Assembly (NCBI GenBank): GCA_963971405.1 | Contig: OZ020487.1 | Coordinates: forward strand, 44,117,039-44,181,038 | Reading direction: 5' to 3' | Length of the DNA: 64,000 nt | DNA from: Psococerastis gibbosa | Taxonomy: Eukaryota > Arthropoda > Insecta > Psocodea > Psocidae | In this document: one piece after another, positions 1-64,000 of the stretch | How positions within the stretch are numbered: the stretch's first letter is position 1 | Layout of the letters: each line of letters opens with the position of its first letter | Made by a program: the position numbers and the translations under genes | The notes under the pieces: generated by a model | What the model was told of the DNA's origin: nothing | The model's database searches: none | What the model saw: only the letters and a program-made list of their open reading frames with translations

Positions 1-874
1 CATGTCATGTTATAAAAAGAGTAGATAACTACAAATACCTAGGGGTGACAATAGACAAACATTTGAAATGGGCTGAACACATTGCACTTACAGCTAAACG
101 TGTACGGAAGACAATATACAAATTTAAATTACTCAGACAAATACTTGACATTAATTTACTGAGGCAAGTTTATCTCTCGCTAGTCAACTCTATAGCATCC
201 TACAGTTTATTGGCTTGGGAAGGTGCCCACCAAACTCATCTAGAACCTGTAGAAATCTCTATAAGACATGTCATTAGAGTCAGTTTGAGAAAACATTACC
301 TGTACCCATCCCTAACACTGTACAACGAATTCAAGGTACCATCGATAAAATCATCTTACTGCTTCCAATTATTAACATATAGATTACAGCAAAATCTGTC
401 GCTCCAGGGACAAAGTGAATTCATCCAACATAACCGGATTACCCGCCTGCGTGAGAGTCGCAATCTCCAAATACCTACTTTTAAAACAGCCTCGTACAAA
501 CATTCCCACTTATATTTAGGGATTTTAGCTTTTAACGCACTACCAACTGATCTTAAAACATTAATGCCAGATAAGAAGTGCCGTAAAACAATTAAACAAT
601 TTCTGCATAGTAATCCACAGTTTATAAACATAATATATCCGGGAGAATAGCTTAACGAAGAGAATGCCAATTTGCCAAATAATGTATAATGTACCGCATA
701 CCTAGTTTTATTATTTAATTATTATTCTATAATTAATATTAACATCTTATAATACTAACCTAGCAACTAAGACAGAACCCATCACGGGCCACATGGCCTA
801 TAGGGTTCATTTTCTAATATGTATATTTTGTATTGTATTCTTAATTTTGAATATATTGATTGATTGATTGACCT
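1..874 (+). mobile_element. LINE 3' end (reverse transcriptase C-terminus and 3' UTR), truncated by window edge
   Basis: An open frame runs from position 3 to a stop at 648-650, so the 5' part lies outside the window. The early residues KYLGVTIDKHLKW match the segment after the RT catalytic core in non-LTR elements of the jockey/CR1/L2 type, and the rest looks like their C-terminal thumb region. About 220 bp of AT-rich 3' UTR follows and ends in ATTGATTGATTG at 860-871, a microsatellite-like tail typical of CR1/L2-type LINEs. Exact clade not determined. No second ORF is visible. Confidence 0.8.
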
Positions 875-875
875 G

Positions 876-1163
876 CAGCCTGATCGAGGCGATTATAATA
901 CCGGTATTTATTTAATCCCCTGGAAAACAAGATGATTTTTATAATGGAAAGTGCTATTCAAAATTTGTTTGTTTACAGTTATAATCCTAGGGTATTTATT
1001 TAACCCCGGTATTTATTTAATCCCCTGGTAGTAAAAATGTAAACAAGATAACTTTGTAATGGAAAGTGCTATTCAAAATTTGTTTGTTTACAGTTATAAT
1101 CCTACAGTTATAATCCTAGGGTATTTATTTAACCCTGATATTATAATCGCCTGGATCAGGCTG
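876..1163. mobile_element. Short TIR element with internal tandem duplication
   Basis: The ends are inverted repeats: CAGCCTGATCGAGGCGATTA on the left and its near complement on the right, about 25 bp each. Between them a block of about 105-110 bp (GGTATTTATTTAATCCCCTGG ... TTTGTTTACAGTTATAATCC type sequence) occurs twice in tandem (about 902-1005 and 1006-1135). The CAG...CTG ends would suit a hAT-like MITE, but I see no clear 8-bp target duplication. It abuts the LINE tail. Confidence 0.5.
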
Positions 1164-1167
1164 CTGG

Positions 1168-1807
1168 TGGTGGCTTAGCACCCCCCCCCCCCTCGGCCAG
1201 TGAGTTCAGGCACTAAGACAGCTAATAAGACAAATAATAGCCTGAACTAAATTAAAAAAATAGTATTGCGATTGGCCTGCATGTATAGGAAGAACATAGG
1301 TCAACTACCTACGCCTTAACTTATGTGCCGTTTTAGTGCCCAAAAATAATGTACACATACATGAAACCATAATGAATATTGTATACTGCAGTACATACAG
1401 AAAGGCGTTATATGCCTCAACCAATTTTTAACGATTGTCGGTCTGCCAAATACCACCTACACACAATACAAACAAACCAATTAGTTTATTCCAAATTTAA
1501 AGTTAAACATTTTTATTTTACAAGTTATTGGGGGCGGTTTTAAATTATAGATTTATGTAAATTTTATAATTTCTCGATTTTGAAGCACGCTCTCGCATTT
1601 CATATTGGGCATCTTGTCTATAGGCTACTTCTATGTGGTCTGTACACCATTGTATGGGTGTACAGATCTGTATCTATAGTTACAAAGCAATAGTGGGCTG
1701 TAGCTAGGCATAAATGAACAAGTTGTAGGATGACGCGATTAATTAAATACGAACAGTCCGAAACAAGTCTTGAAATTGATTTATTGGCGCCTTGTGTGAC
1801 ACTTTAA
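1168..1807. other. Intergenic stretch, nothing recognised
   Basis: AT-rich sequence with a poly-C run at 1181-1192. No coding frame, RNA gene or repeat that recurs in the window was recognised. Confidence 0.5.
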
Positions 1808-2448
1808 GAGTGTATAGCCCATAGGAAAGTGGCAGCCCGAAATTTAACACTTTTTATTTCTTATTTAATTAACTAAGCAAGTTATTAAAGATTTGGCTCA
1901 TCTAAGTTGTAGAAGACTATGCATCATATAAAAAGGTATTTTTAGTTTTCGAAATTGTAGTTTTTTTACAAAATTGATTATACGTTGTCAAGTCAAGACC
2001 TGTCAAAAAACTTGCAATGGCAAGATTAAGTCAGTACCAAAAGGTTACCGGCTGCCGCAACACCTCGTTTTATATTTCCTTTACAAATTCTTATAAATCT
2101 TTTGTCCCGCGCCTGTGTGTTTGTGCCCTGCCTGTGAAATACACGGATGCTCGTCTTCGTCCAGGTCTACAAGTTCTGGTGCACCGGACCTAGCTATTCT
2201 CACAGCAGGTAAGTCAACTCTCACCAGGCGCTCCCAGTCTATAATATGTCAGTCTCGACATACGTATATGAAAAAAAACTACAATTTCGAAAATTAAAAA
2301 TATCTTTTTAAAATGATGTATGAAGACAAGCAGTCTTCTATAACTTTAATGACCCTATATCTTTAATAACATGCTTAGTTAATTAAATAAAAAATAAAAA
2401 GTATTAAATTTAGGGCTGCCAATTTCATACGGGCTGCGATGTACACTC
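1808..2448. mobile_element. Long fold-back element (about 150-180 bp arms)
   Basis: The left arm (1808-about 1970, starting GAGTGTATAGCCC) and the right arm (about 2262-2448, ending GGGCTGCGATGTACACTC) are inverted repeats over most of their length with scattered mismatches and a short indel. The loop of about 290 bp is less AT-rich and contains CTCACAGCAGGTAAGT, which looks like an exon end with a splice donor. I do not recognise the loop's translation. A MITE or fold-back transposon of unknown superfamily. Confidence 0.7.
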
Positions 2449-2742
2449 ATATGTCGGTTAATTTTTAACTGTGTACCTGCCCTTACAAACGGCAACTATG
2501 ATAATTTTTTTTTAACAGACTAGATTTTATGTGGAACTTATTTTTAACTAGTGTACGCTGCAAATTTTTCAGTTGGGGGGGGGGGGGGTTCGGACCCTAT
2601 ATGCCTAGAAAGGCCAAAGCTTGTGGATTTTGCTTTAAAAATTTGTTACTTTGTTTATAAAATGGCGCATTGCTTGGTTTACTGAATTAATGAACTGATT
2701 AATGAACCATAAATTTCTCCCTTTCCCTTGCAGGCTACTTTA

Positions 2743-2920
2743 GGCGTGTATTCCACTGGTCAATATTCCGTCATTTGTGATTTTAAAAAAAATGAGAATT
2801 TTGTTTTAAGGAGACTATTATAATAGACAAGTTCAGTATCTACATAATAGTCTCATTAAAAAAAAATCTCAACTTTTTTTAATCAAAAATGACGGAATAT
2901 TGACCAGTGGAATACATGCC
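2743..2920. mobile_element. Palindromic MITE, P-type (P5), just upstream of gene A
   Basis: A near-perfect palindrome of 178 bp. The left end GGCGTGTATTCCACTGGTCA and the right end are complementary for most of the arm, including AATATTCCGTCATTT. The core contains AAGGAGACTATTAT and its complement, also found in the elements at 18583-18791 and 43688-44246. It is flanked by TTTA and TTAG, consistent with insertion at a TA-containing target. It ends 37 bp before the TATA box of gene A. Confidence 0.8.
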
Positions 2921-2957
2921 TTAGGTGCGTTTCTGAGTAGTTTTGGTTATCCCTGAC

Positions 2958-2995
2958 TATAAAGTGATTGACAACGTGGAGGTGTTATCGTCAGT
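2958..2995 (+). promoter_or_regulatory. Core promoter of cuticle gene A (TATA box and initiator)
   Basis: TATAAA lies at 2958-2963 and TCAGT, the arthropod initiator consensus, at 2991-2995. The spacing from the first T to the presumed start A (2993) is 35 bp. Genes B and C show the same arrangement at 33-34 bp, which supports the call. The predicted 5' UTR is 2993-3140. Confidence 0.65.
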
Positions 2996-3140
2996 TTAGG
3001 TCATTGAGACAGTGTTTTGTTAGGGCGGAGGTGTTTTACTGCATTTGGACCATTCAGCCGATTGGGTGCATTTCCTCATGCACATCACCTACTCAATTTC
3101 ACACTCATCCTACTGTTATGTTATAGATCATTTCCAGAAT

Positions 3141-6100
3141 ATGGTTCGTCAGGTAAGCACTCTCTACAATTTTAACTTTTTTTTTAAAACTGTGTTCTCC
3201 AAGTCAGGGGTTACCAACCTTTCTTTCCGTGTACCACTAGATTATTTTATGATTTTCCGTGGACCACCATAGCTGCGACAGGAAATTCTAGGATGATTTG
3301 TGCCTATAATTACATGCTAATATCGTATTTTATTAAATGTTTAGGACTTTAGGATTGGTTGGATTTTATAGTTCAGTTCCAAGACTTACTGTATTTTACT
3401 TCAAATTTCCAATAACTTAGCTGATTTATTTTATTTCTTACTTTGGTCCGTGGACTACCTGATATATGTATATCTGTAGACGGTGGTCCATAGACCACAG
3501 TTTGGGAACCCCTGCTCCAAGTGGTTCGAAATCCACTATAATCAGGAGGTCCTCCCTGTCAGTCAACTCACCTTCTCCCTGAGATGAAAGAGTCTGCCCT
3601 TAGGGTGCCTTAAATTGCAAAAAGGTATCCCTCCCCCCGCCAGGCTGATAGGCCTGCTTTAATGCAGAAATGCTGAAAAGCAGGCGTTAAAAAAACAGTT
3701 TTAAAGCTGATGGAATTTGAAAGATTAGTGTGTCAATTTGGCAGCGGTGTTTCTAAAACAGAAGTGCTCACTTTGTGAGTGGTAAAAACAGTTGTAATAG
3801 AAATTTGTCATGAAAATTAAATTACATTTTTTTAAAATTACATTTATGATTTTACGAGGAATTAACCAGCCCAACTGTGTTTCCACGTGCTAGGGTCGGT
3901 GCAATTAACATGCATGTCGGTTGTTTTTCCTTTCTATTTTGAATCCAATTTTCCCGTTACCACAGGTAAGTAGCCTACTTCTAATGAGGATTTACATCAC
4001 TGTTCATTCCGGTCCAAGGTGTAAATGCGCCAAAACATCAAAATCTAAAAAAAACTCAACATTTCTTTTCTCTCAGGTTTTAGCCCAAGGTGATCGTATA
4101 TTGATAAAATACTGATGATATAATATGTTTTTCCTAGAAAAAAAATCTCAAAGAAAATTTCCTGGGTCTTAACGGATTTATGCACGTAGATTTTTGTTCA
4201 CTTCAATTATGAAATATCGTAACAGTGAAATTTTTCACTTCCTTTCAGTTTTCGCTGATTTATCAACGCAGTAGGTTATAGTATTCTAGGCTACTGCAAC
4301 CACATCATTCCGCCACGAGTCTCAATTGCTGACGCTCAGCTTCCGGAGCTAGGTCTAAGCTGTTCTTTGCTTACAGGTGATCGTGTTAGCAGTTTTCCTC
4401 ACTTGCGCTTCTAGTCAGCCAACGCGTCAACAACGCCTCACGCTAGCCCAATGGGGGTCTTACAATTTTAGAGACCATAAGGTATGTAGCCAATTTTACG
4501 GATTTTCACTTTTGTTTGGAATGACTATTTTTTTATTTATATTATTTATTTATTACGGTATACGATGCAGAAAAATACAATTGTTAAAGTGCAAAACCGG
4601 GAGGTATGTATGTGTGAACACGGTGTTCATCGCTCATGAAAAATTAAGATTAATTAATATTACTATATTAACTACATTTTTTTTTAAATATAAACGACCT
4701 AAAATATAATAATAATATAATTACTGAATGAAACGACATGCTTTTTAGAATTTTAGCTCTGTAAGTTGGAGAAATAAGTCAGCCATTTGTAATATTGTAG
4801 CTTGTGGAAATACAGTGCCAGGCCTCAATATGGAGTAGACCTGCAGTCAGACCAATCTCAATACATTGTCCATCCAATATACTGCTATGCTCGATGAACT
4901 CAATGCCCGCGTATACACCCCTTTCTTCACTTTTTTCCTTGACCAGTAACCCCGGACAAGGTGCATATGAGTTGCCTATTAGCAAATGCAATCCTCTCCA
5001 CCCAGGTCGATTTTTCAGAAACCGCAAAAAACTGCTGTGCCGCAACGCCATGAGGTATAACATTACAGTTTTTAAAGCTAATTTTAACAGTCTTAGAATT
5101 GCTTTTGCGTCTCGATATCTGATTCATCGGATAGAGTATTGAAAAATAAAAAAAATGGCGCGAAAATCTCAAAACTGAAAAAAATGGAGAGGATTGCTTT
5201 TGCTAGTAGGTAACTCATATATTGAAATAAACAATTTGTTATTAAGTATAATTATCATAATAATAATAATAATTATAATAATACTTGTATCATGTGTCCG
5301 ATGTGGATGTTTTTATAAGCACTCACCCGCTTTAGCTTCTTCTTCTTTTTCTTACTGAAAAGCATTTTAGTGGACGGAGGAGTACTTGTAGTGTGTAGGC
5401 TTACACCGTGTCATTGGTAAGTTTGTCTCAGCTTGTCCATTATCGCTTGTGTATCGGACGTGTACCAGTGTGTCATTTGCCAAAAATTCTTAAAAACAAC
5501 ACCAATAATATCCGAAAAATTCATGGTGTCGTTGGCAGTAAGTTCCAAAGTTCCACTATATAATAATAATAGCGTGTATTGCAACCAACAGACAGCTCCA
5601 ATATAGGTTACATTACAATACAATACAATACAATCTTACAATCTAACATTTAATCAATTATGGCTAACAACATTGTCTTAAATACACTCAGAGAGGTTCC
5701 AAAAGGGTCAATTTCTATAAACGTGTCTAGTAGCCTAAGAATTCTGCCAAGTTGAGGCTCGTCATTGTCACACAAAAATAAATTCTTTAATCGAGAATTT
5801 GCCGCGTTAACTCTAAAACGTACCCCCGATAATAAATCGGGGCAGTCAATAAAACCATTAAGTAACCTAAAACCAAAAATATAACTAGAGGACGATCCAT
5901 AAAAACACTTCAAATCGACTCTAATGGCAAGGTGGCAAGTGGGTGTGCCTGGTGTGCCTAGCTGAGGGGGTGCTGCTGTTCCCAAAACTTACTACTTTGG
6001 TTTCTTCTTGAAGAGACGGGCGCCCGTGAGCGTAGTGAATTGAAGTTCTGGTAGACAAAGAGGGGGGGGGGGCACGGCACGACTCACTATAATATTGAAA

Positions 6101-9100
6101 TAGTAAAATTGTACAAAATGACAACAGTTACGGTACTTGTTATTACTGACATAAGCGGGTTATCGATTGATACTGAATGTATGGCGGGGATTCCACCAAC
6201 GTCAATAGTGATATTAAATGTTTTTTGACGTGGTAGCAGACAGTTTTAGACTGTCTAAAAATGTCTGCTACCACGTTAAAAAACATTTAATATCACTATT
6301 GACGTTGATGGAATCCCCGCCTATGTGCAGTTTTTCCTTCAGTCATGTTTTAACTTGACTAGTGGTAGCGCACTTGTACTTGGGCAAGTCTCTACATATA
6401 CCATGTGATCGGAGACGTGTCGTAACTCAACACGGGTGCTTAGGCGCCCATTCCACCGACCGGCTAGGGCTATTTACAAAAACAGTGACGTGGTAGCAGA
6501 CATTCAAGACTTAGGTGGCGTTTCCACCCTACCTCGCATTGCAGAATTGACGGAAATGTTTATTTTCCTCTATGCCTAGTAAAAATTGTATTGTTTCCGT
6601 ATATGACCCTTTGGACATTGGCAAACTAGTATACGTCCTCAATATCAACCTACACCGGCTATAAGCGACAATGGACAGACAGAGACAAGCTTACCATTTA
6701 GGTGCCCATTCCATTGACCGGCTAAGGCTATGGTGACATGGTAGCAGACATTTCAAGACTTAGGTGGCGCTTCCACCCACCTCGCATTGCAGAATTGACG
6801 GAAATGTTTATTTTCCTCTATGCCATAGTTAAAATTGATCAATGATCATACAGTAAAATCACAAACAAACAAACTAAAATTAAAAAATGGCTTCATGGGA
6901 TATGTTAATTACAAACATTTTAATAGATTTCTATAAAAAGAAAAACAAACATTTCCGTCAATGTCATTTGCAATCTGCAATGCGAGGTCGGTGGAAACGC
7001 CACCTAAGTCTTCAATGTCTGCTACCACGTCACCGTTTTTGTAAATAGCCCTAGCAGGTCGGTGGAATGGACGCCTAACCTACAGAGGCGACTGATGAGG
7101 TAAATCGGATACATTCATTTAATTGTCTGTATGCGATTAACTTTAAATTTTTTTTATATATTATTTAAAAAACACTGTAGCTATTTTGTCATGGGCTCTA
7201 AATTTTCTAGGGACCAGGAACTTATGCATTTGGATATGATATTGAAGACCCAGCGACCAATAATATTCAATTTCGCCAAGAAGAAAGGCATTTGAATGGA
7301 ACTGTAGTTGGAAGCTACGGATATGTGGAACCTAGTGGACATGTTAGAATACATCATTATGTTGCTGACGAAAATGGATACAGGTACCGTTTGAAAATTT
7401 TCTATTTTATTTATTGTACAATTAATATTATATTGTTTATAATAATGGGAAATATCCATTTACAGATACGATTTTACACTTTACAGTGAATTCACAGTGA
7501 TTTTTACAGTGAATTTACAGTGAATTTTTGTTAAAAACTTTGGAATATGCTATAATACTGACAATTTTAAAATAGGTTTCGAATTTTTCCAGTTTGGGAA
7601 CTTTGACATTCAATAGGGGTCCTCACATATTAAATTATTCATAAGTTTAAATTAGAGTTTAAACAGAGATAATCAATAAGTTTTATATATTTGTTTATTT
7701 ACTACAATTTCATACCGAAAATTACATTATAACTGAGTTTCCAGGTTTACCAGTCTAAAATTATACTAAATAATAATTTACAGTACGTGCATCGTACATA
7801 CACATACAGTATGTTTATTTCCCATAATCTCGTTGATGATCCTTTCAATGAATACTTTTATTTTATTTCCCTGTCTAGTGCCTCCAAGTCCGAATTTCGG
7901 CCTATAAACTTTATAGAGTTGCGTTGGTAGAGAAGACCTGTTAGGTCCAGGTATGAATTATATCGTTGAAGTTGAAGAAAAGGTGTGGTTTAAGACTTTA
8001 AGTGGGCAGTATTTGATGGTCATATTAATGGATATGTCAGAGCACTATCCGCTATCTGCGATTATCGTTATACATCTAAACCTCCTAGGTTTTTCGTTAA
8101 TTTACAGGTTAACAAATTTAATACAGCATTAGTAAGGTGTCACGTGTTAAAATATGCGCAAGAAACTCAAATTCATAAATTATGCAAAAGAATGGTTGCA
8201 TTGTTTGATAATTGAAAGAAATACTACTAATACAATTTATTAAATAGTACAGGTAGAATTTTGAAATATACTATAATAAGAATTTTAATTCATGTGTCTA
8301 CATCTAAGGGAGGAAAAATTGAAAACTCACCAAAAATATAATCGAGAATTAATTTAATTTTTTTTAAATTTAATTTAATTTATAGCGCATTTCTCACCTA
8401 TGAGGTTCTGTAGGGACAGTTTTGGTCATTAGGTTCGCTGACGACAAACCGATATCCATATTATTCAAAATGGCCACCGTTTGCATGTGAAAACTAAGCT
8501 CTTAGCATCTAATTAATGCTTTTAATATTTTTTATAATATTTTTACTATGCCTGGACCTTATTGCGCTGCATATAATTTAATATATATATTCTCCATGCT
8601 TTATAGAAAAATATCACTTAAAAATAATACATAAATAAAATAAATTTAAAATAGTATTGAGGCTTATGGAAAAATCAACGCTTTGATATCATTGCAACTG
8701 GTGCTGCCATCTACCAAATGACGTCACAAATGAACCTCATTTGTTTAAAACAATTGAATAAACTCCTCATTGATTAAATTTCAGAGTTACAGAAGAAAAT
8801 CCAGGACCCAGCCAGTTGCATCCTCACCACGACCCCCCAACGACAACGACCCCCAATCCTGTAATCCAGCAAGAAGACGAATACTTCGAGGGGGAGTTCT
8901 ACCCCACCGCTGACCAAGTCAGCAATGTGCAAGACAACACAAAACCCATACAGTTCCCCCCGTTCACATTTCCTCAACAGTCTCCACCAGTTTTCGAAGA
9001 TCAATTTTTTTGGCAGCAGCAATTTGGCAACAACGATGCTCTGAGTACCCATTTTTTGGCGCAAAACCATAGGGGACGTATTAGGAATTTAATGCCTATT

Positions 9101-9157
9101 ATTGTGTATCGCAACCCTTACGGAGGGCAATTGGGTTGGTTAAGATTTCGTGTTTAG
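3141..9157 (+). CDS. Cuticular protein A, Rebers-Riddiford chitin-binding domain (four exons)
   Basis: Predicted structural protein of the exoskeleton that binds chitin outside the epidermal cell. I join exons 3141-3152, 4377-4481, 7211-7383 and 8785-9157; every intron is GT-AG and the frame closes at TAG 9155-9157, giving 220 residues. Exon 1 gives MVRQ, and with exon 2 makes a signal peptide (VIVLAVFLTCASSQ). Exon 3 and the start of exon 4 hold the RR domain, with GTYAFGYDIEDP, GSYGYVEPSGHVR and ADENGYRV; the codon for R is split by intron 3. Exon 4 adds a Pro/Thr/Gln-rich tail. ADENGYR suggests RR-1 rather than RR-2. Introns are 1224, 2729 and 1401 bp and full of repeats; one MITE ends 46 bp before exon 4. 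No AATAAA was seen just after the stop. Exon 1 is the least certain part, chosen by donor site, phase, promoter and analogy with gene B. Confidence 0.85.
3187..3688 (+). mobile_element. 5S-derived SINE, 3' part, split by a hAT MITE (gene A intron 1)
   Basis: The sequence either side of the hAT MITE at 3205-3514 matches the downstream part of the 5S-type SINE (compare 34880-35252): AACTGTGTTCTCCAAGT, then GTGGTTCGAAATCCACTATAATCAGGAGGTCC, AAAGAGTCTGCCCTTAGG and AGCAGGCGTT at the end. The 5S-like head is missing here. A poly-C run at 3635-3640 sits where longer C runs occur in the other copy. Confidence 0.7.
3205..3514. mobile_element. hAT-type MITE with perfect 8-bp target duplication
   Basis: The ends are CAGGGGTTACCAACCT and AGTTTGGGAACCCCTG, the classic CAG...CTG termini of hAT elements. 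The 8 bp on the left (3197-3204, CTCCAAGT) is repeated exactly on the right (3515-3522). It has no coding capacity. It landed inside an older 5S-type SINE copy, so it is the younger of the two. Confidence 0.9.
4965..5220. repeat. TIR element in gene A intron 2
   Basis: ATATGAGTTGCCTATTAGCA with about 15 further bases at the left end recurs inverted at 5184-5220 (TGGAGAGGATTGCTTTTGCT...), with a few mismatches. The 35-bp arms enclose about 185 bp. No other copy was recognised in the window, and the target duplication is unclear (possibly TA). Confidence 0.5.
5410..5545 (+). repeat. Repeat family E copy
   Basis: Contains CTCAGCTTGTCCATTATCGC, a degenerate GTACCAGTGTGTCATTTGCCAA and TTCATGGTGTCGTTGGCA. 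The same order of blocks recurs at 6590-6698 (-), 13320-13560 (-), 20660-20800 (-), 30270-30420, 31695-31830, 33480-33600 and 47150-47210. At 60075-60097 the last block leads straight into a SINE-B copy, so E may be the 5' part of a longer SINE-B-type unit. Confidence 0.55.
5580..5985 (-). mobile_element. LINE 3' end fragment in gene A intron 2, antisense
   Basis: On the - strand a frame of about 111 codons (5985 to 5650) resembles the extreme C-terminus of RT from CR1/jockey-like LINEs (FGFRLLNGFIDCPDLLS, then FRVNAANSRLKNLF). It is followed by a short tail of repeated TATTG units (about 5610-5640), which fits a LINE 3' terminus. The 5' end is truncated. Confidence 0.6.
6183..6321. mobile_element. 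Small palindromic MITE, P-type (P1)
   Basis: A 139-bp near-perfect palindrome with ends GGCGGGGATTCCACCAACGT and complement. Each arm carries GACGTGGTAGCAGACA, and the two arms meet almost without a loop at TTTTAGACTGTCTAAAA. TAT on both sides may be the target duplication. It lies in gene A intron 2. Confidence 0.85.
6356..7140 (+). mobile_element. SINE-B copy split by a composite MITE insertion
   Basis: The left half (6356-6440) reads AGTGGTAGCGCACTTGTACT ... CATGTGATCGGAGACGTGTC ... CAACACGGGTGCT; the right half (7076-7140) continues with CCTACAGAGGCGACTGA and AATCGGATACATTCAT. Compare the uninterrupted copy at 60098-60265. The head resembles a decayed tRNA (A-box-like GGTGGTAGCGTGC) with a poor B box, so the tRNA origin is tentative. 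Confidence 0.6.
6443..7075. mobile_element. Composite of two M-type MITE ends enclosing a family E fragment
   Basis: A partial M element (left end and arm only, 6443-about 6590) is followed by a piece of repeat E (about 6590-6698, antisense) and then a complete M element (6701-7075). The outer left GGCGCCCATTCCACC and the outer right end (complement of GGCGTCCATTCCACC) form a matching TIR pair, and the flanks join cleanly into one SINE-B copy. The whole 633 bp therefore sits in the SINE like a single insertion. Confidence 0.7.
8402..8738 (+). mobile_element. GAGGTTC-family MITE next to gene A exon 4
   Basis: 337 bp with ends GAGGTTC / GAACCTC flanked by AT on both sides. Further copies lie at 18240-18580 (-) and 57271-57605 (+), sharing GGTTCGCTGACGACAAACCG near one end and ATGACGTCACAAATG near the other. 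The 57271 copy shows that AT is a 2-bp target duplication. Non-coding. It ends 46 bp before the acceptor of exon 4. Confidence 0.8.
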
Positions 9158-9286
9158 GTATTAATTAATATGTTAATTAGGTAAATTTTAATTTATTAAG
9201 TTATAAAATATAAATATTATGTCGTCGGTCCTATATTTTGTCTGTTTTGTCTGAAATTTTGAATAGACGGTAGTGTTGATCCCGAA

Positions 9287-9424
9287 CAAGGCCGCAGCCA
9301 GAAATTTTTTTCCATCTGACGCCACTGGAGTTGAAGTAACCTCAATATATTTAAAATTCTATTATATTTAGTAAGGCTGAAAATATTTGAGGGGGGAGAG
9401 CCAGACTCCCTGGCTACGGCCATG
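9287..9424. mobile_element. hAT-type MITE, diverged copy
   Basis: CAAGGCCGCAGCCAG at the left and CTGGCTACGGCCATG at the right form TIRs like those of the better copy at 10544-10709. The interior is AT-rich with a short poly-G tract before the right end. No target duplication can be recognised. Confidence 0.6.
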
Positions 9425-9570
9425 GACCCCGGTGAAACCAAGCCAAGCATTTTGTTTTTTGGCTTAAGGGTATACAGCCATTACCAAATCCATCTGGCAA
9501 AAGACGGGTGCTAGACTGCTATTGGGAGCTCACTGGACAACGAGGTTGCCCAGGGACCGTCTAAAACAGC

Positions 9571-9880
9571 TTGCCCACCGTCCTACCACTTTTGTCCGAT
9601 ACTCTCCACCTCCGTCAACACCTCTCTGTCCAAGTCCTGGAGCACATTCATATATGTGAATGGCGGCAACTTCCCCTGGTCCTGCAACCTGCTAATACGC
9701 TCTGTCCTCTCCCTGCTGTAGAGGAGGCACTCAAAAGTGATGTGGTCTGGAGTGCCCTCCTGATCTCCACACTCACAGAGTGGAGACTCTCGAGCATCTT
9801 TTAAAGTTCGATTGGTTTGGAGTTTTATTTGAAAAATCTTGGCTTGGAGCATGGTAGTTCCCAAGCCAAACTCTAAGCCA
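9571..9880 (-). mobile_element. LINE fragment, zinc-knuckle C-terminal region
   Basis: The - strand frame 9864-9583 reads ...ESPLCECGDQEGTPDHITF ECLLYSRERTERI in sequence, matching the CxC...H...C region found after the RNase H or at the C-terminus of R1/I/jockey-group LINE ORF2. Nothing recognisable as RT is attached, so only the 3' end survives. Confidence 0.65.
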
Positions 9881-9954
9881 AACCATTCTTTTGCTTGTTT
9901 GAGCAGTTGAGGGACTAAGACATTGGACTGTCTGTTGAAAATAGAAAAAATTAA

Positions 9955-10060
9955 TGCTTGAACTCTAGAAGATACAACATGCAGATTCTGTGGAGAAGAA
10001 GAAGAGACATGGCCGCATCTGCTCTTCAGATGCCCAGCGCGGTGGAGACAACTCCTGGAA
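9955..10060 (+). mobile_element. LINE fragment, second type of CCHC-like C-terminus
   Basis: The translation contains TTCRFCGEEEETWPHLLFRC followed by PARW, the pattern CxxC...HLLxxCP that ends ORF2 in several LINE clades. It is on the opposite strand to the neighbouring fragment at 9571-9880 and is from a different family. Confidence 0.6.
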
Positions 10061-10122
10061 TACTAGGTTCGAATCCCACCAAGTCCAGATTTTCCTAAAT
10101 CCTCTAATTTCGGATGTAAGTA
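10060..10122 (+). repeat. tRNA-3'-half-like repeat unit
   Basis: AGGTTCGAATCCCACCAAG fits a tRNA B box and T arm, followed by TTCCTAAATCCTCTAATTTCGG. The same 3' sequence flanks the palindromic pair at 46069-46203, so this is a dispersed repeat and not a tRNA gene; there is no matching 5' half. Confidence 0.5.
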
Positions 10123-10284
10123 AAAATAGAAAGTTACAATAAATCGTTGCAACCTAATGTAAAACAAACCATAGACAAAATTCCTGCAATATTTAGGTTA
10201 TGCAGTATAAATAACATGCAAGTGAGGCAGTAGCATAATTAGGAAAGTGTTCAGTGGCGGCTCAAATTTTTATAATAATTCTCT

Positions 10285-10400
10285 TAGAGAATTGTAATGC
10301 AGTGGTTTCCCGTTGTCTTCTGCATCCTTATGCCATTGACTCTTCATTGAGTTCCCCCGCCTTCGAGGCTCAACCCCGGGACAAAAGAGTTCCCTAGTAG
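10285..10400 (-). mobile_element. SINE-F fragment
   Basis: Complement of the conserved block AACTCAATGAAGAGTCAA ... CATAAGGATGCAGAAG ... GGGAAACCACTGCATTACAA seen in the SINE-F copies at 11602-12478, 22280-22460 (-), 25170-25503 and 45790-46008. Confidence 0.65.
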
Positions 10401-10543
10401 GGGTTGTTTATTTAGTGGCGGCAACTATTCGCCCCGACACATAGTCATCCTCGGGCTACTATGGCTTTTTCTAGACAAGCCTGCACCCCCTCCAATTTTG
10501 CCACTACTTGGTACTTGGTCGGGGACTGCGTATTCCTTATATA

Positions 10544-10709
10544 CAAGGCCGTAGCCAGGATTTTTTTCAGGGGGGGGGGCTCAGAAATGTCATTGGATAT
10601 TACATAGTGGTTTTTATTTTTCCTCTCAAAATCCGATTCTATCTAGTATCATTTCATTTCGGGGGGTGGTAGAACACCCATGAACCCCCCCCCCTTGGCT
10701 ACGGCCTTG
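10544..10709. mobile_element. hAT-type MITE with near-perfect target duplication
   Basis: Ends CAAGGCCGTAGCCA / TGGCTACGGCCTTG are perfect 14-bp inverted repeats. The flanks CTTATATA (left) and GTTATATA (right) agree at 7 of 8 positions. Poly-G at 10570-10579 and poly-C at 10685-10694 lie just inside the TIRs. Confidence 0.8.
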
Positions 10710-11365
10710 GTTATATACGCATTTAGCCACCATATTTTCGGTACCCGCCACCTACGACCCCGCTAGTGGCGCTAGTAGCATGCAGCTCAGCCCTAACATA
10801 GTCATATAACTCTAGTAGACTAAAATAAATGTTGTTGTCTGATGGCGAAAAAAGCAACTGAACATTTTGAATTAAATTAGCATTAGGCTATACCAGAGTG
10901 TCTGAATCAGTTTTCTTCGTTTTATTAGTAGCATAATACTGTATCTACTTTCTATTATAGCCAGTTTTCTTGTCATAATTTAACTGTTTTCCCATATCAT
11001 ATGTAGACTGTAGTTGGGTTGTTATAATTAATTGAACTCACTCCAATGCACTTTTCACTGCACTTCGGGCCAATCTTTCTTGATTGTGCATCTATTGTAG
11101 GTAGTAGGCGTTAGCGGTCCGGTTCTTTGCTAATTAATGGTTATATTCATATGAGAAAACGATTGGAACGATTGTGTGAAACGGGACAAACTACAATTAA
11201 AAATAACACTATTGCACTTAATTTGAAATTTAATTTTGAATTTTGAATTTTTATTTGTCTTTACGCTAATTTTACTTTTATGTTTGTAAAGGGGGCCCAA
11301 GGCCCCCCTCCATTTGTGAATTTAAATATTGTAATGTTGTTTTTCAATAAATTAGAATTTGAACA

Positions 11366-11580
11366 CTATTAAATAAATAAAGAAACATTGACTTTCTGTT
11401 CTATTAATAACTAAGCCAACCTAGCGGAGTTAGGGCTATAAAGCCCTCTCTTTACCTCAAGTAGGAAGACCCGGGACTGCCTGTTTTACATGGCCAGAAA
11501 ATGTAGCAAGTGTGGGACTCGAACCAACAACCTTTCGGGTGAATATCAGAGTCTGTACCACTACTCTACATGTCCTGACT
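11366..11580 (-). mobile_element. tRNA-Glu-derived SINE (SINE-A)
   Basis: On the - strand the head reads GACATGTAGAGTAGTGGTAC, then TTCACCCGAAAGG and GGTTCGAGTCCCACAC, giving an A box, a Glu-like anticodon region and a B box. The body has AGAGAGGGCTTTATAGCCC and AACTCCGCTAGGTTGGCTTA, and the tail is ATTTATTT repeats. Other copies: 12550-13158, 14490-14683, 23364-23752, 31490-31695, 36484-36560, 45551-45765, 50490-50706, 60440-60620. Confidence 0.85.
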
Positions 11581-11659
11581 ATTCTATTCTGTCATTAAAG
11601 TAGTTGAGCTTCAGAGTATTGTCTTATGGACTCAGAGGCGAAGACGCGAAAATCCCTTA

Positions 11660-12042
11660 GGCGCCCATTCCATTGACCGGCTAGGGCTATTTTCAAAACG
11701 GTGACGTGGTAGCAGACACTCAAGACTTGGGTAGCGTCTCCACCGATCTCGCATTGCAGATTGCAAGTGACATTGATGGAAATGTTTGTTTTTCTTTTTA
11801 TAGAAATCTATTAAAATGTTTGTAATTAACATATCCCATGAAGCCATTTTTTAATTTTAGTTCGTTTGTTTGTGATTTTATTGTATGATCATTGATCAAT
11901 TTTAACTATGGCATAGAGGAAAATAAACATTTCCGGCAATTCTGCAATGCGAGGTGGGTGGAAACGCTACCTAATTCTTGAATGTCTGCTACCACGTCAT
12001 CGTTGTTGGAAATAGCCCTAGCCGGTCAATGGAATGGGCGCC
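11660..12042. mobile_element. M-type MITE, full copy (M2)
   Basis: 383 bp, ends GGCGCCCATTCCATTGACCG and complement, preceded by TTA and followed by TAA. Each arm contains GACGTGGTAGCAGACA, and further in a second inverted pair GTCTCCACCGATCTCGCATT. The centre includes TTGATCAATGATCA. Non-coding; the 71- and 160-codon frames across it are palindrome by-products. Confidence 0.9.
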
Positions 12043-12263
12043 TAAACAGTACCTGCAATTGGTGAAGATGGAAGCGCGTAATGGCGACTGAATAGATAGA
12101 GGACTGAGTTTCAAACGAGATAATAAGAAAACAGCCATTTCGGTGCAGGGCACTCTTTTGCCTTGGGGGGTTGGCGAACTGGCCCCGAAGGCGGAGGGAC
12201 TCAATGAAGAGTCAATGCCATAAGGATGCAGAAGGCAACGGGAAACAATTGCAATACAATTCC

Positions 12264-12392
12264 TTATTCCACCGACGTCAATAGTGATTAATGAAGTGAT
12301 TGACGTGGTAGCAGACATTAAAGACAGTCTCAAAATGTCTGCTACCACGTCAATATCACCAACATTATCACTATTGACGTCTAATAACCGCC
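12264..12392. mobile_element. Small palindromic MITE, P-type (P2), inside SINE-F
   Basis: Arms ATTCCACCGACGTCAATAGT and near-complement, with GACGTGGTAGCAGACATTAA on the left arm and its complement on the right. The outermost GGCGG is present only on the right end (ACCGCC), so the left tip has been lost or altered. Confidence 0.8.
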
Positions 12393-12549
12393 TAATATAG
12401 TCATCATGACTACAATTACCATGATGATCGCCAATTTTTGTAAAAAGAAGCATTTGAAGGAGAAGAAGCAAACTATTCTACAAACTTCAAAAACGCCCCA
12501 TATATATGGTGTATTTGGGGGTTACGTATGGTGCCCCTGCAATATTGTA

Positions 12550-13158
12550 AACATATTAATAAATAAATAAATATTGACTTTTTGTTCTATTCTATTACTA
12601 TGGTGCCCATTCCATTGACCGGCTAGGGCTATTTCCAACAACGGTGACGTGGTAGCAGACATTGAAGACATAGGTGGCGTTTCCATCGACCTCGCATTGC
12701 AGAATTGCCGGAAATGTTTATTTTCCTCTATGCCATAGTTAAAATTGATCAATGATCATACAGTAAAATCACAAACAAATAAACTAATATTAAAAAATGG
12801 CGTCATGGGATATGTTAAGTAGGCCTACAAACATTTTAATAGATTTCTATAAAAAGAAAAATTCTAATTTCCGTCAATGTCATTTGCATTCTGCAATGCG
12901 AGGTCGGTGGAAACCTTACCTAAGTCTTGAATGTCTTCTACCACGTCACCGTTGTTGGAAATAGCCCTAGCCGGTCAATGGAATGGGCGCCTAAGCCAAC
13001 CTAGCCCTCTCTTACACTCAACTAGGAAACCCCTGCTTTACGTGCCCTCCGAAGCATGTAAATGAAAAATGTAGCAAGTGTGGGATTCGATCCAACAACT
13101 TTTCGGGTGAAAGTTGGAGTCTGTATCACTACTTTACATACCCCGAATGTCCTGAACG
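12550..13158 (-). mobile_element. SINE-A copy split by M-type MITE
   Basis: The tail (AATAAATAAATAAATATTGA) and promoter-distal body lie left of M3, and the tRNA-Glu-like head lies at the right end (complement of GGATTCGATCCAAC at 13083-13098). The join ATTACTA / TAAGCCAACCTAG fits intact SINE-A copies with one TA(A) in common. Confidence 0.8.
12602..12991. mobile_element. M-type MITE, full copy (M3)
   Basis: 390 bp; left end GGTGCCCATTCCATTGACCG, right end complement of GGCGCCCATTCCATTGACCG. It contains both shells of inverted repeats described for M2 and is inserted in a SINE-A copy. Confidence 0.9.
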
Positions 13159-13165
13159 TGTGTCA

Positions 13166-13300
13166 GGTGGGGTTTCCACATACGTCAGTAATCAATAGTA
13201 AATGTGGTTTTGACGTGGTAGCAGACATTAAAGACATACTAAAAATGTCTGCTACCACGTCAAAACCACATTTACTATTGACGTACGTGTAAACCCCGCC
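13166..13300. mobile_element. Small palindromic MITE, P-type (P3)
   Basis: 135-bp palindrome with ends GGTGGGGTTTCCACATACGT and near-complement; each arm carries GACGTGGTAGCAGACATT or its complement and the centre is almost loop-free. It abuts the 5' end of the SINE-A copy and is followed by TAAGG. Confidence 0.85.
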
Positions 13301-13319
13301 TAAGGACGTTTTATGAACC

Positions 13320-13560
13320 TAGACCTACTTGGTCTTTTGTCCAATGCCAATGACCCCATGGATTTCGGACATTATTTACATATATTGTTTCTGTAAGAGT
13401 TTTGTTCCATTAGCAAACTACCAAACGTCCTCGATGTCAACCTACACCGGCTACAAGCGATAATGGACAAGCTGTGACAAGCTTACCATTGGTGCAGTGT
13501 AACAGGTGGAACCATGACTTAACCAAGTACAGATACGAGTCTATATTATTATGTATTGTA
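13320..13560 (-). repeat. Repeat family E copy, longest in the window
   Basis: In complement it holds the blocks GGTAAGCTTGTCACAGCTTG, AGCCGGTGTAGGTTGACATC, ACGTTTGGTAGTTTGC and AATCCATGGGGTCATTGGCA in the order seen elsewhere, preceded by a block related to 20740-20800 (AACTTAACCAAGTAC). Non-coding; superfamily unknown. Confidence 0.5.
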
Positions 13561-13829
13561 AATATACTCTAACCAATAAATTATATTCAAGCGAAAGTTT
13601 TATTACAATAAAATCAAGCCTAGTCATAATACGCGTGTAAGGCCCATATATGTAGTGATCGCATCGTTAGTTCTTCAGTTTTGCATGCATGAATGATTTC
13701 ATATAGTCTGCTCTATACTGGACGTAAGAGGATGTATTCTATACGGAAGTACAGTATCTCCACTGGCCATCACATAAATGGGTTGTTTAATTCGGCGGAA
13801 TTATTTGGTGGAACCTTATTAAGGTAGTA

Positions 13830-14076
13830 GTAGTAGTATGGTTTGACACAGTCCCAGGCCACGGTGTGGGCCCATAGGACTCCAGTGGACCTCCTGATTA
13901 TAGTGGATTCCGAACCACTTGGGAAACACAGTGAAGTCACACGATTAGTTCGGAGGTGACCAGGACAAGTCCTACCATGTTTCCCAACCGGCACTGTGCA
14001 CACGACCAATTTATCTGCAGCTTTGAACCTGCTCTGGTCCGCTGGATTCAACTTGGTATGGCGGCCGGCAGATTAA
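13830..14076 (-). mobile_element. 5S rRNA-derived SINE, full copy with 12-bp target duplication
   Basis: On the - strand it begins GCCGGCCGCCATACCAAGTT and GAATCCAGCGG, close to the 5' end of 5S rRNA, and ends in TACTACTAC repeats. ATTAAGGTAGTA occurs immediately before and after (13817-13828 region and 14073-14084 region), a 12-bp target duplication of the LINE-mediated type. The 93-codon frame on the - strand is not a gene; it recurs with each SINE copy. Confidence 0.8.
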
Positions 14077-14129
14077 GGTAGTATGTGTATGAGAGTTTTT
14101 CCGAATAGGGTCGAGCCTGCGTCCCCAAA

Positions 14130-14480
14130 ACCGTCATCTTCTTCTTCTTCTACTTCCTCTTCCCTCTTAGTGCCGCGTGCGCAGCGTGAGGGGGTCACCC
14201 CGTACCCATTTCATGAACTCGCCCCGGCCGGACGTTATAACGCCTTGAGCTCGACCATTGTTTTCCCTCTTGCTCCGGCGAGTTGTTCAAATCTTTCCTC
14301 AAGGGTTGTCCTTGATCTGCCGATGGGCCTTCTACCTTGTGGCCTTGCTTCCGCCAACCTCCAGATGGTCCTATTCTCCGTATTTCGATTGATTTGAATC
14401 CAGCTATAGCCAACATTCCGGTTGCGCTGATGCGTAAAAAATAGATTAGGTAACATACTCGTATAGTTAGTTTTGGAACA
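14130..14480 (-). mobile_element. LINE 3' fragment, same family as 16865-17205
   Basis: Frames on the - strand contain WRLAEARPQGRRPIGR, TTLEERFEQLAGARGKT and, after a frame change, DPLTLR, the C-terminal region of an RTE/R1-like LINE RT. It ends in an AAGAAGAAGAAG-type tail. The + strand copy at 16865-17205 carries the same sequence. Confidence 0.65.
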
Positions 14481-14489
14481 CACACATTA

Positions 14490-14683
14490 AATAAAAAAAA
14501 TTAATATTGACGTTTTGTTCCTCTAGCGGAGTTAGGGCTCACTTACACTCAACTAGGAAAGCCCCGGGCCGCCTGTTTTAGATGCTCTCCGAAGCATGCC
14601 CAGAAAATGTATCAAGTGGGCGACTCGAACCAACAACCTTTCGGGTGAAAGTCGGAGTCTGTACCACTACTCTACATGTCCTC
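14490..14683 (-). mobile_element. SINE-A copy
   Basis: It contains complements of the Glu-like head (GGTTCGAGTCGCCC at 14619-14632 in reverse) and of the AACTCCGCTAG body, with an ATTAATTT-rich tail. The central GGGCTTTATAGCCC is partly deleted. Confidence 0.75.
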
Positions 14684-14980
14684 ACATTGTTCTTCTAATG
14701 GCAATGAAAAAAAAGCATACACAAGCGTATATTGGACCCCAAGCGTGAACCTATATTATACCCCATGCATTTTTTGTGGAAGCGGGGGGGGGGGAGGGGG
14801 GAGTTCACCCCCTGGCTATGGCATTGTGAGAGCCAGGGCCAGGTCCTATGAGGTGGCAAGGATCTTTGATGCTCCCACGTCAAGGTGTCGTGCGAAGAGA
14901 GGTCGCAGTGGGTCATGTGCAAGGAAAATGTGCGATTGTATAGTGATGATTATTTTCTGAAGTTTTATATGTTTTATACA

Positions 14981-15190
14981 GTCGCGGAATAGTTCAGTTA
15001 GTAGAGAACTAGGCAGTGAAACGGAAGGTCGAGGTTCGAGATGATCGTGATTTAACATTAAAAAAAAAAATTCAGCCTGGCCTGTGTCAACCCAATACCT
15101 CAATGGGTTCACCGGTAGACGTGGCTGCATCACCAAAGTATTGTAGGTACCGAATAGCCTTTATTGCTTCAGAGACAACAAGTACAATAC
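14981..15190 (+). mobile_element. tRNA-headed SINE, different family
   Basis: GTCGCGGAATAGTTCAGTTA, GTAGAGAACTAGGCAGTG and GTCGAGGTTCGAGATG give plausible A and B boxes at tRNA spacing. A poly-A of 11 follows within 25 bp, then GCCTGTGTCAACCCAATACC and GGTTCACCGGTAGACG. Only one copy was noticed, so family status is inferred. Confidence 0.45.
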
Positions 15191-15259
15191 AAGTATTCAC
15201 AACTATTGAAAAAATATATAATTATTATTATTTAATTGCTAATGCAATTTATTAATTGG

Positions 15260-16860
15260 TACCTGCTCAGTTATTGTTCATGCAGACTACAATGCTCATT
15301 GATAGGTATACGAGGAAAATGTTTGTTAATTATCGTACAGGTACTGCCATGTATGTCAGAAGAGAAGTTATTTAACTACCGTGCTCTTGTAGTCCTTTGA
15401 TAATACGTACAATACAATACGATAAGCTTAAGTATGAGTAAATAAACAAATAATTACTTTTTCTTCTATTACTATCCCAATCTAGCGATGTTATCTATGG
15501 CTAGCTAAAAGCTATAAAGCCCAGTTACTTGATTAATTTTTTAATTTTAATTAATTAAATGATTAATTATACTGAGATACGTGCTCCCTAACATAATATT
15601 TAATTGAGATACGGGCTGTCGAGCGAGCGAAGTTTTGTGTGAAACTTTGAAAGACTAGCCACACTTGAGATACGAGGAACCACCAACTGCGACAGCGCTG
15701 CACCCGAACCACCCAGCTTACTGCGCCAAAAACGAGTGAAAGAAAAGCAGTGACTAAAATAAATTTTCAATAGCATTTAAAGTGTGTGTAAGTTACATTT
15801 TCGTGAGCGAAATACATATATGTACTATGTGTACACTTTATAAAACCATTTTTTTTGCTTTTTATTCTCTTTTATTATGCTTTTATGAAATATTTGTCAA
15901 ATTTAAATACATTTTTCTTCTTTACAAAAAAAAATTATTAGAGGTAGGTAGCATTATTGGGGCTGGAACGGACTAATGGCATTTCAAATAATTCTAATGG
16001 GGAAAATCCCATTGAAATACGAGCAAATTGACATACGATTAAGGTTACGGAACTAATTAAAATCGTATCTCGAGGTATCGAGGTATTAAAAGGGAGAAGT
16101 TGCGGGGGGCCTGAGAAAATTGAGACTTACCATTTGGCCATGGGGGGGGGGGGGGGTCCGGAGCCCGCGGATAAGTATTGCAGTGGCGCATATACGGGGG
16201 GGGGGCAGTAAATACGTACAGTATGTAGTAGATTGCAGTATTTCTGGGGCTCTAAAAACATTATTTTCGATACAAAACCGCCCAACTGACTTAGCGGAAT
16301 AATAGAATATACTGTGTATAGTGGGAATTTTACATTTCAATCTAAATTTATATTTCACCCAAAATGTCACACTTTGCCATAAGATAGTGATGAGCCCCTC
16401 ATTAGAAAGGTGAATTTAACACAGTTATTAGTAAAAGAGTACTAATACAATTAATGATAAGTTACAAGTGATAGTTCACATTAATGGACTGTCAGTCAAT
16501 GACTACTAATGTGCGACAAAACTTGTCCAGTAGGTAATATAAACAACTATACAATTAGTAAAACTGCGACAACTATCGGCCGTCATTACCTTGTCGCAGA
16601 TGTGAGAGAGTTGTCGAACCTTTCCATCCTGGAATTATAGCATGATTTGTTTTAACGGTGATTAATACGATGTAATAGTAAGTATAACACGAGCATACCA
16701 CTTATTTCATTAAATTTTTATTTTCTTGCGTATGTTCCCACGGTTCGTGAAATTGGCTTATAGCCGCGATTGAAAGCAAAGAAATACATTGAAATTTAGA
16801 AAAGCATTTCTGCTAATTAAAAGGCTGCTTCTCGCGGCTCTACAAGGTGAGACCGAATCC
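15260..16860. other. AT-rich intergenic stretch with poly-G runs and a SINE-A tail
   Basis: A decayed SINE-A 3' tail (-) lies at about 15435-15530. Poly-G runs at 16142-16156 and 16196-16206 resemble those inside hAT-type MITEs, but I cannot define both ends. No gene was recognised. Confidence 0.5.
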
Positions 16861-16864
16861 GAAA

Positions 16865-17205
16865 TGACCGCATCAGACAAACCTGCAAGTGGATTCAATA
16901 GAGAGAAGAATGGAGAACAAACAGCTGCAATGGTTCGGCCACGTCCAAAGGACAGACGAGAATAGGACCACCCGGAGGTTGGCGGAAGCAAGGCCACAAG
17001 GTCGAAACCCATTGGCAGACCGAGGACAACCCTCGTGGAAAGAATCGAACAACTCGCCGGAGCAAGAAGAAAAACAATAGCCGAGCTAAAGGCGTTAGCG
17101 TCCGACCGGGGCCAGTACAAGAAATGGGGCGACCCCCTCACGCTGCGCACGCGGCTCTAAGAGGGAAGAGGAAGGAGAAGAATAAGAAGAAGAAGAAAAT
17201 GGACT
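16865..17205 (+). mobile_element. LINE 3' fragment with AAG-rich tail
   Basis: The translation contains QLQWFGHVQRTDENRTTRRL and AEARPQGRNPL, then EQLAGARRKTIAELKAL and DPLTLRTRL in shifted frames. W(F/L)GHV.R is the signature of the C-terminus of many LINE reverse transcriptases. It ends with GAAGAATAAGAAGAAGAAG. Confidence 0.7.
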
Positions 17206-18035
17206 TGGTACAATAAATAGGTCGCGGGGGAACTTCGATTTACCCTCAAGAGGACCTACGTAACTTGTTTTTGTTAAATACGATACTACTTAATAATCAA
17301 TTGGCAAAAACCCACATGTAGGTACCTACTAGTACTTCATTAAATTATATTATTTCTCAATTTATCAATAATACATGCTCCATATGCTATACATTGGTTA
17401 TGTTTTACAGCCGATTTGACATAAATAAAAGCGATAAAACCGCGTCTTCATTGAACCTCGTAGGATTACATCCATAAGTGAAATGTCCCCAGTCGCTCGG
17501 TACAAAGAGCTCTTGTTAGAACAGACACATTGGTAACTGCAGTACTAATTGCTGCATTACACAACGAGTTTGGCTGTAAAGAAGTCGAAAACCGGACAAT
17601 TGTCAATAGATATAGGTGCAGGTACGACCAGCATGCGCTTTCAATGCCGGAGCTTGCTACAGAACACATTCACACTATCAAGGTTTCTTTCTTGTCTTCA
17701 CTTTCAGTAGGTACCGTCACAAATTAAGGTAGGTTTTATGAGATGCCTGTTTCCATTCGCGTACCTTGTGGAAACAGTGCTGGCGTAGCCAGAGAGGGGG
17801 GGGGGGTCTGGAATTAGAGAAATATTTGTCAACATTTTCACCATTTGTTGCTGCCCTAATGAATTTGGCTTGATATTTTCTATACAACAAAAAGCGTAAG
17901 AATTCTGCCTTCAAATCAAAACGCGATCCTAAAATTTCGCGTGGCTTTCCCGAGACATGGAAGGGCTTGTTAAGGTGGGGGTCCCTGGGACCGATGAAGA
18001 GTAAGAATAATAAGAATAATATAAATATAAACAAT

Positions 18036-18165
18036 AAGATAAGAAGAACAAGAAGAGGAAGGAGAAGAATAAGAGGAAGGAGAAGAAGAAGAGGAAGGAG
18101 AAGAAGAAGAAGAGGATGCAGAAGAAGAAGAGGAAGGAGGAGAAGAGGAAGCAGAAGAAGAAACT
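18036..18165 (+). repeat. Polypurine (GAA/GGA)n tract
   Basis: About 130 bp of AAGAAGAGGAAGGAG-type sequence with only a few pyrimidines. The Arg-rich and Ser-rich open frames across it are low-complexity artefacts. It may have started as a LINE/SINE AAG tail. Confidence 0.8.
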
Positions 18166-18239
18166 ATATTGTGAACCAATTTAACGGAAAGATTTTCCGT
18201 CAGTAACAAGCCACGGGACGTCAATAAAAAACGTAAAAT

Positions 18240-18580
18240 GAGGTGTGTAACCTTTGAATGTGCAACAACTTCTAAAAGTTGCGACAAAATTCTTTTTGTA
18301 ATTTGATTTTGCCATAAGCCTCAATACTGTTTTAAAATTATTTTTAATTACGTATTACTTTAAAATGATATTTTTCTATAAATCATGGAGAATATATATA
18401 TTAAATTATATGCAGCGAAATGAGGTCCAGGCATAGTAAAAATATTATAAAAAATATAAAAAGAATTAATTAGATGCTAAGCGCTTAGTTTCCACATGCA
18501 AACGGCGGCCATTTTGAATAATATGGATATCGGTTTGTCGTCAGCGAACCTAGTGACCAAAACTGTCCCTACAGAACCTC
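18240..18580 (-). mobile_element. GAGGTTC-family MITE, antisense copy
   Basis: The right end GTCCCTACAGAACCTC and the interior (CGGTTTGTCGTCAGCGAACC, ATGCAGCGAAATGAGGTCCA) match 8402-8738 in reverse. The left 80 bp is diverged. It directly abuts the palindrome starting at about 18583. Confidence 0.75.
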
Positions 18581-18582
18581 AT

Positions 18583-18791
18583 TTCATCGATGTCGTTTTT
18601 CAATGTGAATGTGCATGACGTGGTAGCAGACATCATTAATAAATCTCTACCATATTATAACTTAATTTATAATAGATAAGTTAAGTATCTACATTATAGT
18701 CTCATTAAAATATGGCAGAGACTTATTAATGATGACTGCTACCACGTCATGCACATTCACATTGAAAAACGACGTCGATGGAATACCCGCC
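18583..18791. mobile_element. Palindromic MITE, P-type with spacer core (P4)
   Basis: Arms of about 75 bp: TCGTTTTTCAATGTGAATGT, then GCATGACGTGGTAGCAGACA on the left and complements on the right, ending GGAATACCCGCC followed by TAA. The core TACCATATTATAACTTAATT ... GATAAGTTAAGTATCTACAT is the same sequence as in the 43688-44246 elements. It combines the arm motif of P1-P3 with the core of P5-P7. Confidence 0.8.
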
Positions 18792-19089
18792 TAAATAAAT
18801 AATTAATACATAAATACGTAATAACTACATCGTATATTGTTGAAATTTATCATGATACATGACTTCAGTGGAATCTCAAAACTAAATACACCGTTAGATC
18901 ATATGTTGGGATGTTACTATTACTGTTACTATTCACGTCATTCATTTAATTTTTTTTATTTCACAATTAAAAAGTACTGTGGTGCCATCGGCCCACCACC
19001 CAATAGTCAAGTTACACGCTGCGCCAAATAACAACAATGCGTGACATTAGCCTCTTAAGGAGGGCTATACCTGAAAATCCTGTGACATT

Positions 19090-19190
19090 GGTTTGGCAAG
19101 AGCATTTCCCTTCTAGAACAGTTGTCTCCAACGTCCAAATTATAAAGATTACCAGTCTTCGATGGAAGAGGCATTTAAAGAAGAAACAGT
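19090..19190 (+). mobile_element. LINE 3'-terminal fragment (SINE-F partner family)
   Basis: GAACAGTTGTCTCCAACGTC, then AAGATTACCAGTCTTCGATG and AAGAGGCATTTAAAGAAGAA align with the end of the LINE fragment at 42490-42982. Only the last 100 bp is present. Confidence 0.6.
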
Positions 19191-19379
19191 AAATACAATA
19201 CACAATTTTTTCACTTGAACGTAGAAAAGAAGTTTATTGCCCATCCTAATTTAAGAAGATTTGTGCGCGGTGAACCTCGAAGATAATTCGGCCATTATCT
19301 AAAATTAGCTTCAGTTGCTTCATATCACCATGTGTGGGATCACTTAAGCAAGAGTATTGCATTCAACAAGTTCATTAAG

Positions 19380-19690
19380 TTCAGAAATCCTCAGCGAAAA
19401 TGAAGATACCTACTCCTTGGTGCTACCGCTCGTGAAGGGGCTTGGCCTGCTCTGCCACATCAAGCCAGCGCTCTCCTTCGCCAGATCCACCTCGACATCG
19501 TCCAGCCATCGCATCCGTAGTTGTCCCACTCGTCTTCTCCCTTGGGCCTTGGAGCACCTTGTGTAGGGCTGCTCTTGTAGCCCTATTGTCTGGCATTCGG
19601 TCCACGTGCCCTAGCCACCTGATGCGGACTCCCTTGATTTCGGCTACAATCGTAGGTTCTTGGAGCTCATCATTTCTACGGATGCGCCAC
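19380..19690 (-). mobile_element. LINE fragment, RT C-terminal region
   Basis: The - strand frame includes VDRMPDNRATRAALHK and GKTSGTTTDAMAGR, with WLDVAEQAKP; upstream on that strand RWLGHV is encoded. This is the LINE signature WLGHV.RM.......R...G.R. Not the same family as the 16865 fragment. Confidence 0.65.
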
Positions 19691-20060
19691 TATCTACGAT
19701 ACATTAAGGCACATTCTCATGTAGAGTACATTGTAATAATGCAAAACTATCGGTGGCAATAAATAAATAGGTCGATATTTAACGACGGGACAATTAATTA
19801 CCAAAGAACTATTCCGGTACCTATTTTAATTGATAAATAGGAACGCATGTACGAGTTCACCCGTACCGGTTCTTGCTACAGGCCCTAAGTGTTTGTAGTG
19901 GCCTATTCGAAATATAACAACATTGGTAATGACCTGCCCAATGTTATCCTTACGCAGACCTGTCTGCCCTAGTCAGGTGCATCTGATTAACCTGGTCTAC
20001 CTTGAACATGAACTCAGGAAAGTGTGAGTAATAATACAACACATGTGCACACTGAGCTTA

Positions 20061-20448
20061 GGCGCCCATTCCACCGACCGGCTAGGGCTATTTACAGAAA
20101 CGGTAACGTGGTAGCAGACATTCGAGACTTAGGTGGCGTTTCCACCGACTTCGCATTGCAGAATGCAAATGACATTGACGGAAATTAGAATTTTTCTTTT
20201 TATAGAAATCTATTAAAATGTATGTACTTAACATATCCAACGACGCCATTTTTTAATTTTAGTTTGTTTGTTTGTTTGTGATTTTACTGTATGATCATTG
20301 ATCAATTTTAACTATGGCATAGAGGAAAATAAACATTTCCGTCAATTCTGCAATGCGAGGTCGGTGGAAACCCCGCCTAAGTCCTGAATGTCTGCTACCA
20401 CGTCACCGTTTTTGTAAATAGCCCTAGCCGGTTGGTGGAATGGGCGCC
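20061..20448. mobile_element. M-type MITE, full copy (M4)
   Basis: 388 bp; ends GGCGCCCATTCCACCGACCG and GGCGCCCATTCCACCAACCG in complement, flanked by TTA and TGA. The arms pair over more than 100 bp. This is the clearest copy for the two-shell structure: outer arm to GAGACTTA, inner arm from GGTGGCGTTTCCACCGACTT. Confidence 0.9.
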
Positions 20449-20659
20449 TGAAACCAGGTGTAGTGTAGAGTATTTTGAATCCATGCAGTGGCGGCTCTTA
20501 GAGATAACATATTGTGAAACAGCATATAAAGTACAGCAAGAAAATTTGAGGAGATTTATTTGACAATTGCGAATAGCTTAGTGTAGATAGCTGGCTGGAT
20601 TGGGGGCCGGACCCCCCTCCCGAAATATTTGCAGCGTACACTAGATAGAATGGAATGGC

Positions 20660-21090
20660 CATTGGCAAACTGGTTCACCCTTCAATGTCAACCCTCACCA
20701 ACTACAAGCACTAACGACAAGCTCAGACGTGCTTACAATTGACATTGTAACAGGCGTTAGCTCAACTTAACCAAGTACGGGAACGCGTCCATGCATTAAG
20801 AAAAAAAATTAACACTCCACAGTCTACAAATTCACGCGGCAAAAATTCGATTCTTAAGTATCCGCGGAACCTACCAGATTTTCAAGGCCTACGTGGTCAG
20901 ACTGAAGATGTTGACTGCAGCTATTGACGATGCGCTTGTAACAGGACCTGGTTCACGTAAGTTGCTGCTGAACCATCATTATTTTTGAAGACTACAAAAG
21001 TAGTGCCACTGAAGACGCCGAACGGAGCTTTTGACGAAATGTTTGGAGATTCCCTTTAAAATAAACCACGGCACATTAACCCGGATTCTT
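20660..21090. repeat. Repeat family E copy followed by a GAAGA..GACGAAA-type repeat
   Basis: 20660-20800 is a diverged family E copy (antisense). 20830-21090 contains GTGCCACTGAAGACGCCGAA and TTTTGACGAAATGTTTGGAG, followed by CACGGCACATTAACCCGGAT; this is a distant relative of the TIR elements at 25552-25998 and 47568-47756. Confidence 0.45.
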
Positions 21091-21099
21091 ATACGTTTC

Positions 21100-21960
21100 A
21101 CTAAGGCAGATATTTGAAAACATTTTGTAAACAAACAATGAGCAAGTCAATTTCATTACGAAAATGGCCAGAAGTAAAATTCTCAAAACCGACGTTTTTT
21201 CACGAGAAATGAATGGGTTAGAACATCTTACCCATTAATTTCGCGTGAAAAAACTAGCTTAGAAGCCAATATGTTAAGTACTGTCAGGCTGACGCCGAGA
21301 AAAACGCATTGATGGTCTGTATCCCTTTAAAGGTGGATAATAGTATCAACCCTACAAAAACTATGTTTGATAGAGATATGTTCAAATAGATTAGCACTCG
21401 GAGATTGTCATTATTCACTCTCAAAAATTAAAAACTCGCTTCATAACCCAATCAAATATTATTAATCCAAAAAACTCGATAAAGCGCATTAAACAGATTT
21501 AACATAATAGGCCTAATAGTAATATGGTCGAGTAAATCTAGACTGCTTTTTGAGGAAGCTTACACATTTTAGCATTTGTTCATCCGACCACTTTCATATC
21601 ATTGCGGCCGTGGAACAAGAAACTAATTAATTTCGTCGAAAATACACAGCCATTCCTTGTTTAAATTTTTTTTTTTTTGAAATCGCTCCCTTAACTACAA
21701 GGCAATTTTGTGTCTAGATACACAGACACGAACGAAACTAGGAACTGCGTATTCAGGTCCACGTGGGATTTCTGCAAGCTACGTTCCCAGACTGCTGTTA
21801 CCTATACAATACCTTTGTCTACCGAAGATTCCCTAGACTAGACTTATTCTATGAATATGGAAGTAAGAGAGCATGGATGGATGGAACATATGCGTGCGGA
21901 AATGTATGATAGGGGAGCACACATGGTCCGAGTGCCGGGGAGTCCCCTCCACTATTACCG
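21100..21960. other. Upstream region of gene B, nothing recognised
   Basis: AT-rich, no repeat with a second copy in the window and no coding frame. TGGAACATATGCG and related E-box-like words occur but are too short to call. Confidence 0.4.
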
Positions 21961-21965
21961 GCCAG

Positions 21966-22002
21966 TATAAAACCTAACTGTCATCCCATCTTCCTCATCA
22001 TT
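21966..22002 (+). promoter_or_regulatory. Core promoter of cuticle gene B
   Basis: TATAAA at 21966-21971 and an initiator-like TCATT at 21998-22002, 34 bp from TATA to the presumed start A. The short 5' UTR leads to ATG at 22039. The layout matches genes A and C. Confidence 0.65.
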
Positions 22003-22038
22003 TCTCTGAAACTCCTACCTCAAGGATTATACTTCATC

Positions 22039-25000
22039 ATGGTCTGCAGTAAGGTAAGCTTATTTTTCTTCCTAAATTAATGAATGAAAAACGACTGTAT
22101 TGAAAATAAACAAAAGGCGAACAATAAGACAAAGTCTTGTTTTCATGCTAACCCTCAATTAATAATATCTAAAAGATTTTACTCAACTCAGTGAAAACCT
22201 TTCGAAGTTTCATGGTCATGGATTTGCTATTTAAAAGTTAATTGTTCAGTTGCTTGTTCTTTTAATCCCTCTTTTATCAAAGAATGGCAATCATCATGGT
22301 AATTGTAGTGATGATGACTAGGGAATGGTCCCTTGCCTTCTGCATCTTTCAGGCGTTGACTCTTCATTGAGTTCCTCCACCTTCGGGGCGAGTTTGCCAT
22401 CCCCGGAGTCCGCGCCCTATCTGTTTAGTCGCCATTACACGCTTCCATGTTCATCACGTGAATAAGGGATCTTCATGTCTTCACCTCTTAGGCACTACTC
22501 AGAAGCTCAGCTATTTTTAAGACTTGTTCAGTTTAATCAGTGTCAATGGTAACTGGGGCATTTTTTTAGTTAAATTTAAGTTATACGCCTATTTGACCCA
22601 CGCACAATTCAATTCAATTACTAATTTTCAATAAATTGACCTAGTCAAGTTTTAGCCGTGGACCTATTAAAAATTAAGGTTTTTCAAATCATTATATCAT
22701 CAAATAAACATAATAGTCTCCTTAGTAACTTTGTAAAACTTGCTGTCACTCATTGTTAAAATTAACCTTGTATAGTTTTACGATTAAAATTAAATTAAAA
22801 ATTCACAACCGGTTTCGGCTCACGCCATCGTCAAGTGCGTCAAGTCAAATTAAAATAGTGTTTTAATTTTTAAAATAGCTGTTTTAATTTTTAAAATAGT
22901 GTTTTAATTTTTAAAATAGTGTTTTAATTTTTAAAATAGTGTTTTAATTTTTATAATAGTGTTTTAACTTGACGATGGCGTGAGCCGAAACCGGTTGTGA
23001 ATTTTTAATTCAATTTTATTCGTAAAACTATACAAAGTTAATTTTAACAATGAATATCATCAAATATTTTTTTTTTTATTCTTTGAAATGTCTCCGACAA
23101 TTTTATTGACTTCAATGGCCAGGTGGTAGCGTGCTTGTACTTGTGCGAGTCTCTACACGCCATGAGATCGGAGACGTGTCGTAACTCGATACAAGTATCT
23201 ATTAGGTAACTTAGTGAGGCGACTGAAGATGTCAATCGGATACATTCATTGAATTGTTTACATGAGATTAACCTTTTTTTAATAATAGAAAAAATAGTAG
23301 TAATTCTTCTTTAAACTATTTTTTTACCTAATTTTATACCTGATTTCCCACTAGGTCCTTTATAAGACATGTAGAGTAGTGGTATGGACTCCAACTTTCA
23401 CCCGAAAGTTTGTTGGTTCGAGTCCCACACTTACTACATTTTCTGGTCAAGCTTCGGAAGGCATGTAAAGCTGTATACCAAATGGATCTGTACTTATACA
23501 TATTACTACTTTAAATTTTTAGTTCTTATATTGTTATCGGCACCTTGCCTCCATGTGCAAAATGGCTGCACAATGGCAAGGGACCCAAAGAAGAAAAAAT
23601 GTATTATCTAAATTTATGTAACTGGATTTATTTTGGAAATTACACTATTATTATTATTATTAGTTGGATGTATATAATAAATATGTTATATAGCCCTAAC
23701 TCCGTTGGCTTAGTAAAAAAAAAGTCAATATTTATTTATTTATTTATAAGAAATAATCGGACACACCCACAATCCGTATTAACTCATTTAAATAAAATCC
23801 AATAGTTTTCCAGTAAATATACGATTATACTCGTACTTGTAGAATCATAAATGACCCATGTCTTATATTGGAAAAAATGTTCTAAATTTTAATATTGTAC
23901 CGGACATCCTCAGTGGCCGCCATTATCTTTTAAATTTCGGGGTGTGTGACAACGACATAATTGTGAATAGAAATGTGAAGGAACATTTTTTCTACTAAAA
24001 TCTTGACTGTTGCTTCATTTGGGATTTTGTGGCCAGCATCAGCAAACGTATATTTTACCGTAAATAAATATACAATACATGCACATGCATTAATATTCGG
24101 GGCAACAAGTTGTGCGAATCACGGTTTCGTTTCTAACAGGTGGCTTAGAAAGTCTTACCTAAGAACTACAATGCTAACTAGCAACTACAACTAGTGCTAA
24201 TGCCACTCCAAATACAATAGGGTTTTCACTTTGTGATTCAGCATGCTAAATGTTAAAATGAAGAATTATCTCCGATAAGAAATAAATAAATAAATACCTA
24301 CTAAATATAAATAAAATGTAATAACGTAAGCTAGTAATAAATAATTAAAATTCAACCACTCACACACTAAAGATACACTAATAAACTAAAAAAATCCCTT
24401 TCACGGAGATTCCGCAGACCCTGCTTTTCCTTTACGCTACCTACAAAGGTGGACTTTGCCTCCAATTTAGGGGGGGGGGGGGGTCAGTGGGCAGGTTCAG
24501 TGGATTATAACATTAAAAAACATTATTATTTTTAATTTCCACTGTAAACCCATTGTTATCAACGGGACGTCATCTTGAAATCGTTGATTTGTCGTAAAAG
24601 GTGCTGATAACAATTATCGTAGATAATAATACGGGCTTTCAGTCAGATTTTAATTCATTCCTCTGCAACCAATATTAACTGAGATATGAATTATATAAGG
24701 TTTCAATCGGCCGCCATCTTGTAACTAAATTGTGGATCTAGCTGGTTAACGTACTCGATCAAGCCATTTGTATGATCGATTTTTGTGCCAAGTTTCATCA
24801 AAATCAGATAATATTTACGGAAGTTAGTTCCTAAAATCGATGTACATACAATATATATATATATAACATTTTGAACGGATGGTGGTTTTAGGCTCTGGGG
24901 GTCATAAAATGAAAAGTTGTGAAGAAATTTTCCGAAAGTCAAACATTGGTCGCCATCTCAATAGGTAGATGAATCTCCCTAAAATACACAATAAAAAAGG

Positions 25001-28000
25001 CAAGGCTGCCGCATGACTGCTTACACAAATTTACGATTTTTCGACATTTACGATTTAGGATAAATTTATAAGCCTTACTAAATAATTTTCCGTAGTTTTA
25101 TTTACGATCGAGAATGGGATTCTAGACTTAACACGGTTTAGCATGCATCAAAGTAGCTAATCTTTAGAGTAATGCTTTATGGTGTCAGAGGTGAAGACGT
25201 GAAAATCCTTAATTCCTACCTCCTCGTGGTGAAAATAGAAGCGCGTAATGGCGACTAAACCGATCGGGGACCGAGTTTGAGCCAAGGAAACACAGTCATT
25301 TCAGTGCAGGGCACTCTTTTGTCCTAAAGTTGGGAAACTGGCCCCCAAGGTGGAGGAACTCAATGAAGAGTCAACGGCATAAGGATGCAGAAAGCAACGG
25401 CAAACCACTACATTACAATTCCCTAGTATTGTCATCATTACTATAATAGCCATTACCACAATCGCCAGTCTTCGATAGAAGCGGCATTAGAAGATGAAGA
25501 AGTATGCTAAATGCCGAATATAGTGAATACCGTGTAACTGCTGGAGTCAAATGAAGAACCAGTAGAATCCGGGCTGATGGGCCGTGGTCGAGTTGAAAGT
25601 TCACTCGCTACGGAGCCACCGAGGTATTAGTAGTAAGGTTCGACACAGTCCCAGGCCACGGTGTGGGCCCATAGGACTCCAGTGGACCTCCTGATTATAG
25701 TGGATTCCGAACCACTTGGGAAACACAGTGAAGTCACACGATTAGTTCGGAGGTGACCAGGACAAGTCCTACCATGTTTCCCTACCGGCACTGTGCACAC
25801 GACCAATCTATCTGAAGCTTCGAACCTGCTCTGGTCCGCTGGATTCAACTTGGTATGGCGGCCGGCAGCCACCGAGGTACAACCTTAGAAGTCTACGCAG
25901 CGCCACTGAAGATGTCGACCGCAGATGTTGACGAAACGTTTGGAAGTTCACTTTCAACTCGACTACGGCCCATCAGCCCGGATTCTACTGGTTCTTCATA
26001 GTCAATACCCCTAATACAGATATTAAGTCGCACAAGTCGCTATGGTACCCAATAGGGTTGAGTACTACCAGATCCGCCGGAAAATTTTCCAAATTATATC
26101 GAGTCCTCCGTATAATATCTCACTTCAAACTACCTACTGATACCGGTACCTACCGACATAATTAGCTAAATATAGTTAAGGTATGTGCGTTTTATGGTTC
26201 TGAAGTAATTGAATTCTGTACTGAACTTGCTCGTAATTCGTAATTAATGGTATTAGCGAAAGAACTGGTCTATAATAGGCTGTACAACCGCCATTTAAAT
26301 GTTCGTTCCGCTATTGAAAACGGAAAGTGCTGTTTTCTTCCTTACACCTGTCCTGCGTGTAACGTAACAGACTAGACGTTACCGAGAGTAGAGGAGCAGA
26401 CAATACTGATTGAACTCCCATTCAATGACGTTCTAATCCACCCGGTAAGGCCAAGATATGGATGTCCGTCCACTAGTAACGAATTACAATAATTCAGTTA
26501 CCTTCCTTCCAACTTTCTTGCGTGTATGAAAACAGACTGGAAGTTACATATAGTAGAGGGGCAGACAACTCATGTTGAACTCCCATTCAATGCCGTTCCA
26601 ATCCACCGCGTAAAGGTAAAATATGGATTGCCGCCCGGCAGTAACGTATTATAATTCAGTTACCTAGCTTCCTTATACGTATCCTGCGAGTATGGAAACA
26701 GACTGCAAGTACCTATAGTAGTAGTAGTGTTCGTCGGGTTAATAACGACTTAGGCCTCAAATTTGGGCCCATAGAGCGACCCCGACTTGACTGTCCTATG
26801 CCAGCCCATAGGACAGTGGACCTCCTATTTATAGTGGATTCCGAACCACTTGGGAAACACAGTGAAGTCACACGATTAGTTCGGAGGTGACCAGGACAAG
26901 TCCTACCATGTTTCCCTACCGGCACTGTGCACACAACCAAGTCATCTGCAGCTTTGAACCTGCTCTGGTCCGCTGGATTCAACTTGGTTTGGCGGCCGGC
27001 CCTGCAAGTACCTAACGTACAGTAACAGTATTTAGTCAATACTTTTTAAACTCTTAATTTAATGGCGTTCCAATCCGCATATTGCCAAAATATAGATTTT
27101 TGCCCTATGGGAACTTACTTAAATTCAGTTTCAAACACGTCACGAGCACTTCCCAAGCCACGTAATTATGTAACCTACGTTCCTAAGTCAGAATGCACTT
27201 CAGAACACACTCACACACTCTGAAGAGAGTCTGAGGTTGACAACATGTGCGCAGAAGTCCAGATGGGCAAGACGTGTATTTATTAAAAAAATGGTTGACT
27301 TGCTGAATCTACTTTGCGGCCGAAGATGGAATTCCCGGATCAGCTAAAAGAGGACGCAGAAGTTCGAACCTACCGAAACCTGAAGTGGAAGGCGCTGGAC
27401 TGAGAGAACAGGAGGATGACATGTAGAGAGTTGCTGCCAACCAATCGTTGAGATTGTCATTGCCATCACGCTTCTGAATGTTCATCACCTAATTTTGCGT
27501 TTTTTCAGCTCGTTGTCCTCGCCGCGGTGCTCGCCGTCGGTTACGCTTTCCCCGAGGGGCATTACGCCACTGCTGAACTGGGCAGTGACTTCGGGGGCCA
27601 CGAACACCAGGCCATTGACTACTCCGCTCTGAGCAGCCACGGCAGCAGCCAACACGGAGGACACGAGGAGGACCATCACGTCGACTACTACGTAAGTTTC
27701 TTGTAGTGAAAACTTCCTTAGACACTTAGGCATTTCTACTAGGGAGTGAGTTTAATTAAACCCTCAATCTTGTGACATCATCAGATGATTAACTGGAGAG
27801 TATGTTCATAAAACTTTGCCGCTTCGTTAGGTCATCTTAAATAGCTCCCGTTCTGTTCGCACTGTGGTTGCCAATGGCCTTACCAAGTTTAATCTATGAG
27901 AACAGAGCATGTTTCAAACTGCGGCAAACTTGGTAGTGTGCACAACTTTGGCAGGGGAACATAGTGGGACATGATAACGCGCTGAGACTATACCAGTCCT

Positions 28001-29992
28001 GGTCACCTCCGATTTAATCGTGTGACTTTGCCATGATCCCCAAGTGGCTTGGAATCCACTATAATCTGGAGGTCCACCCTGTCAGTCAACTTCCCTTTCC
28101 CCCAAGGTGAAGGAGTCTGCCCTTAGTTTAATCGGTCATTTTTTAACCAGCAAGTACGTACACACGGTTATCGACGTCGTAACGAAAACAAAAATACACG
28201 TAGAACTTAATATCTAATATTAAAAATAATGTATGTATGTATGTAATAAAGAAGTACCAGTAGAATATCAATTACATGACGCGCTTTTGAATATAAGAAA
28301 TAAATCTTCAGTTAGGTAATTCAGAAGTTCCCAAGTTGCACTACCTAATCATAACCATGGTGTTGCCAACTCGGAATCTGTTAATTAGCGTACATCAGGG
28401 CCGCACGAATCCTATGAACTGTTACAGCCTTTGTACGAAATTGCTGCACATGTCGTTGTATCATGCATTAGGTACGTATGTAGACCGTTACGGCGTTACG
28501 CTTTTAATGGGAAAATTAGTTGGTGAGGTAAATGGGATGAATGACATAATACTACTTTAATTTACTACTTATGTCATTAGGCTAATGGAATAATGGGAAT
28601 GAATTAAGATGAAGTCTTTCGTATTCATCCTAAACCACTTTTCATACCTAATCCAGTCCAAATGTCTGCGGAACTTACTCTCCTTAGGCGCCCATTCCAC
28701 CGACCGGCTAGGGCTATTTACAAAAACAGTGACGTGGTAGGAGACATTCAAGACTTAGGCGGGGCTTCCACCGACCTCGCATTGCAGAATTGACGGAATT
28801 TTTTATTTTCCTCTATGCCATAGTTAAAATTGATCAATGATCATACAGTAAAACCACAAACAAACAAACTAAAATTAAAAAATGGCGTCATGGGATATGT
28901 TAAGTACATACATTTTAATAGATTTCTATAAAAAGAAAAATTCTAATTTCCGTCAATGTCATTTGCATTCTGCTATGCGAGGTCGGTGGAAACGCCACCT
29001 AAGTCTTGAATGTCTGCTACCACGTCACCGTTTTTGTAAATAGCCCTAGCCGGTTGGTGGAATGGGCACCTTACTCCGTGACACTGCAGCCCGTGACGGG
29101 CCTTGGCCTGCACCAGAACATGGCGCCTTGGCCTGCACCAGAACTTGGCGCCAGTGCCTATCCATGCCAGTTAGACGCCAAGCTCTCTTAAATCTGGTAC
29201 ACAAGGGCATTTGACGCGGGGCTTCAGACGCTGAGAAATTTGTCATGGGAACAAATGGGTGGTTGGTTGGTCTATTTTGGAACACACTTCAGATGGTTTC
29301 CGTGACGCTGACGTGTTGTTGGCGTATTGCTGGCGTGTTGCTGATAGACGCTGGCGTATCAAGTGGAAAGGTGTACTACCTGCGACAAGCTAGTGACCTG
29401 CCAGCGACTATAATCTGATGCAGTAGACTCCGGGGTAGACACCAACCCATTTGCTCACATAACGAACTTCTCAACGAACCGCGCTTGTTTACCGGACCTT
29501 AGTTCACTCTGCCTTAGTTCACTCTGCCTTGTAGCTTTGGTCGACCCGCACTTGCTCTGCCCTGTGAGGTGTCTCAGCCATCTGACGCGAGCCAGCCATC
29601 CCAAATGGCAGTTTCCTCGTTGAGAGTATACGCAGTGCCACAAAACGTTATCAGTGGTGCGAACATATCTCCACGCGAACATTTCACGTTCCACACAGCT
29701 GTTCCCAAACCACATTTTAACACTTCTTACCTTGCAGGCACATCCCAAATACTCCTTCAAATACGGTGTCAACGACTACCACACTGGTGACATCAAGTCT
29801 CAGCACGAGTCTCGCGACGGTGACGTTGTCAAGGGCCAGTACAGTCTCGTCGAGCCCGACGGCTCAGTCAGGACCGTCGACTACACCGCTGACAAGCACA
29901 ATGGCTTCAACGCTGTCGTCCACAAGACTGCCCCCACCCACCATCACGAACACCACGAGGCTCCCGCTGTTGCTGAACACGGACACTACTAA
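22039..29992 (+). CDS. Cuticular protein B, RR-2 family (three exons)
   Basis: Predicted secreted, chitin-binding cuticle protein. Exons 22039-22053, 27509-27691 and 29738-29992 join in phase 0 across GT-AG introns of 5455 and 2046 bp, giving 150 residues and a TAA stop. Exon 1 encodes MVCSK and exon 2 continues the signal peptide ([15 protein letters not shown]), then a Ser/His/Gly-rich linker with [16 protein letters not shown]. Exon 3 starts with [18 protein letters not shown], then [37 protein letters not shown]: the hallmark RR-2 consensus of stiff cuticle, bound to chitin through the aromatic residues. The C-terminus is His/Ala-rich. Codon use in exons 2-3 is much more GC-rich than the surroundings, as expected for a highly expressed cuticle gene. 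Exon 1 rests on its donor, phase and promoter. Confidence 0.93.
22280..22460 (-). mobile_element. SINE-F fragment in gene B intron 1
   Basis: In complement it has GAAGCGTGTAATGGCGACTA, CTCAATGAAGAGTCAACGCC and GATGCAGAAGGCAA, then CATCACTACAATTACCATGA, the same order as in the other SINE-F copies. Confidence 0.7.
22705..23053. mobile_element. TIR element with minisatellite in its loop
   Basis: Inverted arms of about 90 bp: TCATTGTTAAAATTAACCTT ... ACAACCGGTTTCGGCTCACG, CCATCGTCAAGT on the left (from 22750) and complement on the right to 23053. The loop holds about five units of GTTTTAATTTTTAAAATAGT (20-21 bp) at 22855-22972. The left side also has CATAATAGTCTCCTTAGTAA (22707-). A deleted copy lies at 32366-32475 and an end fragment at 44690-44752. 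Confidence 0.75.
23095..23280 (+). mobile_element. SINE-B copy
   Basis: CTTCAATGGCCAGGTGGTAG, CGTGCTTGTACTTGTGCGAG and GATCGGAGACGTGTCGTAAC, then GGCGACTGAAGATGTCAATC and GGATACATTCATTGAATTGT. This is one of the most complete copies. Confidence 0.7.
23364..23752 (+). mobile_element. SINE-A copy with replaced or inserted middle
   Basis: Head 23364-23480: ACATGTAGAGTAGTGGTATG, TTTCACCCGAAAG, GGTTCGAGTCCCACAC. The tail 23685-23752 has ATATAGCCCTAACTCC, TTGGCTTAG and ATTTATTTATTTATTT. About 200 bp between them does not match SINE-A and includes another poly-AT stretch. Confidence 0.7.
23760..25165. other. Gene B intron 1, unassigned AT-rich part
   Basis: No gene. A poly-G run at 24471-24482 (GGTCAGTGGGCAGG follows) hints at a hAT-type MITE end. 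Otherwise nothing recognised. Confidence 0.4.
25170..25503 (+). mobile_element. SINE-F, full-length uninterrupted copy
   Basis: Begins around GGTGTCAGAGGTGAAGACGT, runs through GAAGCGCGTAATGGCGACTA, CAGTGCAGGGCACTCTTTTG and AATGAAGAGTCAACGGCATA, and ends CAATCGCCAGTCTTCGATAG, AAGCGGCATTAGAAGATGAA, GAAG. The last 40-45 bp equals the 3' end of the LINE fragments at 19090-19190 and 42490-42982. No convincing tRNA head was identified. Confidence 0.7.
25552..25998. mobile_element. TIR element (about 50-bp arms) carrying a nested 5S-type SINE
   Basis: Arms GAAGAACCAGTAGAATCCGG, GCTGATGGGCCGTGGTCGAG and complement at 25945-25998. The interior has GAAGATGTCGACCGCAGATG and TTGACGAAACGTTTGGAAG. A shorter relative is at 47568-47756. 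The SINE at 25638-25864 interrupts it. Confidence 0.75.
25638..25864 (-). mobile_element. 5S rRNA-derived SINE with 13-bp target duplication
   Basis: Same sequence as 13830-14076. AGCCACCGAGGTA occurs directly at both borders (25618-25630 and about 25866-25878). The 3' tail on the - strand is TTACTACTAA. Inserted in the TIR element 25552-25998. Confidence 0.85.
26726..27002 (-). mobile_element. 5S rRNA-derived SINE with 13-bp target duplication, extended 3' part
   Basis: The head on the - strand is GCCGGCCGCCAAACCAAGTT. CTGCAAGTACCTA flanks both sides (26702-26714 and about 27002-27014). Compared with the other two full copies it has an altered 3' region before the TACTACTAC tail (GGTCGCTCTATGGGCCC). 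Confidence 0.85.
27873..28125 (+). mobile_element. 5S-derived SINE, second subfamily, in gene B intron 2
   Basis: Starts GCCAATGGCCTTACCAAGTT, TAATC and contains GGCAGGGGAACATAGTGGGA, CCTGGTCACCTCCGATTTAA, TGGAATCCACTATAATCTGG and AGGAGTCTGCCCTTAG. It is the same family as 34880-35252 but truncated at the 3' side. Confidence 0.75.
28687..29070. mobile_element. M-type MITE, full copy (M5), in gene B intron 2
   Basis: 384 bp; GGCGCCCATTCCACCGACCG at the left, complement of GGTGCCCATTCCACCAACCG at the right, flanked by TTA on both sides. One arm carries GACGTGGTAGGAGACATT, a single change in the shared motif. Confidence 0.9.
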
Positions 29993-29999
29993 GCAATAA

Positions 30000-31480
30000 G
30001 GCTGACGATAAGGTTCGTTATCGATCGTAGGAAATCATTCACACAGACTGATTGAACAATCGTAGATCGTAGTTTTTCTATATTAAGAGCCCTTGACTTA
30101 AGTACGGCAATTGTTAACAATGTCCAAAATGGCCGCGTTGAGCGTGCTTTATCGTAACGAGCCATCTCATCTGGCCATTGCCTATAGAAACTGCAGACAA
30201 GTCGGTACCTGGGGGTCCGTCCGAACATCGGGCGTTAATAAGTTTGTTTAGAACTCGTACTTCGTTAAGTCTGGTTCACGCTAGTTACTTTGTGCCAAGC
30301 TTGTCTTTGTCGTTTGTAGCCGGTGTAGGTTGACATTGAGGCCTGGTACCAGTTTGCCAACCACCAAAATTCAGGAAGATATGCCAGTAAAATCAGAAAA
30401 ATCAATGGGGGCCGTCAGCGTTGGGTAAAATTCGACTTTCCACAAAATAAGTCTGTGAAGAATAAATAAGCACAGCATATTCCATGCGGAGACAGGCTGA
30501 ATTTTAGTTAGATAGAACCAAACATTCAATTTACGAACTATAGTCCATCAGCTTAGCTTGACTAAAGACCATACCTATAGATCCTTTACAGTCACAGAAC
30601 TAAATATATACTGCTGACGAGTTAATTATGAGCACTTGTTGTTTAGGACTATATTGAAGATCTTGCTGGTCAAAGAACTAGCCGAATTCCAGGCAGGGGT
30701 TTTATATTAATTATTTCTTGGGAGAGGGCTTATGCTTAATTTACCTCATAGACCTAAATATTTAGTACTTGTTATGTGACAATCTGGGCAAAAAAACTGG
30801 CCAAATTCCATGCAGGGGCTTCATATAAATTGTTTTTCTTGGGGGAGGGTTTAGGCTTAATCGATAAATTTTAATGCCAAGGTAGGTAATTTTCCGACAT
30901 TTTTTTAAAAATTATTTTTGCTGACTTTCTTTTAAATTGCTTGCTCTATTTTTATACGAGATCATGCGGACATACGGCACACTCAGGATTCGTTTTTAAA
31001 CTTTGGAGGCATTCTATTCCTCCCTAATAGACCCCAAATGACGTTCCCAATTCCAGTAGTTCTGATTTCAAACTTTACCCCGTGCTACCCCTTTGACATA
31101 CAATAGTGTCGTCCAGAGCGATTTTATACGCGTAAATACCGACTTGTTGGCAAAAAAAAAAAGTACAAAAGAACTGATTTTCCAGTTACCAAGCAGTATT
31201 TTAAATTTCCGAATTTGTTGTTGTTATCTACTTATATTAGGATATTTGTTGTTTTTGATTGTTGATGTGCTTAGTCTGCCGGACCATGTGCAATTCTTGT
31301 TGTTGACTGTTATTGTAAATAAATTAATTATTCGTTAATTTGCTTAGCCTATATTATTTTTTTTGCCCACTTATCGTACATTATTATGTTGTATTTCATG
31401 TACTCGGTTACGGTTTACGTAAACGGTTACTCAGTAGTTACGGCAATCACACTCGAACTTGTTTGTCCCACCCATTACAT
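30000..31480. other. Downstream of gene B; family E copy, otherwise unassigned
   Basis: A family E copy lies at 30270-30420 (GCCAAGCTTGTCTTTGTCGT, AGCCGGTGTAGGTTGACATT). AATAAA at 30461-30466 could be a distant poly(A) signal for gene B, but it lies just past the repeat and nearly 470 bp from the stop. Two related lines recur at 30655-30735 and 30775-30855 (CTGG..AAAGAACTAGCCGAATTCCA type), a short diverged tandem duplication. No gene. Confidence 0.45.
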
Positions 31481-31489
31481 TTTCGGGAC

Positions 31490-31695
31490 ATGTACAGTAG
31501 TGGTAACGACTCTGACTTTCACCCAAAAGGTTGTTGGTTCGAGTCCTTCACATCCTACATTTTCTGGCCATGCTTCGGAGGGTATGTAAAGCAGGAGGTC
31601 CCGGGCCTTCCTAGTTGAGTGTAAGAGAGGGCTTTATAGCCCAAACTCCGCTAGGTTGGCTTAGTAACAGAACAAAAAAGTCCTTATTTATTTAT
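31490..31695 (+). mobile_element. SINE-A, complete copy
   Basis: GGGACATGTACAGTAGTGGT, TTTCACCCAAAAGGTTGTTG, GGTTCGAGTCCTTC, GCATGTAAAGCAGGAGGTCC-like body, AGAGAGGGCTTTATAGCCC, TTGGCTTAGTAACAG and an ATTTATTTATTA tail. Good reference copy for the family. Confidence 0.85.
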
Positions 31696-32531
31696 TACAT
31701 TTTGCGTCACTGGTAAGCATGGCTCAGCTTGTACATTGTCGCTTGTAGTCGGTGTAGGTTGACCTCGAAGTACCAAGTTGAGAGCGGCCAAAATTCATTC
31801 GAAAATAATACCACTAATGTTGGAAAAGTCAATCGGCTGAACTCATAGACGAACCTATTAGATGATGAACCTGTAGAATCCTTTGCAGTTACATAGAACC
31901 TATTAGGTTATAGGTAAGTTAAGAAAATTTGCTATTTCCCATGCTCAAACCAATTCAATCAATCAATTCAATTATATTACAATTACAAACGCATACAATA
32001 TCATTTCATAAAAATTATTATCACTGGGCTTTTAGTTATTAGCATTTGCTTACGGAAAATGAGCAAAAGCTTGAGATACGCAGGTGACCCTCAATGCTTG
32101 AAATTATCAATGCAGATCGACCTTTTTTCTCTATGAAGAAATTCTTCCCCTAAAAGAAATGTTCTTGCTCAAATTTTTATTATTAGAACCCCAAATGCTC
32201 CAATTCAGTGATTAATTTAGGCTTTTTTTTATGAATCCGGCTGAATGAGGGCGTTGCAGGGCATTAAGGTTCAATTGAAGTAGGGCTGCGGGTTGCATCC
32301 AAAAAAAAGGCCTTCGAATATAATAGCAACGATACTCGGATGAAGAATGTTGGTATGATCCTAGTTATAAACATAATAGTCTCCTTAGTAACTTTGTAAA
32401 ACTTCATGTCACTCATTGTTTAAATTAATTAATTTATTTATTCGTAAAACTATACAAAGTTAATTTTAACAATGAATGATCCTAGTTATAAATTTAGGTA
32501 CATATTAGAAATAATAAAACCTACTCGGGGT

Positions 32532-32712
32532 CAGGGACGGATCCAGCCCATCTTTTAGGCGGGGGGGGGGGGGGGTAGTTGTGGGTCATATATAACAAAC
32601 ATATGTAGTATCAATTAAATAAAAGCGAAATAAATAAGTTAACAACAGATTTACTAATTTTTTTTGGGGGGGGGGGAGCAGTTACCCCCAGATCCCTATA
32701 TATCCGTCCTTG
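32532..32712. mobile_element. hAT-type MITE with perfect 8-bp target duplication
   Basis: Ends CAGGGACGGATCCAG / ATATCCGTCCTTG. CTCGGGGT lies directly on both sides (32524-32531 and 32713-32720). Poly-G runs occur inside both ends. Non-coding; sister copy at 35860-36034. Confidence 0.88.
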
Positions 32713-32724
32713 CTCGGGGTTAAG

Positions 32725-34440
32725 GGCAAATCGGAATGCCCCCCCCCCCTTCGCGATTTTTGTTCAAAGTCGATTTTCACAGGAAATACCAATGGTAGAG
32801 CCATCCAAATAAATAGTCATTAAATTAACAGCAATGCACCTCTACATTTCGATACATGCCATGTGGCCTTCACTAATACCAAATCACTCTAGTTCCTGAA
32901 CTCCTTCCTCAGGGCTCCCATACCTATTGTTTTTTGTTCAAATGAAATTCAATAAATGTCGCCAATCTATGTTAGAAATCATACAATATGTATTGAATTC
33001 CTCAGAAAAATTCATTTAGTTTTTCCTGTCATTTTTGACCGATCTACTATTTATTATTTATCATGAGAATATATTCTCTTAATGCTTGTGAATCATAACA
33101 ATTCTGTCCATATAACTATAACAACTGTATAGTTCGGAATAGTCCAGTTGCACAGGGGTCTGAGGGAAGTTAAAAACGCTATGAAGCAAAGTATTGTGAA
33201 TTTTTTAACTTTTAAATCGTGGAGGGGGTAGGGGGGGTGACGATTTTTGTGACTAATACTAATTTCTACTATATTTCATGAGATATTTCTATTTTACTCT
33301 AAATAAAAATTACTCTAAAATAAAAATTTTCTCCTTCGAAATGTCTCGTAAGGGTTCAATATGTCACTTAAATCTTATCTTATGTCACTTAAGGCTTAAA
33401 TAAAGAAAACGTGGTAGGTATGTTATATTATATATTATATTCGTATACAGGCACAGTTTAAACCAGTTACACCTATACAAACAAAAATGGTGTACGTTGA
33501 CATCGAGAACGTATACCAGTTTGCCAAAGTCCAGAAACTCATACGAAAACAATATAAATAATGTCTGAAATCCATGGGGTCGTTGGTATTGGGAAGGGAC
33601 CTATGGGTAGGCCTAGGTCCATAAAAAGTCCATAAAAAAAAATTAGTAAAAAAAAACTAACTAACTATACACCTATAAAAGCCTTATTTTTAAATGGGTA
33701 TTTATGGGTTATTCTGTCAAAATTTTTTCTGAAAAAAATTAGAAAAAAAACCATGTGAACTTTTGCAATAGTTCTGGGCCTACAAGATTATACAAGGGAA
33801 GAAGCTGTAAGGATATATGGAAGAAGTATTCACGTATACGCATGTACAATATGTATATGTAACATATGTTACGGCATTTATGACAAAACGAGAAAATAAT
33901 AAGGAGATATACAGAAGAAACTTCCTTCCTTGAACTCATGTTGATATAATTAGCCATGTGAGACAGCTCAAGCTGATAATTAAAACGAGTTAGGTCTCAG
34001 AAATCCGTTAGACGATAAAACCACCGACTTTAGATAATTTTTCCCGTCACATATAATAATAATTAATTGTAGAGTAGACATAGTTGCTAGTGTAAAATGG
34101 TATAAGCGTAAATTATATAATTTCATCGAGTGAGGGCTATTCCATAAGTTTTAACACATTAGAGGAATATTTTGGTGATGTGATACAACTGCTTAAATAC
34201 TAAATATTAGCCAAGGGGATTAGGGGAAGTGAAGTATATTTTGTGAAGTAATTTCATTTTAGGTCATAAGGGACAATCGGATAAGGAAAAGCTTTATTTC
34301 ACTCAAAATTTCGCCGTTAAGCTAATAACTAAAACCCAGATACTTTTTTCTTACTAATTCAAACACAGTCTATAAAATCCATAAAATACTGCCTTATACT
34401 ATACAAAAAACAAATTTTTATATTACTTTAGAAGAATTGA
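32725..34440. other. AT-rich intergenic stretch
   Basis: A family E remnant lies at about 33480-33600. Otherwise no gene or recognised element; the short open frames have no protein-like features. Confidence 0.45.
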
Positions 34441-34456
34441 CAGAATATACCCTGCC

Positions 34457-34647
34457 CAGTAGCGGATCCACAGGGGGGTCATGACCACCTAAATGTGTAA
34501 ATTCATAGTAAATTCATAAGATACCTGGTTAAAAAAAAGAAAAAAAAAGAGGGTAAAACTCAACTTTTCAGCAAAAAAATTACCTTTTAAATTTACAAAA
34601 AAAATTGTGACCCCCCCTCCCTAAATTTTCCGCTGGATCCGCCCTTG
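34457..34647. mobile_element. hAT-type MITE with perfect 8-bp target duplication
   Basis: Ends CAGTAGCGGATCCAC / GCTGGATCCGCCCTTG. ACCCTGCC flanks both sides (34449-34456 and 34648-34655). Interior A-rich with G and C runs. Sister copy at 56762-56967. Confidence 0.88.
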
Positions 34648-34764
34648 ACCCTGCCTCACTCAAATTTGTACGTCCAGTTATCACTAGATCCACAGAGTGT
34701 GTTTCACAATACCACTTTCCAGTGCAACCACTAATACCAAAATTGTACACATATTTTCATGTAA

Positions 34765-34878
34765 ATGTTTACTTTATTTCTTTACTTTCTTTGCTTTACT
34801 TTCTTTACTTTACTTTCTTTACTTTACATTCTTTATTTTACTTTCTTTGCTTTAATTTCTTTACTTTACTTTAATAAG
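34765..34878 (+). repeat. Imperfect (CTTTA)n microsatellite
   Basis: Repeated TTTACTTTCTTTACTTTAC units with frequent CTTT variants, ending directly at the 5' end of the 5S-type SINE at 34880. Confidence 0.85.
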
Positions 34879-34879
34879 A

Positions 34880-35252
34880 CAGCCAACGGCCTTACCATGT
34901 TGAATCAACGAGAGCTGAGCATGTTTCTAACTGCGGCAAACTTGGTTGGGCGCACACCGTTGGCAGGGGAACATGGTGGGACATGATAACGTGCTGAGAC
35001 TATACCAGTCAGTCTACGTGCGTGTCGTGTCCTGGTCCCCTCCTATTTAATCGTGTAACTTTACCATGTTCCCCAAGTGGTTTGGAATCCACTATAATCA
35101 GGAAGTCCACCCTGTCGGTCAACTCCCCTTTCCCCCAAAGAGAAGGAGTCTGCCCTTAGGGTGCCTCAAGTTAACAAACAGACTCACTCCCCCCCCCCCC
35201 CCCCGCCAGACTGACAAGGTTACTTAAAGCAGAAATGCTGAAAGCAGGCGTT
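34880..35252 (+). mobile_element. 5S rRNA-derived SINE, longest copy
   Basis: Begins AGCCAACGGCCTTACCATGT, TGAAT, almost the canonical 5' end of 5S rRNA; GGCAGGGGAACATGGTGGGA would correspond to the 3' control element (box C). The body has TGGAATCCACTATAATCAGG, and the 3' half has a poly-C run, GCCAGACTGACAAGG and AGCAGAAATGCTGAAAGCAG. About 370 bp. It cannot be a working 5S gene because similarity fades inside the 5S length. Confidence 0.8.
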
Positions 35253-35338
35253 GGAAGCAACAAACTACACTTGAATGAGACTAACTCGAGACGCTCACTT
35301 CTTTATCAAGCAATAACACTACAATTAATTACATAAGC

Positions 35339-35643
35339 TTAAGCTGGCCATTCACGAGGGCTCGAAACAGACTCGTTCCAAGCCAAATCCTGTTCCATTT
35401 GGCGTTAGCGCCATTTAAAGGGTCATCACGAATAGACTGAACCAGTCGCTCCAAACCTTTCAAATTCTACAGTGTTAAAGTACCTCTTCCATATCGTGAC
35501 ACTGTACAATTTGAAAGATTTGGAGCGACTGGTTCAGCATAGTCGTGATGAACCCTCTAAATGGCGCTAACGCCAAATGGAACAGGACGCGCCATTTGGC
35601 TTGGCGCGAGTCCGTTTGGCGCCCTCGTGCATGGCCAGCTTAA
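35339..35643. mobile_element. Large palindromic MITE with TTAA ends
   Basis: 305 bp; arms of about 140 bp beginning TTAAGCTGGCCATTCACGAG and complement. Motifs include AAATGGCGCTAACGCCAAAT and GGAGCGACTGGTTCAG, with a loop of a few tens of bp. TTAA at both tips would fit a piggyBac-type target duplication or may be part of the TIR. Confidence 0.8.
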
Positions 35644-35859
35644 CATATGCACAACCATATGACTGAATACCATAATGTTCATAGGACTGGCAATCCTGTG
35701 TAGCCCTTTTCGGCCTGTAAACGCAAAATTACTCATTGTACAGAAAACGACCTGCATAATTTATTGTAAACAACCTTATGCTTCAACAACTTTGGCATAA
35801 TTTCTCAGCTCCTTATATTTCTTTAACCTAGCTCTCGCAACCCTTTAAGAACCACTGGT

Positions 35860-36034
35860 CAGGGACGGGTCGAGCCCATTTGGGGGGGGGGGGGGTAGTA
35901 GTTGTGGGTCAAAATAAGAAAAACATATGTACATACAATATAGTATCGATTAAATCAGAGCGTCATTAAATAACTTACAATAGATTTACTAAATTATGTC
36001 CTCCTCCTGCCCCCCCCCCCTGCATCCGTCCATG
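35860..36034. mobile_element. hAT-type MITE, 7/8 target duplication
   Basis: Ends CAGGGACGGGTCGAG / GCATCCGTCCATG; flanks CCACTGGT and CCCCTGGT differ at one position. Interior matches 32532-32712 (AACATATGT, ATAGATTTACTAA) with poly-G and poly-C runs near the ends. A fragment of the same family is at about 45215-45290 (-). Confidence 0.8.
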
Positions 36035-36326
36035 CCCCTGGTCCAGATAATAAAAGCCTGACTATGGTAGGCTAAGTAGGTCCGTAGTTGCATCAGGTGC
36101 GACATCTCCATTTACGTGTTATTATGTTATTTCCCGGAAAACTGTGCCAAATGTCCGGCCCAGATAAACAATTACGAGTTGTTGGTCTTGACAGTGCAAT
36201 ATTTACATATATACAGTTATGCTGGTGAGACACGTGGCAGCTCATGCATGCAGTTTCAACATTTTCACTGTAATACAGACCAATTTTTGTTTTATAATAA
36301 TTATAAGAATAATATCGTCTTTAATG

Positions 36327-36327
<1 letters not shown>

Positions 36328-36367
<40 letters not shown>

Positions 36368-36372
36368 GCGGC

Positions 36373-36446
<74 letters not shown>

Positions 36447-36467
36447 CCACAACAACAACAACAACAA
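36328..36467 (+). repeat. (CAA)n trinucleotide array
   Basis: About 46 units with three interruptions. Poly-Gln, poly-Thr and poly-Cys frames that cross it are artefacts. Confidence 0.95.
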
Positions 36468-36483
36468 TGTTTGCAACGAATTG

Positions 36484-36560
36484 AGTTGAGTGTGAGAGAG
36501 GGCTTTATAGCCCTAACTCCGCTAAGTTGGCTTAGTAATAGAAACAACAAAAAGTCCTTA
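36484..36560 (+). mobile_element. SINE-A 3' fragment
   Basis: GAGTGTGAGAGAGGGCTTTA, TAGCCCTAACTCCGCTAAGT, TGGCTTAGTAATAG and AAAAAGTCCTTATT. The head is missing. It sits between the (CAA)n array and the truncated 5' edge of the jockey-like LINE. Confidence 0.75.
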
Positions 36561-39500
36561 TTGCTTTCCGTCCATCGAATGTGTTGGTGTCATCACCAAC
36601 ATATGCGGCACACCCACTGCTTGTTTCTCGATTTACTCCCCTGGCCCCCGGCAGATCCCAAGGCAGGATCTCGAGCTTCTGTTTGGGAGCTTCCCCGCGA
36701 TCTTTGCTGCCGGCGACTGGAACTCCAAGCACCCTGAACTGGGCAGCCAGAAAACCAGTAGTCGTGGTACCTCTCTTCTCCGTTACATATACTCCACCGA
36801 ACGTATCATCGATCTGCACATACCAACCGCCCCCACTTTCATTATATCCCGCAGAAACATTCTTTACTCTGAAACCCTCGACTTTGGCCTATCCATCGAG
36901 GTACCCGTTCACCCTGAAATTACAGTACTTGATGACCTCACATCCGATCATCTTCCCATTCTTTTCTCTTTCCCTCGTCAAAACACCATCCCCACGCCTT
37001 TAGGCCCGTTACGGACAAACTGGCGTAACTATCACTCTATCTTATCCGACACCTTGCCCCCTTTTCCCGTTGCCCCTATGTTCTCGGCCGACATAGACCG
37101 GCACCTAGAGACCCTTTCTTCTTCAATTAAATCCGCTGTTTCCGCAGCATCCGTCCCGTCGCGTCCCCGCACCATTCGTTCTCTCCCACCAGAGATCGCC
37201 GCTGCTATCCGTTCCCGGAGGCGGCTACGCAAGCTCTGGCATGATACACAAGCCCCCCTTCACAAACGCGAGTTCCTAGCAGCCGCAGAACGCTGTAAGC
37301 TTCTCCTAGATGAGGACAGGAGCTCTCAGTGGCAAGACTTCATTACTGAAGCCACCTCTGAGGGAACCAAGCCATGGCCCACCACTAAAGCCCTATTACG
37401 TACAAAATCCCAAATATCTCCCTTAAAACAAAATAACAACCTTGTATTTGATCCAGAAACTCGCTGTCAAGTTCTTGCCGATCACTTTAAATCTCAGTTT
37501 TCCGTTCCCTCGACGCCCTCTCCTGTAGAAGGCGAGGCGTCAACAGCAGTCCGCTCAGCCCTCAGCTCCCAAACTCCCATGCCCATTCAGCCTTTTACCC
37601 TTTTGGAAATGGCACAAGCACTAGGCAAAATCAAGGTCAGAAAAGCCCCAGGGCCCGATGGTATTTCGGGGAAAGCTATAAAAAACGCCCCAGTTAATCT
37701 TATAACCCACCTACTAATGGTGTTTAACGCCATTTTAGCCACCCAATATTTCCCCCCGGCTTGGAAAAATTCCAACATTATCACCATACTAAAGCAACAA
37801 AAACCTCCAACCGATCCCGCTAGTTACCGCCCCATTTCCCTACTCCCTATTTTATCCAAACTTTTTGAGCGCCTATTCCTCTTGCGTCTAGGCCCAATGC
37901 TAGAACCCTATCTCAGACCCGAACAGTTCGGTTTCCGGAAAGGCCTTTCTACCACCCTTCAACTAATGCGTTTTTGCTCTCATATTACCGACAATATGAA
38001 CAAAAACATGCACACTATTGCCGCCCTTATTGACTTTCGCGCCGCGTTTGACACAGTTTGGCACCTAGGCCTACTCTACAAGCTCTCTCACATGGTCCCA
38101 CCACCAGTGTTACGTCTGATAGATTCCTATCTATCAGACAGATACTTCCGTACGACCCTTCGCACTAAATCAGGTACCTTTTTCTCCCGTCCCACACCGG
38201 CGGCCGCCGGTGTCCCACAGGGATCCGTCCTCGGACCTCTGCTTTACCTTATCCATATAAATGACATCCGGGTACTGGACGGACTTTCAGTCGGCCTATA
38301 CGCGGATGACGCTATCTACTACATGGGGACTCACTTCCCCAAACTCGCCGCGAAAAAATTCCTACAACCTCAACTTAACGCCCTTGCAGACTGGTGTAAC
38401 ACCTGGAAGGTCATGGTGAACGCGTCCAAGTGTGAAGCCATTGCCTTCGGCAAAGCTGCCCCAAAATCACCGCCATCAGCTCTTACCCTAAACAGTTCAA
38501 ACCTACCCTGGCGTCAATCAGTTAAATACCTTGGTGTAACACTTGATCGTCGCCTTTCCTTTCGCGCCCACCTAAACCTGCGAATGGCCAGCATTCGCGG
38601 GCTAACCTCCAAACTTTTCCCACTCTTTAGAAATGATCTAATCAGCTTCCGCTCGAAAGCCCTTATATTCACAGCGATCATTCGAGCCCAACTCACCTAT
38701 GCAGCCCAAGTATGGTACCCCATGCTTTCGCCATCTGCCCGCAAAGCGCTACATGGGAGCCACAACGCGGCGCTTCGCCGCGTTGGAAACTTCCACTATC
38801 GCGTCCCAAATTCTCAAATCTTCCAATTCTTTGACGTACCTCCCCTTCATGATTTTCTCACAGCCTTGACTGATTCCCATCATGCCAAGGCAGCCCAGAG
38901 CTCTCGCGATATAATACGCGATCTCTACTTAGCCCCCCACCCCCCAAACCAATTTAAGATCTCCCCAATCCCTGTCCCCCCGGACGGGTCAGCCTAGTCT
39001 TAATCCCATCTCCATTCTCTCTCCATAGGTTCCTCCCGGGACCGCTTGCCCACCGGGTTCGCCTAGGGAATTACAGAGAAGATCCGGATGGACCCTGAAA
39101 TATGGCCACCCAGCCTGGATCGTTAGTCCCCCCTTGGCGCCATGCTCGTGGGCAATCCGGTCACGAGAGTCTGAACCATAGAATGCCCCAGTGTTCAGTA
39201 ACCCCCCCTTTAATACTTTGCTCGTTCACAGTTGTTAAAACACTTAATTCCTTCGACCCGCGACCACCGGTCTCCAGATCACCGCTCTGCAGCTTGACGG
39301 ACTACTGGTGGCTTGCCTTCTATTTTTAAACCGAGCTAATCTAGGCCCCCCCCCCCCCCGGCCCAACTAATTTTATATTTTATTTTTCAGCTACTTTACC
39401 ATACGAACAAACTAACTAACGCTACATACTCGAACTCAACCCCAGTACGGCAAACCGCGCCTTTCCAGTTGCCGTACTGTTACAATTAAAATCCTCTCCA

Positions 39501-39797
39501 CTCTCTCACCTCTATCCGAGTTCCTCCCAAATTACCCATCCCATCCCTTAAGTAACGAACGTTTTATTTCAGCGTCTACAGGAACCTACCTGACGTGAGA
39601 TGGTAGTGGTTTTTAGAGGGTCGGCTGGCGGCCTACTCGAGGTTGAACGCTAAGTTAACCCCTCACTACCTGGATGCCATCCTGATTCACTCATGCAGGA
39701 GCATGGCAGTGTTGAAAGGAGGCAAGTAAAGGCACAGGTGCTTGGTTTGCAAGTTTTCCACTTCCGCAGAAACAAAAAAAAAAAAAAAAAAAAAAAA
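36560..39797 (+). mobile_element. Jockey-like LINE, 5'-truncated, with poly-A tail
   Basis: Coding from the truncated edge to 38997 (endonuclease C-terminus plus reverse transcriptase), then about 780 bp of GC-richer 3' UTR including a poly-C run at 39346-39358, and an A-rich end at 39771-39797. ORF1 and most of the endonuclease are absent, the usual result of incomplete reverse transcription. The 3' boundary at the A run is inferred, because another repeat starts just after it. Confidence 0.8.
36562..38997 (+). CDS. LINE ORF2 remnant: endonuclease C-terminus and reverse transcriptase (jockey clade)
   Basis: The frame is open over 810 codons with no ATG needed at its truncated start; the first in-frame ATG is 37054. 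The upstream part encodes FAAGDWNSKHPELGS and LTSDHLPI, the GDxN and SDH motifs of apurinic-like endonucleases. Counting from the ATG, the RT shows KAPGPDGI (about 198), SYRPISLLP (258), FGFRKGLST (292), IDFRAAFDTVWH (326, catalytic D327), PQGSVLGPLLY (388), YADD (416-419) and KYLGVTLDRRL. The protein stops after a zinc-knuckle-free C-terminus and has no RNase H, as in jockey. It copies its RNA at a nicked target. The intact frame suggests a young insertion, but without ORF1 and the N-terminus it is not autonomous. Confidence 0.88.
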   Translation, partial: CFPSIECVGVITNICGTPTACFSIYSPGPRQIPRQDLELLFGSFPAIFAAGDWNSKHPELGSQKTSSRGTSLLRYIYSTERIIDLHIPTAPTFIISRRNILYSETLDFGLSIEVPVHPEITVLDDLTSDHLPILFSFPRQNTIPTPLGPLRTNWRNYHSILSDTLPPFPVAPMFSADIDRHLETLSSSIKSAVSAASVPSRPRTIRSLPPEIAAAIRSRRRLRKLWHDTQAPLHKREFLAAAERCKLLLDEDRSSQWQDFITEATSEGTKPWPTTKALLRTKSQISPLKQNNNLVFDPETRCQVLADHFKSQFSVPSTPSPVEGEASTAVRSALSSQTPMPIQPFTLLEMAQALGKIKVRKAPGPDGISGKAIKNAPVNLITHLLMVFNAILATQYFPPAWKNSNIITILKQQKPPTDPASYRPISLLPILSKLFERLFLLRLGPMLEPYLRPEQFGFRKGLSTTLQLMRFCSHITDNMNKNMHTIAALIDFRAAFDTVWHLGLLYKLSHMVPPPVLRLIDSYLSDRYFRTTLRTKSGTFFSRPTPAAAGVPQGSVLGPLLYLIHINDIRVLDGLSVGLYADDAIYYMGTHFPKLAAKKFLQPQLNALADWCNTWKVMVNASKCEAIAFGKAAPKSPPSALTLNSSNLPWRQSVKYLGVTLDRRLSFRAHLNLRMASIRGLTSKLFPLFRNDLISFRSKALIFTAIIRAQLTYAAQVWYPMLSPSARKALHGSHNAALRRVGNFHYRVPNSQIFQFFDVPPLHDFLTALTDSHHAKAAQSSRDIIRDLYLAPHPPNQFKISPIPVPPDGSA

Positions 39798-40560
39798 CTG
39801 TCTGTCGGTCGGTCTGTCGGTCTGTCGGTCTGTCTGTTCGTCGATTTCCGGGCAAACTACTCAGTGGATTTGAGTGAAATTTGGCATGTAGGTTCACAAA
39901 AATCATACCTCGGGACCATTTTTTTTTTTTTTGGGCTAACTCAATTTGGGGGGGTTTTATTTTCAAAAAAACTCAAAAAAAACGTCTAAAAAAATTATGT
40001 CTCAAAAACGGCTCCAACGATTTCTTTTAAATTCTCGTAGATTGTAGTCGTTATTAATGTTGACAAAATGCGGGGGGTCGCTTGCCCCTTGATTGTTTGC
40101 TTCTGGGGGTAAAAAAATAAAAATAACTAAATTTTAATGAAAAAATGACTAAAAAATGCGAAACCTTTCTATCGATGATTTCTACCTTCAAGCATGTTTT
40201 AGGTGTTAAATTGAGTAACGAAACCGGATAGGTTGCTTTCCCAAAAAAATATTTGGTTTTGCCCAAAAAATTATTTTTTGAAAAAAATGATAGAAAATTC
40301 GCGCTCAAATGCATTGCATGCCCTGCCATTATTGCTGTGTGGTAATTAATGTGTTTGTTTGACCTATCGAGAATTTACCTCTCTTCTAGTGACGTCAGGT
40401 GGACAACCGCCCCCCCCCCCCCGAGATATCGGAAAGTTGACCATAGGAAAAATATTTGCCATAAAATTACTAATTTTCTCTATCTAATAATTTTGATAAA
40501 TTGGAAAGCATGTTCGAGTGAACTCGGACCGGTTCTTTATTTATTTACAACGAATATTAC
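39798..40560 (-). repeat. Dispersed repeat with GACAGACAG-type end (copy 1)
   Basis: On the - strand it starts near AAGAACCGGTCCGAGTTCAC, passes TTTTTTACCCCCAGAAGCAA and ends ACTACTC-type GAGTAGTTTGCCCGGAAATC, with GACAGACAGACCGACAGACC. A second copy lies at 59400-59960. The GTTTGCCCGGAAAT..TGAAATTTGGCAT block resembles a sequence common in insect repeats. Superfamily unknown; non-coding. Confidence 0.6.
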
Positions 40561-41176
40561 AATTAACTGCTTAAAATAGAATGATAATAGACTGTAATAT
40601 CTTCTTTCACACACATCCACAGAGCCATTCCAACTCAATCACTCAATCACACACACTCACATCATCCCGACACTCACTCTGTCACTAGGTATTGTTCGAT
40701 GCCTGAAGGTCAATGAGGTATTTCGAGTTGTTTTTCTTGACTATGGACTGTATTTCGGACAATGTATTGAATTTTTGAACGCGGGTTGGACAGAAAAATA
40801 CTTTCTGGTGATAAGTCTCGACCCGTAAACATAGAAGACGCTTATTAATTATTAATATCATTGTTATTATTAGTATATATATTTATATACAATATATATA
40901 AATTATAGATGAACTAAACTGGTTAACTATCACAAGAAAAAGCAGAAGAATCTAGGTTGAAAAAGCTGAGACATGTTGTGCTGACAATTGTCATAAATGG
41001 CATAATAATAATTCAGTCTGGACAGCTAGGTCTAAAGGTAATACACGTGTGTACCTATGGCCTGCTGTCATCAATTGTGCGTCATTATTAGCCAATCAGA
41101 GCGCTAGTTGCATGTCTCTTAGACTACTGATGGGTAGGCCCCCTGAAGTGATAAAAGACTTCCTCGATAAATAAAA

Positions 41177-41393
41177 TTTACTTTACTTTACTTTACTTTA
41201 CTTTACTTTACTTTACTTTACTTTACTTTACTTTACTTTACTTTACTTTACTTTACTTTACTTTACTTTACTTTACTTTACTTTACTTTACTTTACTTTA
41301 CTTTACTTTACTTTACTTTACTTTACTTTACTTTACTTTACTTTACTTTACTTTACTTTACTTTACTTTACTTTACTTTACTTTACTTTACTT
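41177..41393 (+). repeat. (CTTTA)n array, about 43 uninterrupted units
   Basis: 217 bp of perfect pentanucleotide repeat preceded by GATAAATAAAATTTA. The lead-in CTTCCTCGATAAATAAA looks like a LINE/SINE 3' terminus, so the array may be an expanded retroposon tail. Confidence 0.97.
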
Positions 41394-41599
41394 GTAACTG
41401 CGACTTAGAGGGCAATTCTCAGTTTCCCAGGCAAGTACGTATAAGTCTCAAAGAGTAGATTGGAAGAGAGATCGGCTACAAGATGAGATTAGGGTAAGTG
41501 TTAATATTGCAATATTATTATATTAGTTATTAATCATTAAGTTCATTTAATGCGTACAACCTCCTACATGGTGAAATAAAACCGTAACATTCGGTGGTA

Positions 41600-41705
41600 A
41601 CGGTGGGACTGAGGCAGTGGTTAGGCAAGAGTACCACGTCCCTCTACAGAGCAGCAGTTTCCGACGCTCGAATCTTCGGTAGAAGAGGCATTTTAAGAAG
41701 TAGAA
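41600..41705 (+). mobile_element. LINE 3'-terminal fragment (SINE-F partner family)
   Basis: Encodes LRQWLGKSTTSLYRAAVSDA, to be compared with LRQWFDKTTTFLFRAAVSKI at 42838, then the AGAAGAGGCATTTTAAGAAG tail. The open frame continuing to 41992 runs on into unrelated sequence. Confidence 0.65.
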
Positions 41706-42489
41706 CAAACGATCCAGCAGGGTTGAGTGAACTCAGAGCCAGCTCAAAACTTTCACGTCGCCTCTCGAACCTCTACCTACCAGTTCACAGTCCAGTTCTA
41801 TACCATCTGGACTACGCAGCATATAGAAAAAAACCAATAGCACCTGGCCACGTGCTGGCCTCCAGGCTGGACCGCGGCGATTTCGTCCACAACAAATTGG
41901 TCAATGAGGCGACTCTCGCTGGATATGTCAACCAAATTGTACTCAAGTGCAATGGAAGCAGACCGAAACCAACCTACGATTTAAGGCCGTAACCGACCTA
42001 CGATTCAGGGCCACCGCCCATAATTAGGCAGCATTCTCTGCGTACCTGTTGTCGCAACCTGTCGGTCAATCAATTCCGTTCGCGGGAGTTTAGACATCGA
42101 ACATATTAAACATTGTTTGTTTTACGATAACCAATTTGTGCTGGTAATGGAGTTAAATTGGGTGTACCTGCCCATATAAGGTTTTGTATGGTTTTTACTT
42201 GGGTCAACACCCTGCTTTCGTGACCTTAGAACGGTACCTTTCTAAATGAAAATGGTTACCCTCACTAGTAAAGTAAAAACAGGACAGCAGATCATGATGC
42301 TGCATTAAACATCACAGATCTGAAAGAGAGACCTAATACTAGTCCTAGGCCTAAAATCGCATTGGGCTAGCTCTCGGTGTTATACAATATATTGTACTAT
42401 TGCTGGCAACGCTGCGATGTATTGCATAATTGTTAATTACAGTTTAACATATTATATTAAATTATTAAACGCTTACTTTGATATTGTGT

Positions 42490-42982
42490 AAATAACAGAA
42501 TTCTTCGATTGAGAATGATGAACTGTTATGTGTTCCCAATCGTTCTACAATATATGGTATGGAGGGCTAAGAATAACATCAGAATAGTTGCACTTGAAAT
42601 GTGGATATACAGAAGAATGCTGCTCATATCCTGGAGAGGTCGTGTCCCTACCGATGAGGTCCTGAGGCGAATGGATAGCCTACAGAAGCCCTGTTGCTGC
42701 TGACGGTTCAGAAAAGGAAACGAAAATATTATTTCGGTCATGTGATGAGAACCACAAAGTATCTACTGCTGCATGTAATAATCAAGGGGAAGATAGACGA
42801 AGTGAGGGTTTCCGGCAGAAAAAGAACATCCTGGTTGAAAATGTTGAGACAGTGGTTTGACAAGACCACGACTTTCCTTTTCAGAGCAGCAGTCTCCAAG
42901 ATCCAAATTGGCTTGATGATCGCCAGTCTTCGATACAAGAGGCACTTAAAGAAAAAGCTGCAGCAGAAGAAGAAGAAGTAGA
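42490..42982 (+). mobile_element. LINE 3' fragment, RT C-terminal region, partner of SINE-F
   Basis: Two overlapping frames encode the C-terminal part of a LINE RT family common in insects: ALEMWIYRRMLLISWRGRV, DEVLRRM, then RKRKYYFGHVMRT, VSGRKRTSWLKMLRQW. A frameshift near 42700 separates them. The 3' end ATCGCCAGTCTTCGATACAA, GAGGCACTTAAAGAAAAAGC and GAAGAAGAAGAAG matches the SINE-F 3' end. Confidence 0.75.
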
Positions 42983-43344
42983 ATTCTCTGTATTGGTTTG
43001 TTTTTATATCTATTTTTTTTTTAATTTTGTATACACGTTAGGTGTCTGTAGCTCCAAACTTAGAAGTATACTTACATGAACATAGTCTATCTACTTTTTA
43101 TCTGTTTCCAATCCATAGATTTTATTTAACTTTAAAATTTTACACTTAGTTGCTTCATAGACATACGATACTTTCCGGTAGGTTGAATCCCTTCCTAATA
43201 AGGGGACCGGATTCTTCAGTCCACTTATTAGACTCCGGCCGTGAAAGCCTACGTTATTATACTTCCCTTCCTAGTTCTCCCCCCCCCCCTCCCGCGGGAC
43301 ACCAACTCCACTCGTTTTCTTTACAAAGTCGAATTTCAGGGTAA

Positions 43345-43686
43345 ATATTTATTGCAGAGCTAGAAAAAAGATTTTAGTAATTAGAAGGAATATTTTCGTC
43401 ATTCTGATACATACTCGTATGATGTGTGGCCGTCACTAGCCCCGATTGGCCACGATCGTCAGAATATAGGCTATTATATATATATAATTATGTATATAGC
43501 CTACTAGTATATATCATCTAGGCTAGTATTTTTTTTTTAAACCCTAAGGTGTGCGAACGCCATTTTTGCACTTATCAATTCTGACAATTGTGGCCAATCG
43601 GTGCTAGAAACAGAATGAAAATATTTAGAAATATTTCTTATAATGCCTAAAATCTTTTTCTAAATTAGCTCTAGAATAAATACTTA
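43345..43686. mobile_element. Fold-back element with long arms
   Basis: AAATATTTATTGCAGAGCTA, GAAAAAAGATTTTAG on the left and complement at 43650-43686; inside, CCGATTGGCCACGATCGTCA pairs with TGACAATTGTGGCCAATCGG at 43579-43598. The arms are imperfect. Confidence 0.65.
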
Positions 43687-43687
43687 T

Positions 43688-44246
43688 GCCTGTCAATATT
43701 CTGTCATGTGTGCATCAATAATTGATGAGATTTTTGTTTTAAGGCGACTATTCTGTATATACTTAACTTATTTATTATAAATTAAGTTATAATATGGCGG
43801 ATATTCCACTTAATATTTGATTTTGTGAATTTTGTCATTGACGTTTGTTTTGCTTTAATAGGAGACTATTATGTAGATACTTAACTTATCTATTATAAAT
43901 TAAGTTATAATATGGTAGAGACTTATTATAACTTAATTTATAATATATAATAATAATAATAAAGTCTGTATTAAAAAAAAAATGTATAGATACAGCGAGA
44001 TTAGAGCCTATGGCCCTCTCTTACACCTAACTGTACATAACAACGATATAGTTTGATTGAAATATATATATATATATATATATAAGTTAAGTATCTACAT
44101 AATAGTCTCCTTAAAACAAAACAAACATCAATGACAAAATTCACAAAATCAAATATCAAGTAAAATCGCCGGTGGAATAGCCGCCCAGGGTAGAGACTTA
44201 TTATTGATGAATAAATGACGGAATATTGACAAGTGTCATAACCGCC
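43688..44246. mobile_element. P-type palindrome (P6) with a second P-type element nested in it
   Basis: The outer arms (GTCAATATTCTGTCA ... and complement to ACCGCC at 44246) are related to the 2743-2920 element. The middle is taken up by the inner element 43796-44185. The outer left tip is diverged or lost. Outer core words: AAGTTATAATATGG left of the insert and TAGAGACTTATTATTGATGA right of it. Confidence 0.75.
43796..44185. mobile_element. Inner P-type element (P7) carrying a SINE-A scrap
   Basis: 390 bp; ends GGCGGATATTCCAC and complement of GGCGGCTATTCCACC. Arms share ATATTTGATTTTGTGAATTT and GGAGACTATTATGTAGATAC. The loop includes a short SINE-A remnant (complement of AGAGGGCCATAGGC, 44000-44030) and a (TA)n run at 44061-44083. 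Confidence 0.75.
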
Positions 44247-44249
44247 TTA

Positions 44250-45550
44250 GCCTACTGACTACTGTGAAATTCGACTTTGAACCAAAAACGAGTGGCGTCG
44301 GTGTCCCATAAGCCCAAACGGTACGCACAAGAAGGTACGGTAGCCATTGACGAAATCCTGATGATATAAAAATATAGCCTAATTTGCCGCTGTTATTTCC
44401 ACGTTTGACACGTAGGAGCTGTAATAGCGGTAGCAGACGATAACAAGGCCGAACCTTGCAAAACAGTATTCACTAAGTACCTACCAACTATAATATAAGC
44501 AGGTAGGTATACAGCTTTTTCGTGACTAAGAGCAATATTTCAGCAATCGCATCAAATCCAGGTTTATATAGCCGATTGAAAGTGAAAGGTCCCGCGTGCT
44601 TACTCCATTATAGAACTATAGCAATCGGCCTATCATTAAAAAGGTAGGGCCTAGTCGGCAAAAAGAATTTTCAGTCTACAGTATATAACAATGAGTGACA
44701 GCAAGTTTTACAAAGTTACTAAGGAGACTATTATGTTTACTGTATATAACGCCTAATGTACACTCATACATGCACTGTAGATATTTCTGATGCTTGTGAA
44801 GTTGTATTTACTGTTCTATTTGTTGAATTGAATTGAATTGAAAACGACTTTATTGAATAAAAACAAAACAAAAGGCGAACAATAAGACTATAAAGTCTTT
44901 TTTTCATGCTAACCTTAAAAACAAACATATTGTATTAATATATAGATGCTTAAAATTAAATAGAGAAGAAACAAGAGAAGAAGAGGGGGGGGGGGAAGGT
45001 TAAGGTTGTCAGAAAAATTATTTTTTTTTGGTCGTAAAATGTTCATTATGTACATGTACGTTGTATCAAAATAATTATATTATTAATTTGAAAACTGATT
45101 TATGTCACACGGTCAAGAATACAGGGTTATTATTGTAGACAGCTATAACAGCATAATCGCTTTTAGAGGATCAAGTCAAAACTTGGACAAGGCGGACACT
45201 TGATCCATAGAACGATACAGAGGGTGGGGGATTTAGTAAATCTATTGTAAGCTAATTTATTTTTGACCCACAACTAAAAATGGGCTAGATCGAGGGTTAT
45301 GTCTAGCAACGTCCAGTTATTTCTGTTTCCTTATTTTCGGATAAATTAAAAATCAATAATTTCGTGCTAGTAATTTTAATAGTAATTGCAATTGGCCTCA
45401 GCCTACATATTAATTTAGGTTTGTATAATTTGCTTCAAAGAGGTTTTTGGTGCGGTTACAGAAGCTCATAGCTAGGTCATAGCTGGCGCAGACCCTCCTA
45501 GGAGAGGGGAATAAATAAACTCTTGCTTTGAGGACCGGGGTGGCAAATTT
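44250..45550. other. Intergenic stretch with scattered repeat scraps
   Basis: An end fragment of the 22705-23053 element (44690-44752), a poly-G run at 44986-44995 and part of a hAT-type MITE (about 45215-45290). No gene. Confidence 0.5.
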
Positions 45551-45765
45551 AAAAGTAAATAAATAAATTTGACTTTTCTAAGCCAACCTAGCGAAGTTAG
45601 CGCTATACAGCTCTCTATTACACTCAATCAGGAAGGCCCGGGACCGCCTGCAATACATGGCCTCCGAAGCATGGCCAGAAAATGTAGCAAGTGTGGGACT
45701 CGAACCAACACCTTTCGGGGGAAAGTCGGAGTCATACAACTACTTTATAAGTCCTGCCCCCAGCC
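45551..45765 (-). mobile_element. SINE-A copy
   Basis: Complement of the Glu-like head at 45695-45765 and body with GGGCCTTCCTGATTGAGTG. Nearly complete. Confidence 0.8.
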
Positions 45766-45789
45766 CTAATGAGACATAATAGTCTTCAA

Positions 45790-46008
45790 AGTAGTTATGG
45801 TCTTAGAGGCGAACACGCGAAAACCCCTCGTGGTGACCATGCAGGGCAATCTTATGTCCCGGGGCTGGGAGGAACTCAATGAAGAGTCAGCGGCATAAGG
45901 ATGCAGAAGGCAACGGGAAACCACCGCATTACAATGTCCTAGTACAAATAAATAGTCATCATGCCAACAATTGCCATGATGTTCAATAGAAGAGCATTAG
46001 AAGAAGAA
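45790..46008 (+). mobile_element. SINE-F copy, internally deleted
   Basis: GTCTTAGAGGCGAACACGCG, CCTCGTGGTGACCATGCAGG, AATGAAGAGTCAGCGGCATA, TGCAGAAGGCAACGGGAAAC and the 3' end TTGCCATGATGTTCAATAGA with GAAGAAGAAG tail. Confidence 0.7.
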
Positions 46009-46068
46009 GAAGTTTATATAGTACCTACCTTGCCTACTTTAGAAATGTTTTAGTGAAAATTAAAACCA

Positions 46069-46203
46069 TAACCGAAATTAGAGGATATGGAAAAAATTGG
46101 GCTTGGCGGGATTCGAACCCACGATCTACGCCTAACTGGGGCGTCGTGGGTTCGAATCCCGCCAAGCTCAGTTTTTTCCATATCCTCTAATTTCGGTTAT
46201 AAC
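46069..46203. repeat. Perfect-arm palindrome built from two tRNA 3' halves
   Basis: AACCGAAATTAGAGGATATG, GAAAAAA, then GGCTTGGCGGGATTCGAACC, CACGA is followed, after about 20 bp, by its complement. Each arm contains a B box and T arm (GGGTTCGAATCCCGCC). The arms are about 54 bp with almost no mismatch. Confidence 0.85.
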
Positions 46204-46399
46204 GAGGAGGTTACCTCTTCAACCTAAGTTAATTTAATGTCAGTGTTATATGTACCATATAATACTACAATGTATTAAAACCATAAGTGGACCTCCAGCA
46301 GTTGGCAAGCGTGCGGTCCTTTATTGTCGTCTGTCCTGCACATGCACAGGTTCCTATAGGTCGTTGTGTATTTCCAAGACAACTTTCTAGTTTCTACGT

Positions 46400-47150
46400 A
46401 CACCGTCAGACTAGCTTACCGGACCCGCTTCAATGGGTGATATTTAGCAGAAGTCAGCCCATAAACACTGATCTGTAGCCGTGGGATAGTACAGTACTTG
46501 CAGTTGCTCTCTAGAGAAGTACTACAATAAAATCGTGCTATACTACTTGTATGTACTTCCTAGCCTAGAGCCATCAGAAAACCACCTGATTGTGTGACTG
46601 TTGAGAATTCCTGCTGATTCGCAGCATTCTTTCATTGTCCCTAATATAGTTTCGAATTCCCTCCTAAAACAGTATTTTGGATGGATTCTATCGCTTGGCA
46701 TACCCAGGCAGTGGTCAGACGTAGTCAGAGAGGCTGAGTCTCTCTAAATTGCCCTTCCACTCCTAATAATACCGTTTCGGCTGAAGTTTCCACTGCAACA
46801 TGGAGGGGTGGGAAGTCCAGTACTATCTCCATTGCTGCAGTGGGACAGGATTTCATAGCCCCCGTAAAGCATCATGTTAGAGAATACGGGCTTCTGAATG
46901 TAGCCATAATTTGGATTATTCAGAGAAAAATTCTCAAGTGGTTTGATTTTGCCGTGTCCATGAAGCCATGACCAATGGCATGGTTACAGCAGGAAAAGAC
47001 AGGCGGCGTCAGACTGGCTTACCGGACCCGCTTCAATGGGTGATAGTTAGCAGAAATCATCCCATAAACACGGATCTGTAGTCGTGGGATAATACAGTAC
47101 TTGCAGTTGCTCTCTAGAGAAGTACTACAATAAAATCGTGTTATACTACT
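46400..47150 (+). repeat. Pair of direct repeats of about 145 bp, 597 bp apart
   Basis: 46405-46548 and 47003-47150 share CTTACCGGACCCGCTTCAAT, GTACAGTACTTGCAGTTGCT-like sequence and CTACAATAAAATCGTG with about ten differences. Either a local tandem duplication or the ends of a small terminal-repeat fossil; no coding sequence between them. Confidence 0.6.
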
Positions 47151-47567
47151 GAAGTGTCTCAGCTTGTCCATTATTGCTTGGAGCTGGTGTAGGCTGACAT
47201 AGGGGATATTATGTGATGCCAGTTTTGCAGAAAAAGAATGGTAAAAACTAATATGGAAGAAATATTCTTGTGTTCAAACGATCAGTATTATTGTGCACCT
47301 ATACGTCGATAATGAGCCTTATAAAAAATAACAATTCAATTTGAGAGGTGCTCTAAAATTACTGGCTACAAAAAATTTCAGCCATTAAAATTTTGATTTG
47401 GCCCTCAAATAGAAAAATTATCTACCCTGGACTAGTAGGCCCTACTATGTACACGAATATAGGCTAATTGGCAGTTGTAACAATAAAATATAAATTATGT
47501 GAGATAAGGTAGCATATGGGTTAACAGTAATAATACATTATGTAACTGCAAAGGCTTTCACGGCCGG

Positions 47568-47756
47568 AGTCAAATGAACAACCAGTAGAATCCGGGCTGA
47601 TGGACCGTGGTCGAATTGAAAGTGAACTTCCAAAAGTTTCGTCAACATCTGCGGTCGACATGTTCAGTGGCGCTGCGTAGACCTCGAAGGTTGTACCTCA
47701 GTGGCTCCACTTTCAATTCGACCACGGCCCATCAGCCCGGATTCTACTGGTTGTTC
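47568..47756. mobile_element. TIR element, short relative of 25552-25998
   Basis: Arms TGAACAACCAGTAGAATCCG, GGCTGATGGACCGTGGTCGA and complement. The interior has GTCAACATCTGCGGTCGACA and GTGGCGCTGCGTAGACCTCG. Confidence 0.75.
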
Positions 47757-48242
47757 AATACATTGTGTCTTTTGGATGAAAACATTTAAATAAATAAAAA
47801 GTTGGTGTTTTTAGCTGTGGATTACAAGAGTCAAAACGCAAGCACACATAGGTGACGTGAAAACTGAAAATGACGTCATATTCCAGATACTAAATATACC
47901 ACACTTAATAATTCTCCTATACTGCCGGCTACTCCACAACATATCAAATGACGTCTATAGTGAATAGTCATGTCCTACTTTTTAATCACCGAACTTAAAT
48001 TTATGTGAAAAATATTATTTTTAAAAAACGTTTGTCAGGAAAAAATAATTTTAAGACGAGTTAGTTGGACTTGCATTGCCTGCTGTGTTAATAGTCATTA
48101 GAGGCATTGGCCTCATAGTCATCGAACAATTATGGTGGATCCCATCATCAGGCTTAGTCCGGATAATGACTGATGATTTCTGGCTAATTGACTCATTGCT
48201 CTTGTATTCTTCTCTGAATTATTAAATAAATCCTATCGCCTT

Positions 48243-48318
48243 GAGGAATCGAACTACTGTTCTCCCGATTTGATTGAAATGCAAGCAATCTAACCATTCG
48301 TCCACGGCACTCGCTAGA
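48243..48318 (-). repeat. tRNA-like sequence, probably SINE head or pseudogene
   Basis: The - strand reads GTGCCGTGGACGAATGGTTA ... AGTTCGATTCC, with A-box-like and B-box-like words at tRNA spacing, but the ends do not form an acceptor stem. Not a functional tRNA by eye. Confidence 0.35.
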
Positions 48319-48689
48319 GTATACTAGTTTGCAACTTCTACTTGAACTTCACTTTTCCTCATCTAAAGGCTACCATCTTCTTGTTGTTCTTCTTCTTCTG
48401 TCTCTACAGCCCTTGATGGACTTTGGCCTGCTCGACAATACCCCTACTGTCATCTCGGTTTTGTACAACGCTCCACCATCTATGGACTCCCAACTCGCGA
48501 AGGTCAGTTTCAAAATTATACTTCCAGCGTTTTTTAATGGCTACCATATCGTGTCTAATGCTATTCTGGGCTGGCTTATGGGATCAGTTTTCTGGTTGCT
48601 TACTGTAGCATCCTCTTCTTGAAACCTTCCCCCAGTTCCCCCTAGGAATGTTCCTTCAGTGTGTTCAAGGTATTTTTCCACAAGCAATG

Positions 48690-49190
48690 CCGATTACTAC
48701 TATACAATCCAATATATATTTCAGTTAAATTATACAATACAAGTAAAGTATAAGATAAAATCGTCAGTATATCGTCAAAATCAGGTAGTTCTGTCATTGT
48801 CATTGTGCTAGTGCCTCAGTGACAGTGTAGAAAGCTTTCTCTAAGAGATGGTTTCTAAGCAATGTAGGGAAGTTAGAAGCATTCCTCGCCGCTCTCAGTT
48901 CAATCGGGAGTTTTCTAAGGTATGCGAAACCTTGTAGTATAGGATCCAGTCGCTCACACTTGGCTGTGCGTGGCGCTGGCCTTACAAGGTCTCCCCGTTG
49001 CCTCGTGTTGTAGGTGTGAGTGTCCCCGTTTTGTTTAAATGCCCCCACACCTCAGGCTTTAAGATATGTAAGATGCAGCTAAATATTGTATGTACAGACT
49101 TGGGGCTGTAAACGTATTGTTTTCGGTCAGATAGGAAGCTTGCGACCCAGTTTAATGCTTCTCCTCGTATACCATAGCACACTAGCTTTT
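48690..49190 (-). mobile_element. LINE fragment (CR1/L2-like) with internal deletion
   Basis: On the - strand 49182-48982 encodes YGIRGEALNWVASFLSDRKQ, an RT palm-region motif, and 49048-48800 encodes THTYNTRQRGDLVRPAPRTA, typical of the C-terminus. The segment between these motifs is missing. The 3' UTR (48690-48830) also occurs at 50070-50215 on the + strand. Confidence 0.75.
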
Positions 49191-50069
49191 CCAGTAGTAG
49201 TTTATGCTGTACGCATAACTATGCCGGTACTCTTTTTCTCTATTGTATATAGGCCTAATCCATCTGAAATAATTGAATGGGAATACTGAGAAAATAAAAT
49301 ATAGGTTCTAAACAAAGAATTGCAGGAAAAGTCTAATTACAATCGAAAATACCGTGACCATGAATAACATTTTATTATTGATCCGATTACAGTGGTAAAA
49401 TAGATTAAGTGTTCTTTGTCTCGATATTTCCAGTATCGGCAGCTATCTTCTGGTCTGAAGGGCTGAAGGTTGGTGAAGTTGCTTTGGAATCAGCTGGCCT
49501 TGAAAGTTAAGGAGAATGAGCTCCGGTAGATCAGATCCGGTAGATCAGGAGACACTAAGATCTGATCGGTCACGTATTGAGGCCAGAGGTCACTGGTTTT
49601 ATTTAATAGCTCCATAAAGCAATAGGAATAGTAAATTATAACTAGGCTACGGTACGCTGGTTATTGCATGTAAAAAAATATTGGATTTTATAGCATTTCC
49701 GTAAGAATATGGTACCGTAATAATATTCAGCCGTGAATATGGATCTTCCAAAGCACATTTACAAATTTACCTTGATCCTGTGTGTGTATGTATAACACGG
49801 TAGTCTCTCAATATTTAGTTTTTGAATATAGAAATAATTAAATTAATTAATTAAAATTTAAATTAATGGCTTCGTAGTATTTCATTTTAATAAACAAACA
49901 AAAACAAAAACTTAGCGTTTTAGAAAAACTTGATACAACTACTATAACTAGAATAATTAGTAATACCCAAATAATCGTTAAAAAATTAACTTTGTCTAAG
50001 AAACTCACTGGTGTTAATATAAAACCCTGAGCGCTTTCGGCCATCTACAGAGGGAAACCCCCTAGCACA

Positions 50070-50215
50070 GGTTGTTACACCTTATCACTGAGGCACTAGC
50101 ACAAACACAATGACAATGACAGAACTACCTGATTTTGACGATATACTGACGATTTTATCTTATACTTTACTTGTATTGTATAATTTAACTGAAATATGTA
50201 TTGTATTGTATTATC
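50070..50215 (+). mobile_element. LINE 3' UTR fragment, same family as 48690-49190
   Basis: CACTGAGGCACTAGCACAAA, GACAGAACTACCTGATTTTG, ACGATTTTATCTTATACTTT and a TGTATTGTATTGTAT tail. No coding part kept. Confidence 0.7.
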
Positions 50216-50489
50216 AGCGATTTGAGAATTGAAGATGAAGAAGAAGTAAAGGACAACAAAATAAAAAAGAAAGGTATATAAAGACATGTCATTTGTTTAG
50301 GTACAATGAATGTATATAGCATGGCCAGCTTAATTTCTCCCAGCGCATTTAAAAACAATTAGCATTTTATGAAAATTGGCGGATTTGATTTTTTCACTTT
50401 TTCTAAACATATTTTCTGTTACTTTTGCAAGATTTTTGTGCATGTTCATTAGTTATTTAGTTTTCAATTTTTATGTTTAAAAAAAGACC

Positions 50490-50706
50490 GAATAAATAAA
50501 TAAATATTGACTTTTTGTTCTATTACGAAGCCAAGCTAGCCGAGTTACCTAGGGCTATACAGCCCTTTCTTACACTCAACTAGGAAGGCCTGCTTTACAC
50601 GCCCATGCACCGAAGCATGGTCAGATAAATGAAGCAAGTGTGGGATTCGCACCAACAACCTTTCGGGTGAAAGTCGGAGTCTGTACCACTAATCTACATA
50701 TCCTGA
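50490..50706 (-). mobile_element. SINE-A copy
   Basis: AATAAATAAATAAATATTGA tail at the left, Glu-like head in complement at 50645-50706 (GGTGCGAATCCCACAC, with one change in the B box). Confidence 0.8.
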
Positions 50707-52041
50707 CCGAATGCGTGTGATCAAAGCTGAGTTGAAATTTGTAAATCATTTATTCATCATTTCCCTCAATTTCCACATTCTTGCACAGTTGCCTACTCGA
50801 CAAACTGCAGTAAGTATTGCGTAAGGTTGCCTTCACGTTCCAAGTGTGAACCCTAGGTATTCGACCTTGAAACCTAAGTCATTACACTCGTTCGGCGTTA
50901 GGCGTGACGCGTGACTCACTCCAATCCAATCAATCCGCGCTTTCGTCTCGCTTCCGGATCGGTGGACAATTTATTGGTGAAATGCCTAACATTTCTTTAC
51001 ATGAGGTCAGACCAATTAGGTTGATTCAGGGTTAAGTCATTTGGTTAGGTGCGCAGTTATTTATTTGGCAACTCTGCAGTAGTAGTGTAAAAAATAAATA
51101 AATATAGGAAAGAAAGAAAATTGTCTTTATTTTCCAAATCGCTGCTTGAAAATCTAACTGTTACATCGACAGCTTCAAAGTTTTTTCAATTGTATTTTAA
51201 TTTTTTTCTGCTGTTCTATAAGTCACGTTTACATAGTTTTTTCTCCAAAAATAGTCCATAAATTATTATGTACCACTCTATAAATAATATTGTTTCAAAC
51301 GCTTGGGTTTGTCCACAATTAATTTTTTCAGTCACTTGTAACCATTCTACATTCAATAAAAGCATTGTGATGACTGTCGTATGAGCCAATGTAACCATTT
51401 GACGCTCAAAATTAGAATGACATTGATGCGTTTATTGATGAATTTCAATGGGCTGTAGGTATTATTATAAAAATTCAAACGTGTAGGGGCCAATAAATAA
51501 TAACAATAGTATTATTAAATAATAAATACGATAATAGATTTATAATCGTACAAGAACAAACCAGATCACAGCTCCTCCACTGACGCTGAATACGTTTTTG
51601 GAATTTTGTCAGAAGTCCAATCAACTCTTAATTCTTTCTTTTTTCGGCAATTTTGAGTGGTTAAAGATATATTGCTGTCAAAATAATTTCAGGTTCCTCA
51701 CATACGTTTGTTTTCTTCTTGCGGCCACTGTTTCTGCCTCCTCCGATGAGTATCATTTCATTTTGCCAAAGAACTAGAATCCTTAGAAGTAGCCTAATTT
51801 CCTCAAAGTCACAGCCATAGCTACTTCTAAGTTTCAAATTGAGTGGCTTATCCTTTTCCACCATCATAATTACATAACATGCAAATTCTTGCATTTTGAC
51901 CTTAGGTCCAGTCTGCAATTCCTTTGCGTTCAAAAAGTCTAAGTGCGACATCTCAATCACATTGTATGGAGCTTTTTTCTTGCTCGCCGTCCTTATTAGT
52001 TGAATGTATTGTGAAGGGTGGTAAATCGCTCCACTGGTGGG

Positions 52042-55000
52042 CAGGCCCGGCCCGAGGTATTTTCTTGAGTGGTGCGAGTTTACATTTTAGCGCCCCCCCC
52101 CCCCCTCCCAGAGACCGTAAATTATTCATGAACGCTTGAGTATGGGAGACATTAAAAAATTGTGCATGCTTCTTATAAAGGGATTGTATTAGGCAACTGT
52201 AACTAATAACTAAATGTAAAATTATTGAAATTTCTCCTTCCTAGCTTTGATGCTAGCAAATTTTTTAATCAAATGATCATAGGAGAGATTGTTGGCGATC
52301 TCATTTTCTATGGATAATATGGCTAAGTCCGACAATTTCTCATCAGCTAAAACAGACCTTAGGTAGGTCTTTATCAATTTTAGCTTGCTGAAGCTCCTTT
52401 CTCCCTTAGCAACAGTGACCGGTATAGTAATGAAAATGCGGAGAGCTGTCCAAACGTTTGGAAACATATCTTTCCAACAATGCTTTGCCAAAAACTCAAG
52501 AACCCCCTTTGGATGCCCATCGTCGCCGCCTAAGAACGCACTAAGGCTCCTTATTTCTTGGGCTAGCTCGGTACCCGAAATATCACTGAGAGCGCCATGG
52601 GTTAAGACAGATTCTAAATCTGAGCAGGCCGCATTCAAACCATTATGGTCGATCTTTTTCAAATCGTACATAAATTGCCATGTACTATTAATGTCACTTA
52701 ATTGGGAAAAGCGCAACTGCAATGAATTAATGGCTGTGTCAATCATTGGATAGAAGACAGAGGTGCGAAACGCTGTTTCTGGGTCAGTAGGAGATTCGTC
52801 TTGATTTTCATAAGAAAACATCTTCTTTTTCCTTCGCAGACGGACAGTTTCAAACTCCTGAGTGATTTGTGCTTCTTCAGCGATTTCTTTGGCAGTGATG
52901 AGTGCAGCAGTGAAACCTGTACTTCTGTATTCTTTTAAAAATTTCAAGCATTTATTCATAATTTTTGTAGCTTCGGACAAATCCATGGTTTCAGATTGCA
53001 TTGTTTTGCTTACTAGATTAACCTGGAATAAAACATCGTACCATATGACTAACGCCATTAAGAACTCGAACTTTTCCAAATTTACAAGAAGCGATTCAGC
53101 CTCTGAGCTTGCAACAGGGTCCGTTGATTGTTCATATTCATCCTCCAGAGCCCTTTTAACTTCAGCATACTGATACCGCACTGCTTTCAAGCTGTTGATC
53201 CTGCTTTCCCAGCGTGTGTCACAAACCTTTTTCAGGCTTAAATTTTGCAGATGCTCTGAGACCACCTTCCACCGCTTTGTTGAATTTGAGAAATACACAA
53301 ACAGCCGTTGCAGCACACCAAAAAGAGACACTGATTTGATAGAAGTTTTTGCTGCATCGGCAACCACAAGGTTGAGACTATGACAGCCGCAAGGGTTAAA
53401 AAAGGCTCGTGGATAGGTTTTAGCAATGCGACTCTGAACTCCTTTAATGTGTCCAACCATATTAGCACCATTATCATATCCTTGGCCCCTGCAGTCATTC
53501 ATGTCAATACCATATTTATCAATTATTTCGTCCAAAAATAAGCCCGTCAGGCCGGCTCCAGTTGAGTCAGCCACTGGCTTATATGTCAAAAAACACTCAC
53601 GCACACGCGCTTCATCGACGTCGAAAAATCTGAAGGTGACACTCATTTGCTCAGTGTGGCTGATGTCAGGAGTACAGTCTAAAATTATAGAAAAATACTT
53701 GGCACTTCTTATTTTAGATAATATTTGGCCTCTTACTTCGTCAGCTAATAATTTAATTACTTCGTTTTGAATATTTTTGCTAAAATAAAAATGCTTGGAT
53801 TCCTTCTGCATCACTCTTCGCAAGTGCTCCATCATGACGGGGTCGAATTGGCCAAGTAATTGTACAAGGCCTAAGAAATTCCCATTTCTTGGAGTGTATA
53901 AAGTGTCCTTGCTACCACGAAAAGGCAAATTGTGTTCAGCCAAAAACAGCGTGATGGCGATCATTCGTTCCATAACAGAAGACCACCTTGCTTTTTCATC
54001 CTCCAATTGCTTCTGAAGCCCTTTATCTATGCCACAACATTTTTTTAACCTTTTAGCCGTTTCAAGCCACGTTAATAAGGCTTGCTGGTGGTCGTCAGAA
54101 AACTCATGGCTCGTTAGTAAACGAGACAAATGATGCCAGTTGTCAGAGCCAACATTGGAAAGATGGCAACGACTTGTGCGCTTGAAGATGTGACAACAAA
54201 AGCAGTATACTTTCTTTGTTGAATTGGAATAAACAAGCCACTGCCGCTCATATACTTCTCCGTTGGGCATGCTTTTTTTGAAATGGCTGTTGGAAAAATG
54301 CCGGCCTTTCTCATTTTTTGGGTATTTATCATCATCGAGTTTCCCGTTTTGCGGCCCCTCTTCAACGATCATGTCAATAACTTGTGAAGACAAGTAAGAG
54401 GGCCACTTGGCTATGTCCATAGAAAAACTTCTTTCTTCTTCACTGCAAGGCAAGTTCTCAAAAATGGCCTCGTCCAGCGCAACCGCCTGGGCCTCACTCT
54501 CAACCGTACTTTCCTTGCTTGTACTAGGGGGCTGGGTTGGGTCTGGATGTGGACCTGGCCGTTTTAGAAATTTGGCCATTTGCGCCGCTTGCTTTTCATT
54601 CTCAGCTTCCCTAGCTCTTCTTTTCCTCTCATTTCCGGCGCCTGACAATTTTTTCCACATTGCCTTTGCAAAGTTGCTAAAATAAAAGACACATAAATTA
54701 CCTTAAGTCTAAATAAAGTCCAAAATAAATAAATATACAATAAGTTGGACATACAGTAGACATAAATTCTCTTATTTGATATTAATAACAAACACAAACC
54801 ATTCGCAGAATTGCAAGCCGACTAAGCCGAGCCACTTCTTAATCTGCTTTGTAACTCTCTTATTTATTATAACAACAACTTAATACAAATACCGCTATAA
54901 AGCATCTGCGTCTGCTTACCTTAAAATTTTTTTGTTGCCAATTGCAATTATTTATAAAAATCTCACAAGAGATACGAGTGAAGCTGAAATTAGTAACCAA

Positions 55001-55266
55001 TAACAATGCTATGATCTGCCATTTTAGTTAGGGTGGCCAACATAACCACTCGGAGTTGTCGTGGAAGGAGTTAACGTTCCACCACGTTAAACCGGTTGGC
55101 GCCAGATTTAAAACAAGTCTTCTATAAAAATTATTTTATTTTTATTTTTTTTAAATTATCCCGCTTGAAAACACAAAGCCGAGTCCAAGGGGGCGTCTCG
55201 CGGCGCCCCCTTCGACTCGGCGCCTGGTGCGGCCGCTCCACTTGCCCATAGGACGGGCCGGGCCTG
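52042..55266 (-). mobile_element. Autonomous-looking hAT transposon, complete
   Basis: 3225 bp with perfect 13-bp TIRs CAGGCCCGGCCCG / CGGGCCGGGCCTG and a perfect 8-bp target duplication CTGGTGGG (52034-52041 and 55267-55274). One uninterrupted transposase frame lies inside. A GC-rich hairpin (55179-55220, arms CCGAGTCCAAGGGGGCG) sits near the end upstream of the gene, and a poly-C run near the other end (52089-52105). All visible parts needed for movement are present, which suggests recent transposition. Confidence 0.93.
52222..54660 (-). CDS. hAT-family transposase (TTF zinc finger, DUF4371, hAT dimerisation domain)
   Basis: 812 residues, single frame. It would cut the element out of the genome and insert it elsewhere, acting in the nucleus as an oligomer. 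A basic N-terminus (KRRAREAENEKQ) is followed by a TTF-type zinc finger (W141, CFCCHIF at 153-159, W175, H185, H191), a DUF4371/RNase H-like core with D328 (IILDCTPD), D396 (GQGYDNGANMVG) and CGCHSLNL at 424-431, DTRWESR, and the C-terminal dimerisation block with E754 (KGERSFSKLKLIKT) and LAILSIENE. These D, D and E fit the catalytic triad. It resembles ZMYM1-like/Tip100-group hAT proteins, often annotated as zinc finger MYM-type protein 1. Upstream, TTTTATTTTAG before CAACTTTGC (about 54680) looks like an acceptor, so a 5' non-coding or short coding exon is possible. Plus-strand frames across it are shadows. Confidence 0.93.
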   Translation of the reverse strand: MWKKLSGAGNERKRRAREAENEKQAAQMAKFLKRPGPHPDPTQPPSTSKESTVESEAQAVALDEAIFENLPCSEEERSFSMDIAKWPSYLSSQVIDMIVEEGPQNGKLDDDKYPKNEKGRHFSNSHFKKSMPNGEVYERQWLVYSNSTKKVYCFCCHIFKRTSRCHLSNVGSDNWHHLSRLLTSHEFSDDHQQALLTWLETAKRLKKCCGIDKGLQKQLEDEKARWSSVMERMIAITLFLAEHNLPFRGSKDTLYTPRNGNFLGLVQLLGQFDPVMMEHLRRVMQKESKHFYFSKNIQNEVIKLLADEVRGQILSKIRSAKYFSIILDCTPDISHTEQMSVTFRFFDVDEARVRECFLTYKPVADSTGAGLTGLFLDEIIDKYGIDMNDCRGQGYDNGANMVGHIKGVQSRIAKTYPRAFFNPCGCHSLNLVVADAAKTSIKSVSLFGVLQRLFVYFSNSTKRWKVVSEHLQNLSLKKVCDTRWESRINSLKAVRYQYAEVKRALEDEYEQSTDPVASSEAESLLVNLEKFEFLMALVIWYDVLFQVNLVSKTMQSETMDLSEATKIMNKCLKFLKEYRSTGFTAALITAKEIAEEAQITQEFETVRLRRKKKMFSYENQDESPTDPETAFRTSVFYPMIDTAINSLQLRFSQLSDINSTWQFMYDLKKIDHNGLNAACSDLESVLTHGALSDISGTELAQEIRSLSAFLGGDDGHPKGVLEFLAKHCWKDMFPNVWTALRIFITIPVTVAKGERSFSKLKLIKTYLRSVLADEKLSDLAILSIENEIANNLSYDHLIKKFASIKARKEKFQ

Positions 55267-56034
55267 CTGGTGGGGTTTGCATACAAGAAACTTCAAATTA
55301 CATCGGAATGTTTCGGAATATGTAACAGCTTTTACTACCTATATACCTGTACGCTTAACCGGATGCAACGCAAAATTGACGGTTAAAGAGTAGCATCTGC
55401 CTTTGTATAGCAGTTAGTGCTTCCTTGCTTAAGACGATACAGCCCAAATTTGACTGTCAAAGGGTTACATTGGGTCATAAAACTGGTGCGGACTGAGATA
55501 TAACAGTTCACTTCCCAACGGGGACGTCGTGCTCTTCTTTACAGCTTACAGACCAAATGGCCACAACAACTTTCTTCTGCTCAAGTTTGCCCTATTTTCG
55601 CGCGCTAAAAGTTAACAGTTACAACCCTCCCTAGCGGTTATTATTGAAAATAAAGGTGTAACACTTAGCACATAGGAAAGAGAAAAAAAAGAAAATTGTT
55701 GATGCAATAAAAAAAAATCTATTTTTTGCAGATATAACAGTTAGATTTTCAAGCAGCGAAATGGGCGGATTTTGGGCTTTCCGACACACTCTTACAGTTA
55801 ACCCAGAAAATGCAAAATATTCAAATATGCAATGCAAATAATTCAATGCAAAATATATTATATTATAATATATATACAGATTCTACAATATGACCGATAA
55901 AGTACTTCATCTACTACAGAGACATCTTGGCCCAAGGGCGTCCACAAAGTGGGGGGCCCCCTCCCCCCAGGACATGGCAGCAACATGTCCAGAGGAAAAA
56001 AATACAACAAAAAGAGGATTAAATTAAACCTTCC

Positions 56035-56195
56035 TCTATGAGCCTAAACAGGGAACGTGTTATTGTTTGTTTTCCAACGCCTGCTTTCTGCATTTCTGCT
56101 TTAATCAAACCCGTCAGCCTGGCGGGGGGAATGAGTCTCTTAACTTGCGGTTCCCTAAGGGGGAAAAGAGGGGAGCTCACTGACAGGGTAGAAAA
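56035..56195 (-). mobile_element. 5S-type SINE, 3' part
   Basis: Complement of CCCTTAGGGAACCGCAAGTT, GCCAGGCTGACGGG and AGCAGAAATGCAGAAAGCAG, matching the second half of 34880-35252. Confidence 0.65.
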
Positions 56196-56564
56196 TTTAC
56201 CTGTACCTATAGAAAATGAGGAAAATTGAACATTAGAAAAATAATTGCAGAAATTAACATTAAACTCCGAAAAAAATTAACTTAACAATACGTTATAATA
56301 TAAGATTCAAGTCCGCTGCGATTCCGCGCTTGACAATGCTGACTAATCAGAGAGCAAGTGCTCATTTCAGTAGGCTTGTGCATCAATAAACCACTTTAAT
56401 CCAATACCCTCACCCCCTCCTTGAACAGAAAATCTGTTAAAAAATGCAATTTGTAGTCTAGTTTAATTTTTATTCCTCTTTAAATCTATCATGCCAATTT
56501 ACATTAGTTTGTGGTTTATTTACACATATTTTAAGTTTTTTTTTCTTCAAAAAAGATTATTCGC

Positions 56565-56706
56565 ATACAAACAATTCAATGAATGCATCCGAATAACCTC
56601 TTCAACCGCCTCTGTGGGTAGTACCTGTGTTGAGTTACGACAGTTTTCCGATCGCATGATGTGTAGAGACTCGCACAAGGACGAACAAGCTACCACTATG
56701 CCATCG
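56565..56706 (-). mobile_element. SINE-B copy
   Basis: In complement: CTTCGATGGCATAGTGGTAG, GAGTCTCTACACATCATGCG, GTAACTCAACACAGGTACTA and GGATGCATTCATTGAATTGT. Confidence 0.7.
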
Positions 56707-56761
56707 AAGACATTTTACTATTTTCCATTGTATTAGCGAGAAAATAAAGTTATCATACTGT

Positions 56762-56967
56762 CAATGGCGGATCCACAGGGGGGTCAGAGAGGTCATGACC
56801 CCCCCCCCCACTTAATGAGTAAATTCATATGAAAGTAAACATTTTTTTAATTTTTTTTTATTAAAACTCAAATTTTCAAAACAAAAAAAAAAACAAAAAA
56901 AACAATACCTTTTAAACCTACATACAACATGCGACCCCCCCTAAATTTTCCACTGGATTCGCTCTTG
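56762..56967. mobile_element. hAT-type MITE, 7/8 target duplication
   Basis: Ends CAATGGCGGATCCAC / CACTGGATTCGCTCTTG; flanks CATACTGT and CACACTGT differ once. The interior agrees with 34457-34647 (GTAAATTCATA, ACCTTTTAAA) and holds poly-C and poly-A runs. Confidence 0.82.
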
Positions 56968-57144
56968 CACACTGTCAAGGCTTGAATATGTTTGAGAAAT
57001 TTTAATTTTTCATTAATTTTGCAGCTGTGGGGCGTGAAATTTACGGGTCAAAATGACCCGGATGTCCTCTCCATTAAAACTGTCTGTCTTCAATATTTAT
57101 CTGAAAAAAATTGATCTGTGATTAAGATTGTTGGATCTACTTCG

Positions 57145-57650
57145 ATGGGAAAGTGTTAGCGTGCTTCTACAAGCTACGTGCTACCACGCGATCGAAGACT
57201 TATCCTAAGTCAACACGGGTACCTACCTGCAGAGTCGATTGAAGAGGTAAATCGAATACATTCATTAAATGAGGCTCTATAGGGACAGATTTCGTCACTA
57301 GGTTCGCTGACGACAAACCGATATCCATATTATTCAAAATGGCCGCCGTTTGCATGTGAAAGCTAAGCTCTTAGCATCTAATTAATTCTTTTAATATTTT
57401 TTATAATATTTTTATTATGCCTGGACCTTATTTCGCTGCATATAATTTAATATATATATTCTCCATGATTTATAGAAAAATATCACTTTAAAATAATACA
57501 TAAATAAAATAATTTTAAATAGTATTGAGGCTTATGGAAAAAAAACGCTTTGATATCAGTGCAACTGGTGCTGCCATCTACAAAATGACGTCACAAATGA
57601 ACCTCATTGTTGTTAGATTTTAAATTTGATCTGTTTCTAAGTGTATTCTT
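57145..57650 (+). mobile_element. SINE-B copy interrupted by GAGGTTC-family MITE
   Basis: ACTTCGATGGGAAAGTGTTA ... GTCAACACGGGTACCTACCT ... ATTCATTAAAT, then the MITE at 57271-57605, then ATTGTTGTTAG. Uninterrupted copies read ATTCATTAAATTGTTTG across the junction. Confidence 0.75.
57271..57605 (+). mobile_element. GAGGTTC-family MITE with provable AT target duplication
   Basis: 335 bp, highly similar to 8402-8738. Ends GAGGCTC / GAACCTC, AT on both sides; comparison with intact SINE-B copies shows a single AT before insertion. Confidence 0.88.
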
Positions 57651-58149
57651 CTTCTTTTTTTTTGACGCTGACAATCGCATATGTTCGTACCCACTTTATG
57701 GTTAAAAATGAATGATTAAATATTGTCAATTGGAAAAAAAAAATATTTCTGGAGTGTTGACGGGAGGGGTTTATCAAACCCCTTACTGGATTTTTATTAC
57801 AAATTAAATTTATTACTTCACGTTTGTTGCAATCCAGAATCCGGAAAAGAATTCGAATTATTTTAGTATTGAAAATAGTAGGTGCGACATACCTCGCAAG
57901 GACATATTATTAGGCATACACAATTAAAAATTCATGTTTGGCATCTGGATTGTTAAAACATATTTCCTGGTGATGTTACTAAATTTAATTCGCACTCATT
58001 TGTTCTGAAAAACCTAAAACTAGTACTTATTAGTATTATGTTACTCGTTCCCAAGGTGAAGGACGAGCACATTGTTTATAAAGCTAGCGGAGCCGCAGGC
58101 TATTATTTACATATGGACATTTTGTTGTGGTTTCAACCCTTTATAGCTT

Positions 58150-58345
58150 AGACACGGGAACTTCGTAAGCTGCATCATAGAGGGAACCATAAGCGTCAAC
58201 CTGGGCGCCCCAGAAAAGAGTATCTACAGCAAGTGATGGAGGATGTAGGGGCCAATACATACGTGGAACTGAAAAGGGCGAGTCTGAGGAGTGAAGGCAT
58301 CGATGCCACATGTTGCTGCCAATCAGCAAGCCGGCTGTAACTTGA
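58150..58345 (+). mobile_element. LINE fragment, extreme C-terminus
   Basis: Encodes GNHKRQPGRPRKEYLQQVME, DVGANTYVELKRASL, the pattern G.R.GRPR..Y...V.ED...........R found at the end of several LINE RTs. No other part recognised. The GGAGTTGGCCACGTTTGTAA word at 58413-58443 (-) recurs at 58630-58660 (+), a short inverted pair. Confidence 0.5.
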
Positions 58346-59399
58346 AGAAGAGAAGATAGCGCAGTAACTCTTATGATAGAGATATATACCGTTTAGCTGC
58401 TCACATAAATTGAGGAGCTTGGTTACAAACGTGGCCAACTCCATTTTTTTCACAAAATTGTGTTTTGACCCGACCTTGCAGAAAATTTAAATGTCCACCT
58501 GCACGTTGTAACATAAAGTGACAAAAGCAGCCAGATTGCGCACAGAAGCGCTGAGAAGTCTGGGGTTAGCTATAAGCTTAATGCAATTTTCAACAGAAAA
58601 TCTGCTCTCCTGAAAAATTCTAAAACTTGGAGTTGGCCATGTTTGTAAACAGCCTCCTCAATTGGCTCTACGAGTGCACTTAACTCAAAAAGTATGAAAA
58701 TGTCACTTGTAGTGTACACATTTGAATTTTTCTTATCTATTTCAATTTATAGAATTTCAATATATTGTATTATGAACGCTAAAACAATATGTAAATACCC
58801 GAATTATATTTTTTTAGTGTGGCCCAAATGGTTCGGTCTCTCCAAGGCCATGTCCACCGAATTCGGGCCACTTTGACTGTTATGCAAAATTAGGCCTACG
58901 TTAATTAAACTATCGTATCTTCCATTTGGCTCAATTTCATTGCAAGGCGCCGGACGTTTAGAAATATTGAATTGTAAAGGATATGATATGATGCGTGAAC
59001 AAGGCTGACTCTTAATTGATTTTATATAAGGCTGTACCAATTAATTGCAATAGTACCTGTGCATAGGCCTACTTATGCATTATACCTGCATTAAGTCACT
59101 GCCGCAATATGTGAGATAATTTGTTTTATATCTCGTCCATAATTATCACAATTCATAGCAAAAGTAACACCTACAATAATTATTGGGTATTATTAATTGT
59201 TTTTCATAAATTATTTAAAACACTGATATCAGGCCCGTTATCAGGGGGGGGGGGGGCTTGGGGAGCTTGAAATGACGTAAAATGTCTTCATTTTATTCCA
59301 ATCGCAAGTGGAAATGGGGTTAATTGCACCCCCCCCCCCCGCACCCAAAATGACGCCCCTACCATCTACACGTTTAACAGTTTGCCAATGGCCTAAAAT

Positions 59400-59960
59400 G
59401 TGTAAGGAAACATTATAAAGAACCGGTCCGAGTTTACTCAAACATGCTTTCCTAATTATCAATTATTAGATAAATAATATAACATAATATAAATATATTT
59501 TTCCTAGGGTTAAATTTCTTAAATTTCGGATCCCTCGATATCTCCCTATCCCAAAGCACTGAATTGATCGATGGGATTCCATATTCTAGAATAGGCAAAC
59601 CAATAGGTACACACTAACACAGTAATAATGGCAGGGTACACAATGTATTGAATTTTCCAAAATTTGTTTCAAAAAATAATTTTTTGCACAAAAACAAATC
59701 TGCAACCTGTTCGGTTCTTTTACTCTATATCATCATTGTTACTATATACATATATCATCCATAAAAAGGTTCCGCAGAAAAATTATTTTTTAGTCATTTT
59801 CCGTGAAAATTAAGTTCTTATTATTTTTTTTACCCCCAGAAGCAAACTATCAGGGGGCAACATTAACATTAATATTGACTACAGTATATGTGAATTTAGA
59901 AGAAATTATTTGTTACACCTTTTTTTTTTGGAGTTTTTCGTAATTTCGTAAAAACCACTT
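59400..59960 (+). repeat. Dispersed repeat, copy 2 of 39798-40560
   Basis: AAGAACCGGTCCGAGTTTAC, ATATTTTTCCTAGGG, AATAATGGCAGGGTACACAA, TTTTTTACCCCCAGAAGCAA and GTTTTTCGTAA occur in the same order as in copy 1. A short piece of the 5' end is at 19827-19876 (-). Poly-G and poly-C runs at 59245-59256 and 59329-59341 belong to adjacent sequence. Confidence 0.6.
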
Positions 59961-60074
59961 TTCTGGTTCCTGGGCCCTCAAAACGTGGAAATCCACTGTA
60001 ATCCCGAAATCGAAAATTTCGACCATCACATAGCTGTCATGCTATTTATAAATAGGAAGGCAATATTGTCCGAT

Positions 60075-60265
60075 ATAGATGGGGTCGTTGGCAAGGGACT
60101 TCGATGACCAGGTGGTAACGTGCTTGCACTTGTGGGAGTACTTAGACGCCATGTGATCGGAGACGTGTCGTAACTCAACACGGGTACTAACCTACAGAGG
60201 CGACTGAAGAGGCCAATCGGATACATTCATTAAATTGTTTGTAGGCTATGCGTTTAATCTTAAAA
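60075..60265 (+). mobile_element. SINE-B, uninterrupted copy joined to a family E end
   Basis: GATGGGGTCGTTGGCAAGGG (family E end) leads into ACTTCGATGACCAGGTGGTA, GATCGGAGACGTGTCGTAAC, CTACAGAGGCGACTGAAGAG and ACATTCATTAAATTGTTTGT. This is the reference for empty-site comparisons. Confidence 0.7.
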
Positions 60266-60439
60266 AAAAGGCCTAGGTTAAAAACAACGTCCTTCAGGAC
60301 ATTATTATTATTATAGTAACTACCGCATAATTAACACCAAAATGTAGAGGAACATTTCTTCTGTTTATGACATCTAAACCGTTTTTATGTTTTAATTCAG
60401 CCAGTAGGAATTGTTAGGTTAAGGGGACCCAACAAATCA

Positions 60440-60620
60440 TAAATAAATAAATCTTGACTTTTGTTGTTCTGTTACTAAGCCAACCTAGGGGAGTTAGAGC
60501 TATAAAGCCCTCTCTTACACTCAACTAGGATGACCCGGGACCACCTGCTTTACATGCCCTTCGAAGCAAAAATATAGCCAGTGTGGGACTCGAACTAACA
60601 ACCTTTCGGATAAAACATCA
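60440..60620 (-). mobile_element. SINE-A copy
   Basis: AAATAAATAAATCTTGAC tail, AAGCCAACCTAGGGGAG and the complement of GGTTCGAGTCCCACAC-like GTGTGGGACTCGAACT. The 5' tip is truncated. Confidence 0.8.
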
Positions 60621-60624
60621 TTTG

Positions 60625-61430
60625 GACCCCTGTAGACATTTGTTCTCGACTTGATCTCGACTGATTTGATTTTGACAGATAATAGTTTGTAAATTACTGT
60701 CGTTCAATATAATATTCATTGATTGATTGTGTCATTCACTGATGTGATTAACGGTCGACTTTTCTTGTTATATTTGATATTTTCACACGCAAAGGTTTTC
60801 CCTTATTTAATATTAGTGTAGCAGATATGCATTTTTTCCACTAACCTTTTCAATTGGAGGTGTGGGAGGGCTATTTAATGTAATATCCAATGCAGTTTCG
60901 GAATCCTGCGTTTACAGTATGTCGTAATTCCCGATAATCTCGGAATGAAAATACCCCCGGATTTTATTTTCTATTACCCTAAATACTCGAATACAATGCA
61001 AATATACTTACAATTTCTACGTGACAGCAGAACACTCTCAGTTTGACAGCTCCAAACTAACCATTCCTATATTGCACATTGATCATGAATATTTCACAAA
61101 ACAACTCCAATCGGTACCTACCAACAATTAGATCTTCAACCGATACAATTATTCAAGTCCATTCTATAGTAAAAAGCAATAGATTGATTGGGCCACAACT
61201 CTGCGACCACAACAATAGGCTTGGTCACTCCTATAGGACATATTCCCTTTTGTCACGCAGCGTAAATTATGGAATTCGTACTATATTGATCGAATATTGT
61301 TCTATTTCCATTTTTCCATTCTTAACTTATGTACTAGGTTTGGTTCAAGTTTAAGAGGAGAGAAAAAAATAAAGGGCTTTTATCCATTGATAGGAGTGGG
61401 TGAACGGCAAAGGTTGAACGATTTGGTCAA
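60625..61430. other. Upstream region of gene C, nothing recognised
   Basis: AT-rich and apparently free of the window's repeat families, unlike most of the preceding 30 kb. The 91-codon frame at 61079 shows no recognisable features. Confidence 0.4.
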
Positions 61431-61434
61431 GCAG

Positions 61435-61470
61435 TATAAATTGTTAGTCAAGTGGTTGTTTGGTATCAGT
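61435..61470 (+). promoter_or_regulatory. Core promoter of putative cuticle gene C
   Basis: TATAAA at 61435-61440 and a perfect initiator TCAGT at 61466-61470, 33 bp from TATA to the A. The 5' UTR of about 53 bp leads to ACCACC before the ATG. Confidence 0.65.
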
Positions 61471-61520
61471 TGAGTTTGTGCCTTCTCTCCAGCCAAAGCA
61501 TTTGGATTAATCAAACCACC

Positions 61521-61532
61521 ATGGACTGCAAA
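61521..61532 (+). CDS. Putative cuticular protein C, first coding exon (gene continues beyond window)
   Basis: ATGGACTGCAAA followed by the donor GTAAGT gives MDCK in phase 0, the same design as exon 1 of genes A (MVRQ) and B (MVCSK): a tiny first exon that begins a signal peptide completed in exon 2. CCACC before ATG is a good translation-start context. No matching exon 2 was found up to 64000, so intron 1 would exceed 2.4 kb, well within the range of gene B. Assignment as a cuticle gene is by architecture, promoter and neighbourhood only. Confidence 0.55.
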
Positions 61533-63214
61533 GTAAGTACCTACAGAAAAAGAGTCAAAATCAGCAGCCCGAAATAAAATAGCCAGCATGTTTATTATTT
61601 CTGAAATAAAATAATCAGAAAAAAATGCAATAGTGGTCACTTCTATGTCAATATCAAGAAAATGAGTTTCCTTATCTCTTATTTACCATCTGATTTTTTC
61701 ACTTCAAAATTTAGAATTAATTACGTAATATATAGACCTACCATTTTCGGGGAAGTGGTCATTGGGGAATATATAGGCATTGTTTCTAGGGGGCAATACA
61801 TCTAAGCGACTGGTACTCGCTATATAGTGGTTACTTCAATGTCAAGATCAAGAAAATTTCCTTTCATTTTTTTTTTTACTTTCCTGCTCCTTTGCTCCTA
61901 TTTTACTGCCTTATTTTTCACTTCAAAACTTTACAAGCATAACGTTTAGCTTATTAGATACCTTTTTAGGGACACCCAATGGACGACAATAGGCTAATTT
62001 TCTGGAGGGAGCACTACGGCTACTTTTTAGCGACTGGAACTCGCCTTATGTGTAAATTATAATAGGACTTCTCTCCTCAACTTATCGTTAGGACTCGGCA
62101 TTTTTCATGGGAGCGGAGCGGGAGGGGGGGGGGCTTCAGTCACCAGCAATGAAAGGCAAGAAAGGACAAATATTTCCGCCGGTCCTGGGTCCAACAAGCT
62201 AACCACTGCAACCAAATTGTCATTGTCATTGATTGATTGTCATGGTCATTGATCAAGAGAGTTATTTTTAGTAAGAACTCAGACATACGTATTTGGGTGA
62301 TAAAATTCTCGACCGGGAACCCTATCTGATTAGGCTAACCCTGGAGGTACTATCACACTAGGCTAGAGGTTCTCAAAATGTTTTCTTCGTGGACCTCTAA
62401 AGGAAATGAAATTGTATTGCTACTTCTAAATTCTATATTGTATTTTTTACGTAGATTACCCTGGATAAAAGGCTTACAATCCTATTTTAACTTGACCTAT
62501 TGAACAATTTCGTCTCACATTTTCCTATTTCCCACCAACTGGACCAGGGTGGTACTCCCTAGTCCCCAAGCCGAAAGTGTCAAGGACATTCCCTATTTTT
62601 TAAACATAACTAATTAGTAAAATGTTTATTATTAATTAGCATGAAGAACAGGAACAAAAATAGTTCCACGTGATGACTCAGCTAAAATTGGTGATCAATG
62701 TAAAAAATTGAAGCAATATGCATTATGTATATACATACATATATTATATTTTTTCGACAAGTCACGGAACCACACCATTTGTGGACCGCCTTTAATGGAT
62801 TATATAAGTTAAAACAGTGTATTACTGATTCAAAATAATAATTGGGTAGGCCAATTAATTTCATGTGCTTGCTCCTATTCCTAATAGATGAAAATCAGAT
62901 ACCATGTAACAAACAAGATTAATATGGGAAAGAATTGTGTAATTATATATAATTTACTATACCGTATATAAAAACAACCTTGACTTACCTTATATTTAAG
63001 TACCCATTAAGTAAAAAAGACTAGAAAATTCCTCCACATCCGATGCTACAAACTATAATTAATTAACATTTGCTGGCAGTCAGTATAAATCGAAATCCAG
63101 AAACGCCATTGTCTTGTTTCTCATAGATTGCCGACATAGTTCTAGTTTTTCCTCTTTTTTATATTTTCCCTGACGCATCTTGCTATGCGCCCACGACAAC
63201 ATTCTATGAATTTA
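61533..63214. other. Presumed intron 1 of gene C
   Basis: AT-rich. 61640-61690 and 61830-61880 share GTCAATATCAAGAAAATG-type words, with GGTCATTGG / GTGGTTACTTC around, a diverged local duplication of about 190 bp. A one-sided hAT-like end (GGCTAGAGGTTCTCAAAATG) is at 62362-62381. No exon recognised. Confidence 0.4.
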
Positions 63215-63598
63215 GGTGCCCATTCCATTGACCGGCTAGGGCTATTTCCAAAAAAGGTGACGTGGTAGCAGACATTCACGACTTAGGTGGCGTTTCCACC
63301 GACCTCACATTGCAGAATTGACGGAAATGTTTATTTTCCTCTATGCCATAGTTAAAATTGATCAATGATCACACAGTAAAATCACAAACAAACAAACTAA
63401 AATTAAAAAATGGCTTCATGGGATATGTTAAGTACAAACATTTTAATAGATTTCTATACAAAGAAAAATTCTAATTTCCGTCAATGTCATTTGCATTCTG
63501 CAATGCAGGATCGGTGGAAACGCAACCTAAGTCTTGAATGTCTGCTACCACGTCACTGTTTTTGGAAATAGCCCTAGCCGGTCGGTGGAATATGCGCC
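63215..63598. mobile_element. M-type MITE, full copy (M6)
   Basis: 384 bp; ends GGTGCCCATTCCATTGACCG and complement of GGCGCATATTCCACCGACCG, flanked by TTA and TAA. Both arms carry GACGTGGTAGCAGACATT or complement. Confidence 0.9.
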
Positions 63599-64000
63599 TA
63601 ACAACTAAGCCTTTTTCCAACAGAATGCCATGCACTCTACTTCTACTGGCTTTTTGCTTACTTATTTATGAAGCCTCTGAAGGGTTCTTTCCCTTCTTTT
63701 GATATCTTCGCAGACGCATCTTCCAATACGTCCACAACATTTTTTTTAAATGATTATTTACACGATGGAGAAAAATACAATTTATAAAAGTTCAAAATCG
63801 GCAAAATCGAAAGGTTCGTCTGAACACATTCAGTCCTTATATATAATAACAACTTCTGAAGCATCTTATTTCCGGTTATGGGGCCTGTGGTGCCCCAGAA
63901 CTACCGGTTTAGTTCAACAATAAGCAATAACAATATTGTTTTTAAGCTTATTTCCACAAATTGTCCCTCTGGTTCGCCTGACTTCTGCTGGTTCTGAATT

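Follow-up and report, generated by a model that had tools for sequence, protein, structure and literature searches.

How do about fourteen palindromic elements, lying within one window of 64,000 bp (the whole stretch of DNA analysed), come to share tips while differing inside? The original prediction described them as carrying tips of the GGCG..TTCCAC type around interchangeable modules, in an architecture unlike that of any described family known to its author. Tips of the form GG[CT]G-N2..7-[AT]TTCCA[CT] were found 27 times on both strands, against a mean of 1.06 and a maximum of 4 in 50 first-order Markov resamplings of the window, so the set of about fourteen elements was borne out. These 14-bp tips are kept across the element types. 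In the window, GACGTGGTAGCAGACA (at most 3 mismatches) occurred 21 times and GGAGACTATTATGTAGATAC 6 times, and the tip-bearing palindromic elements measured approximately 135-390 bp.

Element limits are given without strand. Tips with similar arms were paired at 2743-2920 (P5-type MITE, core GGAGACTATTAT.., target-site duplication (TSD) TTA/TTA, arm identity 0.91), 6183-6321 (P1, a 139-bp near-perfect palindrome, TSD TAT/TAT), 6443-7075, 6701-7075 (M1b, left shell with a short deletion), 11660-12042 (M2, shells flanking an inner MITE at 11730-11971), 12602-12991 (M3, inner MITE 12673-12920), 13166-13300 (P3, a P-type palindrome, flanks TCA/TAA), 20061-20448 (M4, inner MITE 20132-20377), 28687-29070 (M5, inner MITE 28758-28999, TSD TTA/TTA) and 63215-63598 (M6, inner MITE 63286-63527). 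Pairs 6443-7075 and 6701-7075 have a common right end; the former is a false pair joining the left end of M1a to the right end of M1b. M1a itself, at 6443-6590 (right limit by eye), is broken and consists of the left portion of a composite M element. P2 (approximately 12259-12392, P-type, motif matches at 12302 and 12336) and P4 (approximately 18574-18791) have one decayed left tip each, and their limits were set by eye. As predicted, the arms of P1-P3 carry the motif with almost no loop between them, and P4 places the same arm motif around the P5-type core (ATTAATAARTCTCTACC). A further core word, at 32365, is part of another repeat (by eye).

Throughout the 409-Mb genome, all 40 P1 candidates scored were full-length copies at 97-100%. 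One M junction had 7,503 exact copies and the P4 arm-core junction 3,232 matches (up to two per element), each with a reversed-pattern control of 0; the recurrent inner modules have hundreds to thousands of copies each. The elements are thus short, non-coding, bounded by inverted repeats and present in high copy number, as MITEs are. With the tip count in the window, the thousands of exact junctions and empty controls leave a negligible probability that the shared words are chance or that these are unrelated hairpins. The palindromes constitute one superfamily in which tips are kept and inner modules recur, as is supported by these counts.

Their affiliation was addressed through target-site duplications. 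For P1, 28 copies were used (29 loci minus L025, which is the same place as L006; L023 and L024 were kept despite shared flanking sequence). An exact 3-bp TSD was present in 16/28, against 0.18 for swapped partners, and 11 of the 12 remaining copies were one base off. Flanks matched over 2 bp in 2/28 copies and over 4 bp in 0/28, which excluded the 2-bp TA duplication that the TTA..TAA flanks seen in many M elements had suggested. Exact TSDs were TAA/TTA in 10/16; the others were TAT (2), ATA, GAT, AGA and TTT, so that 6/16 were not TWA. Another 28 tip pairs, which included the false pair 6443-7075 and from which P2, P4, 6701-7075, 43796-44185 and L037 were left out for decayed or shared ends, gave an exact TSD in 12/28 (chance 0.30). 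PIF/Harbinger elements make a 3-bp TWA duplication. The GGYG tips start with G, and PIF/Harbinger inverted repeats are usually A- or G-initial (PMC4482050, in the part consulted). One MITE at 43796-44185, paired by eye from its tips and arms, is nested with exactly 3 extra bases (CAG; left side TAT), after which the target resumes as GGTAGAGACTTATTAT; an uninterrupted target copy lies at 43885-43950. The host is an older P5-type relative at approximately 43677-44246, delimited by eye from decayed tips and compared arms.

Since TSD, tip and interior all indicate the known group of PIF/Harbinger MITEs, the claim that no described family fits was too strong: the palindromes are non-autonomous, Tourist-like MITEs, most probably mobilised in trans by a transposase of PIF/Harbinger type together with a MADF DNA-binding partner. 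They would be a neat variation on an established type of element, not a type of their own.

With regard to the interior, three tip classes share one leader and ORF start. The leader TTTACTYTATGYCAT..GATCAAT..AGTAAAATCA is common to the inner MITE, L045 and L038/L048 types and is followed by ATGGCGTC in all types except L038. In M5, the ORF-start relic lies at 28882-28935 on the + strand (a frame of 22 protein letters). MITE frames gave zero Pfam matches. At C3:2690870-2691061, a non-MITE place, TTCCA, the leader and the ORF frame follow each other in register and continue into a MADF-like YKKMWCLW. The pattern DFYKKxxCLW had 143 matches genome-wide (reversed control 34), the only one-mismatch case being C3:2690870 (printed GATTTATATAAAAAGATGTGGTGTCTGTGG); a second pattern, with AGTAAAATCA upstream of the C3:2690870 base, had 8 (control 3), and a third, with TTCCA 87 bases before AGTAAAATCA, had 2 including the C3 place (control 0). 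The same 87-base gap separates these words in the inner copies of L031, L035 and L042. The other third-pattern match, C13:34572819, shows this gap of 87 too; it is probably a MITE in which CTGTGG occurs by chance. Given the 21-base leader of three other copies, the Asp at the C3 place is codon 14, the same codon as in the MITEs. An L045-type parent ending in ..FLW was absent from the 21 matches of the DFYKKxxCLW search with at most 2 mismatches. A search with the 20-residue ORF start was swamped by MITE copies (best 150 of 15,060 candidates scored, no listed frame exceeding 113 aa).

The common leader and ORF start, together with the parent-like place, therefore suggest that the palindromes derive by deletion from a PIF/Harbinger-like element. 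The C3 place, itself read over 30 bases, is absent from the 113 MADF matches listed and has no DDE_Tnp_4 or MADF match within 265 kb among those listed (best 150 of 220 and 150 of 210 candidates). It gives a specific starting point from which the mobilising element could be traced. No transposase was tied to the tips among the 150 DDE_Tnp_4 matches listed, of which one locus (L050) was read.

Among the listed matches, 20 of 150 DDE_Tnp_4 hits lie within 5 kb of a MADF hit (20 of 113) at 19 places, and 21 of the 22 pairings are convergent. Two-gene Harbinger elements therefore exist in the 409-Mb genome. The commonest family among the listed DDE_Tnp_4 matches (approximately 384 aa, L050) combines DDE_Tnp_4 with an HTH_Tnp_4 below cut-off. 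It was ruled out as partner, the 4,001 bases read at L050 being without the tips (best 12/14 positions). The family with the repeated DLYKELPCLW, which occupies 19 places among the matches listed, was likewise set aside, with no listed DDE_Tnp_4 match within 16 kb.

M elements had been described as the arm motif around a different palindrome. This holds with one correction: the inner palindrome bears a same-class tip of its own, which in the copies examined lies 70-71 bp inward of the outer one. Each M element is a MITE inside 71-bp shells, and it looks concentric because one MITE sits inside another. Inner-type tips with TWA and without GACTTA gave 403 exact matches (control 0) and hence also serve as outer ends; seven facing pairs, 140-388 bp tip to tip, were found among 100 listed. 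An un-nested M shell had 0 matches (exact pattern only), and a plain insertion into a T1 shell that still survives was therefore rejected. L037:2478-2785 was set aside as a one-ended element using the inner tip; its right flank seems to keep shell traces (TAAGT..AATG..CTACCAC).

Inner units are flanked symmetrically by GACTTA and TAAGTC in M, and by AATAAA and TTTATT in L042. L032 has one of each (AATAAA and TAAGTCT), and because these flanks, when rejoined, rebuild ATTAATAAGTCT as in P4 arms, they fit insertion of a MITE at TAA. The symmetric M and L042 forms suggest arm-to-arm copying. The one mixed element behind this symmetrisation, L032, carries an additional A at the left junction and could itself be a recombinant of the two symmetric forms. 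Among 20 composites, arm identity was 0.934 within and 0.871 between elements (0/5,000 permutations), values that include sub-family effects and the false pair 6443-left/7075-right.

As a rival account, block exchange between families would have shells, arm motif and cores swapped as modules, by recombination or by template switches in gap repair, making nesting unneeded. The comparison of P1 with M agrees with it, as they are alike only in the tip (0.79) and the motif (17/17 at the same offset), spacer identity being 0.28 and that of the next 11 bases 0.18. Similarly, L042 and M differ at bases 61-71 (0.27) next to an alike spacer (0.72) and motif (0.94), while L032 has one of each. However, M-shell spacers form a graded series from inner tip to M tip (steps 0.83-0.90, the M row being a consensus typed by hand), which does not resemble swapped blocks; therefore, exchange of blocks explains the pattern only in part. 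As the shell also measures 70-71 bp in the copies examined, the inner unit bears tips and an ORF-start relic of its own, and the window contains an insertion nested with 3 extra bases, exchange as the full account is rather doubtful.

The graded shells would suit a single old family, in which selection for transposase binding kept motif and tips while the rest diverged and no special mechanism operated. An offset near 44 agrees with this, TGACG lying at positions 43-48 in 13/23 tips and being absent there in 10/23 (hand-picked tips, some from one element). The abrupt change between P1 and M argues against it, as does P4, in which the arm motif surrounds a core also seen with other tips, and we regard it as rather unlikely. 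That ISL2EU or another DDE group mobilises the MITEs is improbable: the domain combination of the L050 family and the GG-initial tips, usual in ISL2EU, speak for it, but the ISL2EU duplication is a 2-bp AT (PMC4482050, same part), at odds with P1 (3-bp in 16/28, 2-bp in 2/28), and the C3 place reads as MADF.

For the PIF/Harbinger MITEs, a possible mechanism is put forward tentatively: a repeating cycle of self-insertion at a palindrome centre, half-copying and re-formation of a palindrome with a new shell would make new families. Tips and motif (TGACGTGGTAGCAGACA) would be putative binding sites keeping each type mobile, so the sequence between them may be free to change. Shells could arise when a MITE inserts in the middle of another and the resulting composite is mobilised through its outer tips, when one half is copied onto the other and symmetry is restored (we guess, by hairpin-templated repair after excision), or when both arms drift together into new sub-families. 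L032 would be a before state of this cycle, with L042 and M as opposite symmetric outcomes. The part of PMC9921582 consulted reports that no promoting internal sequence common to mPing and mPong was found, which counts against an internal motif being required. The thousands of copies that this one genome contains provide a natural data set on how MITE families arise without genes of their own, how palindrome arms change jointly and which short sequences mobility requires.

The palindromes resemble PIF/Harbinger Tourist-like MITEs in their 3-bp duplication, which leans to TWA, their short inverted repeats starting with G, end-keeping deletion derivatives and high copy number. They differ in a more relaxed target, nearly palindromic bodies and concentric composites in thousands. 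Medicago MtPH elements, PIF/Harbinger-like, likewise include, within one group, deletion derivatives, nested insertions, inversions and mosaic subterminal blocks, with abortive gap repair proposed as cause; they measure approximately 0.4-24 kb, and the passages concerned do not describe symmetric layers (PMC2213677). In Anopheles gambiae, 6/32 novel MITE-like clusters are palindromic, like the elements here, although a layered architecture is not described in those passages (PMC3212995). The Anopheles AgaP2-P12MITE belongs to the P superfamily and has an 8-bp TSD, but according to the section consulted is a composite with its two ends from two subfamilies, as L032 is (PMC1562414).

Both strands of the window (G000:C12:44117039-44181038, contained in an assembly of 409 Mb and 68 contigs) were searched for GG[CT]G..[AT]TTCCA[CT] tips, yielding 27 matches; 50 first-order resamplings averaged 1.06 and did not exceed 4. 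Most of the listed palindromic elements (P1 to P7 and the M elements) were recovered by pairing tips with similar arms; the limits of 43796-44185, P2 and P4 (18574-18791) were drawn by eye. In sampled DNA (20 stretches of 10 kb from nine contigs), 52 tips were present, spread over 13/20 stretches. A search with P1 (6183-6321) gave 40 full-length places, including the window copy, at 97-100% identity in the better orientation, and one partial place (40 scored of 1,411 first-look candidates). Genome-wide, the exact M junction, GACTTA directly followed by the inner tip, was found 3,737 + 3,766 times. The P4 arm-core junction, allowing two mismatches, was found 1,616 + 1,616 times, where one palindromic element can yield two, and the start of the L048 type, AAACAATGGCGTCGTCTGGAGAT, 241 + 232 times with at most one mismatch. 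Reversed-pattern controls gave 0 for all three.

Read from the end inward, the elements consist of a tip of 14 bp, a roughly 29-base spacer, TGACG at 43-48, and the core. Among 23 hand-picked tips, TGACG was present at 43-48 in 13 and absent in 10; in P1, P3, P4, and M it opens TGACGTGGTAGCAG. P1 and M were identical throughout positions 44-60 (17/17), but their identity was only 0.28 across the spacer and 0.18 across the 11 bases after position 60. M elements carry a second tip 70-71 bases inward of the first; everything interior to this second tip makes up a complete MITE, about 240-250 bp long, whose full-length arm has its own TGACG at 45.

Target-site duplications (TSDs) were analyzed in 28 P1 copies, drawn from 29 loci, one being the same place twice. 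The flanks agreed exactly over three bases in 16/28, with 0.18 expected when partners were swapped; agreement over two bases was obtained in 2/28 and over four bases in 0/28. The 16 exact TSDs were TAA (6), TTA (4), TAT (2), and ATA, GAT, AGA, and TTT (1 each). Of the 12/28 copies with an inexact three-base TSD, 11 differed at one base, in seven cases the first of the three. These mismatches exceed the expectation from age, the copies being 97-100% identical to the window copy. Other tip pairs showed exact three-base agreement in 12/28 (chance 0.30), the non-exact ones including the false pair 6443-7075. The element at 43796-44185 has a left flank ending in AAGTTATAATAT and a right flank of CAG, then GGTAGAGACTTATTAT; an uninterrupted copy of the target at 43885-43950 reads AAGTTATAATATGGTAGAGACTTATTAT. 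Comparison of these flanks with the uninterrupted copy indicates that this element inserted into a relative and added exactly three bases, which today read TAT on the left and CAG on the right. An excerpt of PMC4482050 gives TWA as the TSD of PIF/Harbinger and AT as that of ISL2EU.

In one sampled locus (L032:3509-3895), AATAAA precedes the inner tip and TAAGTCT comes after; these flanks restore ATTAATAAGTCT, as in the P4 arms, once a TAA duplication and one additional A are allowed for. AATAAA lies on both sides of the inner unit in L042:3119, and GACTTA on both sides in M. In the simplest history for these sequences, insertion into a P4-like centre would have produced the L032 state, and either half would then have been copied onto the other, giving the flanks of L042 or M. 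Alternatively, L032, the sole mixed-flank copy in the sample, may be a recombinant. The outer-shell spacers of composites form a graded series (inner tip-L037 0.83, L037-L032 0.83, L032-L042 0.90, L042-L031 0.83, L031-M 0.90). Mean shell identity was 0.934 within versus 0.871 between elements, and none of 5,000 permutations (20 elements) reached what was observed; since sub-family structure contributes, this demonstrates that the arms change together but not how. In the few copies showing it, the outer arms differ by AACAG/AACGG, and the CCAC and CCAT sub-families of M carry the two variants in opposite order around the inner unit, as if the inside had been flipped. At L039:2439-3246, two M copies stand head to head as mirror images 40 bp apart, like an inverted duplication.

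Exact inner-type tips with a TWA flank and without GACTTA numbered 202 + 201 (control 0) versus 7,503 with GACTTA, which shows that inner-type tips serve as outer ends too; their true number may be nearer 950, because the pattern passes about 42% of unrelated flanks. Seven facing inner-type pairs were found among 100 listed, with tip-to-tip lengths of 140, 253, 301, 306, 324, 352, and 388 bp. Three of these lengths are those of a P-type palindrome (140), a free inner MITE (253) and an M-like composite (388). In the single pair with inspected flanks, these read TTA/TTA.

Open-licence literature was searched for MITEs and Harbinger elements that are palindromic, nested, composite or mosaic, and for the tip words; no listed paper was recognised as an account of this family. 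Excerpts of the respective papers describe abortive gap repair as well as mosaics and nested insertions in Medicago PIF/Harbinger elements (PMC2213677), a composite MITE in Anopheles P elements (PMC1562414) and palindromic MITE-like clusters in Anopheles (PMC3212995). The new part is the layered, re-symmetrised form.

For a mobilising partner, DDE_Tnp_4 gave at least 150 matches above the cut-off (150 of 220 candidates scored), including many intact frames of equal length; a control search was positive in 1/14 named genomes. MADF gave at least 113 (150 of 210 candidates scored). Among the matches listed, both lay within 5 kb of each other at 19 places, 21/22 pairings being convergent, so this genome contains two-gene Harbinger elements. 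Passages of PMC9710019 state that PIF transposition requires both proteins and that Harbinger3_DR has a Myb-like protein which binds to a subterminal motif of 9 bp. According to part of PMC9921582, mPing and mPong have no promoting internal sequence in common, which speaks against a required internal motif. The analysis did not link the MITEs to a transposase: the only transposase locus inspected (L050) had no MITE tips in 4,001 bases, and the parent-like place C3:2690870-2691061 is 265 kb from the nearest listed DDE_Tnp_4 match.

The inner MITE, the L045 type and the L038/L048 types differ in their tips and have in common an interior leader with TTTACTYTATGYCAT..TTGATCAATRATCA.., then, in all but L038, AGTAAAATCA (some copies vary). 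The leader is followed by a 19-residue peptide in M, MASWGMTTTTILIDFFKKE in L045 and MASSGD in L048; in L038 the ATG is lost. The M and L045 peptides had no match in Pfam; in our reading they resemble a MADF start. The pattern DFYKKxxCLW gave 61 + 82 matches with up to three mismatches (reversed control 17 + 17), the sole one-mismatch match being GATTTATATAAAAAGATGTGGTGTCTGTGG (DLYKKMWCLW) at C3:2690870. An independent pattern, AGTAAAATCA plus 80-110 bases plus CTGTGG, gave eight matches (control 3), one sharing its end base with that match. When TTCCA 86-116 bases further out was also required, the control gave 0 and two matches were left: C13:34572819-34573031, taken as a probable MITE with a chance CTGTGG, and the C3 place. 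The gap was 87 at both places and in inner copies of L031, L035, and L042, and 76 in young copies. By distances, the C3 Asp is codon 14 if the leader is 21 bases, as in L003/L005 (one copy), L030, and L037. On these grounds, the C3 place was taken as a candidate relative of the parent. Separately, a multi-copy, MADF-like coding repeat with DLYKELPCLW, GATTTATATAAAGAGTTGCCATGCCTGTGG, was observed, among the matches listed, at 19 places including G000:C1:12850142; all are more than 16 kb from any listed DDE_Tnp_4 match.

The window also carries insect cuticle domains (PF00379; 7211-7486 and 29624-29989), LINE reverse transcriptase and hAT transposase, features that identify it as arthropod DNA; an open frame of 812 aa at 52222-54660 is hAT-like, with DUF4371 and Dimer_Tnp_hAT. 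The P5-type core word ACATAATAGTCTCCTTA is present beside GTAACTTTGTAAAACTT in a different repeat family (22705-23068, 32360-32480). ARAGORN found no tRNA in the window. At 46068-46200, a 57-bp inverted repeat has a tRNA-like GGGATTCGAACCC box in each arm, and this unit is perhaps palindromic and SINE-derived.
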